NCBI GenBank assembly: GCA_021018995.1
Contig: CM037587.1
Coordinates: 61,168,104 to 61,232,103, forward strand
Direction: 5' to 3'
Source: Chloranthus sessilifolius
Lineage: Eukaryota > Streptophyta > Magnoliopsida > Chloranthales > Chloranthaceae
DNA length: 64,000 bases
Part shown: positions 1-64,000 of the stretch, piece after piece
How positions within the stretch are numbered: the first letter of the stretch is position 1
Layout of the letters: every line of letters begins with the position of its first letter
Program-made: the position numbers and the translations under genes
Notes under the pieces: generated by a model
What the model saw: only the letters and a program-made list of their open reading frames with translations
What the model was told of the DNA's origin: nothing
Databases searched by the model: none

Positions 1-75
1 TACGGGTTAACCGCCGCACCGGTTCAAATTATGGATTCAATGGATTCAAAATTCGTACTCAGAAGTTCTTAATCC

Positions 76-531
76 GTGTCAGATTCAATACTCAATTCAA
101 AGTTCTTATACAGAGTCCAGATTCAGATTCATTTATGGATTCACATACAAAGTTCAAATTTTTCATGTTGGATTCATATTCGTATTGAGTTTAGTGCGGA
201 CACATATTTGTGTCAAGTTCATGGTTCACAGCAAATTCATGTACAAAGTGTTGTTCTAGATAAACAGATTCTAATTCGGGTATCTTATTTCAGAGTTCAT
301 TTTCGGAGATTCGGATTCAATGGCAAAAACGTATCCTTTTTCAAAGTTCAAAAAGTTCAAAAGAATTTTCATATCATATTCAGAGTTTGGAGACAAAAAG
401 TTCAATATTCAATGTCAGAGTCAAAATTTAAATTTTTTAGATTCAAAATGCAAATCAAACAGTGTTCGGTATTTCCAAGAGTTCAGAAACTAGTTCATCA
501 CTTCGACGTTTTCATATTCGAAGACGGTTAA
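76..531. repeat. Degenerate short-motif repeat (GATTCA / AAGTTCA)
   Basis: The stretch is built from recurring GATTCA, GTTCA and AAAGTTCA words with irregular spacing. It happens to keep one frame open for 151 codons, but the peptide is a low-complexity shadow of the repeat and resembles no known family. It lies inside the presumed gypsy LTR. Confidence 0.4.
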
Positions 532-1401
532 TTTCTGAATTTAAAAATCATTTCAAAATAATGAGAATAGCATACGAGTCAAAGTTATAAAAAAATATCA
601 AAAGCATCTATGATATCAAAGTCAAGAATGCAAATGGGTAGTGAGTTTCCCCTACCTCGGTTGCGAAATCACACAAAACGGTACAAAAATCCTCACGGGC
701 GTTCTCAAACCTTAACCTACATTACGAAGCATTTGTATACTTACATGTTAATAACTAAATACAACACATGTCGAAGTTCCTAAAGTTTTCTCAAAACTAG
801 GGCGAAAAGGACAAATTCACATTGACTTTGGATCATGTAAAACTTGTCCCTACTTGCCACTCAATTTTGACCTTTAAAACATTAGATTTGTAAAATTGTT
901 AATTCATACAAGTTATAGAACTCATTGTCATCTTTCCAACACCTCAAAAATCGTGTAATTCTGAGTTCAGACCAAAAAGTTACGGTCAAAACATGGGACC
1001 AAGCTCAAGCTGGATTCAAGCAAGCTCGAGCTTGCACCAGTGGCACACACAACCAAGCTCAAGCTGCATTTACCCAAGCAGTTTTGGCCTAAAAACTCAG
1101 CTCGAGCTGAGTGCTTCAGGTGGGACCTAGCTCGAGGTGGGTCAAAGTGAGCTCGAGTTGGCTTTTCAGCATTCAAAAATTTCAGAATTTGTTCTTCTTC
1201 CTCGAACTTCGCCAAAACATTTACCAATACGCTTTAATCAAAACTAAAACATTTATATATGATTAATCCACGAATTTTACCTTATAATTCATGCATGCAA
1301 GCAATGTTTCTAAAGTCGGCGGGCGGGTTCGGGCAGTTGAGTTGATTTTCAGGCGGATCGGGCAGTGCGGTGCCTAGGCGGGCGCCTCAAGAACTAGGCG
1401 G

Positions 1402-1403
<2 letters not shown>

Positions 1404-1468
<65 letters not shown>
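1404..1468. repeat. (AT)n microsatellite
   Basis: About 65 bases of uninterrupted AT dinucleotide inside the left end of the hAT element. Shorter TA runs follow at about 1620-1637 and 1736-1752. Confidence 0.95.
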
Positions 1469-1469
<1 letters not shown>

Positions 1470-1857
1470 TATTAGAGTATCAAAAGAGGAAATTGAAGGT
1501 TTAAAAATTATATTTAAACACACAATTGAATTCAATTCAAGTAAATACTACATTACTACTAAATATGAAGTTCAACTTTAACCATCACAATTCCACATAA
1601 TCAGGTAGTCTAAAAAAAAATTATATATATATATATAACTTTTTTAAGTACACAACACAGTTACAACACAACACAGAGGTCTGAGCACACCCACATATAC
1701 TAATATATACAATTATACATTGATACATATATGATATATATATATATATATATTTTTTTTTTTTAAGTATTTGGTCAGTATACACAGCCTCACAGCCACA
1801 GACATGTCACGGCTGACAGCAATCACAGCACACACACACACGCGCACATATATATGT

Positions 1858-2040
1858 AAGAGAAAAAATGCAAGAAAAAGAAAATTGCAGGAAAAAGAAA
1901 TGCAACAAAAATAATTGCAGGAAAAAGAAATGAAGGGAAAAAAATGCAGAAAAAAAAGAACAAAATTGCCAGGGAATTAGGGGGAAAAAACATAGAAGAA
2001 AAAGAAAAAGAAGAAAGAGAAAAACAAAAGGAAAAAAATA
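1858..2040. repeat. Purine-rich low-complexity tract
   Basis: A-rich DNA with recurring GCAGGAAAAAGAAA-like words, probably an expanded simple repeat. No coding capacity is seen. Confidence 0.6.
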
Positions 2041-2159
2041 ATGCCTATGCCGAGCATGACCGACTTCTGTCGGAGCTTTAGTTAAGAAGAAGAAGAAGAA
2101 AGGCTATTGCTCTGAAATAAAAAAATAAAAATAAAAAGCTTGGACTGGTCAATACTGAG

Positions 2160-2990
2160 CTTGCAAAGATGGTACTGGGCACACGATGTGGTGCCTTGGT
2201 TCACGGCATGTGGTGCCAGCAAGGCACGCCACATGGGGCCAGGAAGGCCTTGCGACGTGGTCGCGTTGCGGGTGGCGACACGGTTGCCTGGGAGGACGAT
2301 GCGGGGAGTCATGGGCGTGTTGGTTGGAACTTGACACTGTGTGCCACGGGCAGGAGGCGTGTGCTATGGGGGTATGTCAAACCAATACGTTTGAGGTCCT
2401 TTGGTTGTTAACACATAGATGGTGTTGGAACCATCTATGTTAGAGAGGTGTTGGATGAGTTGCCTCCCACCCACACGGGGCCTTGCATCGCCAGAGGGGG
2501 CGCAAGTGTCTCATAAGCCTGAAAGGGTGGGCCTAAGACGTTGACTCGGCAATGTCGTGTGGCACCCAAGGTTGAAATATGGCCCCGGACTACGCGTCGC
2601 GGTGCATACGACTAAGCAACTTCATGAGCGCTGCGTGGGACTCAGTTGAGCATGACAGCATGAGGGCTGCATGGGACTCCGTTGAGCAAGGCAGCATGAG
2701 GTAAGCACACCACTGTGGGCTTGGTTCGGTATGCAAGCAAGACATGACAGCATGGAGAGCTGCATATCAATACTGTTGTGAAGCGAAGTACTAGTACAGT
2801 GCACAAGGTGAAGCTTGAGCAGGCCAAGTATGGAACAATGGTGCAATCAAGCGTGTCGTATGAGGCACGAGAAAGCGGATGGTAGGCCTTGGAAAGATAA
2901 CCATGTCGGGAGTTCTCGTCCTCTAGGCTGGTGGTATCAGAGTTGATAGAGAGAATGGTTGGCCTCGTTGCGACGCGACAGCGAGGCACG
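2160..2990. other. GC-rich block inside the hAT, origin unknown
   Basis: This block has a base composition unlike its A-rich flanks and many GGCAC/CATGTGG words. It holds a small hairpin at about 2411-2442 (ACATAGATGGT and its complement) and two near-identical GCATGAGG segments at 2650-2702. A string like a methionine-initiator primer site (TGGTATCAGAG) occurs at 2932. It could be captured LTR or host DNA. Overlapping ORFs on both strands here look like shadows of GC-rich DNA. Confidence 0.3.
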
Positions 2991-3002
2991 GCGCGGGGAT
3001 CG

Positions 3003-3470
3003 GAGCACGCCCCCGTGACAAGCTGCTAAGAAAAAGCTGCAGAAATAAGAAGCTGCTAAGAAGAAAAAGAAGCTCCTGTGGCCCTACCTGTGGTCAAAAT
3101 GAAAAAAATGGAAAAAAAAAAAAAATACCCCCTACGGCCCTACCTGTGGTCGCCGACTCGCCGGTGGGGTGCTGGTGGCTACCGGTTGTGCTGCAAAGTG
3201 CAAAAAAAATGAAAAAAATGAAAAAAAAAAAAAAAAAAACAGCCTACCTGGTCGTCGGTGGTCTCCGGTGGGGTGTGGGATGTCGCGGCTGCCGATTGTG
3301 CTGCAAAAAAAAAAAGGAAGATATTACCGACTCCGGTTGTAAAGAAAATGAAAAAAAAATAGTCCCTACCTGGTCGCCGGTGTCGTCAGTGATCGCCAGT
3401 GGTCGCTGGTGTCGCCGGTGGTCGTCTGTGTGGGCTGTCGACTGTGGAAGAGAGGAGAGGAAGAGAGAAG
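3003..3470. repeat. Interspersed AAG-rich and CTACCTG-GTCGCCGG repeats
   Basis: Poly-purine tracts alternate with four or five diverged copies of a block reading CCTACCTG(T)GGTCGCCGG and GCTGCAAAAAA, spaced 60-110 bases. It looks like a degenerate tandem repeat. ORFs across it are low complexity and not credible genes. Confidence 0.5.
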
Positions 3471-4197
3471 AGAGTAGAGAGATTAGGGTTAAAAAAATAA
3501 AAAAAGAAGCTTATATATCCTTCCCCCACCCCGTCCTGACCCGCCCCGATTTGCCGCCCGGGCAGGCGCCCAGGCCCAAACCGCCCTAATATCCGCCCCA
3601 CCCCTAAGTCGGGGCACCCGGGGTCCCGATCCGCACGGGCGGCCACTTTTTGGAACACTGCATGCAAGATCCATGATGATCGATACAAAGAGAGATCGAC
3701 GCCTAACTCGTCGTTTGTTGCATGCATCGATTTCCTTCCAAACCCTTGCATGAAATCCAAATGCACATCCTATTTAGCTCTAATTTCGTAAATGAACTCC
3801 GAAATCGAATAATTTACAATCGTCACCTTCTTTTAGCCGCGTAGGCGGAGTCTATGACAATCGGGATCGAAGGAATTAGGCACGAAGGCTTCGCAATCGT
3901 TTGATGACTCGGTCTTCCTTCGCTTCGATCTTAACGGTGTTGATGATCGGGGTTTTCTTGCGATTTAAAACAGAGAAATGGGTTCCTGAAGGGATTTGGG
4001 AGATGATGAACGGCTAGGATCTCTCACAGGGAAACATGCAAAAGGGAAGAATGGGCAGTTTTTCTCTCGGCTCTTCTCTCTCTCGGCCCTCCCTTCTTCA
4101 AACACATGCTTTAACTCCTTTTTGCGTGAGTTTTCTTTTAAAACATGTGGGAGCTGATTCTGTGTGCAATTGGCACACCAACACCAGTGTATAATCT

Positions 4198-4315
4198 TTT
4201 ATTAAAAATTTCAAACAAATGAGGTCTGAGGTCCACTCAACACAGTTTGATCCCAAGACCTCTCACTTACAAGCCAAGCCTCTTACCGTTGGTGCTCTCA
4301 CGGAGCCTATGTAAC
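4198..4315 (-). mobile_element. Possible tRNA-related SINE-like segment
   Basis: On the minus strand the segment reads GCACCAACGGTAAGAGGCTT, then GTAAGTGAGAGGTCTTGGG, wording common to plant tRNA-derived SINEs, and ends in an AT-rich tail. No flanking target duplication was found, so it may equally be part of the surrounding LTR. Confidence 0.28.
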
Positions 4316-4489
4316 CATTTACACGATTAAATATATATAACCTTTTGCAAATCAAATGCACATCTTAAAATACGATATTCTGAATTTCCACAGCTTTTGA
4401 AAAATCTGACGCATGTGGCATCTACCGTGTTAGGCACAAGCATCTAACTGGGTACATTAATGTTTGAAAAATTCGGGTTGTTACATAGA

Positions 4490-5470
4490 AACATGCCTAG
4501 TGGGACCAGAATCGATCCACCAATCTTTTTCGCTTTCAACCATATTGATTTTGGAAATCATGACTGAACTTTTCTGCAAGTACATTCGCTTGAGATTCTT
4601 TCTCCCTTTTCAAAAGTCTACAATCATTTTTGAAGTGACCGGGTTTACCACAATGATAACAACTGCCCTTTTTCTTCTAGCCCTGATCACCTTGGCGCTT
4701 GTTTTTCTTGTTAGCCTTATCAAAATTGGCTCTTGTTTTTCTTGTTAGCCTTATCAAAATTGAAGTTGCCTTTCTGTTTTCCATGTGATTTTGACGTCCC
4801 AACTTCCACCATATGAGCCTTTGAAGTTAAATGAGATTGCTCGTCTTTCTTGTCGTGAACACGAAGTTCGTCTTCGACTCGAAGATGGTGGCACAACTCT
4901 TCAAATGAAAGTTCTTTCTTTTTATGTTTGAGTCTTTCTGCAGTCCTTCCATGAGGCAGGTAATTTGTGGATAATCGCATGATTGTGAAAGAGGAGATCC
5001 ATTTTTATGCCCTCTTGATTAATTTGGCCAATAATATATTGAATCTCGTGAACATGATCGAGAATCGGTTTATTATCAGTCATTTTATAATCTAAATACC
5101 GACTTACAATGAAGCTTTTTGTACGGGCATCTTCAGTTTTATATTGTATCCAACGCCTTCCAAAGTTCCATTGCAGACGTCATGCTCTGGTACACATCGA
5201 AGAGTGAATTTTCTAGCATATTCAGAACATGCCCTTTGCAGATATAATCATCTTGCTCCCATTTATGACGATTACGAGTATTGGCAAGAGATTCTCCATC
5301 ATAATCTTCAGGCTCTATGGGTTTTGAAGTGGTTAGGATATAAGCAACTCCCAAAGTCGTCAATAGGAAATGTAACTTTTCTTGCCATCTTCTGAAGTTG
5401 TTGTCGTCTAATCACTCCAATTTGACGATGTCATGAGTCATCACTTTCAAAATTTTCAGATTTGAAGTCA
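4490..5470 (-). pseudogene. Copia gag and start of protease (fossil)
   Basis: The amino half at 5139-5363 matches the copia gag-polypeptide (UBN2) family, including KWEQDDYICKGHVLNML and the VYQSMTSAMELWKAL stretch. Further on, at 4618-4661, a CCHC zinc knuckle reads CYHCGKPGHFKNDC. A protease start of the W-x-IDSG type lies at about 4490-4530. Gag coats the RNA in virus-like particles. The region is degraded, with a handful of breaks, and is not expected to be functional. Confidence 0.75.
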
Positions 5471-5497
5471 TGATAATACAGAAGAGCGTTTTAAAAT

Positions 5498-6199
5498 TGT
5501 TGGAAAATATTAGGAATAGAAATCCGAAAATGATAAAATGGGCAAGAGAAATTGGACCCCAGGCACGTAGTTGCTATCTTTAAAATGTTATTTGCTCCCT
5601 ACTCAAGTAAATCCTCAAGTTTGCAAAAGGGTTTCAGCGAGACGTTTCCAGGATACAACGAGCCCAATCTCTTGGATGCGATCCGTTACTTTCCAACGGT
5701 AGAGGATCGCCCCAGAAAACTCAATCCGATGAAGTACTAACTAAAAGGAGAAAGCAAGAGAGCAAATCTGTATGCAAGGAATTCGATGGATTTCAGAGAG
5801 TTAAATCTGTCCTTATAGAGATCTTCAAGTGCCTTTTCAACATGACTATTGGACCAACAGTCATATTTTGGACGGCTCAGATCTTTCAGAAATCTCAACC
5901 GCTTCATCCAATGGCTATATGAAAAGGTTGCACCTTTTCGAATTCAAATTTGAAAAGTTGCACACCTTTATAAGCGGTTATGAAACCATTAGGTTCAATG
6001 GTCAACATTTGACCAATCCGTTTGACCAAATGCACCTAAAGCGCCAATTGCCACGCACGCGCGCGTGTGCGAACGAGGCGGCTCGCCGCTAGGCACACTT
6101 TCTCTTCTTATTGCCAAACAATAATAAAAGGTGAAAGGTTTTATATATAGCATAGACAGTTTTGACATTTACCAATGTGGGACTATTTATTTGCATACA
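5498..6199 (-). repeat. Copia LTR (about 0.7 kb)
   Basis: The plus strand begins TGTTGGAAAATATTAGG at 5498, so the minus-strand LTR ends in CCAACA directly before the gag leader. The opposite end is placed at about 6199 (TGTATGC on the minus strand). It is followed by TCCCACATTGG and a TATATAAAA promoter-like string at about 6140-6150, typical of this copia LTR type. The upper boundary is uncertain by about 80 bases because no target duplication was identified. Confidence 0.55.
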
Positions 6200-7196
6200 A
6201 AAATTGAGAACATCTATTGCCTAAAAAACCAACCCACAAAACTAAGAAAGAATCAAAGGGAAGTTTTATTTTCTTTAAAATTATTTAAAATATTTAATAT
6301 ATACTAATGTAATAAATAAATATAACAGAGTCCAGCTGGCAAAAATTATTAGAATCGTTTTTTTATGGATAAGAATTATTAGAATCTGAAAGATAATAAG
6401 CATGAAAAATTAAATATCGAAAATTGACATGTCTTTCAATTGTTATACAGTTACAAGGGGAACTTCACCTCGACAAAAAGACCTCAACTTCCATTTGTCA
6501 AATTAGTAATGTCACTACTTCACATTTATCCATAAACCAATCTAATTTTACTAAAGCTCAAAACTTATCTATGAATTAAATTTGACAGGCCAATTTTCCA
6601 ATCATAAATAACGGTTTCTCTAGTCTGAAACTTATTTTAAAGTGTAGGATCATTACAATACAAACTAATTGTAAGAGATACTAGCACATGTCAGGCATCA
6701 GCTATCAGAAAGCCTAATTCAATCTTTGGAAATATTCCTCGCATTAGCCCCATATTCAATAGCAGAGAAATAAATAGTATAAAGAAATAACTACATTGTA
6801 TTTAGTTTTAATCAACACTTGTGTTACTCAAGGCAAAGTGGTGCACACGAAGGGGTTAGCTCTTAGAAAGCCAATTCAGTCTCTGAAAATATGCCCCTAT
6901 TTACTAGTGGTAGCAGAGTAAATGGAAAAAACATTATCACATTTAGATATTTTGTTGACATAAGAGATTTTCAAGGCATGTTATCCGGTACTTAACCTCA
7001 GAGAACAAAAATCTCATCACCATTGCCTTGTCTCATCTATTTGGGGAGAAAGGGAATTATAACCTGCTTTAAAATCCGATAATAAAGAACTACTCCAACA
7101 ATACAACCTTTTCCATACAATGATCCTGAAAAGAAAGTAATAAATCTATACTGAACAAAATAAAATGGAGAAAGACGGAGAAAAATATGTTCTAAC
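6200..7196 (-). other. OSCA1-like gene intron 2 (start of it)
   Basis: AT-rich DNA after the exon 2 donor (AAAAG then GTTAGA). A search by eye for the next OSCA1 exon, which should open FW-HL or similar, found nothing here. The copia/gypsy nest follows, so the intron is at least 7.2 kb and leaves the window. Confidence 0.6.
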
Positions 7197-8055
7197 CTTT
7201 TGGAACCAGAAGCGACATTGGAAATTGAAAGCTTGTCAATGTCACTAAATGTTAAATCATGAAGATGATCTAAAGTTCCATCAGTCCAATTAACAGGCAC
7301 CAAGACTGAGAAAGCAAGTACGGTTAGAGGGACAAATATTTTCAGGCTGCAAAGGTAAGGGCACATATTAGATAAAATCTTGAAATAACAGAAAGGAATT
7401 GAGCTTCTCTAATAAGAAACTGCATAGTGTAGCACATATAGGAGAACTATACTTGCTTTCAAAACAGGTCTCCGACATTTAATTATAATGAATAGGAAAA
7501 ATACATACAAACTAGAAAACACGTGTAAAATCATGTCCACATCTTTCAAGTAGTTGAGTGGTCAACTAATGCAGCTTTTATGAATGACAGCAGTAAGTTT
7601 TCAATTTGTAAAATCATAATTTGGCCTGGAAAGAAATTTTTCAGAAGTAAAATAGGACTCTTAATGTATTCATGAAATATGAGTTGGATATATGAAAAAA
7701 AAAATGAAGCAAATATGAGAAAATACATCCTCCAAACTTACCCAAGAAGGTAAATCCGAATATATGCAGCAGAATCAAGTCCAGCATGATCAATAAGCTC
7801 GAGTTCTGGCATTCTCAATGCTGCTGGCATCCAATTCAAAAACCTTATGTATGTTCTGAAGTCTAAGTTTACAAATTTGCGTACAAATGCTCCTGAATGA
7901 GTTGGGCTACTTCTGATCCCTTTAAGATACCATTTTGGAAAATATACTCTATCATTAAATGGTTGCAGCCGCAATATAGCAAATGCCACAAGGAACACAA
8001 TTGCAGATAGAATATTAATTGCCGCTGCAACACCAATATCTCCAAGTGAAGCCAT
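7197..8055 (-). CDS. OSCA1: OSCA1/CSC1-like hyperosmolality-gated Ca2+ channel, first two coding exons (partial)
   Basis: Exon 1 is 8055-7742 (start ATG at 8055) and exon 2 is 7346-7197, with a 395-bp phase-2 intron bounded by GGTAAG and TTTGCAG. The protein starts MASLGDIGVAAAINILSAIV and continues with FNDRVYFPKWYLKG, RSSPTHSGAFV, NLDFRTYIRFLNWMP, ELIDHAGLDSAAYIRIYLLG, then LKIFVPLTVLAFSVLVPVNW and SDIDKLSISNV. These are near-signature residues of clade-1 OSCA (calcium-permeable cation channels of the plasma membrane that open on hyperosmotic or mechanical stress). Hydrophobic segments at residues about 13-31 and 106-125 correspond to the first two membrane helices. About 155 of roughly 770 residues are present, with no stop or frameshift. 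Exon 2 ends at the usual ..SK|R position. The rest is presumably left of the window beyond a transposon-filled intron. A truncated gene copy is the alternative. Confidence 0.88.
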
Positions 8056-8083
8056 CTACTTCCTTAAAAGTAACTACCCTCCT
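8056..8083 (-). promoter_or_regulatory. OSCA1 5' leader end and splice acceptor of a leader intron
   Basis: On the minus strand a pyrimidine-poor but clear ATTTTCAG acceptor ends at 8082, followed by 26 bases of leader to the ATG. OSCA1 genes often carry an intron in the 5' leader. The upstream leader exon and promoter were not located. They should lie to the right (higher coordinates). Confidence 0.55.
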
Positions 8084-8257
8084 GAAAATATTGAAATGGG
8101 ATCGTCAAAGTGAGTGAGTGCAGCAAAAAAAAAGGAAGGTAAAAAATGTGATACAAACCATAGGTACAGAAGGAACTGTTAAAACAAGGGAATAAATTTT
8201 ATAAGAAGGAGCAGGATGGCACTGTATAAAATTCGAAGAAAAGAAACAAGAAGATTT

Positions 8258-8281
8258 GAATATATATATATATATATATAG
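8258..8281. repeat. (TA)n microsatellite
   Basis: A short TA run in the probable OSCA1 leader intron. A second one lies at about 8703-8724. Confidence 0.9.
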
Positions 8282-8332
8282 CTGACAATTTTTTTAACAA
8301 AAAAACGATTCTAGGAAGGAAAAAACAATTCC

Positions 8333-8425
8333 TCAAGAGTTGGTACTCGGCGCCTGTCACCTGCACCTACATTGGTGCGTAGGTCATTCTTCCTCCGCCC
8401 ATCTCTACATAAACCTAGGCACTTT
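8333..8425. mobile_element. MITE-family fragment
   Basis: The segment shares CAAGAGTTGGTACT, CTGCACC and TCTACATAAAC words with the 8551-9035 element in the same order. It is an end fragment of the same family without a visible partner arm. Confidence 0.4.
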
Positions 8426-8550
8426 TTAGCATCTAAAAACTGCAAGGTCAACGAAACACTCATTAAATCCTAACCTCATATATATCTCCACAACTACATA
8501 GTGTACTAGATGCCAGTACAAACTACTTTTTGAGAAATTCTATGCAAAGA

Positions 8551-9035
8551 ACTCCTCTCAAGAGTTTGTACTAGATGCCAGTTGCCTGCACCAAGATCGG
8601 TGCATGGCTCAATCGCACCACCAATCTCTACATAAACAACTATCTTTTACCGACAAATAATTGAAAGATCAAAAATAGAACTCACTGAATTGTGCATACA
8701 AACATATATATATATATATATATACAACAACTCCCAACGGTTGATGGACCTATTTGACAAATGGAGATTGATTTGTACGCCACCCTCTGGTAATTGGATA
8801 CCTAATATAATACAAACTATCTTATGAGAATATTTATGGAGAAAAACCGCATATTTTGTGATATTTTATGGGATTTGCCACCGTTATTATTCCAGAACAT
8901 ACATCCACAGAAATTTGCAAATCTTATAAACCGGATGCATCTCCCAATATTGGACCAATTTGATGGTGGGAGTGGACCCATACCCCTATCTTGGTGCACA
9001 TGTAGACTACATAATACAAACTCTTCTGGAGGGAG
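8551..9035. mobile_element. MITE-like element, ~485 bp, imperfect inverted ends
   Basis: The left arm at 8551-8601 (CAAGAGTTTGTACTAGATG then TGCACCAAGAT) is mirrored by the right arm at 8989-9035, which on the minus strand reads AGAAGAGTTTGTATTATG then GTGCACCAAGAT. The arms match at roughly three quarters of positions. The interior holds another inverted copy of the terminal motif near 8800-8830. No ORF of note is present and no target duplication was confirmed, so the superfamily is unknown. Confidence 0.55.
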
Positions 9036-9065
9036 TATCTAGGAAGAGAAAAATGGTCTCCCTCT

Positions 9066-9135
9066 CTCTCCCAAGAGTTGGTATTGCGTGCCCCACCTAA
9101 GTGCATATGTAAATGTCATCTCCGTCACTCTCGGG
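9066..9135. mobile_element. MITE-family fragment
   Basis: The CCCAAGAGTTGGTATTGCGTGCC opening has the terminal wording of the neighbouring MITE. Only one end is recognisable. Confidence 0.35.
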
Positions 9136-10487
9136 AGACACTAACATTTTAACCAAGAAACTGGTAAAAGGTAGTGTCATTCTTATACTAATTTGCTCAC
9201 TCATGATTGTTTATGCAACTCTCAAGGTTTGACAAATTTAGTGCAGGGAGATTGGACCATGCACTATCTTTCATACATGAGTAAGTTATCTAGTACAAAA
9301 TCTTTTGGAATGAAACTTTGCAAGTGCATCTTTCCTAATATGAGAGACATTCTAGAATATAAAAAAGACCGGCGAACCCTCTCTCAATTTTCTTAAGTTC
9401 TATTTTTTTATTTCTCTACAAAAAGAACAAAAAAAAAAAGTAGAAAAAATGACAACCCTCCACAATGCCCTGTCATGAACGTAACTAAGGCTCCTGCGCC
9501 CTTCATCTATGTAACTACCTTCAACCATAAACACTAAAAAAATATGTATCATCAAAACCTTATTTTGATTTTTGTTGTCTCATCTAGAAGTAGAAAAAGA
9601 AAATAAGAATAAAAATCAAGGGAAGAAAAATTGGTTAGTAGCTTTATTTATTCAACTCTTTTCTTAAATTTCATTATGTATCCCTGCAATGCATCTCTTC
9701 TACCAGAGACAATAAAGCGTGACTGCGGATTTGGAAACAGAAAATATAGAATTCTGCTAACAAAAAAAAATAAAATAAAATTCACCAAATGCACTATGTT
9801 GATAACTCACTCGGTTGTTGTTGTTGTGCTTCAATAGCCCTTGGTGCTAACCATTGGATAAGCAAATTATTCTTTTGAAATATGTTTTATGGTTCATATC
9901 TAACAGACACTACATTGTTTGTTATTGTGAGTTTTTAATTGTTTTCTTTCTTACTAGAATAACATTGGCTTAACCAGTTATTTGCCAATTGCTCATTGTA
10001 GATATCTTAGCTGTTTTCTTTATTCCTTTAGGTTGTTAAAGCAAGTAGACAGGTATGCTAACTATTTGTAGTGTATTGCTTCTTATATTTCACTATCGTC
10101 AATTTTTTTTATTTTTTTTTATATCAGAATTTAATTATAGAAAGAAAAAACATAATTGGTGACCTGTGAGTGGAAGAACATCATTTTCATTTTTTATCAC
10201 ATAAATCTATATCTCAAAATCTATGTAGCAGACAGTACACATTGGAGCATCATGTGCATCGGCCATTCACCTAATGCCAATTATTTTCTTTTGCTTCTTT
10301 CCTTCCTCCGGTGCATCGCATGGGCTTTCTTACTATATTTTTCTTACTAGTTATGCTAGATATTATCTTTATTGTAAAAGCTTAACAATCAGAATTCATC
10401 CACTCTCTTAGCCTCATATTTTATACCCACTAAGCATAACTTCATACTCTAATCATACAGATATAATACTAAACTAGCACCAAGATA
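9136..10487. other. AT-rich intergenic or leader-intron DNA, nothing recognised
   Basis: Short poly-A and poly-T runs with no convincing ORF, repeat or RNA gene. The ORFs at 9193-9396, 9631-9837 and 10156-10350 have AT-driven composition and match nothing known to me. Confidence 0.4.
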
Positions 10488-10500
10488 GACAGTATAGACT

Positions 10501-10581
10501 CTTTTTTTTATAGGTAAGCTGGGATTGAACCTGCGACCTAGAGGTTGCAATATTGTCAACCTTCCAATGGGCTACAGGCCC
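10501..10581 (-). mobile_element. tRNA-derived SINE, 81 bp, with 13-bp target duplication
   Basis: The flanks are a perfect 13-bp direct repeat GACAGTATAGACT (10488-10500 and 10582-10594). On the minus strand the insert carries an A-box-like TAGCCCATTGG (10574-10564) and a B-box GGTTCAATCCC (10531-10521) at tRNA-like spacing, then ends in TATAAAAAAAAG. This is the layout of a Pol III-transcribed SINE mobilised by a LINE. It is short for a plant SINE, so it may be 3'-truncated or a minimal family. Confidence 0.75.
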
Positions 10582-10594
10582 GACAGTATAGACT

Positions 10595-11554
10595 ATTGTA
10601 AGGAATTTTTATGTGTATTTTTTTCTGTTTAACTACCTAACTTTCCTCTATTTTTAGATCGAAAATACATGAAATTGTTATGAAAGAGATAATCATGAAT
10701 TATATGCACTCGTAGGCAATTCTGTTAGGACAGAGGTTGAATTTTGTCAATTTGGAACCATGAAAATGTCGAAGTAGGAGGAAAAATCTGTCAAGATGAG
10801 AGCTCAGATCTGTCTAATTGGTGTCTGTAAGACAGGAACATGATTCAGCATAGATTCACTTATTGGGGGTGGTTACAAGCATTGAATAGGAGACTCTGAT
10901 TTCTAATATTTAAAGCACATTTAAACTCAACCATTCATGAGTATTTTATCGTTCAGAAACCTGTGGAAGAGATTTATTCCCTTCAGCATCACTTTCCAAG
11001 AGATTTAGTAATGTATTATTGTATTTTCTTCATCATTGTGGTCTGACGGACTTTTCCCTTACTACAATGCTTCAAATTGAATATAGTGTGTCATGAAATT
11101 TAGTAGTGAAAAACATTTTCGAGTTTCTTCCTTGAAGGCTATATAGGCTGAAAGGCTTGTAGCATCCAGAGTGACTGCAAGACGTGAAAGGCAAACACTG
11201 CCTCCAAGGAATGGCTGTCGCCGAGATGGGAATGACACTGAGATAGAATCATCATCTGTCGCCATAGGACAAATTCTATCCCCGTGAAATCTGCGTTTTC
11301 ACTTAGTTCTTTGAAGTAATAATATAAGGGTAAATAAAATAGAGCGTATCATGGTGAGGTTTTGGGTGGGGACTGGTTTTGCTCAAGGTTTGCTAACCTC
11401 AATTTCAGATTTCACCCTGTTTAAACAATGCTAGATGGTATGGGTACTGGTCAAAATGGGTCAGGTTAGATCTACGTCAAGGCTGAACCAAATCCGACCC
11501 ATTTAGGAATCGGGTCCGGATTTTGCAACCACGACCTTATCTATTTTTGAAAAG
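10595..11554. other. Intergenic DNA, nothing firmly recognised
   Basis: The stretch includes a 67-codon minus-strand ORF (11062-11265) without recognisable similarity. No splice or promoter context supports it. Confidence 0.35.
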
Positions 11555-11730
11555 CTCTGGTAGCTTTTTAGAAATATGTGGACTCCTATTCCAGGCCTAA
11601 TCCAAAATTGGCCTAGACACGGACGTGATTATTAATGGGTCAGGTCCAAGGGATAATCAGGTTTGTGTCTTGGCCAATTTTGGATTAGGCCTGGAATAGG
11701 AGTCCACATATTTCTAAAAAGATACCAGAG
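11555..11730. repeat. Near-perfect 66-bp inverted repeat (hairpin), 44-bp loop
   Basis: The arms at 11555-11620 and 11665-11730 are reverse complements with only two mismatches by eye. Arm landmarks are CTCTGGTAGC at the outer end and GGCCTAGACAC at the inner end. Transcribed RNA from either strand would fold into a long near-perfect stem. No terminal-repeat or target-duplication pattern was found, so it could be a local inverted duplication, a foldback element or a young hairpin-RNA locus. Confidence 0.88.
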
Positions 11731-12057
11731 GTTTAGTTATCCGAACAACAACCATATCGTTGTTCTGAGCACTAAGGAATTTCATAAACAGCATCCTTAG
11801 TGCTTGAGCATGATCACTTTATAAGAGCCATATCTACCCCCACCATAACCACACGCATATACAACTACATAACACACAAATGCACAAAATAATGATACTA
11901 TAACTAGAAAAACAAATCAGCTAAGACAACAAAGCTGATTTATTTCTTAAGCTTTTTCGCTAATCGCCCAAAATTTTTATATAGGGAACCGATTGAGAAG
12001 ATAAACATATTGTATCTGTCTAATCTCTTTAAGAAACTAGGGCCTCCATGCAAAGAG
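11731..12057. other. Intergenic DNA, nothing recognised
   Basis: AT-rich sequence with no coherent ORF or repeat. It precedes a GA repeat. Confidence 0.4.
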
Positions 12058-12085
12058 CGAGAGAGAGAGAGAGAGAGAGAGAGAA
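12058..12085. repeat. (GA)n microsatellite
   Basis: A clean GA run. A second, shorter one lies at about 12654-12671. Such tracts are common in plant 5' leaders, but no gene start is visible beside it. Confidence 0.9.
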
Positions 12086-12207
12086 GGTACGAGAGACTCG
12101 TTGACTGAAAAAGGTTCGGCTGCCAGGCGCTAGTTTTCTATGATGTCATATGACCTCGGAGCGGCACACTAAGATGCATCCCCAACTGTAAATAGTTTGC
12201 AGCCGAG

Positions 12208-12592
12208 TAGAGCTGTCGATGGGCTGAGCTCAACCTGAACTGGGCCCGGCCCGGCTTGGCTGGATTTGGAAGCAAATAAAAAGCCCAAGCCCAAATGCAC
12301 CCGGCCGAACCCGGCCCGAATTTCTATTCGGGCCAGGTTCGGGCCTCATTTTGAAGATAAACAATAATCGGGCCGCTCAAAGCCCCGCCCATCCAAGCCC
12401 ATTTTAAGGGAAAAGACCGGGCCGGCCCGAACCCAGCTCGTGCCAGGTTTGGGCTTACATAAAAAATCGAAGCCTGAAAGACATGAATCGAACCCGGCCC
12501 GAATTTCTATTTGGGCTCGGTTCCGGCCTAGTTTTTACTATCGAAAATAATCAGATTGACTAAAAGCCTGGAACGGCCCGTTGGCATCCCTG
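12208..12592. mobile_element. hAT MITE, 385 bp, 8-bp target duplication
   Basis: The element lies between perfect copies of CAGCCGAG (12200-12207 and 12593-12600). Its ends are TAGAGCTGTCGATGGGC and, read inward from the right, CAGGGATGCCAACGGGC, the known TAGGGATGTCAAYGGGC-type terminus of a common plant hAT MITE family. The interior is rich in GGGCCGGGC/CCCGGCCCG words. There is no coding capacity, so a transposase must have been supplied in trans. Confidence 0.87.
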
Positions 12593-12777
12593 CAGCCGAG
12601 TGCCTCTTTCGAGAGCTCGATCTAGGACAAGCTCTCAAGATTAAAAGAGGGAGAAAGAGAGAGAGAGAGAGGGAGAATCAAGGATTTGATTTTGATATGC
12701 TACTTGTACTCAATGTATTTGTTTGTTGGTTTAGCAAACCAAAATAACTGCTTACTTGCTTAAATTAGTTTATACAG

Positions 12778-12993
12778 TGATGATTCAAGATTAGGGTTAG
12801 GTCAAGATAGGGTTTGATGAAGAAGGAGAATAAGAGAGAGAAAATTTGGGTTGTGTAATTAATTTTACACCCTTTTTCATTATATATACTACTTACAAAA
12901 GGACCCCATGTATAACATTAGTATCAACCTATACACATAATAGTATCATACCCATAGGAGATACACTCAACTATTGCAAGCAACACAACAACA
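12778..12993 (-). repeat. Copia 3' LTR, 216 bp
   Basis: On the minus strand it runs from TGTTGTTGTGTTGC at 12993 to GAATCATCA at 12778, directly after the polypurine tract. It contains a TATATATAATG promoter-like string. It is the short LTR usual for this copia group. Confidence 0.65.
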
Positions 12994-13149
12994 CTCCCCC
13001 TCAAGTTGGAGCATAGATTTCAATTATGGCCAACTTGAATACGAGATCGCACAATCTAGCTTTACCAAGGGCCTTTTGGTTAGTACATCAGCATTTTTTT
13101 CCTGAGCTAACTTGACGGATGCAAAATTCATTTAACAAAACTCACGAAC

Positions 13150-13430
13150 AAGGTATCAGTATTAGTATGGGGTATCAGTCCATCTTGGACTGATACGTAT
13201 CGGCCGATACAGATACGATATCGGCGATACCGAATCGGTCCTTTTTTTTTTTTTTGAAAGTTAAAAATAAAAATAAAATTTGAACATACATCAGTCAGTA
13301 TCGGCCGATACTGTCTCGTATCATCACGTACCGATATTGATCTTGATACCACCCCGATACCTATATCGGGGTGGTATCGATTCTTGATCAAACCAATACG
13401 TATAGGTTTTGGACGAGTTTTGATACCATG
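13150..13430. mobile_element. GTATCG-rich palindromic MITE (copy 1)
   Basis: The element is dense in GTATCGGCCGATAC and related self-complementary words. The left end is AAGGTATCAG and the right end read inward is CATGGTATCAAAAC. It splits copia RNase H coding sequence, which fixes the boundaries to within about 10 bases. The copy at 17339-17565 has a 10-bp target duplication, pointing to a Mutator-like family. Confidence 0.6.
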
Positions 13431-13565
13431 CTCACAGATGAAAGGACAATCGACTTCTAGATGCTTGGTTCTTTCATGATAAATTAGATTCTCTGTTATA
13501 CGTTTAGCTGCTTCGTTATCTCCAAAGAGATTAATAGGGAGTTTTACACAGATCCCAAATCAGCA

Positions 13566-13915
13566 AGGATAAACCTGGTGGAGGTGGTGGTGTGGGGTCG
13601 CATTGGGTCAGTTAGGTGGGTGGACGGCCCATGGTGGAGGCGGTGATGTGGGGTTGAACAGGGGTTGCGACAGCCCCTATTTATGGGTGCCATTTTGAAC
13701 GGTCTGGCTATGCATGGTGGTCAAGTGGGCAAGTTGTTGATGGTGGTGGTGAGTTGTCGAGATGATGAAGTGGTGGTGGATGGTTGAGATGGAGCTTTAG
13801 TGGTAGACTGTGGTGATGGACTGGTGTGAGAAGACGAAGAAGATGGTTGGCGCTCACCTCATGTGGATAGAGAGAGAGGGAAAGAGGGGGGAGGGGGGTT
13901 GTAGAGAGTAGGGTT
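13566..13915. other. G/T-rich low-complexity DNA
   Basis: Many GGTGGTGG and GATGGTTG words with little structure. It may be decayed repeat. No ORF is supported. Confidence 0.35.
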
Positions 13916-14206
13916 GGCCCTTCAATTTAGAAAGGAAAGAGGTGGGGTGGGGTGGTGACGTGAGATGTTAAGGGGAATTAATTAGTGTCAGTGTTGTCAT
14001 ATGCAATGGCATATGCCATTATCTGGTCACATATGCGACTTTGATGGGTGGGATCACATATGACGGCCCTTCAATTTAGAAAGGAAGGAGGTGCGGTGGT
14101 GACGTGAGATGTTAAGGGGAATTAGTTAGTGCCAGTGTTGTCATATGCGATGGCATATGCCATTATCCAACCACATATGCGACTTTGATGGGTGGGATCG
14201 CATATG
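13916..14206. repeat. Tandem duplication of ~145 bp carrying a hAT-like end
   Basis: The copies at 13916-14064 and 14065-14206 both begin GGCCCTTCAATTTAGAAAGG and both contain CAGTGTTGTCATATGC followed by GGCATATGCC palindromes. CAGTGTTGTC is a typical hAT terminus, so the duplication spans the flank plus the 5' end of the hAT element that follows. Confidence 0.8.
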
Positions 14207-14352
14207 GCACAATGGCATATGTGATCTAGGAAAGTATGTGATCGCATGCTGTGGCATATGCGACAGTATGCGATCGCATACTATATCCAACAGTCATATT
14301 TATGACCGCTGGGGAATTTTATTATATTTTTCTTTTTTGCTTCCCCAAACCC

Positions 14353-14410
14353 TATAAATAGGTGGTTGTCTTCCTAGCACTTACCCACAACTCTTCAAGG
14401 TATGTTTTGA
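14353..14410 (+). promoter_or_regulatory. TATA box and first splice donor of the hAT transposase gene
   Basis: TATAAATA at 14353-14360 is followed about 30 bases on by a plausible start region and a strong CAAGGTATGT donor near 14396-14405. A TTTTTTGTAG acceptor near 14724 would join a leader exon to the exon that holds the ATG at 14770. Confidence 0.5.
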
Positions 14411-14769
14411 GTCTCTTACTCTCTTTTTTCAGTTTAATATTCTCTCTCTTTCTCTCTCCCTCCCTCTCTTAAATCTTTCTGATATTATTTTTGTTATATT
14501 TTGTAGTTAACTAAGGATTGATTGAAGAAGAGCTCATAGCCATATTAGTGATTATAGAAGAGCTCATAGCCACACACTCTTCCTTCCTCCATCTTCATTC
14601 TTCAAGTAACAAGGGACAAAAACTCAAGAGTTAGAATTTACTTTACTATTTAACTTTCTTTAAATTTTGTTTTGTTTATCCTCCTTATTACACCTCATTC
14701 CTTTGGTTTTTCTCTTTTTTGTAGATAATCTTTCCACCCAACCCCACTTCTTTAAATTACATTGTCAAT

Positions 14770-15060
14770 ATGTCTACGTCTTCAAACGATCCTCTTAGAC
14801 AGAAGTCAAACAATCCAGATTGGAAATACCATTACAAACTATTACAGAGAAAAATAAGGTACAATATACCCTATGCCCCCGTTAAGTGTAGGGAGAATAG
14901 GGAAACACAAGCAACATCTACCTTGGCAACCCGGATAGAATGCGAAGGCATGTCCTAATGTCAATGCAGAGATTCGAAGGGAGATATTGGAGTGGATGGA
15001 TAAAACTTCGACGACCAAACTTAATGACGAGGTAATTTTACAAAATAAAAGGAAGGGGGT
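14770..15060 (+). pseudogene. hAT transposase N-terminus (BED zinc finger), frameshifted
   Basis: The first frame reads MSTSSNDPLRQKSNNPDWKY, the usual start of plant BED-hAT transposases (DPxWKY). After a frameshift around 14885-14900 the expected KHKQHLPWQPG and ACPNVNAEIRREILEWMDK follow in another frame, with a stop between them. The BED finger binds the transposon ends. The paired cysteines of the CxYCGK motif are degraded. The coding sequence stops being recognisable at the left edge of the inverted arm (15067). Confidence 0.7.
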
Positions 15061-16183
15061 AGTGATGAGTTGTCTAAAATAAAATTATATTATTTTAAAT
15101 TATGTATATCTATATAAATATATATTAAATTGGTATTCACGATATTTAAGATCAAATACAGGGGTAGTTTAGTCATATAAAAGTTCAAATTCCATAAATG
15201 TGCGAGACGTTACAGAAAAAAAGTGAGAGGCGCATCAACTATCAAATAGAAAAAGTTCCGCTATTTTTGGTGTTCTCCATCATTTCTCCTCTCCAAATTC
15301 CCAAAACCTTAATTTTTTCGATCCAGTTCAACTTTAAAATACCACAATATAAAACCCTAATTTTTTTTTCGGTCTATCGTTCACTCAAATCGGAGGTGAT
15401 ATCCATTTGATCTCCAAGAGTTTGTTGCTTCTTGGAAATTTGTTCTTCTTGATCGATGGAAGATGCTTTTTGAGGTACTTCGTTCGATTCTTTTTAAAAT
15501 GGCTCATGTACCACTTAAATCGGGCCCCTATTTCACCTCATGTTTATGGTCGACTTTGTGATCAAGCGATAACTTGCTTTGGGTTGTTAATTTTGAAAGA
15601 CCATTCAAAATGCAATGGCATGAAGTTTTAAAGCCCCACGAAACGTCATTGACTTTATTTATTTTAGAAAGTAGATATTAAATAGGAATTTTAGTTCTTT
15701 TAGGAAACTTGATTAGGAGTTATTTAAACTAGAAAATGTCAGACTTAAAGTTAGTCATTGTTTTGTGATTTATTTTTATAAAATCGAGATTCCTTTGTGG
15801 TTTCTTATCGGTTTTAGTTGTAATATTAATATCTAATATTGGATGCCTTCTGAAATGTGGTTGTTTGTTCGAGGTACTCATAAATTTTGTTTTTATTTCT
15901 TCTTTCATTGATTAATTTGTCTCTTTTATAACAAATCAAATGATCTGACAAGGTTCCAGTCAAAACTACATTGTGTTTGATCATTATAGGGGCTCACCAA
16001 ACTTATCTAAAGAATCTTTTGTGACTGTTGTCAAATCCGACACACCCACATTCCCAAATATATCATTCTCCATCCCATGTGAGAACCTAGGTTGTGACTA
16101 TGAAATTCCATATTCATCGCATCAATCAGTGCTCCTATAGCAGTATTGGCGATTTGTGGTCATGATACTAGGAAAACAACTCA

Positions 16184-16185
<2 letters not shown>

Positions 16186-16228
<43 letters not shown>
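16186..16228. repeat. (TA)n microsatellite
   Basis: A TA run in the left arm. The partner arm has a shorter TA run at 18966-18982, so the arms have diverged in repeat length. Confidence 0.9.
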
Positions 16229-16232
<4 letters not shown>

Positions 16233-16491
16233 ATGAAATAACAATACCTACTAGGTTATATTGTTTATGATATGATCAAATAATGTTACTAGACTTACCC
16301 TATAATTATCAAATAATGTTACTAGACTTACCAGTCAAGAATTCTACACATTGGTCTCTATCCATAATGGTACTCGGTCGGCCCCTCCCCCTCCACCTCC
16401 ACTATCATTATACTTGCATTGCCGTCATCATCAGAATCGTTTCCTTTTTCAACATATTCTCTTGCATCGGTTTCTTCATCATCCAATCTCA

Positions 16492-16990
16492 CTAAGACGA
16501 ATATATATCGTCTACGCCTACGATCATTGGTGGTGCTTCTTCTTGTATCGCTTCTTTTTTGCGCGAGCGTGAGATACTTTCCCCCATCATCGATCTTCTA
16601 CTCCGATCAGTAAGAATTTCTTCTCTAAAAGTGGTCTTTTCTACTTGAGCCCACGTAAAATTGTCATCCGCTAAGACTCGTTCCTTAGCGGCATCCACAA
16701 TCCAAGGAGAATCGGATGACAAGTCTTCGAATGAGATGGGATCATAGTGTCCCGGATTTTCAGTACATTTGATGAAGCACTCCCATAGCTTTTAGTTGTA
16801 TTGCATAAAGATAAAGTCATTAAGCTTTTGTCGCTCAAACTTGTTTTGCTTCTTCGTGTGTATCTATTTAAAAGAAACATTTAAATAAGAAATTAATTAT
16901 ATTAAACAAAAATTATCAATAAAAATTAAATAAAAGCATTCACATGTCAAGGCCGAGCATATAAGTCCAAGAACGTTAATGGCCATTTTC
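16492..16990 (-). pseudogene. hAT transposase C-terminus, inverted duplicate
   Basis: The minus strand reads DLSSDSPWIVDAAKERVLAD and AQVEKTTFREEIL, matching the plus-strand copy at 18470-18652 at about nine residues in ten. It is a duplicated 3' exon without the rest of the gene upstream of it on that strand, so it cannot encode a transposase. Confidence 0.75.
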
Positions 16991-17019
16991 TTCAATAGCG
17001 CACATTCTGTCACATTAAA

Positions 17020-18180
17020 ACCGTTGCTAAGGCTGGGAAGATAGGAGCGGAAGATTGGACCCCATGTGTGGCCCATTGTAAGGAGCTAATTTTAGAAGAC
17101 AAAGGCAAAGTTCATATTAAAACCGTCGCTAAGGCTAGGAAGATAGTAGTGTACATATATAAATATACACTTCTACTCCAACATATACGCAAAGCAATTG
17201 GTGGAAATTTACAATGTCCCGCCATTACCTGTTTTGCTACAACCTTCTTGACATTACAAAGTATGTATGCTAAAAGAGAAGACCTTAGAAGCTTCGTAAC
17301 TTCCACCCAATGGAAGAATGGAGCTTGGTCAAAGAAGGCATGGATCAAAATATCATCTGATACCGATACGTATCGGACGATACGTATCGGTATCGGACGT
17401 GAACGTTACGGTACATTAAATGTACCGTATCGTTCATTAGTATTGCAGATACCGGACGATACATTCAATGTATCGTCCGATACACTACTGTTCCGGTACA
17501 TATCGTCCGGTACGTACCGATTTTTGACCGAACGATACGTACCGGTTTTCCGGCATTTTGATCGTTCAAAGAAGGTCGAATGGAAGTGGGTGGCACAAAC
17601 CATCTCAACGAACTCATTTTGAAATAATGTTGCGTAGTCACCTAGAGACTCACAACCATTCGTAGAAGTACTACGATTGGTTGATAGTGATGAGAAGCCT
17701 CCTATGCGCTATATCTATAGTTTTAATGAAAAAGTTATAGAAAAAATTCAATCATATGATATGAACAAATCTCGTTTGTATCAACTCATTCTTGACATAG
17801 TGGGGAAGATATGGGGTGGCCAAATGTCTAGCCTGTTGTATTCTGTCGTTTTCATCCTAAATCATGCGATCTATTTCTCTGTCTGAACCGGGATGTGGAG
17901 GAAGCAACACATATGGGTGCTTTTCTTGACGTTTTAGAGAAGATGGTCCCGGACCAAAGTGAACAAGATCAAATTAGCAACTCTTTGGACCGATATAAGA
18001 AGTTCGTGGGACGTTCAGAAGAGATATACTGGTTCGGCATAGAGTTACTAAAATACCTAGTAAGTGATGTTTATGATTTGTATTTATTATATTTCATTCT
18101 TCTAATTAAATATTTCTATATACTTAATTAAAATTTATTATAGTAGCCGAATGGTGGGTAGCCTATGGAATGGATTTGGT
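17020..18180 (+). pseudogene. hAT transposase central region
   Basis: Recognisable blocks are LEDKGKVHIKTVAKARKIV, YIYKYTLLLQHIRKAIGG, CPAITCFATTFLTLQSMYAK (the RPGITRFATNFLTLQS block of plant hATs), VDSDEKPPMRYIYSFNEKV, FILNHAIYFS and AEWWVAYG at the C-terminal side. These belong to the DUF659/RNase H-like transposase core that cuts and joins DNA. A MITE interrupts it at 17339-17565, and several stops and frameshifts separate the blocks. Confidence 0.75.
17339..17565. mobile_element. Mutator-like MITE, GTATCG family, 227 bp, 10-bp target duplication
   Basis: Perfect 10-bp direct repeats TCAAAGAAGG flank it (17329-17338 and 17566-17575). Its ends read CATGGATCAAAATATC and, inward from the right, ACGATCAAAATGCCGG. 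The interior is dense in GTATCGGACGATAC-type palindromes. A 9-11 bp target duplication is characteristic of Mutator-like elements. It is inserted in hAT coding sequence. Confidence 0.85.
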
Positions 18181-18655
18181 GACAAAATGTGCACTATTAA
18201 AGAAAATGGCCATTAACGTTCTTGGACTTCTATGCTTGGCCTCGGCATGTGAATGTTTTTATTTAATTTTTATTGGTAATTTTTATTAATCTATATTAAT
18301 TTCTCATTTAAATGTTTCTCTTTAATAAATACACACGAAGAAGCAAAACAACCTTGAGCAACAAAAGCTCAATGACTTTATCTTTATGCAATACAACTAA
18401 AAGCTATGGGAACGCTTCTTCAAATGTCGTGAAAATCCGGGACACTATGACCCAATCTCCTTCGAAGACTTGTCATCCGATTCTCCTTGGATAGCGGATG
18501 CCGCCAAGGAACGAGTCTTCGCGGATGAAAATTATATGTGGGCTCAAGTAGAAAAGGCCACTTTTAGGGAAGAAATTCTTACCGAACAGAATAGAAGATC
18601 GATGACGGGGGAAAGTATCTCACGTTCGCGCCAAGAAGAAGAAACGATATAAGAA
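18179..18655 (+). pseudogene. hAT transposase C-terminal exons
   Basis: The first block reads KKMAINVLGLLCLASACE, where the final E aligns with the catalytic glutamate of the SERxFS-type motif. A 90-base AT-rich gap that looks like an intron follows. Then come IHTKKQNNLEQQKLNDFIF, DPISFEDLSSDSPWIADAAK and AQVEKATFREEILTEQNRR. This is the dimerisation end of a hAT transposase. An in-frame stop lies after MQYN (about 18400). Confidence 0.75.
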
Positions 18656-20096
18656 GAAGCACCACCAATGACCGTAGGCGTAGACGATATACATTTCGTC
18701 TTAGTAATATTGGATGATGAAGAAACCGAGGAAAGAGAATGTGTTGAAGAAGGAAACGATTCTGATGATGACGACAATGCAAGTATAATGATGGTGGAGG
18801 TAGAGGGGCCGACCAAGTACCATTATGGATAGAGACCAATGTATAAAATTCTTGGCCGATAAGTCTAGTAACTTTATTTGATTATTATAGGGTAAGTCTA
18901 GTAACATTATTTGATCATATCAAAAGCAATATAACCTAGTAGGTATTGTTATTTCATCATAAATATTTATATATATATATAAGTTGTTTTCCTAGTATCA
19001 TGACCACAAATCGCCAATACTGCTATAGGAGCACTAATCGATGCGATGAATATGGAATTTCATAGTCGCAGCCTAGGTTCTCACATGGGATGGAGAATGG
19101 TATATTTGGGAATGCGGGTGTGTCGGATTTGACAACAGTCACAAAAGATTCTTTAGATAAGTTTGGTGAGCCCCTATAATGATCAAACACAATGTAGTTT
19201 TGACTGGAACCTTGTCAGATCATTTGATTTGTGATAAAAGAGCCAAATTAATCAATGAAAGAAGAAATAAAAACAAAGTTTATGAGTACCTCGAACAAAC
19301 AACCACATTTCAAAAGGCATCCAATATTAGATATTAATATTACAACTAAACCCCATAAGAAACCACAAAGGAATCTCGATTTTATAAAAATAAATCACAA
19401 AACAATGACTAACTTTAAGTCTAACAATTTCTAATTTAAATAACTTCTAATCTAGTTTCCTAAAAGAACTAAAATTCCTATTTAATATCTACTTTCTAAA
19501 ATAAATAAAGTCAATGACGTCCCGTGGGGTTTTAAAACTTCATCCCATTGCATTTTGAATGGTCTTTTAAGATTAACAACCCGAAGCAAGTTATCACTTG
19601 ATCACAAAGTCGACCATAAACATGAGGTTAAATAGGGGCCCGATTTAAGTGGCACATGAGCCATTTTAAAAAGAATCGAAGTACCTCAAAAAGCATGTTC
19701 CATCGATCAAGAAGAACAGATTTCCAAGAAACAGCAAACTCTTGGAGATCAAATGGATATCACCTCCAATTTGAGTGAAAGATAAACCGAGAAAAGAATT
19801 AGGGTTTTAAATTGTGGTATTTTTAAGTTGAAATGGATCGAAAAAATTAGGGTTTTGGGAATTTGGAGAGGCAAAATGATGGAGAGCGCCAAAAACAGCA
19901 AAATCGTTTCTATTTGTTAGTTGATGCGCCTCTCACTTTTCTTTTTGTAACGTCTCGCACATTTATGGAATTTGAACTTTTATATGACTAAACTGCCGCC
20001 CCTATATTTGATCTTAAATATCGTGAATACCAATTTAATATATATATATATAATTTTAAATAATATAATATTATTTTAGACAACTCAAAAAATGCT
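18179..20096. repeat. Right arm of the ~1.9 kb inverted repeat
   Basis: It begins within the last part of the transposase gene (GTGACAAAATG at 18179) and ends at CAACTC near 20096. It appears to be the original orientation, because transposase coding runs into it from 17020-18180. The outer part (19500-20000) has, on the minus strand, the same leader-like ACCCTAA region as the left arm. Confidence 0.88.
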
Positions 20097-20279
20097 ATAA
20101 GTGTTGTGCAAAGAAGAATACCAAAGACTCAAAACCTTATATCATAGAGATACCTTATTTATTGTTTTTATACCTTTTAAAATAAGGGATTAGCTCTCTT
20201 GACCGTCATTTAAGCATCATGATGGTGTATAAATGATCATACACCATCCATGAGTGTCAAAACCTCACCAACCCACCTC
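20097..20279. other. Spacer with a small hairpin
   Basis: A 9-bp stem ATGGTGTAT/ATACACCAT at about 20221-20248 is the only structure seen. Confidence 0.4.
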
Positions 20280-20562
20280 TTTTCCACTAAAGGGGTGTCG
20301 GTGCTTCACTACTAAGGTGCAAGCTCCTTGCTATCCGAGGTGTCAGCGCTTCTCTATCGTGGTGTCAGTCGCTTCGATACCGAGGTATCAGCGTCTCGCT
20401 ATCGAGGTGTCAAAGCTTCTCTCCCGGGGTGTCATCGCTTCGCTAACGAGGTGTCAGCGCTTCGCCTAGAGTGTTAGCATCTCTCTCTCGAAATTTCAAT
20501 GCTTCTCTCTCGAGGAGTCAACGCTTCGTTGTTGCAGTGTCAACGCTTCGCTATCGGGGGCC
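20280..20562. repeat. Minisatellite, ~25-bp unit, about 11 copies
   Basis: The unit is close to CGAGGTGTCAGCGCTTCGCT followed by ATC. Copies vary by several bases but keep GTGTCA and GCTTC in register. The GC content stands out from the AT-rich surroundings. Confidence 0.85.
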
Positions 20563-20778
20563 CACAGTGTTGAGTACAATAGACCTTAAAAAGTAACATT
20601 TTCTTAGAAAAAAATGAGAGAAAAGAAAGAGACCTCTAAAAAAGTCAAGTATGACGGCTAAAAGGGAATATAACTTTTAAAAGTTTTAACCCCAGTTAGT
20701 AAAGTGAACCCTATGCCACATGTTCATAGAGCAGTATGAGCGTAGAGAAATCTCTACGCTCGGTCGTATTCTCCCCTC

Positions 20779-20782
<4 letters not shown>

Positions 20783-20849
<67 letters not shown>
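20783..20849. repeat. (TA)n microsatellite
   Basis: About 67 bases of TA repeat, immediately next to the Helitron-like terminus at 20851. Confidence 0.95.
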
Positions 20850-20850
<1 letters not shown>

Positions 20851-20851
<1 letters not shown>

Positions 20852-20880
20852 TAGTGGCCCTGCACGTGCGCTGCACGTGT
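20851..20880 (-). mobile_element. Helitron-like 3' terminus
   Basis: On the minus strand a 7-bp stem CACGTGC, loop AGC, stem GCACGTG is followed by 8 bases and then CTAG, with a T next (position 20850). A hairpin just before CTRR and insertion before T at an AT-rich target is the Helitron 3' signature. The 5' end (TC after A) was not located, so the element's extent to the right is unknown. Confidence 0.45.
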
Positions 20881-21984
20881 GGGCAACTTAATTATAATTC
20901 TAATTCTAATGACAGTGAAGTCGATAGAAGATAAATGAAATGATCTTAGGGATTGGTGTAAATGGTGTAAGATCATTTGATCAAAGATCATTTAAACACC
21001 TTTTGGCCAAGCTAAATTGATAGATGACATTAAATAGTTCACAGATAGTCCATTCGTAATGATAGAAATCAAAGTCAATAAATTTTATATAAATCAAGAG
21101 TTGAATCCTCCGTTGGTCATCACCAAATCAAAAACATCAATCAATTTGTAGATCTACAAGTTTGGAAATATAAAAAAGGCATCCCACAAACTAATCAACT
21201 CTCATACAATAATAACAAAACAAATATTTTGCATTTCTCCCCACTATCCTAAATTAATAACTATTAACATCAACAAACTTCTAATATCCATGACTCATGG
21301 GATCTAGTCATACAACTTTGATGTAGTCAACAAGCTTCTAACATCCATGACTCAAGTTTGAAATTTAACCTGGGAATCGATACAGACACATTGATTTAGA
21401 TGACTGGATCCAAAGATAGCATTGGAAAAAACCCACTTATTAAATTAGATTATGTTCTCGTTAAATGAAAATGCATACTAAAAGGAGCTATTGCAGGGTG
21501 TGATTTGAGGAATTGTATATGATAGTTGATACATACAAAAGGGATAATTCCATGACAAAATAATTAATACAACTCCCAGTGGTTTAGAGACGATCTCTAC
21601 TAGTGAGAAGAATGTTTTCAATGAAGTTTGGGCCTGTCAAAATGGGAAGGTCAAAAGCTTTTCAGTATCAACAAATGATGCTTACCCATTACTAAGAAAT
21701 AGTAATACCATCTATCACACACAAATATCCATAAATTTTTTAAACAAAGAAAAAGTAAGATTGAATTGCATAATAATGAACACATGTACCTTTTCTGGCT
21801 TCGTCCAACGTTTCAATTCCTTGAGTGCCAACGTACATGAGGCCTTTATCAGAGAAATCTGCATTGCCACCAACCATTTGCAAATGAGAACAAAAAGGTT
21901 TTCATATTAACATTCAAAGTAATTAAACTATCATTGAGAGGAGGAGCTTTAGCATTGCCTTCACCCCCCAACAATATAATCCTA
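20881..21984. other. AT-rich DNA, possibly Helitron body or LINE 3' region
   Basis: No recognisable coding sequence. TCTCTACTAGTG at 21594 resembles a plus-strand Helitron 5' end but has no visible matching terminus. Confidence 0.3.
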
Positions 21985-22800
21985 TCCTTTGAGAGAAAAT
22001 AAAAGAGTAGCCTGAGATTAGAAATAAACCATCATAAAGTACCCTGAACTCAGCTTCATTGTTGGAAGCAATATCATAATATTTCCCAATTCCTTGTAAT
22101 ATTATTCCACAAGGGTCTCAAACTATACTCCCACCAGCTCCTTCACAGGGTTCAACTTGGTCAAACCAACCACATTTATTTTAATTGCATCTTGTGGAGG
22201 ACATTGCCAGTGGATAATAGTTACCCAATGAGATTTCACAGGGAAAGAAGGGATATTCAATAATGAAGAACTTTTTTCTCCTCAACCGAGCATTTTGATT
22301 TGGGCTTTAAACAAGGAATCAAATTCTAGAAGTCATGAGAAAATCTTCCTCTTAGTGCCCAGCTCACCCTTACGACTAGAATCATGGACAGTTGCATTCC
22401 TTTCACAGCAAGGCACCTAAACACATATAACAAACCAAGGCACCTGAACGCATATAACAAACCAAGGCACCTGAACACAGATCATGGAAAATTGATTTTT
22501 AGAACACGGATTTATCCACCCATCAATAACTGCAGCAATATGGGAGAGTTTGCATTGAACATAAAAAAGATTTGAGTAATAAGACCACAACCTCTTAGCA
22601 AAAACACAAGTTATGATTTAATGATTCAGGGTTTCAATATGATTTCGGCATAGAGACAATCTTGAAACATTTGGAATCTTTGGGACATTACCACCGTGTC
22701 CACAGGAATAGCCTTATAAATTAATCTTCACACAAAAATCCTTATCTTCAAGTGAATATTTGCCCTCCAATTTTGGCATTTAGATGTTTGGTATCTATGG
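21985..22800 (-). pseudogene. LINE remnant: zinc-binding RVT and RNase H-like regions
   Basis: On the minus strand about 22790-22480 resembles the zf-RVT region at the end of plant L1 ORF2 (IYKAIPVDTVVMSQRFQMF, then LCRNHIETLNH, FAKRLWSYY and AAVIDGWINP). It is followed at 22230-21985 by an RNase H-like block (QCPPQDAIKIN, DPCGIILQGIGKYY, SNNEAEFRVLYDGL). The frames shift between blocks. It is an old, dead copy. A more decayed reverse transcriptase may lie at 22800-23700 but could not be confirmed. Confidence 0.55.
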
Positions 22801-24057
22801 TCTGAGATAAGTATTGATGAATCGGAGCTCCAAATTCTCTGCAATTTAGTGGGCGATATCACTGGAAATTTAGTGATATGACTATTATTGGCAGTATTGT
22901 ACCTGCAATTACCTATGTTATTGCTGAAGTTTGAGATCGTTTGATGTTCTATATAGATGTCACAGTATGAGATGATTGAGCATATTAATTTTATTGTTTT
23001 CTGACAACAATAAAGCATTTTGTCCCGGCAATATTGCTAGTATTATTACAAAAGCAAGCATACCTAGGAGCGCTAGAAATCTCAAGAGCCTACAAGCTTG
23101 AAGGCAATCTAAACCAAAGAAGCAAATAAAAAACAAACATGTAGGACAAAGAAATATCGGTCACGAGCATCCAATGGCTATAGAGATCCCAGTCATGACC
23201 AATAATAGAAACTTTATGAAAAGAAATAGGTACACCACTCAAACTTCTGATAAATATAGATGTTAAGCTCAGATCAAATTTCAATAATTGTATTTTTCAT
23301 TGGAGTAAAGCTTCATTATCAGGCAGATACTGTTCAAAGTTACAGAAAAGGGCTCAACTTCAAAATTCTTTCGAAGGAACCATGTTAACGGATATGATAA
23401 AGAGATCCGGAGATTACGTGAGTATGCTATGAAGTAAAATGGAGATCGCTTCAACTACACTTACAGTTAAGAAGTTGTCCAAAATAATTTCCTCATAAAA
23501 GAGCAGTATGCCATCAATTTACCAAACAGGGATCCCTAACAAAGGAATAGATTTTGTTATAAACTCGAATAGTTTCATTATTAAGAGAGATTATAGCCAA
23601 AATTTCTAGCATGTTGGGAATTGTATGAATGCCTTCTTCCCAAACCACAATGATTAATCATTCTCAGATTTCATAGACCAGCAAATTTCAACCATGCCTA
23701 TTTCTATGTAAATCTTGTGCTTTAAAAATAGCCTCTAAGTAATAATGAATTAATTTATTAGAGGTCTGGGAATTAAAAAATAAGAACTATATTAATTCAC
23801 GCAAAGCTCAGCCGTACAAAATTAGTAACCAATGGAACCCCAAAATACAATTCTTAGAGGAAGAAATGTGAATAGAAAACAAAGACCGGAAGAGGAAATG
23901 AATGATCCATAAAAATAAAAAAAATTAAATGCCATCAGCTATTTTGCTTCATGAGCAGTTCAAATGGCTACCAGTTAAAAATATAAAATAGAAAATAATT
24001 AGTAACCATGGTCAAAAGGTGTCAAAAGGTTTACCTGTGGCAAAGCTTTAGCTATGC
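22801..24057. other. AT-rich DNA, perhaps decayed LINE
   Basis: No convincing domain. Minus-strand wording such as GGGAAGAAGGCATTCATAC near 23630 might come from LINE reverse transcriptase, but the similarity is too weak to claim. Confidence 0.3.
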
Positions 24058-24498
24058 TAGGGCCGTCAAGGGGGCCTGGTTTTTGGTCAGGCTTTTGGTT
24101 GGACGATTTTCTTCAACTGCAAAAACTAGGCCCAAACCCGACCTTGATAGAAATTTGGGCTGGGCTCGGCTTGGGTCATTTCAGGCTCAGGCTTTTTATT
24201 AAAGTATGAAACCGATCAGACCAGAACCAATTTCCGGCCATGCCAACTTGACCTTTTTTTTTTTTGAGAACCTGGGTATCCAGGCCTCTTAGAGCACCCG
24301 CCTAATCCCAGGGGCACGTGCGCACCCCTAGTTATTTAGTCGGGCTTGGTCAGGCCGGGACAGGCTTTGGCACGCCTAATAATTTTTTATCTTAAAAAAT
24401 AGGCCCCAACCCGACGCGGTTAGAATATTGGGTCGGGATCGGCCCGAGTCCTGTTGGGCTTGGGATTTTAATCTAAATCTAGTACCTTGGCAGCCCTA
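24058..24498. mobile_element. hAT MITE of the TAGGG-CTGCCAA type, with nested retroposon
   Basis: The left end TAGGGCCGTCAAGGGGG mirrors the right end, which read inward is TAGGGCTGCCAAGG. The interior has the same GGGCTCGGGC/GGCCGGGAC composition as the 12208-12592 element. The 8-bp flanks do not match, so the target duplication has decayed or an end is misplaced. Confidence 0.6.
24246..24340 (-). mobile_element. Short retroposon, copy 1 (minus, poly-A end at left)
   Basis: On the minus strand it ends CCAGGTTCTC followed by A12, preceded by AGGCGGGTGCTCTAAGAGG. A second copy lies at 25108-25205. No clear target duplication was found, and a B-box is not evident, so it may be a LINE 3' end or a SINE. 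Confidence 0.45.
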
Positions 24499-24565
24499 TC
24501 AGTCGTTTTTTGTTTACCAATGAAGTACACCTGATGAGGTTGCAAACAATTATTCCATGGTCAAT

Positions 24566-24995
24566 ATTTTTGGGGTACCTCTGTTGACGCTTATGCAATC
24601 TATGTTTGTGCCTACGAACAAACCCATTGACTTCTCGAGATCAGACGATGAAGATCATTTTTCACCCAAATCTTCCACAAGGTGGATCTTGAGACCACGA
24701 ACTTATCATCAGACGGTCTGTTTTTTATTCCACATGGTACAGATCCCAAAAAATGTCAATTGAGTGTTATGTTTGCCATGTAGAATCTCGTCCCCTATGC
24801 AAGTAGTTGCTCTCTAGGTTTAGGGATTTTTACCAAGTGAAATAAAAAACAGACTGTCTGATGGTACGTTTATGGTCTCAAGATCCATCGTGTAAATAAT
24901 TGGAGTGAAAAACAATCTAGATCGCCTGATTCGAGGCAATCAATCGATTCAGGGGGTTTCAAACGTAGGCGCAAACAAAGGTACCCCTTTTTTTA
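24566..24995. mobile_element. Foldback MITE, ~430 bp
   Basis: Long inverted arms run at about 24571-24755 and 24830-24990. Landmarks are GGGGTACCT at both ends, GTTTGYGCCTACG, TTTTTCAC, and GGATCTTGAGACCA followed by CATCAGACRGTCTGTTTTTT near the middle. Arm identity is roughly 75-80% by eye. The element is non-coding and the superfamily is undetermined. Confidence 0.7.
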
Positions 24996-24999
24996 TGGT

Positions 25000-25107
25000 A
25001 CCAGCATTTGCACCCCTTGAAAGATAGGCACACCCTCGCCCAAAATATCAACTGCTTTGAATCAGATGATGATGGTTTGTCATCCCAATCTTTCACAATG
25101 AATTTTA
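25000..25107. mobile_element. Fragment of the same foldback MITE family
   Basis: It restarts with GGTACCAGCATTTGCACC and continues with AATCAGATGATGATGG and TCTTTCACAATG, the wording of one arm of the preceding MITE. It is cut short by the retroposon copy at 25108. Confidence 0.45.
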
Positions 25108-25205
25108 CTTTTTTTTTGTTTTTGATAACATGGGTGTCCGGGACTCTTAGAGCACCACATAATCTCAGGTTCCTCGCTTTTGGAGGCAGGTTTCTGGCAA
25201 CCTCA
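25108..25205 (-). mobile_element. Short retroposon, copy 2
   Basis: It shares CCTGGGTGTCC-like, CTTAGAGCACC and TAATCYCAGG wording with the copy at 24246-24340 at about 70% identity, again with the T-tract on the left. Confidence 0.45.
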
Positions 25206-26029
25206 CCTAACCACAGAAAATGTCCATACTGACAGAAAAATGGTCTAACAAAAAATGTTTATGCGATTTTACAATTCAAACATCACCAAAATACCATCAT
25301 ATTGTCACCACTTTGTATCAGTCATCGGCATCTCTTTATTGAAATCATGAAAAAAAAAATCGTTGCTAAGTTGCTTTAATTCCACAAATTCAAGAAATTG
25401 CCACCGAACAATTGAGCTATATGATCAATCCCGAAATTACTGGAAAGTTGAACTACTCAAAGTCACAAATTTCTTCTTATCAATTAGTTTAAAGATGTTA
25501 GGATTTACAGCTCACCATGCGCATCTTCAAGTCATGAACGGACTAATTTATATCTTTCTTTTTAGCTAATTAATTAAACGTTCCAGCTCATTAGACTTAT
25601 AAAACAATCAAGAAAATAGAAAACTTAAGCTTACAATTTTCTTCTTCTTAACTTATCGAAAAAAAATTCTTCTTTTTAGTGTACTTATTTATTAATGAAT
25701 TCTCTTTATTTTTAACAGAAAATAACAGTGAATCCATAGGCAGATCCTCTTCTATCTTGCAAGGATTTTCTTTGGGATTCCTTTTTGCAAAAATAACTTA
25801 ATTTCTCAGCGGCCGAATTTTCCTGTTCAAGCACCGATGACAACTCTACCACTATCACTGGCGATACAAACTCGTAGTCTAAACAGTGAAGTCATCAAAT
25901 TGGTAGAGTTTGCACTACCCTTTCATTTTGGTAGAAATGGAAATACCTCCAATGCAAAGAGAATGCCTAATTTAGGAAGGAAGGGAAATTGTAGAATAAG
26001 TACACGAGATGTAGTCTGTAGTAGCTCCC
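25206..26029. other. AT-rich DNA before hAT copy A
   Basis: No recognised element. The ORF beginning at 25837 runs into hAT coding sequence at about 26030, but its first ~64 residues match nothing and the hAT partner copy does not share them. Confidence 0.35.
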
Positions 26030-26204
26030 ATAAAAGTAGTGCCCCTAACATGAATGATAAGTACGTAGAACCAGGGCGACCGCGACACAGAGCTGAAGAA
26101 ACTACAAATCTACATCATTATCGTGCTGAATTATTTTATGTTGTTATTGATCAATAACTACAAGAGCTTAACAACTGTCTCGATGAAGTGAATACCGAAT
26201 TACT
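26030..26204 (+). pseudogene. hAT (TTF-type) transposase, upstream part of copy A
   Basis: It reads SAPNMNDKYVEPGRPRHRAE, then LHHYRAELFYVVIDQ, a stop, LQELNN and DEVNTELL. This is the stretch before the dimerisation domain in zinc-finger MYM/TTF-type plant hATs. The L1 entered within the ELL codons. Confidence 0.7.
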
Positions 26205-26254
26205 ACCATTTCAAACATTTTTACATTCAAAATTGTCCAGTCGTTTGCCGGCCA

Positions 26255-27890
26255 ATGGAGCAGATGCAGGGAGATCTTCAGATTGAGCGGGAGAGCCATG
26301 GAGTGTGGATTTGCATTTTTGGGCTACCAGTGCATGCTTGGACCGCAGAGGTCTTCCGAGGGATCAGCGATCGGTGCGGTGGTTTCGTTCGGGTCGATGG
26401 GCGTACGGCCGATATCTGGGATACCAGCCATGCCAAGATCTTGGTTCAGGTCGACTCGTTGGACTGTATCCCCAGGGTGCGAGCTCTTGATTGGCGGCCA
26501 GATGGTGCAACTCTTCGTAGAGATCGCGTGACTCGAGCGGGTCATCCTGCAACATCAGCCAGTTGAAGGAACCAAGGAGCCCCGGGATATTGGCGTCGGC
26601 TGCCTCGATGGATCTGTAGTAGAAGTTCAGTCGCTCCTCTACCCATCTGTCTGGCGCGGGATGCCGGCACGAGGCTCAGAGAGGGGCTCGACCTCGTTCC
26701 CGGCAGCGCTCGGGTTTGTGCCACCTGTGGGCACGCCCTCGTCGGGGACGAACGGTGCGATTCTCGAACTCCCGGGGCTGGCTCATGTTTTGCGGGCAGT
26801 TGATGTGGAGATTCCGGTGAGAGAGGTGGTTCCGGTCGATGAGCACTCCTCTGCTGCCATTGGGGGCGAACCTTTGGCTAGCACACCGTTGTTGTCTTCT
26901 ACGGCTGAGATTTCATCGTAAGATGAAGTCGAATTCGTACACCTGCAATGGCAAGGGGTTGGTGAGGGAAGGGAGATGTTGGGGACAAAGGACGGGGATA
27001 GGTGGCGTACCTAGGATCCAATGGTGACCGAAGCTGCTACTTTCCTTTTCTGTGATAAGGCCTCTGTCAGGTGTAAAGGGGTTAGGGTTTATAGTAGAAG
27101 ACGAAGGGGGTGGATGGAGTCTCAGGGTGTGGGACGTAATGGGCGAATGACACGTATTTTGTCAACTGAAGCTTCTCGAAGCCCTTTGGGGTCAAAGGGT
27201 GATGTTGACCTGTGTTTTGTTGGGCAGGAAGTTCTGTCCCTTGTTATGGGCTCACGTGACTAGATGGGTGACACGTGGAGGGATTTCGGAGGGGGGGTTG
27301 GTGTTGGGGGACAGCTGGCGACGGGTCTGATACCGGCCTGTGTTTCAGAGGGCCAGGGAAACATCTCTCTCCTGTCGGGGTCGGGATCCCAAGGTTACAA
27401 TTACTTATCTTTCTGTCGGGTCAGACCCGATAGCCCGGGGATGCTTTTGAGGGGGTTTTTCGTCAACCAAATTGCGTCATTGGAGGGAAGTGAAGGAAAT
27501 AGGTGGGTTGGGTCTGCTGGGACGTCTCCGATATTTCCCAACCAATGTGTTTCTTCTCTGGTGGCACGAGCGAGATGCAGACTTCATGGCCGGAGGGACT
27601 TGCCGGCGATGACTGCGGATGACACGTGTTTGGACCGGCGGATGATGGGGATGCCGGTGTATTTTGGGGAGGAGGTGGGGAGTCACGTGAATTGGGGAGG
27701 CCAGTACTTGGCCTTTGATGGTGCAGATGGGATTGGGCTTGGTCAGGGACCTGAGTTGACTGAGGATATAGACCATCTGATTGCCCTGGGTCATAATCTC
27801 GGGATGTCGTTTATCGGGCCTGAGGAGGAGCTGCGAAAGGTGTTCTGGACTACTCTGCTCGGCCGTCAGGGGAATAAGCGAAAGTGGTGA
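26255..27890 (+). pseudogene. L1 ORF1 (gag-like, DUF4283 type), broken
   Basis: The start carries VWICIFGLPVHAWTAEVFRG, ISDRCGGFVRVDGRT and AKILVQVDS, which is the DUF4283 RNA-binding region of plant L1 ORF1, lacking its first part. The remainder lies in three further open stretches (26661-26921, 27021-27263, 27264-27890) in different frames. These are Gly/Arg/Ser-rich with no CCHC knuckle seen. ORF1 normally binds the LINE RNA. ORF2 overlaps or abuts its end. Confidence 0.65.
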
Positions 27891-27999
27891 GGCGGGGTGC
27901 GGGAACTTGCATGGTTGGAATGGGGAATGTCGGATGGGAGAGGGCCAGGGGGAGTGTAGTTTGCACTCCTATTGCGGGCGGGCTTCATCCGGTTTGGTT

Positions 28000-28518
28000 A
28001 TGAAGATGCTTTCTTGGAATGTGAGGGGCATTTATGATAGGAATAAACGGGCTGGAATTAAACATGTAATTGCAACGTTTAAACCGACCATTGTTACCCT
28101 ACAGGAGACCAAATGGGGCAGCAGCGATAGGAGGAGAGTTGTGTCGGTCCTCAGCGGTGGCAATTGGGATTGGATTGATGTTGACTCTGTTGGCGCGTCG
28201 GGTGGAATTTTAGTAGCCTGGTCTTCGATACTTTTCGATAAGGTCGATGAGGAACTGGGCCTTTATTCGGCGGCTGTGGTGCTCCGAGATAAGGTGGCAG
28301 GTACTCATTGGATGTTTGCGGGGATTTATGGCCCGACTATGGACCGTGAACGGGAGGATTTTTGGTTTGAGCTGGCTGCACTGGCTACTAGGTGGGAGCT
28401 GCCCTTTTGCCTGGCTGGGGATTTTAACGCGATTCGATGGGGCTTGAAAAACATGGCGGGCTGCCGGACTTGGGAGTTATGCGGGATTTCAACTCCCTCA
28501 TATCAGACTAGGGGTTAA
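28000..28518 (+). pseudogene. L1 ORF2 endonuclease domain
   Basis: An apurinic-type endonuclease starts MKMLSWNVRGIYDRNKRAG, with TIVTLQETKWG (the catalytic Glu), AGIYGPTMDRER and FCLAGDFNAIRW (the catalytic Asp-Asn pair). It nicks target DNA to start reverse transcription. The frame is lost just after NAIRW. The downstream part (TWSNLQDNPSLSKIDRFL, VSDHRPLAL with the SDH motif) continues at 28518-28773 in another frame. Confidence 0.85.
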
Positions 28519-29261
28519 TGGACATACCATTATCTGGCGCGTGTTTCACTTGGTCTAACCTCCAGGATAATCCTTCGCTTAGCAAGATTGATCGATTCTT
28601 GTGCACTACGGAGTGGATGGACATGTTCCCTGGGGCGCGACTGGAAGCTTTCGCTCGTGCCGTTTCGGACCATCGACCTTTAGCGCTGATCACGAAGTCC
28701 AAGGGAAAAGGGCCTGCTCCATTCCGTTTTAAAAACATGTGGCTACTGAATGGATCTTTTCAGGAGAAGGTGTAGGGATGGTGGGGTGAACCGGTGAGAC
28801 CTGGGACTGCTGCGTTTCGGTTTCTTTCCAAGTTACGGCCCTTAAAGGACAGCATTAAAATTTGGAGCCGTGAGGAGTATGGCCGGGTTAATGTCAACAA
28901 GGAAAGGTTGCTCGTGAAACTGAAGGAGTTGGACCGCGTAGAAGAGGACCGAGTTCTCACGGATGAGGAGAGGGAGGATAGATAGCGGTATAAGACGGAT
29001 TTCAACAATACGTGTAAGGCCGAAGAACTATTTTGGATGCGGAAAGCCAAGGTTAGATGGTTCAAGGAAGGGGACGCTAACTCTAAGTACTTCCACGCTG
29101 TCGCCAATGCCAAAAATAGCACAAAGTATATTGGTAGGATTGTTGTAGATGGGGCGGTGCGCTCGGGTGATGACCAGGTCCATGAGTGTTGTGGAATTTT
29201 ACAAGCGATTTTATACAAAGGAGGGGGGGATGAGACCTCAGCTGGATGGACTTCCTTTTAA
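28518..29261 (+). pseudogene. L1 ORF2 between endonuclease and reverse transcriptase
   Basis: One frame carries the endonuclease end (SDHRPL), FRFKNMWL, SIKIWSREEYGRV, MRKAKVRWFKEGDANSKYFH and the NSTKYIGRI stretch. Stops lie at 28773-28775 and 28983-28985, and a frameshift occurs by about 29190, where the reading passes into the 29149-30600 frame. Confidence 0.75.
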
Positions 29262-30600
29262 GTCTATCTCGGAGGAGGTGAGTAGGGGGCTCGAGGGCTG
29301 TTTTACTGAGGAGGAGGTGTGGCAAGCGATAAAGAGTAGGGGTAGGAACAAGGCACCAGGTCCAGATGAGTTTACCATGGAGTTTTATCGTGCTTGTTGG
29401 TCGACTATAAAGGTCGATTTGATGGATGTTATGGGTGAATTTCATCAGTCCGGGTTTATTGGGAGGGCCTTAAACTCCACTTTCATTACCCTCATTCCCA
29501 AAGCTTGTGGGGCTGAGAATATTGCAGACTACCGTCTGATCAGCCTGACCAATTGCCTATACAAGATCATATTAAAGGTGCTCGCTAATAGGCTCAGGAT
29601 GGTGATGAGCACTATTATTTCCGGGAATCAGGGGGCCTTTGTTCATGGCCGGCAATTAACGGATCTTGTTGCGGTGGCCCACGAGACCATTCATTCGGCC
29701 CATATCCAGTGGATCCCGGCTGTGATTTGGAAGGTCGATATGGAAAAAGCATATGATCAGGTCAATTGGGAGAATATCGATTACATCCTACGTCGTTTGG
29801 GGTTCGGTGTGACTTGGAGGAAGTGGATGCGACGATGTTACTCCTCTCTGTGGTTCTCGGTGATGATAAACAGTACTCCTGCTTGGTATTTCAAGAGCTC
29901 CAGGGATATCAGGCAGGGGGACCCTCTATCCCCGTTCCTATTTATTTTGGTTGAGGAGGCGTTAACGGGGCTGATGACGCATGCCAGGGAGTTGCACCTG
30001 ATATCCGGTGTGCAGGTGGGAGCTGAGGGAAGGTACATCTCGCATTTGCAATTTGCTGACAACACGATCTTATTTGGGAAGGCTGATGTCTCTGAGTTCA
30101 GTGCGCTTGTCGGGGTTCTTTCAGTGTATGAGGCCGTGTCGGGGCAGCGGATTAATTTCCACAAGTCTGCTGTCATGGGGATTGGAGCTGAGGATTCTAT
30201 TGTTCAGGGCTTAGCAGATACGGTCAACTGTGCTAGCGAGAAGTTGCCCCTCAGGTTGAGGAAGCCCACGGCCCGTGACTGGCTTCCGGTGGTGCAAAGG
30301 TTTGAACAACGACTTTCTTCCTGGAAAGGAAAGTTGTTAAACAGTGGCGGCAGGTTGATTCTTCTCAAAGCAGTGCTATCTTCGATGCCTATTTTTTTCA
30401 TGTCTATGCTTAGATGCCCTGTGGAGATTGTCAACCAGCTTGAACAAATCCAGCGGTTGTTTCTTTGGGAGGGATCGGGTTTGCAAAGAAGATATCATCT
30501 GGTTAATTGGGACTGTTGTCAACTGCCGGTTTCTTGTGGTGGTTTGGGCATCCGTAGCCTAAAATGGACTAACCTAGCTTTGCTTGGCAAATGGTATTAG
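29149..30600 (+). pseudogene. L1 ORF2 reverse transcriptase domain
   Basis: A 483-codon open stretch contains NKAPGPDEFTMEFYRACW, STFITLIPKACGAENIADYR, LISLTNCLYKI, VIWKVDMEKAYDQVNWE (catalytic Asp), RQGDPLSPFLFIL and LQFADNTILFG. The last should be FADD: the second catalytic aspartate (codon 30061-30063) is asparagine, which would abolish polymerase activity. About 20 residues of the LPLRYLG region also appear missing after KLPLR. It copies LINE RNA at the nicked target in active relatives. Confidence 0.92.
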
Positions 30601-30632
30601 AGAGCGGGGAGGGCTGAGGAGAGGGGCAGTTT

Positions 30633-31490
30633 ATGGTGGTTGGTTCTGGCCGAGAAGTATGGTACCTCTCCAGGTGGGTGGGGAATCTGCCCACGGTTCA
30701 CAGAGGGTCCTGTGTGTGGTGGAAAGGAATTTGCAGTACTTTGGAGAGGTTTGCTAAGGGCCTGCAGTATCGGTGGGGATGTGGCACTCGCATCAGGTTC
30801 TGGGAGGATGTATGGGTCGACGAGGCTTCCCTTAAGGATGACTTCCCGACGATTTTTGCCATATCTTCGAACCCGGGGGGCATGATTGACGAATTCGTGT
30901 CTCACACACAGGGAGGGGCAGTTTGGGAGGTTGGCACAAGAAGGGCGTTGAGGGATAGTGAGTTTGTTTGTTTCGCGGCTCTAATGCTGAGATTATATGA
31001 CCTGCAGCAAAATCCTCAAGGGCAGGATCTACGAATTTGGGACCCTAGTAGGGACGGTAATTTTTCTGTCAAGTCTTATAATGGGTTGCTATCGAGGCGG
31101 CCACTCACTATTTTCGATGGAAAGTAGTTGTGGAGGCTGCCTATTCCGTTAAAGATTCAATTTTTTGGATGGACACTTTGCAAGGACAGGATCCTCACTA
31201 GGGACTTGCTGATCCGGAGGGAGCTCGATGTACAGAATTCTTGCGTGAGGTGTACCAATGGTGAGGAGTCCGCTGCCCATCTATTCCTGCATTGCAGTTT
31301 CGCTTCTGAGGTTTGGACAGTCATGTATAAGGCGTTTGGAGTTAGATGGGTCGTGCCGGAGACACCATATCAACAGGTGTTGAGTTGGGCGGGTGCGAGG
31401 ATTGACAAGGAGAGTGGGGGATACTGGAGCGCGTCCTTGTTAGCTGTTTTCTGGTGTTTATGGTGCGAAAGAAATGCCAAAATTTTCTAG
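30633..31490 (+). pseudogene. L1 ORF2 C-terminal zf-RVT region
   Basis: It is in a different frame from the reverse transcriptase. It carries RWGCGTRIRFWEDVW, WRLPIPLKIQFFGWTLCKDR, ILTRDLLIRR, CVRCTNGEESAAHLFLHC and SLLAVFWCLWCERN, a typical plant L1 end. One in-frame TAG at 31125-31127 splits it, and another stop ends it at 31490. 3' untranslated DNA follows to the poly-A at about 31751-31760. Confidence 0.85.
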
Positions 31491-31774
31491 AATAAGAGTA
31501 AACCTGTGGGGATGGTCGTTAAGGCGGTCACGGACTTGGTGAGATTTTGGATGACGAGAGGTGAGGGTGCGAGAGCCGCACTGCTTTATCGTGGGATCAG
31601 GGTTGAGTGTGACACGCGTTGGCTGTGGTGTGTGTCGATGTTGTTTTTTTAGCTTTATTCTTTTTGTTTTCTCCGGTTTTGATTTCTGTATACTAGGGTT
31701 GTATTGTCGCTCAGCGTCTTGCTGTTTTTAATATAATCTCTATTACCGATCAAAAAAAAAAATACCGAATTACT

Positions 31775-32232
31775 TTTCTGTTTGGCATGCCTAGATCCAA
31801 GCAATTCATTCTCAACTTTTGACAAGGACAGATTAGTTCGGGTTGCTGAATTTTATCCGGTTGAATTTTCTGCAATGTCTCACGATTCTTAATAATCAAC
31901 TTACAACTTACATTCTTAATGTATGCTATAAAAGTGAGTTCGCAAAGGTGGACAGGATTAGTGGGCTTGCTCAGAAAACAGTTGAGATGAAAAATGATAT
32001 TTTATATCCATATGTTTACTTGCTCATAACATTGGCATTAACCCTACCAGTTGTCACTGCTACTGTTGAGAAGGCATTTTCTGCTATGCATATTATAAAG
32101 AATAGACTTCGAAACCGAATGGCAGATGAGTGGATGAATGATTGTTTGATCACATACATTGAGAGACACATTTTTTATAGCATTGAAAATGAGAAATTTT
32201 TCCAACACTTTCAAAATATGAAATCTCGTTGA
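31775..32232 (+). pseudogene. hAT (TTF-type) transposase C-terminus, copy A
   Basis: After the L1 the protein resumes with CLDPSNSFSTFDKDRLVRVA, EFYP, then KVDRISGLAQKTVEMKNDIL, YPYVYLLITLALTLPVVTAT, VEKAFSAMHIIKNRLRNRM and NDCLITYIERHIF. This is the hAT dimerisation end, and the catalytic glutamate (VEKAFS) is kept. A short stretch near 31870-31890 is frame-shifted or stopped. Confidence 0.85.
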
Positions 32233-32431
32233 GGAAAATTGTAATTTTTTTAAAATGTCTTTATTATAATAGTAGAATGACTTTTTGGAGAGTTATTTGT
32301 CTTTTTTTATATTTTATGATTTTCAAAGAAATTTTTTTATTTTTCTCTATTTAAATATAAGAGGTAAAATTTTTTAAATAATATACATCGACTACGACCC
32401 TCCCATCAAGTAAATCATGCGTTCACCCCTG

Positions 32432-32815
32432 AGTCTAGATAATGGTCGCTTGTCGTAAGAGGCTTTGATTGTGCAAAATTGATGGTCCTTGTTCATTGCA
32501 ACTTATAAAATGTTGATTTTCACAGATTTAATGAGTAAAATGCTCTTCATAAGATGGATTTAATACAATGTTGGTGGGTTATAATCTATTATCTATTATA
32601 TTAAAGCAAGAATAATTTACTAGAATGTTCCTCGATCAAAACTTAATGACAAAAACAATATTCATGATTTTCAATCACCAAAACGTTGAAACGCATCTTT
32701 TAGAAAGGGGTATTTTTTTTATATTCGCACTTTCAACAATGCAAGTACAACCCACTGTCAAAGCGTTGGGCGATATGTTTTTGTCGCGTTCACAAACATT
32801 CTAGTGATTAAAAAT
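32432..32815. other. Spacer between the two inverted hATs
   Basis: AT-rich DNA with a weak inverted match between ACTAGAATGTT near 32618 and AACATTCTAGT near 32796. It may be a further small MITE. No coding sequence is seen. Confidence 0.3.
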
Positions 32816-35560
32816 CAGGGGCGAACACAGGATTTACTTGATGGGGGGAGGGGGTAGTCGTTATATATTATTTAAAAAATTTTACCACCCATATTTAAAG
32901 AGAAAAAATAAAAAAAATTCCTCTGGAAATCATAAAATATAAAAAAAGACAAATGACTCTCCAAAAAGTCATTATACTATTATAATAAAGACATATTTTT
33001 AAAATTACAATTTTCCTCGACAAGTTTTCATATTCTGAAAGCGTTGGAGAATTTTTTCATATTCAATGCTATAAAAAATGTCTCTCTCAATGTATGTGAT
33101 CAATCATTCATTCACTCATCAGTCATGCGGTTTCGAAGTCTATTCTTTATAATATGCATAGTAGAAAATGCCCTCCTAACAGTAGCAGTAGCAACTGGTA
33201 GGGTTAATGTCAATGTTATGAGCAAGTAAACATATGGATATAAAATATTTTTTTTCATCTCAACCAACTTCTGAGCAAGCCCACTAATCCCGTCCACCTT
33301 CGAGAATTCACTTTTAGAGCGTACATCAAGAATGTGAGTCGCAAGTTGATTATCAAAAATCGCGAGAGACGTTGCAGGAAATTCAACCGGATAAAATTCA
33401 GCAAGTTGAACTAATCTGTCCTTGTCAAAAGTTGAGAATGCATTGCTTAGATCTAGGCATGCCATACAAAGAAGTAATTCGGTATTCATTCATCAAAACG
33501 GTTGTAAGCTCTTGTAGTTGCTGATCAATAACAACATAAAATATTTCAACACGATAATAATGTAGATATGTGATTTCTTCAGTTCTGCATCGCGGCCGCC
33601 CTGGTTCTATGTACTTATCATTCATGTTAGGGACACTGATTTTATGTTTGTTACAGCATAAAGATACTTCTTGGATGACAGAATCTCATTCGGCGTTTGT
33701 CATAAATTGCAATCTCACCTTAGCTATTTTAACCAGATCTATGACATTCACAATATCTTGTTCTTGTTTTTGTAATGCTTTTGATAAATCATATGTGATT
33801 CCTAATATTTTTTCCATTATATATAAGGTGAATATAAACTCAAAAGAGCATATTGAGATTAATAGGCCCCTTGTTGCAGCTCTTTGATCATAATTTGAGC
33901 TATCTTCTTAGACAACCTCAAGTACATCAATTACAGAAGAGAGCAGGACTCTAATGCTTATTAATGACTTATAATGTGAGCCCCAATGTGTATCACCGGC
34001 CCGTATTAACGTAGTCTCCTTATTCAAACTCTGCCTAGTTGAAAGGTCTCCACTCTCAATTGCATTAATGACTGTAGCAGTTCGATTAGCGCGAAGAATA
34101 TCACGACGTTTGGTAGATGCTCCAACAATATTAACGACATTAGAAACCACAGTAAAGAGTGTCTCGATTTCAATGTTACATTTTGCAACTCCAACAAGTG
34201 GCAATTGAAGTTGATGAGCAAAACAATGAATATAATAGGCATATTCATTCTCCTTCATTATGAGCATCTTGAGTCCATTATACAGACCTTCCATATTACT
34301 GGCACCATCATAACCTTGCCCGCGCAATTTCTTTATACTCAATCCATGTTTGACAAATAATGCATCAATCGCATCCTTCAGTGCTACAACAGTGGTTTCC
34401 TTAACATGTAATATTCCAAAGAATCGCTCAATTACACATCCTCTCCTATCTTCATAACATACAACAACGGTCATTTGCTCTTTAATAGATATATCATGAG
34501 GTTCATCAATCAAAATAGCAAATACAGCGTTTCCAAGACCCTTAATGATAGTTTTTGTGACCTACTGGCAATTGCACTTACCATATCTTTCTGGATATGA
34601 GGTGTAATCATTTTGAGATAGCCAGGAGCATTATTTAATGCGACAATTCTATTTTTCATTATGATCAGCCAGAAAACGTAGGAGTATACGAAAGTTTCTT
34701 TGATTGCTTAAAACATCTGATTCATTGTGTCCACGAAAAGCAAAATCCTTTACGAAGAAGATAACGAATACAGTCTACTGATGTCGTCAAACGGATTTTG
34801 CATTTCATCCTTGTCTTTATTATCTTGCTTAGAAAAAAGTGTCTCAATGTGTTGATTTTGATTTAACAAATTTTGACACTTCTGATGAGCTATGCACTGT
34901 TGGGCACTCCAACATGAGTTACAAATTTATCAGGCTTCTTTTAATTATCAAATCCTTCAACCGTAAGACAGTCAATACCCCTTTGCCCTTTGATATGCTA
35001 TATTCTAACCAACCTCCATACATCTTAAACCACTTGGGTTGAAATCGTCATGGTTTTCCTGAGATTTTTCTCTAAAAAAATGTGATTATGAGGCTGACAT
35101 AGATCATTTTGCAAATATGCTCTTCAAACGAATTCTTGATCATTAGGATGGTACACTGAAATTGGAATACGTAATCTAGGATCTGCTGAAAGATTTGCTA
35201 AATCAACCAATAAATGACTTCGCCTTGAGCTAGATTGGACTTGTTCATGCTCATCAGTTTATATATGAATTTTCTTTAAGCTAGGACCCCCTTGCTCAAG
35301 TTTATCATTTTCTAAACGAGTAGATACGTCATCATTTTCTACATGACTTCGCATTGAGCCAAGCTTGGTTTATTCATTTTCATTATTTTCCAAGGGAGTT
35401 GGCATATCTTCATTTTCTAAGACGGGCGGGGGATGAATAATAGCATGTTCTAAGGTAGGAGGCACGATGTCAACCTTTCTTCTAGAGTATCTATGCATGA
35501 CTGTTTCAATGGTCCAGCAGGTAGAATATAACCTAACGAAAATAAATGTCATGAGTGTAT
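32816..35560 (-). mobile_element. hAT element (TTF/DUF4371 type), copy B
   Basis: The 3' terminus CAGGGGCGAACACAGG starts at 32816 and matches the inverted end of copy A (CAGGGGTGAACGCATG). Transposase homology runs leftward-transcribed from about 35520 to 33010. The 5' terminus was not found. A TTCGTTAG acceptor-like site near 35535 suggests a leader intron. The element is broken by stops, mainly in the N-terminal third. Confidence 0.78.
33010..35520 (-). pseudogene. hAT transposase of the TTF/DUF4371/dimerisation type, copy B
   Basis: In order: N-terminal MHRYSRRKVDI (35480 region), SSRRSHLLVDLANLS and DPRLRIPISVYHPNDQ, then a DUF4371 core at 34513-33908 (IDEPHDISIKEQMTVVVCY, HGLSIKKLRGQGYDGASNM, YYIHCFAHQLQLPLVGVAK, THWGSHYKSL), and the dimerisation end at 33489-33112 (YVYLLITLTLTLPVATATV, RRAFSTMHIIKNRLRNRM). 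The catalytic Glu of the SERxFS motif is Arg here (VRRAFS). Many stops lie in the N-terminal part and one near 33890. It is related to host zinc-finger MYM-type 1 proteins but is a transposon fossil. Confidence 0.85.
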
Positions 35561-35937
35561 TAGAAAATAGACTAAATACAAGTAAATCTCAAGTAATTTT
35601 TTAAACTAAATCTCAAGCAATATCTACTGTATGGAAAAATTAAACAATTAAAATTACATTAAATATTTGTTATGAAGCATTAATCCAAAAATTAAACATC
35701 AAATATTTTTATAGAACTTTTTAATGATCCCCAAAATTTTCCCAAAATTTGACCCTATGTGGTATGATTAGAGAAATTACGAATGAATCACTTCTTTTTT
35801 TATTTTTTATTTTTTTTTTTAAAAATTTTGCTTTTTTCACTGAATAATGGGTCCTCCAATTGACTATACTCGTGAGTACGAGTGGCGTAGGTAAAAAAGT
35901 CAACCCAAGCGAAAACTAAACACCCGACCCGAAAGCC
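35561..35937. other. AT-rich DNA, possibly the hAT copy B leader
   Basis: Poly-T/A tracts at 35790-35825. Nothing else is recognised. Confidence 0.3.
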
Positions 35938-36245
35938 CAACTCAACCCAGTTAAAAATCCTCTTTTCTTCTTGATGCTACATATAAAATATCGGATCGAG
36001 TCAGGTTAGCCAAATTTTGGATGACCAATGAAAAATTAGCATATGACCAACCCAACCGGAGATGCACCCGACTTGATCTGACCCAACGGGTAAAGGGTAT
36101 ATACCCAAATAAACCCAACCCGATCTGATGCCCAACTCGATTCGACCCAATTAAAAACCCATTATTTCCATGATTTTATATATTAACAGGCCAAATTTTT
36201 TATTTTCTAATGAGAAATTAGCATCAACCCGACCCAACCAGTGTT
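35938..36245. repeat. Diverged tandem duplication, ~185-bp unit, ACCCGACCC-rich
   Basis: Two copies share AACTCR-ACCCA-TTAAAAA, GGCCAAATTTT, ATGAGAAATTAGCAT-like and CAACCCAACC landmarks in the same order. Composition (CCCGACCC, GACCCAACGGG) recalls the GGGCCGGG hAT MITEs, but no termini were found. Confidence 0.5.
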
Positions 36246-36281
36246 GCGCCAAACTCAGCCCTCCCTGATACATCATGCATC

Positions 36282-36333
36282 AAAGGTTTATGCTCCACAA
36301 AAACCCGAGGTCTATGCTCCACAAAAACCCGAG
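36282..36333. repeat. 26-bp tandem duplication
   Basis: Two adjacent copies of a unit containing TATGCTCCACAAAAACCCGAG, almost identical. Confidence 0.8.
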
Positions 36334-36449
36334 TGTATAAGAAAATTAACAAAAAGAAATGTAACAATATTAGTGTATGGAAAAATTAAATCACATTAAT
36401 GAAAAAATTAGTAAAATGCATCCACACATATTAAGTAATAAATAAAAAT

Positions 36450-36665
36450 CAAATAATAGAGATTTAGGGATTTGCTAATTTAGAGCTTAAAAAAATTAGG
36501 GATTTAGAAGGATTTAGGGTTTAGAGAAATAAAGAATTAAAAATTTAGGGAAATGAGATTCATTCATTTAGGGTTTAGGGAGAAATTAGGATTTAATAAT
36601 TGAAGGAATAATGATTTAGGGAGATTTAGGGTAAATAAGGGATTTAGGGTAAAGGGTTTAGTTAC
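36450..36665. repeat. Degenerate TTTAGGG telomere-like repeats
   Basis: About a dozen TTTAGGG, TTTAGGGTTTAG and GATTTAGGG words are scattered with AAATTAGG variants over 200 bases, all in the same orientation. It could be an interstitial telomeric relic, or repeated telo-boxes of a decayed promoter. Confidence 0.6.
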
Positions 36666-36765
36666 GGATTTGACAAATGATAATCGGAGAGTAAGGTAAA
36701 TTAAGAGAGGGAGAGAGAAGCTGAGATATATAGAGAGATCACAACAACCACATTCCAAAAACTGG

Positions 36766-38102
36766 AAAAAAAAAAAAAGGGATTGAGATTATCAGTATCT
36801 TGTGGAACACATATTTTAAAATAGGTATTTGAACGGGAAATGGCTACAAATTATGGTAGGTTAAGGATTGTCCGATGCCCAAATCCTCAAATGACACAGT
36901 CGGGATCCATCACCCTCCGGAATTTGTGGCTAAAACTGCCATATCAAAATATCAAAATAACAAGAACACCTTCATCAAAACATAAAACCCCCGAAAACCA
37001 CAGAATTTCAAGTTTTCAATAGAAAAGGCAAACCATAATCTGGGTCAAAAGGAAACAACAAAGCCTTGTTTTAAAAAAACTTCAGATCTGGCTAGAAAAA
37101 AGGAACTGGACTTTAAATCCAAATGAAAGAACCCATAGAAATATGCTCAAAATCTTATTTTAACCAACAGGATAAGAGATTAACATCAAATTTATCCTAG
37201 CAACAGAATGAACATAAGGCCTAAGAACGTACAATTGGAATCATTGCATTTAAAAAAGAAAACCCTCGACTTAGCAAGAGAGAGAGAGAGAGGATTAGAG
37301 AGAGAAAGAGAGGTACCGGTGGGCGGTGGTGCCGACGTAGCGGTCCGGTGGTGGCTCGGCTTCGGTAGCAGGGCCTGTGGGCAGCTAGACTCGAGCGGCG
37401 AGGGTTGCCGTTGAGGATGCTGATGATGGAGAGCCTAGAGAGAGAGGGGTTAAACTTAAAGATTTTTCAAAAATAGGGAAGCGATAGTGGAGGGTCCCTA
37501 TAAAAACCTAAACTTATTATATGAAAACCCAAAATTCGCTTGGAATTTTAGGCACATGTGACACGAAAAAATCCAATATTGGCACATGTGATATGTAAAA
37601 ATGATGACTTGAAGTTTGATCAATAGACCTCTAATAAATGATATATTATAGTTAATTATTGAATTATATAAAAGCTTTTGACTCTATTTAATCAAACATA
37701 CAAGTCTTTCTTTTAAATTCAGTGCAATCCAATGCAATCAGTTGAAAAACGTGTGCAAGTAATGGCTCCCATACAAAAATATTTTATGTGCCTTCCGCCC
37801 AATCTAGATAGGATTAAATCCCAAAATTGCTTCGTGGAGAGCCATCTCTACCGCCTGATGAAGAGAGAAATTTCCGATGAGCCTGCGTTCTAGTTATTAA
37901 TGGACAATATAGACAAAAAGTTTTAATTAGATAACATTAATGGTGCTACTCCCATGTTATTTGCTCCATGTCATCATTATAGCTGTTTGAAATCTTAGTA
38001 AAAATCAGTCACCAAGTCGGAAATCGGGTTTCGAAATAAGTCTGCCAAAAGTGAGAAAGTTTTTTAAAAAATCAACAAAAAAATTTAAAAAATAAGATTA
38101 AG

Positions 38103-38107
<5 letters not shown>
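36766..38107. other. Unassigned repeat-like DNA
   Basis: It contains a (GA)n tract (37276-37310), a short GC-rich part (37315-37420), a TATAAAAACC string at 37499 and a duplicated GGCACATGTGA-like word at 37551 and 37581. The flavour is of an LTR or Mutator-like fragment on the minus strand, but no boundaries or coding were found. Confidence 0.25.

Positions 38108-38136
<29 letters not shown>
38108..38136. repeat. (TA)n microsatellite
   Basis: A clean TA run. Another short one lies at 38894-38909. Confidence 0.9.
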
Positions 38137-38141
<5 letters not shown>

Positions 38142-38371
38142 AAAGCTGTGAATTTACTTGCGAATTGGCAACTTAAAAAAAACACCAAAAAAGCAATTTT
38201 TAAGTCACAATTAAAACATGATTTCTTCATTTTAAAATAAGGCACCTTTTATTCGCGAATTTTTTTAAAAGTCCAAAATTTTGGTGTATGCTTGAAATGA
38301 TTGTGAAATGATTTAGGGTACCATGAATAGTTTAGGACAGCCTACTTTTGATATTTTTACTTAAGGGCACA

Positions 38372-38650
38372 ACCAAGGTATCAAGTATCGCCGACATCTT
38401 TATTACATATCGACAATATCGTCGTATCGTGATTTGTATTGGTTTTCTGGCCAACTAATTCGTATCGACCCTGATACATATCAGGTATACAACTCGGTCT
38501 CAGTTTCCATATCAACTCAACCAATAAGGAATGGGTATTGGCCGATACCTCTCTCTTCTTTATTTTTCTTTTTTTAACTAGCAGTTACATATCGATATCA
38601 GCCGATACGTATCAATCCTCCACGGACCGATACCCAATCTGAAACACGCA
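38372..38650. mobile_element. GTATCG-rich MITE (copy 3), older
   Basis: It starts AAGGTATCAAGTATCG like copy 1 and keeps GCCGATACGTATC and ATCGACAATATCG palindromic words, but with more decay. The right end near CCGATACCC is uncertain and no target duplication was found. Confidence 0.5.
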
Positions 38651-39071
38651 TTTGACTCTAATCTAATTAGATTTTCTATCAAACTAAACCTAAAACCGTT
38701 TGGGAGTAATATTTCAAGTTTTGGGCCACTCCTACGAGGTTGGCCCTCGTAATGCTTATTAAATTTAGGGAAATGTGTATTTTTCGCCCTATAAGTTGGC
38801 TAATTTGCAAAAATGACCCTATAATTTAAAATTTTGTAGAATAAGCCAACTCTAAGCCAAGTTGCTTCCACGTCAGCGCTATTTTTTCATTGTATATATA
38901 TATATATACATGTTTATTTTTCATTTTTTTAACGTGCGTTAGAAGATAACGTGCACTATTGTGTACATTACAAAAGAGATCGCGGAACGCTATCTTAAGA
39001 TAGCGGTCATAATATCATAGTGTACCTTATTTAATAACTACTGCACATCAGTTATCTCAACGAATTGTAGT
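38651..39071. other. Spacer before the Tat element
   Basis: No feature beyond a short TA repeat. A CCCTATAAGTTGGCTAA / GACCCTATAATTTAAAA pair hints at a small unclassified repeat. Confidence 0.3.
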
Positions 39072-40611
39072 TGTAGACACCCGAATTTGGCCCAAGGCCC
39101 GATCAAAACATACTTCGAGAAAGGTGCACCCCAAGTTTCCGATGGCATCTCCCATTCCACTTATGAACCTTCCCTAACCCTTAGGAGCCTTTTCAAACCC
39201 TTAGGAATTATCCCCAACCTCCCCGGACCCTTAGTTAACCCTCCCGAGCAATGGTTAGAGAGAAGTGTACCCAAGGCTAGTAGGGGCCTCTACTGAGACT
39301 GAATTTTATACTATTAAAAAGTAGAGGTTCCCAGCTTTCCAATAAGCTAAGAATCACCTCAATCCGAGTTATACATCAAAAGTTACGACAATCCGAATGA
39401 CCTAAAACTGTACCTATTTGGACCCCTCGATAGGTTTCGAGCCTCTCAAAGTCTCTCAAGAGGATGGGCATGCTTAACGTATATAATACACACACTAAGC
39501 CATTTTTGGATAAATGCTGCCTAGCGTGTATATTCCATTTTTTCACAGAAGTGGCTTAGCGTGCATAATATACATGCTAAGCATGGATGGGTCCCCTAGC
39601 GGACTCTGGACTTCTCTGCCACTATAGTTATGCTTTGTGTATATAATACACACGTCAAGCTTAGCTACAATAAAATTTAAATTTTTGCCCAAATTTTACT
39701 TTTAGGGTTTGACTTGTTGACTACCCCAATGCTTAGGGTGGATTTCTTTAAGACTGTTGCACCTTCATTTACCCTATTTACAACCCTCTAGTCATTTGAA
39801 ACCCTACCCTATCATCTACCATTGAACCATTTCCCTATATATTTAAGCCCCTAAAATCCTAGGAGACCTTAGATGTTAGGATTACCTAATTGCTAATCAC
39901 ATTAGTAGTTAAGTATCCCCTTAACCTACCCCTTCTCTATAAATAAAGAGGCACCCCTCCCTTTACGAAAGCTTAAAAAATTTCCAAAGAGAAAAGACTA
40001 AGAGTTTCCTTTCCCCTTTGGTGCACCAAACCCATACAAATTCTAGAATTCTAAAACCTCTTTTAGACCCCATCTTCCATCAAAGATCCCTTAATTTAGG
40101 TGAGAACGACTCCCTAACTCTCTTCTCCTACCTCTTAGCCATCAAGCCCTAGGAGCTAGAACCCATCATTCAACCACTCAAACCATCGGAGACTCACCAA
40201 GTGCCCCTACGCGGAGGTCCATAGCTGTGCTACAAGGGCCCGAGAGCTCTGGCTCTCCCCTCTACTCCTCTACCTTCTTAGCTTTCCCTATCCTTGAATT
40301 TGTGTCTTTATGCCGCCAAAATCTCGGTGATTACAGAAGGACACAAATAGGATCAAAGTGCCTTTAGGGAAGAGGAAGTGCTTTTTTTTTTTTCTTTTAT
40401 ATGGCCATAAGTAGAGACCACATTTGAGGGGGTTGATCGGGTGCCTAACACCTTCTCGATCGATAACCGACGCCCCTACCCAAGAGCCTTTTGCGTGAAT
40501 CGATAAATCATAGTCATATTTGGCATTTTGGTGTATTTAAGGGTGGAAACTCTATATTTTTTAAGGGTGTACATCGTCGCGATGGGTTCGATGAGAATCC
40601 ACAGTTACACA
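39072..40611 (+). repeat. Left LTR of the Tat/Ogre element, 1.54 kb
   Basis: It starts TGTAGACACCCGAATTTGG and ends CAGTTACACA, two bases before the primer site. Within it are three or four imperfect palindromes of the TTAGCGTGT/ACACGCTAA family (39471-39501, half-site near 39518, 39552-39586, 39631-39661) and a TATAAATAAAG promoter string near 39938-39950, followed by a plausible transcript start. Confidence 0.8.
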
Positions 40612-40613
40612 GA

Positions 40614-40632
40614 TGGCGACTCTGCTGGGGAG
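40614..40632 (+). promoter_or_regulatory. Primer binding site of the Tat/Ogre element
   Basis: TGGCGACTCTGCTGGGGAG lies two bases after the LTR. This sequence is characteristic of Tat-lineage (Ogre/Retand-like) elements and marks the tRNA primer used for minus-strand synthesis. Confidence 0.85.
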
Positions 40633-40797
40633 TAGCTAGTAGACCTTCTCCTTAAAATTTGACTTTATTTTCTTACTCTTTTTACTAACATTTGATTGAG
40701 TTTTTTATTTTATTTTTTACTCACCCCTACGATACCGTCAATTTTCTCACCCCTACGTTTCAGTCTTTTTTTACTTACCCCTACTTTTTCGCCATTT

Positions 40798-40935
40798 ACG
40801 TGCCTTAGCCGATTGGCGGGTCTACTTGGGCATCGTCTTTACATTTTATTTATTTTTCATCATTTACACGCCTTAGCCAATTGGCGGGCTTACTAGCACA
40901 TTTATACGCCTTAGCCATTTGATGGGCCTACTTGA
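40798..40935 (+). repeat. Leader repeat, three copies of CGCCTTAGCC-ATTGGCGGG
   Basis: Three diverged copies of a ~25-base block spaced 40-70 bases. Each block is partly self-complementary (GCC...GGC). Confidence 0.6.
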
Positions 40936-41437
40936 GTATTTAATTTATCACTCATATACCATCAATGGACGCCGGCTCGTAGAGGTGACGCGGGATCGTC
41001 ACAACCTGTTTTTGAATATTAAGCAAACTCCCTTAAAATTAAATTTTGAACCAAGAGGGGGACTTAATTAAATTTTTACGGAGGTAGATTTTGCAAAGGG
41101 TTGAAATTTTAGGCAGTGATACAAATGTCCCGGTTCTTCGTACGGCGGTAGCCCCTAGTGGTGATGATCCGAAAAAGTACCACCCCATCCAGTATCTGGG
41201 AAGGCGCTTGCGCCAGAGGTATATCGGGTGGGTGACCGATCCAATTACAAAGCTAAAAACCCTTGGGGGAGTGCGTTAGTTGTCCCGAATCGACCTTGTA
41301 TCCCTAAGTTCGGAAAGGAGGGACCCGTTAAAACAAGAAAATCAGTCCCCAGAAGCATCACTTACCGATAAACTAGGAAAAAAGACCAATCTAGGGCTTG
41401 CTGTTCTGCTGTCAAGACTATTTATATACCCTGTTTT

Positions 41438-41612
41438 TGCCTAGCGTGTGTAAAATACATGCTAAGCCTTTTTTTTCCAGAATTGGTCTAGTGTGTATAT
41501 TACAAACGCTAAGCCAACTCTTTTCAGATGTAGCCTAGCGTGTGTAATACACACGCTAAGCCAAAATCTCCAGGATTTGGCCTAGTGCATATAATACACA
41601 CGCTAAGCCTTT
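41438..41612. repeat. Phased palindrome array in the Tat leader (4 copies)
   Basis: Imperfect 30-base palindromes start at 41438, 41484, 41531 and 41578 (spacing 46, 47, 47). The third is nearly perfect: CCTAGCGTGTG, TAAT, ACACACGCTAAG. Spacer bases differ, while the palindromes are conserved. Similar arrays recur in the LTR and at 60548-60717 and 61574-61678. Confidence 0.85.
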
Positions 41613-41899
41613 TCTGGGCTAGGCAACTCGAATCTGAGGCCTTTATCACCTCCCCGAGTCCCCCGCTTAGCGGCTCAATACCTCGGATAAGTCTCACACC
41701 CTTTAAACACCCAATACGTCCTCGTCGATCAAAAGAGGTCACCCTCTTATTGATTTGTTCCGGGGGATCGGGTTGTTTGCGTGGATTCCCTTTGCCTTCA
41801 CATAGCTCAAAGGGTTTTTTCCCTTGATTCTTCTAAAGTGCGTCGGGATCCCGCCGTGGGAGATATCTAAGGTACGACCATTGCCCGAAAAGGGAATTC

Positions 41900-43786
41900 C
41901 GAGGCTTCAAAACTTGCACTAGAAAGAAAGAAAAAAAAAAAAGAAAAAAAAAGCATCATCTGTCTTATCCAAAAAATCCAAAAGGAAAAACTTGTGGTGC
42001 CGGCACAACGGCATCGCCTTACCCTCTGTCATCCTGTAGGGGGAGGAAAAATTTTTACCGACCTCACCCGAGGCATCAGTACCCGACCCGCCACCAAGCC
42101 ATGTCGTGGGCTGTTGTTCCGGCTTATGCCGATCTTGATTCATCCCCGATACGATCCCCAACAATTCTTGTTTGAAAGAGGTTTTTACATCCACCCCGCT
42201 CACCCAACCCCCATTTACCGTCACCGGGCCCTTCGGTGCACCCATTTTCCCATCTACATGCACCTCACATACACCCCACTTCCCCACATCCGCTCAAAGT
42301 TCACCCATAACCAACCCATCCACCATGCACAATTTTCCCTCATTCACATCCAACATACCCCATTTTTCCTCCACTTCCATCATACCCAATTTTCTACATC
42401 CATCCACAAAATATACATTCTCCACATCAACCCAAAATTTACCTCATTTTCCATCCACATCTCCCATGCCCAATCTTCCCCTATCCCTTCCAAATACACT
42501 CAATCTTCCCTCCATATTAAACCAACATACGCCACAATTTTCCTCATCTCCCATACCCAACTTTCCACCATTTCCCCAAACCATACCCCATTTGCCTATA
42601 CCTGTCCAAAATCCAGCACCCTATTTTACCCAAGCCATGCCCAATCCACCACACATTTCCCCATCTACCCAGGTCATGCTCGATTTTACCCTGACCATGC
42701 CCAATTTTTCCCATACACCCATCCAATCCATGCCCCATATTCCTCCTTCGTCGGATGGACCATCTACATCCACCCCCTCACCCCATCCCATAGCCATGAT
42801 AGAGGACATGGTCAAAGCCTATACCATTGGGAAGGCCTCCCAAAGCCACCCTCATCCATCCCACTCATCTCTAAACCCATCCCATACCCTCCAAAGTCTT
42901 CATGCCTCTTTTCCCCAAAACACCAATCAATCCCCCATCATTCATACCACTTAAGACCCCCACCAACCATGAGGTCATGTGAGTGGGCACCAAGGCCCAA
43001 CGGGTCAGACCCACCAAGGACAACGAGCCAAATCTAGCAAGGCCTAATGGGCCAAACCCACCAAGGACCAATGCGCTAGACCTACCAAGGCCTAATGGGC
43101 CAAACTCATCTAAGCTCCTTACCCTATACCCAAGTCTAGCATGGCCTAAATCTTGGAGCCTCATACCCATACCCTCCACAACTCCCTCAACATCTCACTC
43201 ACTCACAACCCTCATACCCGACCCAATACGGGAACCTATCTCATATCATTCACCAACCCCAATTCACCAATCCCCCTACATCTCAAACTCATCCCCATTG
43301 ATTCCTCCAAACGCAATGGCCTCATCAGGCCCTAATCCAAAATCCAACCTCCACTCACCCTATCACTCCGCAGGACTTCCCCCATGTGCAGCGGTCCCAC
43401 CCAGCACCCATTCAGACCATCAGAAACCAACATGAAAATATCATCCTTTCCCCATTTTATGAAGACTCATAATATGAGAAAGACGAGATAAGAAACAGCG
43501 GGGCTTATATGGGGGCACACACAAACATCAATCCCCCACCGCCGGCGATCACCAACCCGTTGGCAACACAAAGTGAATGGAAGCTGCTTGTTGAAAGAAT
43601 GGCCTGACCGTCCAAAGGATCCGAGCAATTGAAGGAACAACTGGACAAAATCCAGAAATAATTAATGAAGATGGGTGGAGCTAAGATCCATGCCACGAAC
43701 TTTTCCGATCTATGCATGTTTTCTGAAGTTCCCTCAACCCACAAATTCAAAGTACTGGTCTTCAACAAATATAACGGCACAGGCAA
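41900..43786 (+). pseudogene. Tat/Ogre gag, N-terminal and linker part (fossil)
   Basis: A long Pro/Ser/Thr/His-rich open stretch (42172-42954, with an overlapping one at 41994-43037) is built from loose repeats of PxF/xPNF and similar. Before the nested element comes recognisable gag (QLKEQLDKIQK, FSDLCMFSEVP, KFKVLVFNKYNGTG). Gag forms the particle that packages the RNA. The region is broken in a few places and split by the Athila-like element. Confidence 0.6.
42991..43109 (+). repeat. 24-bp coding minisatellite, five copies
   Basis: Five near-consecutive units approximate CAAGGCCTAATGGGCCAAAC plus CCAC. A multiple-of-three period would add 8-residue repeats to the gag linker. Confidence 0.85.
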
Positions 43787-45312
43787 TGATCATTCACATA
43801 ATTTACCATTTTATCACCCTTGACTTAGTGATGCTAGGACTTAGTTTATTACTAATAAGCTACTGATGTGCAGATATTTAAGATAAGCAATAAGAAAGAA
43901 CCTTAATAATAATATTCATCAAAATGAACTCAGAAAGCATTAAGGATGACCATGGAACGGAAAGATGAAAGTTCCACCTACTGAAAGAATAAAAGAAGCG
44001 TTTATTACGATTTTCCAGAGAATCGTCCGTCAAGCCAATTAGAGTCACATAAGAAAAGCAGTATGAAAGTATAAAATCATTATTCACGATTTTATAAGAA
44101 AAAGACAAAAAAAGCTGAAGAATCATCTTTTACGATTTTTTTTTATGAAACATACTGAAAGCAAAGAATTGTGATTTACGCTTTTCCATCAAAGAAGTAG
44201 GGAATCGTCATTAGTGATTTAACAGGAGGCTTGCTTCACAACTGTTGATCATGTGAGAACCATAACCGCCATATACAGAATTAGAAGATTTCTACAATTA
44301 GAAGTACTTCTAATCACGGATCTGAGAAGATTAATGAAGATTTCTAGAGGAACTCTGCTGCTAAGTCAGAACATTCTTGAAGCATATCACCCGATCAAAC
44401 TAAAGAAAGGAGGAAAGATAAAATTAGAATTAGAGTTATATTAGGAAACTTTTATTTATTATATTAGAATTAAAACTTTATAAACTGACTCTCTATGATC
44501 TATAAATAAGAGAGCCTGGTATAGGAATAGGCATCAAAGAAATTCAGCATCAATTGACACCTGAGGTTGGATTTTCTCTCAATCAAAGTAGTGTATCATA
44601 GTCAGAATAGTTTAGATATCAGAAGTTTCTCAAGAGCAATTGACAACTGTAATTGAGTGCTGAAGATTAGTGTAGATATCTCTAATTTCTCATAAGGAAT
44701 TGACGACTTCGGCTGAGGGGTGAAGGATATATTTTTCCTTTCTTTCTAGATTAGATTTTATTTTATACAATTTGCAGCTTTGTAAACATCTCCAAGTTTT
44801 GATTTGAATTGACTATGCAGGTTAGAATTTGTAGATTAGTGTAATGGTATTTTATTTTTCATCTTCAGTTTTCTAAAGTTTGATTAATGACCAGATTTTA
44901 GGAAGTTGTTGATTAGATTAAATATGTATTGATAGAATTTTAGTATTGATTGACAACCAATGTGAGGAAACTAGAGATATAGTATAACGGTACTGATGAA
45001 TTTTATAAATATCCGATAGCTGAAGATTGGGATTGACGACCTCAATCTGAAGAAAGAGGATTAGGATTTATTTTATGCACTTAGTTTAATTAAAATTCTT
45101 TATTCATATTTCTCAAGTAGTTTAGGAATCTTAAGGATAAATAGAAGTTTTTAAGCTGAGAATTTAAGTAAAGGACATAGATTAGAAGTAAAGAGATAAA
45201 TGAACTTCCTCGTGGGAACGATCCTATGCTAGTACTATGATTTCCATTGTGCACTTGTAATAGGTTATGACTTGAATTTGAATTTAATTAAATACACAAT
45301 ATAAGCCGATCA
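43787..45312 (+). repeat. Left LTR of the Athila-like element
   Basis: It runs from TGATCATTCACATAATTTACC to AAGCCGATCA. A TATAAATAAGAGAG promoter string lies at about 44502-44515, and a leader with repeated AATTGACGACT/AATTGACAACT words follows. The matching copy is 48488-50011. Confidence 0.92.
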
Positions 45313-48300
45313 AGTTTTTGGCGCCGCTGTCGGGGAAGCAGAATTTATCTTTTATTTCTACTTTTATCTACCATTTTTATTCTTTTATGAACCAATATTT
45401 GTCATTCTCTTTTTATATTTTTTTATACTTTTAATTTTCTTTGATCACTTCTTAAGCTTTTGCAAGTTTATTTGGAGTTAACGAATCAGATTTCCAATTG
45501 CTGTTGGCCACAAACATTAGAGGCTTAGATTTGTTTCTCTCCCTGTTTTCTAAAATAAAAATCATATAGAGCTAAAAGCACAAAAGAAAATAGTTTGAGG
45601 AAATTGAAAACGCACTCAAGTACGCCTTAAATTCTTTACGTGTGTAATTCGTATACTGAATCGGTAGAAGAAATAGTTATTACCCATCATATGTTCTCGA
45701 CAGTATCATTATTCATAATAAAGTATACGACATTTCACATTTGTTTCAGCCGACGTACGAGTTATTGCCAACCAACTCGCTATAAAACCATTATGGCAAT
45801 TAAGCTCGGATGGATGAGAAAATTTAATACGATGATTTGCATTCCACCAGCCAAGTACTTTAAATATAGGATTAGTTCACCTTTAGCACAATTGCCCCTT
45901 TGTAACCCCACTAATCCATTTTTACTCATAACCATGGTGGACAATGAACCCACTTACAACCTAATTAAGTTATTTCCAATCTGGGAGAACCCACCACCAC
46001 CACCAGAACCAGACCCTCTGCAGTTCCTGTGGGACGAGTACGAGGAAGTACAGAAGATCTTGGCCAAGGAGGAAAAGAAAAAAGATAAAAGAAAGAAAAA
46101 GTAATGTAAGAAGATGGAACTATCTGGATCTTTCACTATACATCCCATCTTCACCTCCTCACCACCTCGTACACCTCATCTCCCATCATCTACACTCTCC
46201 TCACCACCCCATCCTCCACCGCCACCTCTTAAATCTTCTTAAATTTTTTCCTTTTCTATTTGACTAACCTACCTCTAAGCTGTGTCTCTTTCTTTTTGTT
46301 GGGGGCGACAGTATCTTGATGAAGCCGAAGTCTAGATTAGATTAGTATAATTTAGTTTAGTATGCGTTTAACTTTTCCTAGAAATTTTCTTCGATTTACT
46401 TAATTTTTAGTTTTGAGATCTCTATAAATATTGAGTAACGTATAAAAAAAGAATTTCTTGTTCATAACGTTTCATTTTACTAACTTTTTTTTGCCTATAA
46501 TCTGTGATTAAACCCTTTGTATTTTCTCTCAAGTTTGGGGGAAAGGAAAAAAAATTGTTAAATTATTTTTTTTGCAAAATATATACCTGGTAACTAACCC
46601 AGTAGATATTAAGGTAAATACTATGTTATATGTCCCCTGTTTTGAACAATGAGGACATTGTCCTATTTAAATTTGGGGGGATACATTAACTTTTTATTTT
46701 TTTAGAATTTTTTTTAAATTTTTTAATTTAAAAAAAAAAAAAATTCAGAATTTTTTTTCCTTTTGAAATATATCAGTATAATTTTTATTTTTTTAATTAA
46801 TCATTATATATGATTTATGATGAAAATTTTGAAAATCGAAAATTCTTAGCAATCCATCATAGTAGTAGGTCAGAATATCAAAATAAAAATAGTTATAATT
46901 CAACGTAAAGCACCTTTAGCACACTGTATCAGATGAATGTTTGAAATTATATGATTGATCTAAACTGCAAAAATATTTTTGATTGTAGTTTCAAAATTAT
47001 GTAACTAGTGAGCTTTAGGGCCATATTTCCTCTTTTCTTTTTAGAGAGACTTTTTTTATTCATGTCATTAAATTTTCTTTGAACTTCGCTACTATTGCTG
47101 TCAAAATAAAATCTCATATTGCTGAAATTAGAATCAATATATTATAAGAATATGATTATTTGTTTGTTTAAAACTGTCTAGAGAATATATCAAAGCAATA
47201 AGACATCCATATTAGTAAGTTGTGAAAATGATCAAAGGCCATCTTTTGTTAAACTAGAGCCAAAAAGCTAAAATCTCAAAAAAATATATCTTTTGAACCC
47301 ATATTAGAAGCCTAAATCGAAAATTTATTTATATCAGAATTATATAAACCTTTAACCATATGTACTGCCTAAAACTTTCTATCTTTAGCTCTTGTAATTT
47401 ATGAGAGTTTAGAATGCTAGAGAAGGGGAGAAGAGGGGGTGAAAGGATTATGCATTAAACAAATTAAGGATCTACTGAAAAACGATACAACTAAGAAGAA
47501 ATACAATTGTATGGGAAAAGAAAGGAAAATCGTGAAAGTCGATTTTAGAAAAAAAAAAAAAAAAAAAAAGAAGCAAAAAGCTTCCAAAATGAGAAAAATA
47601 AGAGAAAAAAAGAAACAGGGTTTTACAATAATAATAATAAAATAAATGGGAAGAAGTTATCCAACCTTTTGGATATTTACTGAAGCTGAAAAATAATAGT
47701 AGAAGATAGAGAGAGAAGAGCTAAATTCTCAGAAATACTTTTGAATCCTCTTTACCATTTTCTTTAAAACCTTTTAAAACCCAAAGCCTCATTACAAGCC
47801 GAAGGAAAGACCTTTGTGATTTACGATTTACAAAAAAGTGAGTCTAGTAGAGATCTATGAATTAGATACTATGAATAAATGAAGAAGTTATACGAACATA
47901 ATTGATTATCCATTCTATGAGATTTATTAGTTGATTGTCCTTAGAAACTCATTGTGAGAACCTAAAATTTCGATTATTTGTGAGAGTATGCCAAAAAAAA
48001 TAGTGAAAGTTTGGATGAAAATATTTTCTAAAAACTGCAGTTTAGAAAAATCAATGATGAATAAACTTTTCACTGATATACACACACTCCATGCGATACT
48101 GAATTGAAATTGAGTTTTAATAAAGGATAATTGTGGTGATGAAAAGATAAGGATAAAAGATTTGAATTTTTTTGAAAATAATGAATATATAATGATTGAC
48201 TAAATAAGTATTAGTGTACAAAATTAGTTTAGAAAATTTGAATTATTTTAGTTTGAAAAAATAATATTTCGAAAAAAAATAATAATTTTGAAGTTTGTAG

Positions 48301-48487
48301 GTAATTTTTTTATGAAAACCTTCAGGAGATTACCACTTCGCCACTAGGGATCACATAGGGGTTTAAAGGCTTGTTGCATTTGCTAAATGCAATCGTGCTC
48401 CCTTCGAAAGTGGCATTTAAGTTTTAGTTTTAAATATTTTATTTTTCCTTGTTCGCTAGGGATTAGCAAAGTTTAAGTTTGGGGGTG
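45313..48487 (+). other. Interior of the Athila-like element, no pol
   Basis: AT-rich DNA with poly-A/T tracts (46680-46745, 47545-47567) and one 154-codon ORF (45640-46104). The ORF's C-terminus reads NPPPPPEPDPLQFLWDEYEE and ends in a Lys-rich tail, and it is of unknown function. It resembles the non-coding interior of LARD-like elements. Nothing else is recognised. Confidence 0.55.
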
Positions 48488-50011
48488 TGATCATTCACAT
48501 AATTTACCATTTTATCACCCTTAACTTTGTGATGCTAAGACTTAGTTTATTACTAATAGGCTACTGATGTGCAGATATTTAAGATAAGCAGTAAAAAAGA
48601 GCCTTAATGATAATATTCATCAAAATGAACTCAAAAAGCATTAAAGATGACCATAGAATGGACAAATGAAGGCTCCACCTATTGAAAGAATAAAAGAAGC
48701 ATTCATTACGATTTTCCAGAGAATAGTCCACCAAGCCTATTAGAGTCACATAAGAAAAGCAATATGAAAGTATCAAATCGTTATTCACGATTTTATAAGA
48801 AAAGGACAAAAGAAGCTGAAGAATCGTCTTTTACGATTTTCATCCATGAAACACATTGAAAGTGGAGAATTATGATTTACGTTTTTCCATCAGAGAAGTA
48901 GAGAATCGTTATTAGCGATTTAACAGAATGCTTGTTTCACGGCTGCTGATCATGTGAGAACCATAACCGCCATATACAAAATTAGAAGATCTCTATAATT
49001 AGAAGTACTTCTAATCACGGATCTGAGAAGATTAATGAAGATCTCTAGAAGAACTCTGCTGCTAATTCAGAACATTCTTGAAGCATATCAGCCGATCAAG
49101 CTAAAGAAAGAAGGAAAGATAAAATTAGAATTAGAGTTATATTAGGAAACTTTTATTTCTTTTATTAGAATTAGAACTTTGTAAAATGACTCCTTATGAT
49201 CTATAAATAAGAGAGTCCGGTATAGGAATAAGCATCGAAGAAATTCAACATTAATTGACGCCTGAGGTTGGATTTTCTTCCGATCAAAGTAGTGTATCAT
49301 AGTTAGAATAGTTTAGATATCAGAAGTTTCTCAAGAGCAATTAACGACTGCAATTGAGTGCTGAAGTTTAGTGTAGATATCTCTAATTTCTCAGAAGGAA
49401 TTGACAACTCCGGCTGAGGGGTGAAGGATATATTTTTACTTTGCTTTCTAGGTTAGATTTTATTTTTTGTAATTTAGAGCTTTGTAAACATCTCCAAGTT
49501 TTGATTTGAATTGACGACTCAGGTTAGAATTTGCATATTAGTATAATGGCATTTTATTTTCCATCTTTAGTTTTTTAAAGTTTGATTGACACTCATATTT
49601 TAGGAAGTTGTTAATTAGATTAAATCTATATTGATAGAATTTTAGTATTGATTGACGACCAATGCTAGGAAACTAGAGATATAGTATAACAGTATTATTT
49701 AATTTTATAAATATCCGATAGCTAAAGATTGGAATTGACGACCTCAATATGAAGGAGGATTATGATTTATTTTATGCACTTAGTTTAATAAAAATTATTT
49801 ATTCATATTTCTCAAGTAGTGTAGGAATCTTAAGGATAAATAGAAGTTTTTAAGATGAGAATTTAAGTAAATGATATAGATTAGAAGTAAAGAGATAAAT
49901 GAACTTCCTCGTGGGAATGATCTTATGCTAGTACTATGATTTCCATTGTGCGCTTGTAATAGGTTATGACTTGAATTTGAATTTAATTAGTTACATAATA
50001 TAAGCCGATCA
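48488..50011 (+). repeat. Right LTR of the Athila-like element
   Basis: Same ends and order as the left LTR. Preceded by the polypurine tract AAGTTTGGGGGTG. Confidence 0.92.
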
Positions 50012-51872
50012 AGCAACTCCATTGCACATCTCAAGTCCTACTGCGGGGACATTTGCCAGTACGGAGGGGATGAGCATTTGCTCATAAAGGTTTTCCAGAA
50101 AAGCCTTACGGGCCCCGCTTAAGGTGGTTCACATCGTTGGAACCTTCCATAATCAAAACATGGAAGGAGTTGACCCACCTATTCCAAGAGCAATATGTCT
50201 ATATCATAGACATTGAACCCTAAAATTCAGACCTAACCCACCTAAAGCAAAAGACCGACGAAGCATTCAGCGATTATCTTGGGCGATGGAGGGCACTGGC
50301 ATCTCAGGTCAGGAACATAATACCCGACGATGAGCATATTGAAATGATATTGAAAAACACCCTCCAGTCATCTCGGACTTCTTGGTATATCAACAGCAGT
50401 CCAGCTTTGCTGATTTGGTGAGGAACGTCAATCGCTGCGAAGATGCGATAAGAGAAGGGTGTTTGAATAAAACTACAAATAGTGGGGGTCCGGAGGTTCA
50501 TTGGTCAGAAAAATGAGAGAAGAACTGGGGTAGATGTATAAACAGCCATAAGGGCGCAACCCAATACCAGCTCAACCCCATTCCAGTTTAGGACAACCCA
50601 ACCAGCACCAACCAGAAGTGATCCGATACCGAGAAACGAAAATGGACAACGGGCACAGATGACCCTGGAACAAAGAAAAACACATTTTGATCGAGTTTTC
50701 ATGCCTTTGGGGCAATCACTGAATATCTTTTTGCCCTTGTTAATTGAAAAGGGTTTGGTCACCGCACTCCAGCCACGACCCCCACCGAATCCAATCACGA
50801 GAAATATTGACCCTAACACCCATTGCAACTTTTATCAGAGACCGGGCCACCCAACTGATCGCTGCTTCCCTTTGAAACATGCGATACAAGACTTGATAGA
50901 ACCCGATAAGATCATCCCTCCAACACTTCCTCGGGCCAACCAACATACAAATATACACCAAGTGCCACTACCCTAACACCCACTAAGAGGGGGAGGCCCA
51001 AGACCCATTGTCAGCATGGTAGAGGAGGATGATGAGGAGTTTGACTCGTCGGAGTACATCCGCACCCATGAAGATTTTGTAGCACCACGGCGAAGAGACT
51101 GGGAGGATAGAAGTATTGGGGTGATTGAACCTTTGAATTTGGCTAATTACTTTTCTAACCCCACACCATAAGCAGAACCCTTAGATCTTAGGGTGTATTT
51201 CCCATCGCCCATCGTCAGCTCCCACCAACTACGTCCGAATCAATTCCTATCAACCCTATAATACATCCCCCGCCAACTACCCAATGGCCGATTGTGTCCC
51301 CCCCTCCATCACCGATCAATTATCAATGGCTCACCCCTGTCACATCACCCCCGATACAGTCATCCATAATCCTCGCCAACCCCATTTGGCCCACTTTATC
51401 CACCCTTCCATCTATTACAAAAGTTAATCAGGTGATCCCCGCCCATCCCAATCCATCAGCACTGGTATCTTCGATGCCCCCTTTCGCCCCATTCCAAATC
51501 CCGGGACTAACTTATGATCCTCATCAGGTCCCGCTCAGTTATGATCAAACATATATCAATATCGACAACAGCAAGGAGGGGGCAGTTGATTTCATCACCA
51601 GGTCAGGAAAGATCTCTATGCAACTGGACACACCAGTACCAGTGCCAGCCCGACTAGAAGGGAAGAAGGATACTACTGTGGTAAACCCATTTGAGAAGAT
51701 GAGCCTAGAGTGCATACTTGAAACCCAGCTAAGGAGGATGCCGACCCATATCACAGTCTGGGATCTATTATTGACACCCCCTCTTCATTTCCAAGCTCTG
51801 CTGGGGGTATTAAAGAATATGCATGTGTCTCTCCAAGTAAGCCCAGATGAGGTTGGACAGATAATAAGGTAG
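50012..51872 (+). pseudogene. Tat/Ogre gag, C-terminal part with zinc knuckle (fossil)
   Basis: After the nested element the gag wording resumes (AHLKSYCGDICQYGGDEHLL, FQKSLTGPA). At about 50821-50900 a CCHC knuckle of the Tat type reads CNFYQRPGHPTDRCFPLKHA, followed by IQDLIEPDKI. A Pro-rich stretch (51294-51560) leads towards the protease. Several interruptions are present. Confidence 0.7.
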
Positions 51873-52580
51873 GTGATGACTCTCAATGCCATCTCTTTTT
51901 CAGATGCTGATTTACCAGAGGAGCGAAATAATCATTCTAAATCCGTCAATATCACTGTAGAAATTGGAAATATGGTAATCCTGCTGGTATTGATCGATAA
52001 TAGATCTGCTTTGAATGTGTGCTCTCTGAGAACAACTACCAAGATAGGGGTGGATCCTTGTATGCTAAAGCCGACAAAAATCAGCGCCAGAGGTTTTGAT
52101 AACACGAGAAGATGGATAATTAGGGAAGTCGACCTTGAGCTCGTGATTGGGCTAATGACTTTTTCCATACCTTTCCAAGTAATGGACATTAAGTCTTCTT
52201 TCAACCTGTTATTGGGGCGTCCTTGGTTACATGAGGTCGGGGTGATACCTTCAACGTTGCATAAGAAGTTTAAATTTGTGGTTAGGCAGAAGGTCATTAC
52301 CATCATAGGTGAACGGCATGACGAAAGAGAAAAAGCCACCCATAATATTGAGGACCCCAAAATATTAGATAAGCCGCACACAACAGAAGATACAGACCTC
52401 CATAACTTTGAATACGAGGTATCAGCGGTAGTCCCAGAGCCTCCAGAAAGTATAACCCTGAAAATTAGAGGTGGAATGGTTGCTGTTGTGGCCATGCTCC
52501 AGAAATGGGGCTATCAGAAAGGTAAGGGGCTGGTATCCCGATTGCAAGGTAGAGGAGAGTTAGTTAGGGTCAAGGGCTAA
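51873..52580 (+). pseudogene. Tat/Ogre protease and G-patch-like region (fossil)
   Basis: It has the layout of Tat proteases: VLIDNRSALNVCSLRT (the DxGS-type active-site loop in altered form), ARGFDNTRR, FQVMDIKSSFNLLLGRPWLH, then GVIPSTLHKKFKFV. A short MLQKWGYQKGKGL motif follows, like the G-patch seen after protease in this lineage. The enzyme would cut the polyprotein. The copy is presumed inactive. Confidence 0.75.
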
Positions 52581-53557
52581 CAATAAGTTAGATTCGGGTT
52601 AGGCTACAAACCCACCGAAGAAGAGGTCTGAGAGGCCAAGGAGAAGGCTCGAACCATAGCCGCTGCTAAAGCTCGGAGAATCAATCTAGAAGAGGAGCCC
52701 TGCCCTAGACCTCACATCCGAAATACCTTTATAAGCGCAAGAATTGTGAAGATTGATCAGAATGGGGTGACATAGCTAACCCCACACAAACCGGTAGCCC
52801 TTTTCCACCCTACCAATCCCCAAATTATCCTCCCAACCTGGAAATAGACCTAGCCGCTCTGTCCCTTTTTGAGGAAGAGTTCTCCATACCTACACAATCT
52901 CCCCCTATGGTAAACCACTACAAGACCTTACTGACATTTAATGATAGAGTCCTAGACGAACCAAGGATCAACATGATGGAGGCTAACTCCAAATAAACAT
53001 ATTAATCAACCTCCTCCATTTGACCAGGTAAAGGAGTAGCACCACAGGTAAGGAATTGGGCGACTGTGCCCCAAACTCTGGAAGCAGCAAATGGCCACAA
53101 ATACGGCACAAGCTTTCAAAAAAAAATAGCCTGTAAAAAGTGTAATGAGCCCTTGGCAGGCAATACCGTGTATATATAGGGACCCGCCATGCCAAAGTCC
53201 CATCTCCGAAGAAAAAGAAAAATATAAAAAAATAGAAGAAATGCAAAATAACCCAAAAAAATTGTCTTTTAAAATTCTCAAGAAAATCAAGGAAAATGAT
53301 GTCTTAATCGAAAATCCCGTCCCACGTGAAATCACCCCTTTCCTGTAGAAATATAAGAAGAGGTAGGAGTCACGAGTCTGGACGAGGAAATCCCTACTGA
53401 GGAGCTTCCCAATGAACTCCTTGAACGGTTTGCCGACTTTGAGCATGGCCCTACCCCTATTGTTGAAGAAACAAGGACGTCAATCTAGGGACCGAGGAGA
53501 TTCCTAGGATCACCAAGATCGGAGTGACACTATCTCCCGAGAAAAGAAAAAGCATGA

Positions 53558-54652
53558 TTGATTTCCTTCAGTCATACCAAGACATTTTCGCATGATCATA
53601 CAAGGACAATGCCTGGTTTGGACACCGATTTAGTTGAGCATGAGTTGCCACTCTATCTAAACATCAGACTAGTCAAGCAGAAGTTGAGACGTCTCAAGCC
53701 CGAATTGATGTTAAAGGTAAAGGACAAGGTCATCAGGAAGTATGACGCAAGATTTCTTATGGTCTCCAAGTACCCTCAATGGCTAGCCAATATTGTCCCG
53801 ATACTGAAGAAAGATGGAAAGGTTTGCATGTGCATCGACTTCAGAAACCTAAATAAGGCAAACCCAAAAGATGACTTTCCTTTGTCACACACCGACATTC
53901 TCGTTGATAGCATTGCTAAGCATGGGATGCTCTCATTTATGGGCGGATTTTCTAGATAAAATCAAATCAAAATGGTGGAAGCAGACCGAGAGAAGACGAC
54001 GTTCATCACTCCATGGGGTAATTTCTGCTATCAAGTCATGCCATTCAGATTAAAGAATGTCAGTGCAATGTATCAAAGGGCAATGACAATACTATTCTAT
54101 GACATGATGCACCGAGAAATTGAGGTGTACATCGACGACATGATCGCCAAGTCGCCAGAGAGAAGTGATCATCTGATAAACCTCCAAAAACTGTTTGAGA
54201 GGCTAAGAAAATACAGGTTGCGGCTAAACCCTCATAAATGCGTATTTGGCGCCATATCGGGAAAACTATTAGGCTTCATCGTCAGCATGAGAGGCATCGA
54301 GGTTGACCCAATCAAGGTAAAGGTCATCGTAGAAATGCCACCGCCGTCCACTGAGAAGGAAGTCAGAGGTTTCTTGGGCAGAATGCAATACATCAGTCGG
54401 TTTATTGCACATCTCACTCCTATCTGCGCGCCGATCTTCAAGCTACCAGGAAAGGATTCACCCATTGAATGGAACGACGATTGCCAGGCAACATTTGATA
54501 AAATTAAGGGCTACCTTCTCAACCTGCCAGTTTTGGTACCACCTGAACCAAAGAGACCACTCTTCATGTACTTCTCCACAACGAAAATTTTGATAGGAAG
54601 CATCTTGGGGCTTGATGAGATGGGAAGAAGAGAGCAGACCATTTATACCTGA
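53558..54652 (+). pseudogene. Tat/Ogre reverse transcriptase (fossil)
   Basis: Landmarks in order: LKKDGKVCMCIDFRNLNKAN, MVEADREKTTFITPWGNFCY, VMPFRLKNVSAMYQRAM, EVYIDDMIAKS (YIDD catalytic motif kept), HKCVFG, LLGFIVSMRGIEVDP and RGFLGRMQYISRFI. This is a Ty3/gypsy reverse transcriptase of the Tat group. It is broken in at least one place, and the region before it (52581-53557) is degraded linker. Confidence 0.88.
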
Positions 54653-55510
54653 GCAATAAATTCACCGACTACGAGACACACTATTCTCATCTGGAGAAAA
54701 CATGCTTAGCTCTCGTGTGGGCCACACAGAGGCTCCGTCATTACTTGCTATCTCAAGCCATTCTATTATTGGCACAAATGGATCGGTTAAAATACTTGTT
54801 CGAAAAGCCGGCTCTCACTGGGCGGACAGCACATTGACAGCTTTTGTTATCAGCATTCGACATCACGTATGTCACTCAGAAGTCAATCAAAGGGCAAGCG
54901 CTCGCCGATCATCTTGCTAAGAATCCCTTACCCAATTATGAGCCTTTGAGGACCGAGTTCCCTGATGAAGACATTTTGTTTATGACAGAGGATGATATAA
55001 TGGAAGCAGAGGAGTCATGGGTAATGCACTTTGACAGGGTAGCAAATGCCAAAGGTTAAGGAGTTGGCACTATTCTGATTTCACCAAAGGGATCTCACGT
55101 GCCAGTCTTAATCAAGCTTAATTTCCCCTGCATCAACAACATGGTCGAATATGAAGCCTATGCAGCTGGCCTGCAGGCAGCCTTAAACCTAATGTAACGC
55201 ATCTCAGAGTGTTTGGCGATTCATAGTTAATCATATGACAGACAAATGAAGATTGAAAGATGAAAGATGAGAAGTTAATCCCCTACCATGAGCACTTGGA
55301 GGATTTAATCACATGTTTTGACGATATTGCCTTCTCCTATGTCCCACGAGAAAGAAATCGCTTTGCCGATGCATTGGAAACTTTGGCATTTATGGTAGAA
55401 ATCTCCTATGGCATCGAGATGAAGCCAATCATGATTGAACAGAGGAGTGGGCCGGCCTTCTGCCTCCAGATTGAAGAACCCACAAAGTTAGATGATGAGT
55501 CATCATAATT
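54653..55510 (+). pseudogene. Tat/Ogre RNase H and second (archaeal-type) RNase H (fossil)
   Basis: The first RNase H wording (YETHYSHLEKTCLALVWATQ, FDITYVTQKSIKGQALADHL) is followed by a second block (WVMHFDRVANAKG, NNMVEYEAYAAGLQAAL, FSYVPRERNRFADALETLA). A dual RNase H is a hallmark of the Tat lineage. Several interruptions are present. Confidence 0.8.
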
Positions 55511-55519
55511 CTTAGACAT

Positions 55520-56990
55520 CAAGAATTTCCTCGAAACTCAAACTTTCCCAGATGGTACATCCAAGACGGTTAGGCGGACCATCCAACGTCTAGCATCAAA
55601 TTACGTCATCTACGACGAGTACCTCTACAAGCGATCATACAACAACATCCTGCTCAGATGTTTAACTGAAAGTGAGACAGCCAACGTCATGAAAGAGATC
55701 CACGAGGGAGTATGTGGGGCCCTCGTCAACGGCTACATGCTCGTTAAAAAGATTCTACGATAAGGGTACTTCTGAACCACCATGGAATCTGATTGTTGCA
55801 AGAACGTTCAGAGGTGCTATAAATGTCAAGAACACTCTAGTCTGATACATGCTCCAGTCATAGATCTATACAACGTGACCACTCCATGGCCATTTTCCAC
55901 TTGGGGCCTCGACGTCATCGGAAAGGTTAATCCAAAGGCTTCCAACGGACATCAATTCGTCCTTGTCGCCATTGAATACTTCACAAATGGGTAGAGACAA
56001 CATCATATGTGAATACCATCGTCATTCATGTTGAGAAATTCATCAAGAATAATATTGTTTGCCGGTTTGGCGTGCCCAAGGACATCATCACAGATAATGA
56101 CACCAACTTTGCAAATAAGTGCATCAGAGCCTTCTGCGAGTAGTATAAAATCAAACATCACCGCTCGTCATCGTATCGACCGCAAACCAATGGGGTCGTC
56201 GAAACTGCTAACAAGATTGTCATTCACATCCTTGAGAGGATGGTTGCCACCAAGGATCAAAATTTTAGCCGAATTGATCAAAATTTCGGTCCAAATTATC
56301 GGTTTTGGTCCTCATTGAAATGATAATTTGGATCGAAATTTCAGTCATATTTTGTATGGGATTGAAATTATCGGCCAAAATTTCGGCCAAATTATCAGTT
56401 TCTGGCCAAAATTTCAGTCCAAATATTCAATTTCGGTCATGCCCGAAACCGAAATTTTGGCCGATATTTTAATCCTTGGTTGTTACATATCGAGATTGGA
56501 GCGAAATGTTACCATTCTCATCATAGGCCTATCGAATGTCAATCTGTACCGCCATAGGGGCAACACCATTCTCCCTTGTGTATGGAACCGAGGTCATCCT
56601 GCCAGTTGAGGTTGAAGTACCCTCACTCTGTATCCTCCTCGAATTTGGCCTTCTGGAAGCCAAACAAGAGAGGTCCTGCTTTGAGCAACTGAACCTGCTA
56701 GACAAGAAAATGCTCCTAGCCTTGTGTCATACCCAGATTTATCAAGGACGAAGCGTACACGCTTACAACAAACGTGTTCGCAGTCAAGATCTGGAAATAG
56801 GTGACACCGTACTCAAGAAGATCTTCCCATCCCTCCACACCGATCGAGAGAAATTCAAGCCCAACTGAGAAGGACCTTATGTCATTCGAGAAGTACTCTC
56901 GAGATACGTAATCTACCTCACCATAATGGACGAAGATCACTTTCCCGAGCCTATTAACGCTGGATACATACGACGATTCTATTCCTAGGT
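55520..56990 (+). pseudogene. Tat/Ogre integrase (fossil), split by a MITE
   Basis: The core includes TPWPFSTWGLDVIGKVNPKA, NGHQFVLVAIEYFT, FGVPKDIITDNDTNFANK (second catalytic Asp), YRPQTNGVVETANK (catalytic Glu). After the MITE come ATPFSLVYGTEVILPVEVEV, IGDTVLKKIFP and EGPYVIREVLS. Integrase joins the DNA copy to the chromosome. It is broken in several places. Confidence 0.83.
56251..56477. mobile_element. MITE (AAAATTTCGGCC family) in the integrase
   Basis: The ends are CAAGGATCAAAATTTTAGCC and, inward from the right, AAGGATTAAAATATCGGCC. The interior repeats CAAAATTTCGGCC and CGAAATTTCGG words. Flanks TGGTTGCCAC and TGGTTGTTAC form a 9-10 bp imperfect target duplication, suggesting a Mutator-like family related in style to the GTATCG MITEs. 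Confidence 0.65.
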
Positions 56991-57157
56991 CTCCTGCAGC
57001 AAGGTAAGTATTGATAAGATGGATACATGACTGCTTAAGGACCCACCTATAAAAGAGGCTATAATTTCAAAACCAAGTAGCCAAAAACATCCCTGAACAC
57101 TTATACCCATGCTACACCCCTTTGAGCTATGAGCCTTTCTTTTATAAACCTCTCCCA

Positions 57158-57261
57158 GCAAAAAAAAAAAAAAAAAAAAACGAAAAAAGTGTATATCCCA
57201 AACAAAAAAAGAGAGTAGAGAGAAAAAAGAAGAAGAAGAAAAAGAGTTACCATAAAAAAAA

Positions 57262-57301
<40 letters not shown>

Positions 57302-57306
57302 TATTC
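57158..57306. repeat. Poly-A, GAA-rich and (TA)n low-complexity DNA
   Basis: A-tracts at 57160-57180 and 57253-57279 flank a purine-rich stretch, ending in a TA repeat to about 57303. The long minus-strand ORFs here encode only Phe/Leu/Ile/Tyr runs. Confidence 0.85.
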
Positions 57307-57694
57307 CAAAAATAGGATGTCTGAAAAAAACAGAAGAAAGAGAAAACCAAACAAAAAGAAAAAATAGAAAAGAATAATCATGAGGCATGTACAGTAAAAA
57401 TCCCCAAGGAAGAAGTGTATTATGACAACTTGAAGGCTATCAAGGAAACCTCTTAAACCCAAAATACCTTCAAAATTCCTAACCTTACTCATTACCACGA
57501 TTCATCCCGAAAGAAAGCCCTCTTCAAGGTCTACGAGCAGTCTCAGTATCCGTTGAGTCAATACGAGTCAAGCCATGAGACAATAAAAGAACTCCACCCA
57601 GCCAGCTATGACGGAATCAATATCCATGTCGTGGCCTTTGAAAAAGAAAAATATATATAAAGAAAAAGAAAATAAAGATATACAAGCTAAAAGT

Positions 57695-57890
57695 AAGATG
57701 GACGTAGTGAAAACTCGAAAGGGTGCTACGGGTAAAAAAAGCGAGTTTATGCAGATCGGGTGAAAACCCAAAAGGGCGCCCTAGGTAAAAATGTAAACTC
57801 ATGAACGTGGTGAAAATATGAAAGGGCGCTATGGGTTAAGAGAGGGCGATAGCGGGCACGGCAGAAATCCGTCTTGGGTGCTATGAGTAA
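57695..57890 (+). repeat. Degenerate ~60-bp repeats (GAAAACCCAAAAGGGCGCC)
   Basis: Three or four copies of GTGAAAAYxCGAAAGGGYGC plus TAxGGGTAAAAA, spaced about 60 bases. Such blocks are usual downstream of integrase in Tat elements. Confidence 0.6.
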
Positions 57891-58225
57891 AAAATAAATG
57901 TTAAGAGGAAAGAAAAGGAGGATCCATCGGGCACACCTTGTGCTATCTGGTTCCCCACTGGGTCTCTCATATTAGTCCAATTCGGGTCCCGACTAAGAAT
58001 GTCCTCACAAACCGCACCATCAAACGTCTGACCCGAGGTAAAGAGAAAAGGTTGATTAGACCCAAAAGGGATAGATGTTCCGGCCTTGGTAAAATTGCTG
58101 AACCTCACTCAGATCCAACCACGTAAAGGGGTTCGATTATGCACAAAAGAGAGACAAATTATCTCACCTTGTAGTTAAGGCATCAAACCAAAAAGAAAAG
58201 AAGAAGAGAGAAGGAGAGGGCAAGG

Positions 58226-58675
58226 AGGCCACTTTTGTAGAAGATAATAAATTTTCCCTTTCCCATGTTCACACCCACACTATGTGCACCACCACTGGGA
58301 AAGGAGGCCACTTTTGTAAAAGATAATAAATTTCCCTTTCCGATATTTACACCCACACTATGTGGCCACTTTTGTAAAAGAAAATAAAATTTTCTTTCCC
58401 ATGTTCACACACACACTATGTGCACCACCATTGGCCAAGGAGGCCACTTTTGTAAAAGACAATAAATTTCTCTTTCCCATGTTCACACCCATACTATGTG
58501 CACCACCACCGGGCAGGAAGGTCATTTTGCAAAAGATAATAGATTTCCCTTTCCCATTTATGTGTCCATACTATGCTCTTTACATCTAAAAACAAATCCA
58601 CCAATCAAAAGAGAGGAGAAATGATACTTTTTGTAAGATAATAGGTTTCCCTTTTTCATTTACAAGCCTACATTT
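58226..58675 (+). repeat. Minisatellite, ~62-78-bp unit, 5-6 copies
   Basis: Each unit contains GGCCACTTTTGTAAAAGA, TAAATTTCCCTTTCCCATG, TTCACACCCACACTATG and, in most, TGCACCACCA. The last two copies are more diverged. Copy starts are about 58226, 58301, 58363, 58437, 58515 and 58612. Confidence 0.88.
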
Positions 58676-58942
58676 AGCTTGTACCACATCCAAAAAAAAA
58701 ATATAATCTGTGATGTCTAGCTTCCCTTTTTTCCTTTTTACAAAAAAGAAAAAAACAATAAAAACATGAAGAAAATATCTATACCAAAAAAGATGTAACT
58801 GCATAGGGGTTTCTTATGCCCCCTTCTAAGGTTTTGATCTATGCAAAAAGGTATGTGCATGATGGAATCAACGACCCAACTTGTGCTTTAAGGTACAAAT
58901 CTCTGCATGTAAAGCATCCTCCCGAACATCCCGCTTTGTCAT

Positions 58943-60390
58943 CTAGCAGTCATGAAGACTCCTATACCGTTTCCAGGAGGTATTAGTAGCACCAAGAGCA
59001 TCACTGAAGGCTTCTTTCAGATGAAGAACCTCATACTCAGCTACACTAGCTCTGGCTTCTGCCACTTTCGGTCTAACTTTTTGTTTCTCTAAATATTTGT
59101 GTAGGACTTGCTTCTCGTCCACCAGCAACTCAATACGGGCCCGAAGCATCGACTCTTTCGACCAAGGCCTCCCTGCATCACTATCTTTTGCCTGGTCCAA
59201 GCGACAAGCAGAAAGCCTCTCAGATAGTAACCAAGCCTCATACCCTGGGGAGGTCAAAACCAAGTCTCCTTGCTCTAGATCACACATATGCGTCGACTGA
59301 CGCGTTTCCCAGAGAGCAGCTATCCTATCCAAATCCATTGAAGACCCCCCAGAAGAAAATCAAGTCGCATAGGAGTGGCCTTGTCACCCAAGGCACCTGC
59401 TGAGAGCAACCAAGCTGGCGCAACACTTGGAAGGGAAAATAATAAGTACTATTGGTCAGGTCGAGGAGAGTGATGCCCTCGTAATCTCTAGAGCAAACTA
59501 CTGGGAAAGTTCGGTCTAACTAGGGAAGCCTCCATACCAATTCAGCTTCAGACAACCAAAGCTTCACCCCTGAATATTCCCCTGTGACAATATGTGGCAT
59601 CAACCTAAAAAGCAGTGAGCCACCTCACCACAATCAACGTAGAAGAGAGGCACGGATCCCAAAATAGCAAAGTGCTCCCCAAGCCAGATTTAGAATAGAA
59701 TAGGGCATCCCTGAAGGCACTCCACTTTGCCTAGGGCAAAAGCATCACGACAACGATAAAGCTCTGCCAACACCATCTGCATCACAGAACGACCTCTCTC
59801 AAGTTCCGCCAGGACGTCGCATAGTGTGAGCGAAAAGCTCTCTCCCCCAATATAGAAAAGGACCTCTGAGAGAAGGCAAAAAATAAAAGCCTTTACGTTG
59901 TGGATCTTTCTAATCATCAATTTTTGCAAGCTTTCCTCGCTAAAAAGTTCTCTCAGGAATTTCATTGAACACCTGGAGGCCCGCCAATGAGACTTTTCTC
60001 ATAATCAGTTTTCTTCAAACCCAAAGTTGTATGGATGACTTTAGCATAGCCTGGTTTTGGCACTACTTTGGTAAGGCTCCTATCTAGCTTCAAACCCAAT
60101 AGGCTGGAGAGCTCCTCAAGAGTGGGAGTTAACCCACGCTTCCCAAAACGAAGGACATGGGTATCCACTTCCCAAGAGGAGGTTGCCGCGTGAATAAGAA
60201 CCCAAAGTGGAGGGACTTCAAGAAAAGATGAAAGACGGGTCAATCCAAACTGATCTATACCCGTGAGCTTGCTCTCATGCAAACTCTCAAGCCACTTCTT
60301 TAAAAAACTGGGCCTTGTACCCAAAGTGGGAAGTATAGAGGTCCCAAACCCCCCACGTGAGGCAGGATCGGAAAGCGGGTCTATGGTCAT
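58943..60390 (-). pseudogene. Antisense ORF region of the Tat element (PMD/DUF7745-like)
   Basis: The first minus-strand stretch (60390-59962) reads LTRLSSFLEVPPLWVLIHAA, SSWEVDTHVLRFGKRGLTPT and LEELSSLLGL, the core pattern of the plant-mobile-domain/DUF7745 proteins found antisense between integrase and the right LTR in Tat elements. A second stretch (59965-59690) and a third (59338-58943) follow. The third has charged, coiled-coil-like helices (ARIELLVDEKQVLHKYLEKQ) and is the usual C-terminal part. Function in the element is unknown. The region carries several interruptions. Confidence 0.7.
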
Positions 60391-60547
60391 ACAAAGATGT
60401 TTTGAGGATACAATTCAATGTAGGATGATGGACCCACCCTTGGGAAAGCAAAAACAAAAATAGCAGCAAAGTGTACACAACCCAACTCAAAAGAGAGAAA
60501 TAAGTGCATTCTCGGGCTGAAAAGGCACCACTTTCCCCAGGAAGCAC

Positions 60548-60717
60548 TTGGCATGTATAATACACACGCTAGAGCAAAATTTTCCAGGTTTTGCTTAGCG
60601 TGTATATTACACATGCTAAGCCATTTATTTTCCAAGGTATGCTTAGCGTGTGTAATATACACGCTAAGCCATTCTGTCCTCAGACTTGCCTAGCGTTGAT
60701 ATTACACATGCCAGGCC
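60548..60717. repeat. Phased palindrome array, 3' region (4 copies)
   Basis: Palindromes start at about 60548, 60591, 60639 and 60686 (spacing 43, 48, 47). Best copy: TTAGCGTGTGTAATATACACGCTAA-type, with halves TTAGCGTGT and ACACGCTAA. The array lies just upstream (on the minus strand) of the antisense ORF region, so it sits where that gene's promoter would be. Confidence 0.85.
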
Positions 60718-61139
60718 AGTAATGTCCCCCAAAAAGAAGAAAGAAGGCTGGGGAGGTCATTTTTGCTGGTCCCCTGGCCAACCCACTTGTATTTCCTGCT
60801 ATTTGCTTAAAGAACACATACTGAGATATGAAAAGTTGTCATCTAACTATTACAGAGTTTTCCTTGCAGGAAAGATCCGCACAGACATGAAAGTGTTGGC
60901 CACTATTAACCAAGTATGTGGCCCCGGGGCCATTCCTTTTCTAAAAATCTGAGTCCATCCTGCAAAAGATCCGGCATACCACAACAAAAAGGAAGAGATA
61001 GAACATACAATAGATAAAGAAGCACTAACATTCATTCTAAATAAAACACCATCTACAACATAGTCTCATATCATCCATTACATTTTCTAGAATAAAAAGC
61101 AATATCTCAAAAGTCTAAAAAGTTCATCAAATCAGAAAA

Positions 61140-61560
61140 GGCCTAATCCTTAGCAGTGCCCTTGGATTTCTTGCACCGGTGCGAGGAACTATGGTATGTC
61201 TGAACCTCCCCCACCCTAGACCACGTCTGAGATAGCCTGCCGATCAACGAGCGCGACTCCTCCCGAGCACGTTGCAAGCATCTTACCGGGAAGTTAGATA
61301 GGGGTTGTAAAGCAAAAATCCGAGTCAGTCAGTAAAGCACTTACAACTTACACATCCCGAAGATTGGCAATGTAGTGATAGTACTCCGCCTGATTGACAG
61401 CCGACTCATAATTCTGCAAGGAAAAAGGAGGTCAGCTATAAGAACCGCATTGCAAAAGCAAGTAAAGGAGATATACGAGATAGAAGAACTCACCCCTGGG
61501 AATAGCTTGAGAGGAGGGACCCAGATCGCTTCAGCAGATAGGCAAGCCTGTTCAGTCACT
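61140..61560 (-). pseudogene. C-terminal exons of a PMD-gene-like unit
   Basis: On the minus strand three exon-like blocks are bounded by GT-AG sites: WVPPLKLFPG before GTGAGT (about 61493), NYESAVNQAEYYHYIANLRD after TTCCTTGCAG (about 61420), and RAREESRSLIGRLSQTWSRV followed by a Ser/Lys-rich tail. I infer they are the last exons of a gene related to the antisense or PMD-like unit nearby. No upstream exons are found in place, so it is a fragment. Confidence 0.4.
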
Positions 61561-61573
61561 TCGGTATATTATA

Positions 61574-61678
61574 TTATATTATACATGTCAGGCTAAATTT
61601 GGCCAAAAGAAGCCTAGCGTGTATATTATATACGTCAGGCCAAAAGGAGCTTAGCGTGTATATTATACACGCTAAGAC
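61574..61678. repeat. Palindrome array upstream of the PMD-like unit (3 copies)
   Basis: Copies at about 61574, 61611 and 61647. The last has perfect halves TTAGCGTGTAT and ATACACGCTAA. It lies directly before the leader-like sequence of the plus-strand PMD-like unit. Confidence 0.82.
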
Positions 61679-61689
61679 AGAACTGAGGG

Positions 61690-62674
61690 GTTTTAAAACC
61701 GTCGAGCCCGAGCAAAAAAGGGCATTTTTCAAAAACTTTTCTTCCCCCCTCCAAACCGAACCGGGATCTCTTCCTAGTGCCTCCTTGAATCGATTTGAAC
61801 CACGTCATTTTGCTGGCGTCCACTCTTGCCGATCAAACGTACGTTCCACACTGGGTAAAGGATCAATTTCCTTCCAAAGTAATCATCTTTTTAACCCTAT
61901 TACTTTTGATTTTTCTTGAATTATTTTCAATGTAGTTAGATTTCTATTGTAAATGCGATTATCTATGATCCGTTTAATTGATTTATATGCAATGGTATTG
62001 ATTTTAAATGAAAGTAAGATTACATAATGCCTTATTTTTCCTTTTCTCCTTTTTTATGGGATTTCCTTGGTGTGATTAGCAGCCCCCCCCTCCCCTCCCC
62101 TCCCCTCCCCTCCCCCTTTTCTTTTTTGGATTTGCACCTTGTTGTGTCTACGCATGGTTGTTTATTTTTTTCTATTCTTTGCAAACTGATTTATACAAAC
62201 ACACACACATTTTTTGTTGTTTATTTTTATTTTTATTATATATATACATTTTTTAAAAGAAAGGCCTTTGGCATGCACGATTTTCCTCCCTATCTGTGTG
62301 GATAGGGTCTTTTTTTTTTGAAAAAGGTGTTTTGTAGTTTTTTGCTGTTTTGTGTTTTGTTTTTTTTGAAAGCACCCCCCACCCGTAGTCCATGTGCATC
62401 AGGGATCTTGACCAAAAATTTATAAAATTGTGGAAAATGAGGTTCTTCTATCTTCTTTTTTTTTTTTGCCTATATACATATAATTTTTTTTTGTTTATTC
62501 TTGTGGGGGGCCGTGTTAGGCTCGTACCCTTTTTTTATGTTTTTTTTTTTACTGCAATGCCGATGTCTAAGATTGGTGACAGATGAATGGAGAATACTTA
62601 CCTTCTTTTGGCTTGTAGTAATCGGCTCCTTTTTACTAACATTCCCTTGATGTTTGTCACCTTGTCCTTCTCAG
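61690..62674 (+). promoter_or_regulatory. Probable leader and leader intron of the PMD-like unit
   Basis: C/T-rich leader-like DNA (61735-61830) is followed by a candidate donor GGGTAAAGG near 61854 and a T-rich stretch to the acceptor TTCTCAG at 62674. A C4T-type simple repeat lies at 62081-62116. Many T-runs fit an intron. Confidence 0.4.
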
Positions 62675-64000
62675 AATGTCGAGTGAAGAGGAACAAGGGA
62701 ACAAGGAGGGGCCTGAGGTGGTCTATGGTCCTCGGGGGGAGCAGTTTATTGCATTGCAGCGCTCTTCCCGAGTTTGGTACGAGATGTAGGGCAAGGTGGC
62801 CCGTACTGCTCTACTTAATCAACAGTACGCCCATATCTCGAATTTCGGGATTGCCGGCAAGGTAAGAAAATAGGTTTTTGCCGCTTTATCATTTTGTGCA
62901 AGCTTTCTTTGCCCCAGGATCTGATATATATATTTTTTTCTTTGCAATTCTCGATTATGTTCTGTGGAGGCTAGTTCGACCTCCAACGCCCTTACGTCCT
63001 CCTTTCCCCCCGGTTGTGATAGCTCAGGTTGGATTTGGAGACTTTCTTTCATGCCCTGCCATAAGGGGAGATTCGGCCTATTTGAAGGCCCTAGTAGAGT
63101 GGTTCCGGCCTGAGACTATGACATTCCATATGTCGATGGCCAAGATGACCATTACCCCTGTTGACTGGTTGATGATCACAGAGATCAGGATAGGGGGCAC
63201 GCCCGTGGTCGGCCTTCATGTGCCAGGTCGGGACGAGGTGGTTCAGCTAATCGGGGATTATCACCCCTCACAGGAATATGAGTAGTTCGGAAGTCAAGCT
63301 CTCCTAGTTAGCCGATCTGTTTAGTGACGAGGAGTTGGTTGATCCAAACCAACCAGATATGGATATTGCCATTGAGCCTGAGCGTGCCGTGATGATGGCT
63401 TGTATCTTGCTCCTCTACCTCCTGGGTAAGACTCTTTTTGCCAACGCCAGCAGAGGCCGGGTCTCATTGTCCTTGCTTAGTCTTATGGGGAATTGGGACA
63501 ATGTGCACCGGTATGACTGGGGCAGGGTCGGGTACACTATTTTGATGTCTAGCCTGTCACGAGCCTCGATTGGGGATTTGGGTTTTGTGGTTGGTTTCTG
63601 GCCTGTGATAGAGGTAACTCCTGGCTTTCCCACTCTTTCTGGTTTATTATCTTGCAATTTCTCTTGCCTCTGACGTATCCTTTATGTTTGCTCCTTTTTA
63701 GGTTTGGGGATATTTGCACTTTCAGCCGGGCCGCCCTCTCCTTTTCTCGGATATTTATACCTACCCCCTCATGAGTAGCTGGCATAAGAGTCATCGCAGG
63801 GATATTGGAATGAAGCATTTGGAGTTGGGCTTGAGGTCCCAATTTGATTTGTCGATCTCGGAGCAAGTATGGCTACTTCACCCTTTTCTTTCTCAGAGTT
63901 TCTTTCTTTGATGCTGCCTGTTTGACCGATAGGGCATTCTTTGTGTGGGCAGGTCATTTACGACCCTTACACCGGTTCCCCCTACTAGGAACGAGCTGTC
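62675..64000 (+). pseudogene. Plant-mobile-domain (PMD)-like gene, partial, right end outside window
   Basis: The start reads MSSEEEQGNKEGPEVVYGPR. The PMD core follows: VGFGDF, LKALVEWFRPETMTFHMSMA, KMTITPVDWLM, GGTPVVGLHVPGRDEV, ACILLLYLLGKTLFANAS, YDWGRVGYTILMSSLSRASI and WGYLHFQPGR. GT-AG boundaries are visible after 62861, 63613 and 63866, with exons resuming at 63028, 63702 and 63951. PMD proteins (MAIN/MAIL1 relatives) occur as host genes and inside transposons. Here the unit sits in the far 3' part of the Tat element or in a separate insertion. It looks broken in a few places. Confidence 0.7.

Follow-up and report, generated by a model that had tools for sequence, protein, structure and literature searches.

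Anti-silencing proteins named VANC are encoded by the VANDAL (MULE) transposons of Arabidopsis, which carry arrays of the target motifs, and both VANC binding and demethylation have been demonstrated experimentally (PMC5735166, PMC10398659). PMD is present in 57% of Ogre elements (PMC6317226), and the Arabidopsis PMD proteins MAIN and MAIL1, which are products of host genes, are linked to transposon silencing and to a short promoter motif, the DOWN motif CATGCAGTTT (PMC7156037, PMC9899485). Retand has antisense TRP28 ORFs, for which a regulatory role has been proposed, and tandem repeats between pol and the 3' LTR (PMC11963269), and gene23 of Grande is an antisense extra gene with its own promoter and a nuclear protein (PMC7264820). 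In the available text of the last two reports, the role of such extra ORFs in plant Tat-type retrotransposons is given as unknown (PMC7264820, PMC11963269). Among the papers listed in literature searches, most of them judged by title and the beginning of the abstract, none deals with palindrome arrays common to the LTR, the leader and the upstream regions of extra genes.

In the 2.17-Gb genome of Chloranthus sessilifolius, arrays of this kind were found in one giant Ogre/Tat-like retrotransposon family, where they lie in the LTR, in the leader and 5' of each of two extra ORFs (A and B), positions that the first-pass annotation had rightly called suited to control. With the PMD-bearing Ogre/Tat elements the family shares a Ty3/gypsy pol, large non-coding parts and PMD extra ORFs. 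It resembles Retand in having antisense ORFs between pol and the 3' LTR with tandem arrays nearby, but the ORFs match PMD, the arrays also occupy the LTR and leader, and none of eight ORF pieces matched Transposase_28 (PF04195) at E-values up to 1, so that they are not TRP28 ORFs. The likeness to MAIN/MAIL1 lies in the pairing of PMD proteins with a short promoter motif; however, the DOWN motif is different and non-palindromic, and the authors left direct recognition of DNA open. The likeness to Grande lies in the antisense extra gene, whereas a shared palindrome array is not described in the accessible part of that report (PMC7264820). As in VANC/VANDAL, a plant transposon-encoded protein occurs together with short motifs tandemly repeated in the non-coding parts of its own element, and the site sequences vary between related families. 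VANDAL, however, is a DNA transposon whose VANC has DUF1985 and DUF287, and its motifs are arrayed in one orientation, whereas the present element is an LTR retrotransposon with PMD proteins and palindromic candidate sites at a fixed step. Membership in VANC was rejected, as DUF1985 stayed below the cut-off (2e-4 in one window piece; 0.085 and 0.19 in relatives) and DUF287 was absent, and a MULE DNA transposon was rejected on the presence of reverse transcriptase and LTR sequences. The putative palindrome/PMD system is thus analogous to VANC/VANDAL anti-silencing and not a member of it.

The window, that is, the whole 64-kb stretch of DNA that was analysed, contains 13 palindromes of 31 bp in four arrays and none elsewhere (Table 1), called at up to nine mismatches from a symmetric 31-mer. 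A weight-matrix scan returned the identical 13 and no additional ones (the window's 13 are among the 137 sites from which the matrix was derived). About 14 palindromes in four clusters had been reported at the first pass, which is confirmed when the degenerate copies near 39521 and 61574, outside the count of 13, are considered. At the same threshold no palindrome appeared in any of 30 Markov-1 shuffles of this sequence, and this, together with the empty reversed control of the genome search below, rules out a simple chance origin. The 46-48 bp step is seen in the leader array and the array at 60.5 kb; the intervals are 82 and 78 bp in the LTR array of the window and 37 bp, a single interval, in array B.

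Table 1. Features of the element copy in the window.
Feature	Position	Strand	Remarks
5' LTR of Ogre/Tat-like element	39072..40610 (right end approximate)	+	TGTAGACACC at 39072; TGGCGACTC at 40614, which we take to be primer-site-like
LTR array	39471..39661	.	palindromes starting at 39471, 39553 and 39631, and a degenerate one near 39521
TATA-like CTATAAATA	39937..39945	+	read from the sequence, ~275 bp downstream of LTR array
Leader array	41438..41609	.	four palindromes (41438, 41485, 41532, 41579), exact 47-bp steps
pol pieces	51873..54652	+	weak G-patch at 51873-52580; reverse transcriptase with RNase H at 53960-54652
ORF A, PMD protein, in pieces	58943..60414	-	antisense; pieces 58943-59359, 59690-59998, 59962-60414; PMD in open relative
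Array A	60545..60717	.	four palindromes (60545, 60592, 60640, 60687), steps 47, 48, 47
Array B	61574..61678	.	two clear palindromes (61611, 61648) and a degenerate remnant
ORF B, second PMD protein, in pieces	62866..63673	+	inverted in the window; runs against gag-pol in other copies

The Ogre/Tat features recognized are Ty3/gypsy reverse transcriptase with RNase H (RVT_1, E-value = 7.9e-16; RT_RNaseH_2, 1.4e-6, just under the cut-off) and the two PMD extra ORFs; the G-patch match is weak (0.043, below the cut-off). In other copies the LTR aligns over roughly 39072 to 40540, and the TATA-like sequence within this region may act as a promoter; the first long sense ORF (41871) lies downstream of the leader array. 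The 61.57-64.0 kb unit of the window is inverted relative to all seven fetched loci that hold both it and the 58-61.5 kb unit (L007, L012, L016, L019, L021, L022 and L023). A blastn search of the 20 kb that follow the window detected no 3' LTR. In a sister copy on C4 the matches to the LTR flank, at 61047907 and 61073427, bracket those to the leader, A and B. The copy in the window is therefore not a canonical whole element, with its PMD-B unit inverted and its 3' LTR unfound within 20 kb.

Genome-wide, exact palindromic TAG..CTA places number 196 (reversed control, 0) and exact TGG..CCA places 354. With gaps of 6-16 between the halves permitted, 155 of the 157 listed places had a gap of 7. 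The centre of the palindrome, RTATTAY, resembles the VANC21 motif YAGTATTAY; this resemblance is given no weight. Across the family the arrays occupy the same four positions: among 80 copies found through flanking sequence alone, 77 have at least two palindromes (LTR, 19 of 20; leader, 20 of 20; array A, 18 of 20; array B, 20 of 20). The LTR array of other copies typically has three palindromes stepped by 47/48 bp, followed after 78/79 bp by a fourth. The period noticed in the window is borne out by the weight-matrix scan of many copies, where steps of 46-48 bp make up 151 of 176 intervals. The spacing is compatible with helical phasing, which is not separated by these data from inheritance of a 47-bp unit. 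As for matches outside Tat elements, all 40 seeds examined (20 TAG and 20 TGG, out of 550 exact places and all from two contigs) fall inside the element's four contexts, in agreement with the suggested element specificity.

The two halves of the palindromes co-vary, as the first-pass annotation had proposed to check. Places with mixed halves number 57, against ~283 expected if the halves were independent. Measured on 137 palindromes, the covariation amounts to 0.046; slid pairs give 0.003-0.007, and shuffling within homologous slots never attained 0.046 in 500 trials. The flank-ascertained set of 247 palindromes yields 0.040, compared with 0.032 +/- 0.002 after shuffling (0 of 300 shuffles as high). 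This covariation and the sharing of site types described below may stem from a few ancestral events, from block recombination or from self-correction of the palindromes.

Both extra ORFs encode PMD proteins. An open relative of ORF A (283 aa; L025:5256-6104) matches PMD above the cut-off (E-value = 1.5e-10), whereas the best match of the window pieces alone is 0.0036; for ORF B the window piece falls just under the cut-off (5.9e-8) and an open piece of 294 aa (L023:2222-3103) gives 1.7e-14. Median dN/dS is 0.27 for ORF A (21 pairs) and 0.18 for ORF B (16 pairs, one without a value), and judged by these ratios both are under purifying selection. A search for relatives of solved structure gave one chance-level match for ORF B (E-value = 0.86) and none for ORF A, and we know of no work establishing PMD as a DNA-binding domain. 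Array A lies 5' of ORF A, with ~155 bp between its near edge and the first ATG of the ORF, and a T/A-rich box (TTTAAG/TATAAG) is found ~20 bp beyond the array in five of six aligned copies, the window copy being without it. Array B lies 5' of ORF B and on its strand, with a box (TTTTAAAA/TTATAAAA/TTTAAAA) ~10-15 bp beyond it in five of seven copies; because ~1.2 kb separates the array from the first piece of ORF B in the window, a long leader or an intron would be needed if array B is the ORF B promoter. Behind the leader array, a TATA-like box was not convincing, and no clear TATA was seen downstream.

From this arrangement we infer protein binding, transcription driven from the sites, PMD A or B as the binder, and counter-silencing. 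The arrays would be bound by a dimeric, sequence-specific protein recognizing two-fold symmetric DNA, which would act jointly on the LTR promoter, the leader/gag side and PMD genes A and B. With three or four sites in each array at a ~47-bp step, binding would be cooperative and density-dependent. The reader would most likely be PMD protein A or B of the element itself, serving as a self-encoded activator or as an anti-silencing factor, VANC-like in role. That the arrays are dimer-binding control sites common to the transcription units of the element, most likely read by its PMD, has in our judgement about an even chance of being correct. A fuller version, in which the element's own PMD anti-silencing or activator protein has co-evolved with operator arrays in the LTR, the leader and both extra genes, giving two or more specificities (TAG and TGG), is put forward only tentatively. 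If true, VANC would have an equivalent among retrotransposons, one that uses dimeric palindromic sites set a fixed distance apart, sequence-specific anti-silencing would extend beyond the VANDAL DNA transposons, and a function would be found for the extra ORFs with PMD in Ogre elements. Two such extra-ORF proteins under purifying selection are paired here with a defined candidate target in the LTR, in the leader and ahead of both genes, so the role of extra ORFs becomes directly testable with a 31-bp probe.

Within one element the types of the LTR and leader sites are correlated (rho 0.78, n = 15 of 20), and uniformity within the LTR array is weak (42/1000). In array B of the flank-ascertained set there is no fully TGG-type site and no excess of uniformity within arrays, and a concerted switch is therefore not demonstrated for B. 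In a tree of the ORF A 5' region from 10 copies picked by site type, the four TGG-type copies form one clade nested in the TAG-type copies; co-evolution and descent are not separable with so few copies. The LTR-flank tree, with four type changes among 36 LTRs against a shuffle mean of 11.3 (many rows were seeded by site type), gives weak support. LTR U3 regions commonly hold sites for host factors, and borrowing of host enhancer motifs is frequent among plant LTRs. The sites could be bound by a transcription or silencing factor of the host, with the element either exploiting it or being repressed by it, and the CGTG/CACG cores do resemble NAC-type cores (PMC4081100). However, the sharing of types between LTR and leader is not what one would predict from a host factor with a single fixed specificity, and the sampled seeds all lie in the element, though they cover 40 of 550 exact places and come from two contigs. 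The NAC palindromic motif is CGTN7-8ACG with the core TTNCGT[G/A] (PMC4081100), whereas the present palindromes have CGTN11ACG with halves TAGCGT or TGGCGT; a NAC site is rejected on both core and spacing, and we consider a host reader rather unlikely.

The preferred reading of the arrays as dimer-binding sites must also be set against an origin by repetition only, i.e., a 47-bp Tat-type tandem repeat spread by slippage and recombination and devoid of regulatory function, its palindromes being kept perfect by inverted-repeat template switching. The spacers are not as unconserved as they had appeared in the window: between slots the likeness is 0.76 for palindromes, 0.56 for spacers and 0.45 for shuffled spacers, but within a slot the spacers of the leader and LTR are nearly as conserved as the palindromes. 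The spacers are also weakly palindromic (3.96 of 8 pairs dyadic, against 2.18), as in a decayed palindromic tandem unit, and family-specific tandem arrays are often carried by Tat/Retand elements (PMC11963269). Against an origin without function, the palindromes are far more alike than the spacers between slots, the spacer length stays near 16 nt, and the same four places, not merely the interval from pol to the 3' LTR, are occupied in 77 of 80 copies. In their origin, then, the arrays look like tandem repeats, and protein sites and a tandem repeat are therefore not mutually exclusive. The first-pass annotation had opposed protein sites or hairpins to a simple tandem repeat; that opposition falls, and the RNA hairpin is not supported. 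We regard repetition without function as unlikely.

Retroviral leaders use palindromes for dimerisation, and hairpins or palindromic dimerisation or packaging signals in the genomic RNA could be imagined here, since the genomic RNA of a canonical copy would include all four arrays and any of the palindromes could form a short-looped stem; this is improbable, however, because it leaves the placement of arrays 5' of two antisense ORFs unexplained and because mismatched pairs are less often G·U, a pair tolerated in RNA stems, than A·C (112 against 186). The halves co-vary without favouring G·U, so that the symmetry looks to be at the level of DNA, and a sense-strand RNA hairpin is not favoured. 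The A·C excess holds in every flank-ascertained context, the G·U/A·C counts being 70/113 in the leader, 42/88 in array A, 37/51 in array B and 42/64 in the LTR (pairs 1 and 4 left out).

Under a symmetric 31-bp template with at most nine mismatches, 13 palindromes were recognized in the window, clustered as the first-pass annotation had described into four arrays, here called LTR, leader, A and B (see the table); none was found in the rest of the window or, under the same template and threshold, in 30 Markov-1 shuffles of it. A weight-matrix scan of the window, with a matrix that itself includes these sites, returned the same 13. The clusters lie in a Ty3/gypsy element with two extra ORFs, and their carrier is an Ogre/Tat-like retrotransposon; extra ORFs with a Plant Mobile Domain (PMD) are common to this element and Ogre, being reported in 57% of Ogre elements (PMC6317226). 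Blastn found no 3' LTR in the 20 kb downstream of the window.

Positions of features in the window and in fetched copies
Feature	Position or locus
LTR start, Ty3/gypsy element	39072
Palindrome clusters (LTR, leader, A, B)	39471-39661, 41438-41609, 60545-60717, 61611-61678
Flank queries (LTR, leader, A, B)	39690-39990, 41621-41860, 60250-60540, 61690-61940
Presumed primer-site-like sequence	40614
Direct repeats	within 43787-45314 and 48488-50013
Reverse transcriptase and RNase H, Ty3/gypsy element	53960-54652
Tandem repeat, 58/78-bp steps	58258-58578
PMD-B unit	61564-64000
PMD-B of sister copy	C4:61071453-61071708
Loci with both units, PMD-B opposite to window	L007, L012, L016, L019, L021, L022, L023
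LTR arrays with 78-79-bp last step (examples)	L087, L095-L099, L104, L106

In the 2.17-Gb plant assembly containing the window, the exact pattern TTAGCGTGT-N6-16-ACACGCTAA (TAG type) occurs at 196 places and its reversed control at 0. The variant TTGGCGTGT..ACACGCCAA (TGG type), whose halves have G-C in place of A-T as their third base, is commoner (354 places; reversed control 0). When 10 kb was fetched around 20 of the 50 TAG-type places listed (196 total), 37 arrays were seen, and blastn of the flanks, with arrays masked, placed 36 of them as LTR, leader, A or B; the remaining one, L021:1093, is by its position a probable B array. Among the 50 TGG-type places listed (354 total), 20 were checked and all fell in the same four contexts (LTR 11, A 5, leader 3, B 1). 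Thus all 40 seeds examined, every one on contigs C1 and C2, are inside the element; none is a hit outside Tat elements, of the kind that would, if evenly spread, refute the first-pass annotation.

In flank-only sampling (unbiased ASCERTAINMENT), copies were selected by their flanks, so that palindromes played no part. First-look candidates numbered 5193 (leader), 2975 (A), 620 (B) and 6051 (LTR), and in each context 40 of them were scored and matched; the 24 best of each list supplied 20 copies per context, leaving out the window and skipping one (A) and three (B), and these are the nearest to the window, hence not random for the family. At least two palindromes were present in 77 of the 80 copies (leader 20/20, A 18/20, B 20/20, LTR 19/20), and at least one in 79. 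The proposed 46-48 spacing holds over these many copies, with 151 of 176 intervals (47: 120; 48: 26; 46: 5); 13 are 78-79, in LTR arrays only, and 12 have other values. The arrays are a genuine family-wide structure, confined to the element in every place examined.

They look regulatory. The LTR array of the window is followed about 275 bp downstream by a TATA-like box. Array A lies 5' of the antisense ORF A, whose first ATG is about 155 bp away, and a T/A-rich box (TTTAAG or TATAAG) stands about 20 bp past it in five of six aligned copies, the exception being the window copy. Array B is located 5' of ORF B, as read on that ORF's own strand, with a TTTTAAAA, TTATAAAA or TTTAAAA box about 10-15 bp beyond it in 5/7 copies; in the window, ORF B has its first piece about 1.2 kb farther on, so that a long leader or an intron would have to lie between. 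As for the leader array, it is upstream of the first long sense ORF, and we could not find a clear TATA-like or T/A-rich box after it. We infer promoter activity at all arrays; Grande gene23 offers a precedent for an extra gene that is antisense and has a promoter of its own (PMC7264820).

Open pieces of other copies, read only from stop to stop, identify both ORF A (L025:5256-6104, 1.5e-10) and ORF B (L023:2222-3103, 1.7e-14) as PMD proteins. Median dN/dS was 0.27 for ORF A (21 pairs) and 0.18 for ORF B (16 pairs, of which one was saturated and yielded no value), each pair having at least 50 codons; both ORFs were therefore maintained as proteins during the family's spread. We give about an even chance to the reading that the palindromes are dimer-binding sites for such an element-encoded PMD protein. 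The working analogy is VANC, which binds motifs accumulated as tandem repeats in the non-coding regions of its own VANDAL elements and undoes silencing (PMC5735166, PMC10398659); a full anti-silencing version of the PMD model is doubtful. The element is not itself of the VANC/VANDAL kind, from which it differs in protein domains, element class and motif orientation, and DUF1985, one of the VANC domains, was hinted at only below the cut-off (a single piece of the window gave 2e-4, pieces elsewhere 0.085 and 0.19). The PMD proteins MAIN and MAIL1 are tied to an Arabidopsis promoter motif, direct recognition being left open in the accounts cited (PMC7156037, PMC9899485). The top matches in an open-access library included no paper on such arrays.

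A single protein reading all arrays would be expected to shift the site type jointly across an element's arrays. For 20 leader-ascertained elements the LTR about 2 kb upstream was inspected; 15 had an LTR array, whereas the fetched stretch of the other five showed none. Leader and LTR were correlated in their TGG-type fractions (rho 0.78, p 7e-4, n = 15, kinship of copies ignored). Type uniformity within arrays exceeded permutation in leader and A (0/1000 each) and weakly in LTR (42/1000). B arrays showed none beyond permutation (973/1000) and, in the flank-ascertained sample, no fully TGG-type site, one TGG seed being in a B array elsewhere (L112). On a tree of LTR flanks (36 copies, a large share of them picked by site type) there were 4 type changes vs 11.3 in shuffles, with weak support. 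The LTR-leader correlation is predicted by a co-evolving element protein but not by a host factor whose specificity is fixed; a host factor as reader is rated rather unlikely. The correlation could also come from common descent with few switches, or from block exchange of arrays between elements.

The spacers, called unconserved in the first-pass annotation, are indeed far less alike than palindromes between different slots (0.562 vs 0.758; shuffled spacers 0.447), but the description needs correcting: within homologous slots the difference is small: palindrome/spacer likeness was 0.806/0.760 in leader and 0.817/0.795 in LTR, where bootstrap intervals include zero, 0.784/0.651 in A and 0.852/0.792 in B (14, 10, 15 and 16 of 20 arrays used, in this order). 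The 16-nt spacers (n = 99) also show weak dyad symmetry of their own (3.96 of 8 pairs vs 2.18 shuffled). Our picture is of an ancient 47-bp unit that had two dyad centres and was presumably duplicated and dispersed; its 31-bp palindrome was kept and its spacer drifted at constant length. This constancy seems notable, since the non-coding flanks in these copies have about 0.10-0.16 gap openings per mismatch. That the arrays are a palindromic tandem repeat without function is quite improbable.

Of the 157 matches listed, 155 have their halves 7 bases apart and two have them 6 apart, with 6-16 allowed. Mixed-type palindromes number 57 genome-wide (reversed control 1), against about 283 expected under independence, the copies being related and not independent. 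Covariation at symmetric pairs, the check proposed for the half-sites, was 0.046 in 137 palindromes; sliding the pairs by 1-3 columns gave 0.003-0.007, and shuffling the 3' letters within homologous slots gave 0.030 +/- 0.003 (0/500 reached 0.046); in 247 flank-ascertained palindromes the excess was smaller (0.040 vs 0.032 +/- 0.002, 0/300). An RNA function is highly improbable: A·C mismatches outnumber G·U, 186 vs 112 in the 137-palindrome set, and do so in 4/4 flank-ascertained contexts on the strand read. Both counts take B in ORF B sense; genomic sense would flip B alone, not the sum over contexts. As these mismatches run against RNA pairing, a DNA-level reader is favoured. The A·C excess in every context is also a strand asymmetry.

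The last LTR palindrome often lies 78-79 bp on, a second recurring distance beside 47, with a conserved and unrelated spacer. In a divergent LTR array (L013:4021-4245) the palindromes have GGGCGT/ACGCCC-like halves, perhaps another specificity. In the apparent sister copy the two LTR arrays, at C4:61047907 and C4:61073427 (L088, L090), differ in spacing (82,78 vs 47,69,78), which suggests an old insertion or inter-LTR exchange. PMD-B of the window copy is oriented opposite to that of 7/7 fetched loci holding both units, and to that of the sister copy, which lies on the same contig some 160 kb upstream. Because the inversion breakpoint coincides with a palindrome array, arrays may promote inversions. 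The direct repeats are 87-95% identical and bracket about 6.2 kb (43787-50014), which is probably an LTR element nested within the Tat one, since copy L017 lacks it and runs continuously from 43786 to 50015. The tandem repeat lies just past the 3' side of ORF A.
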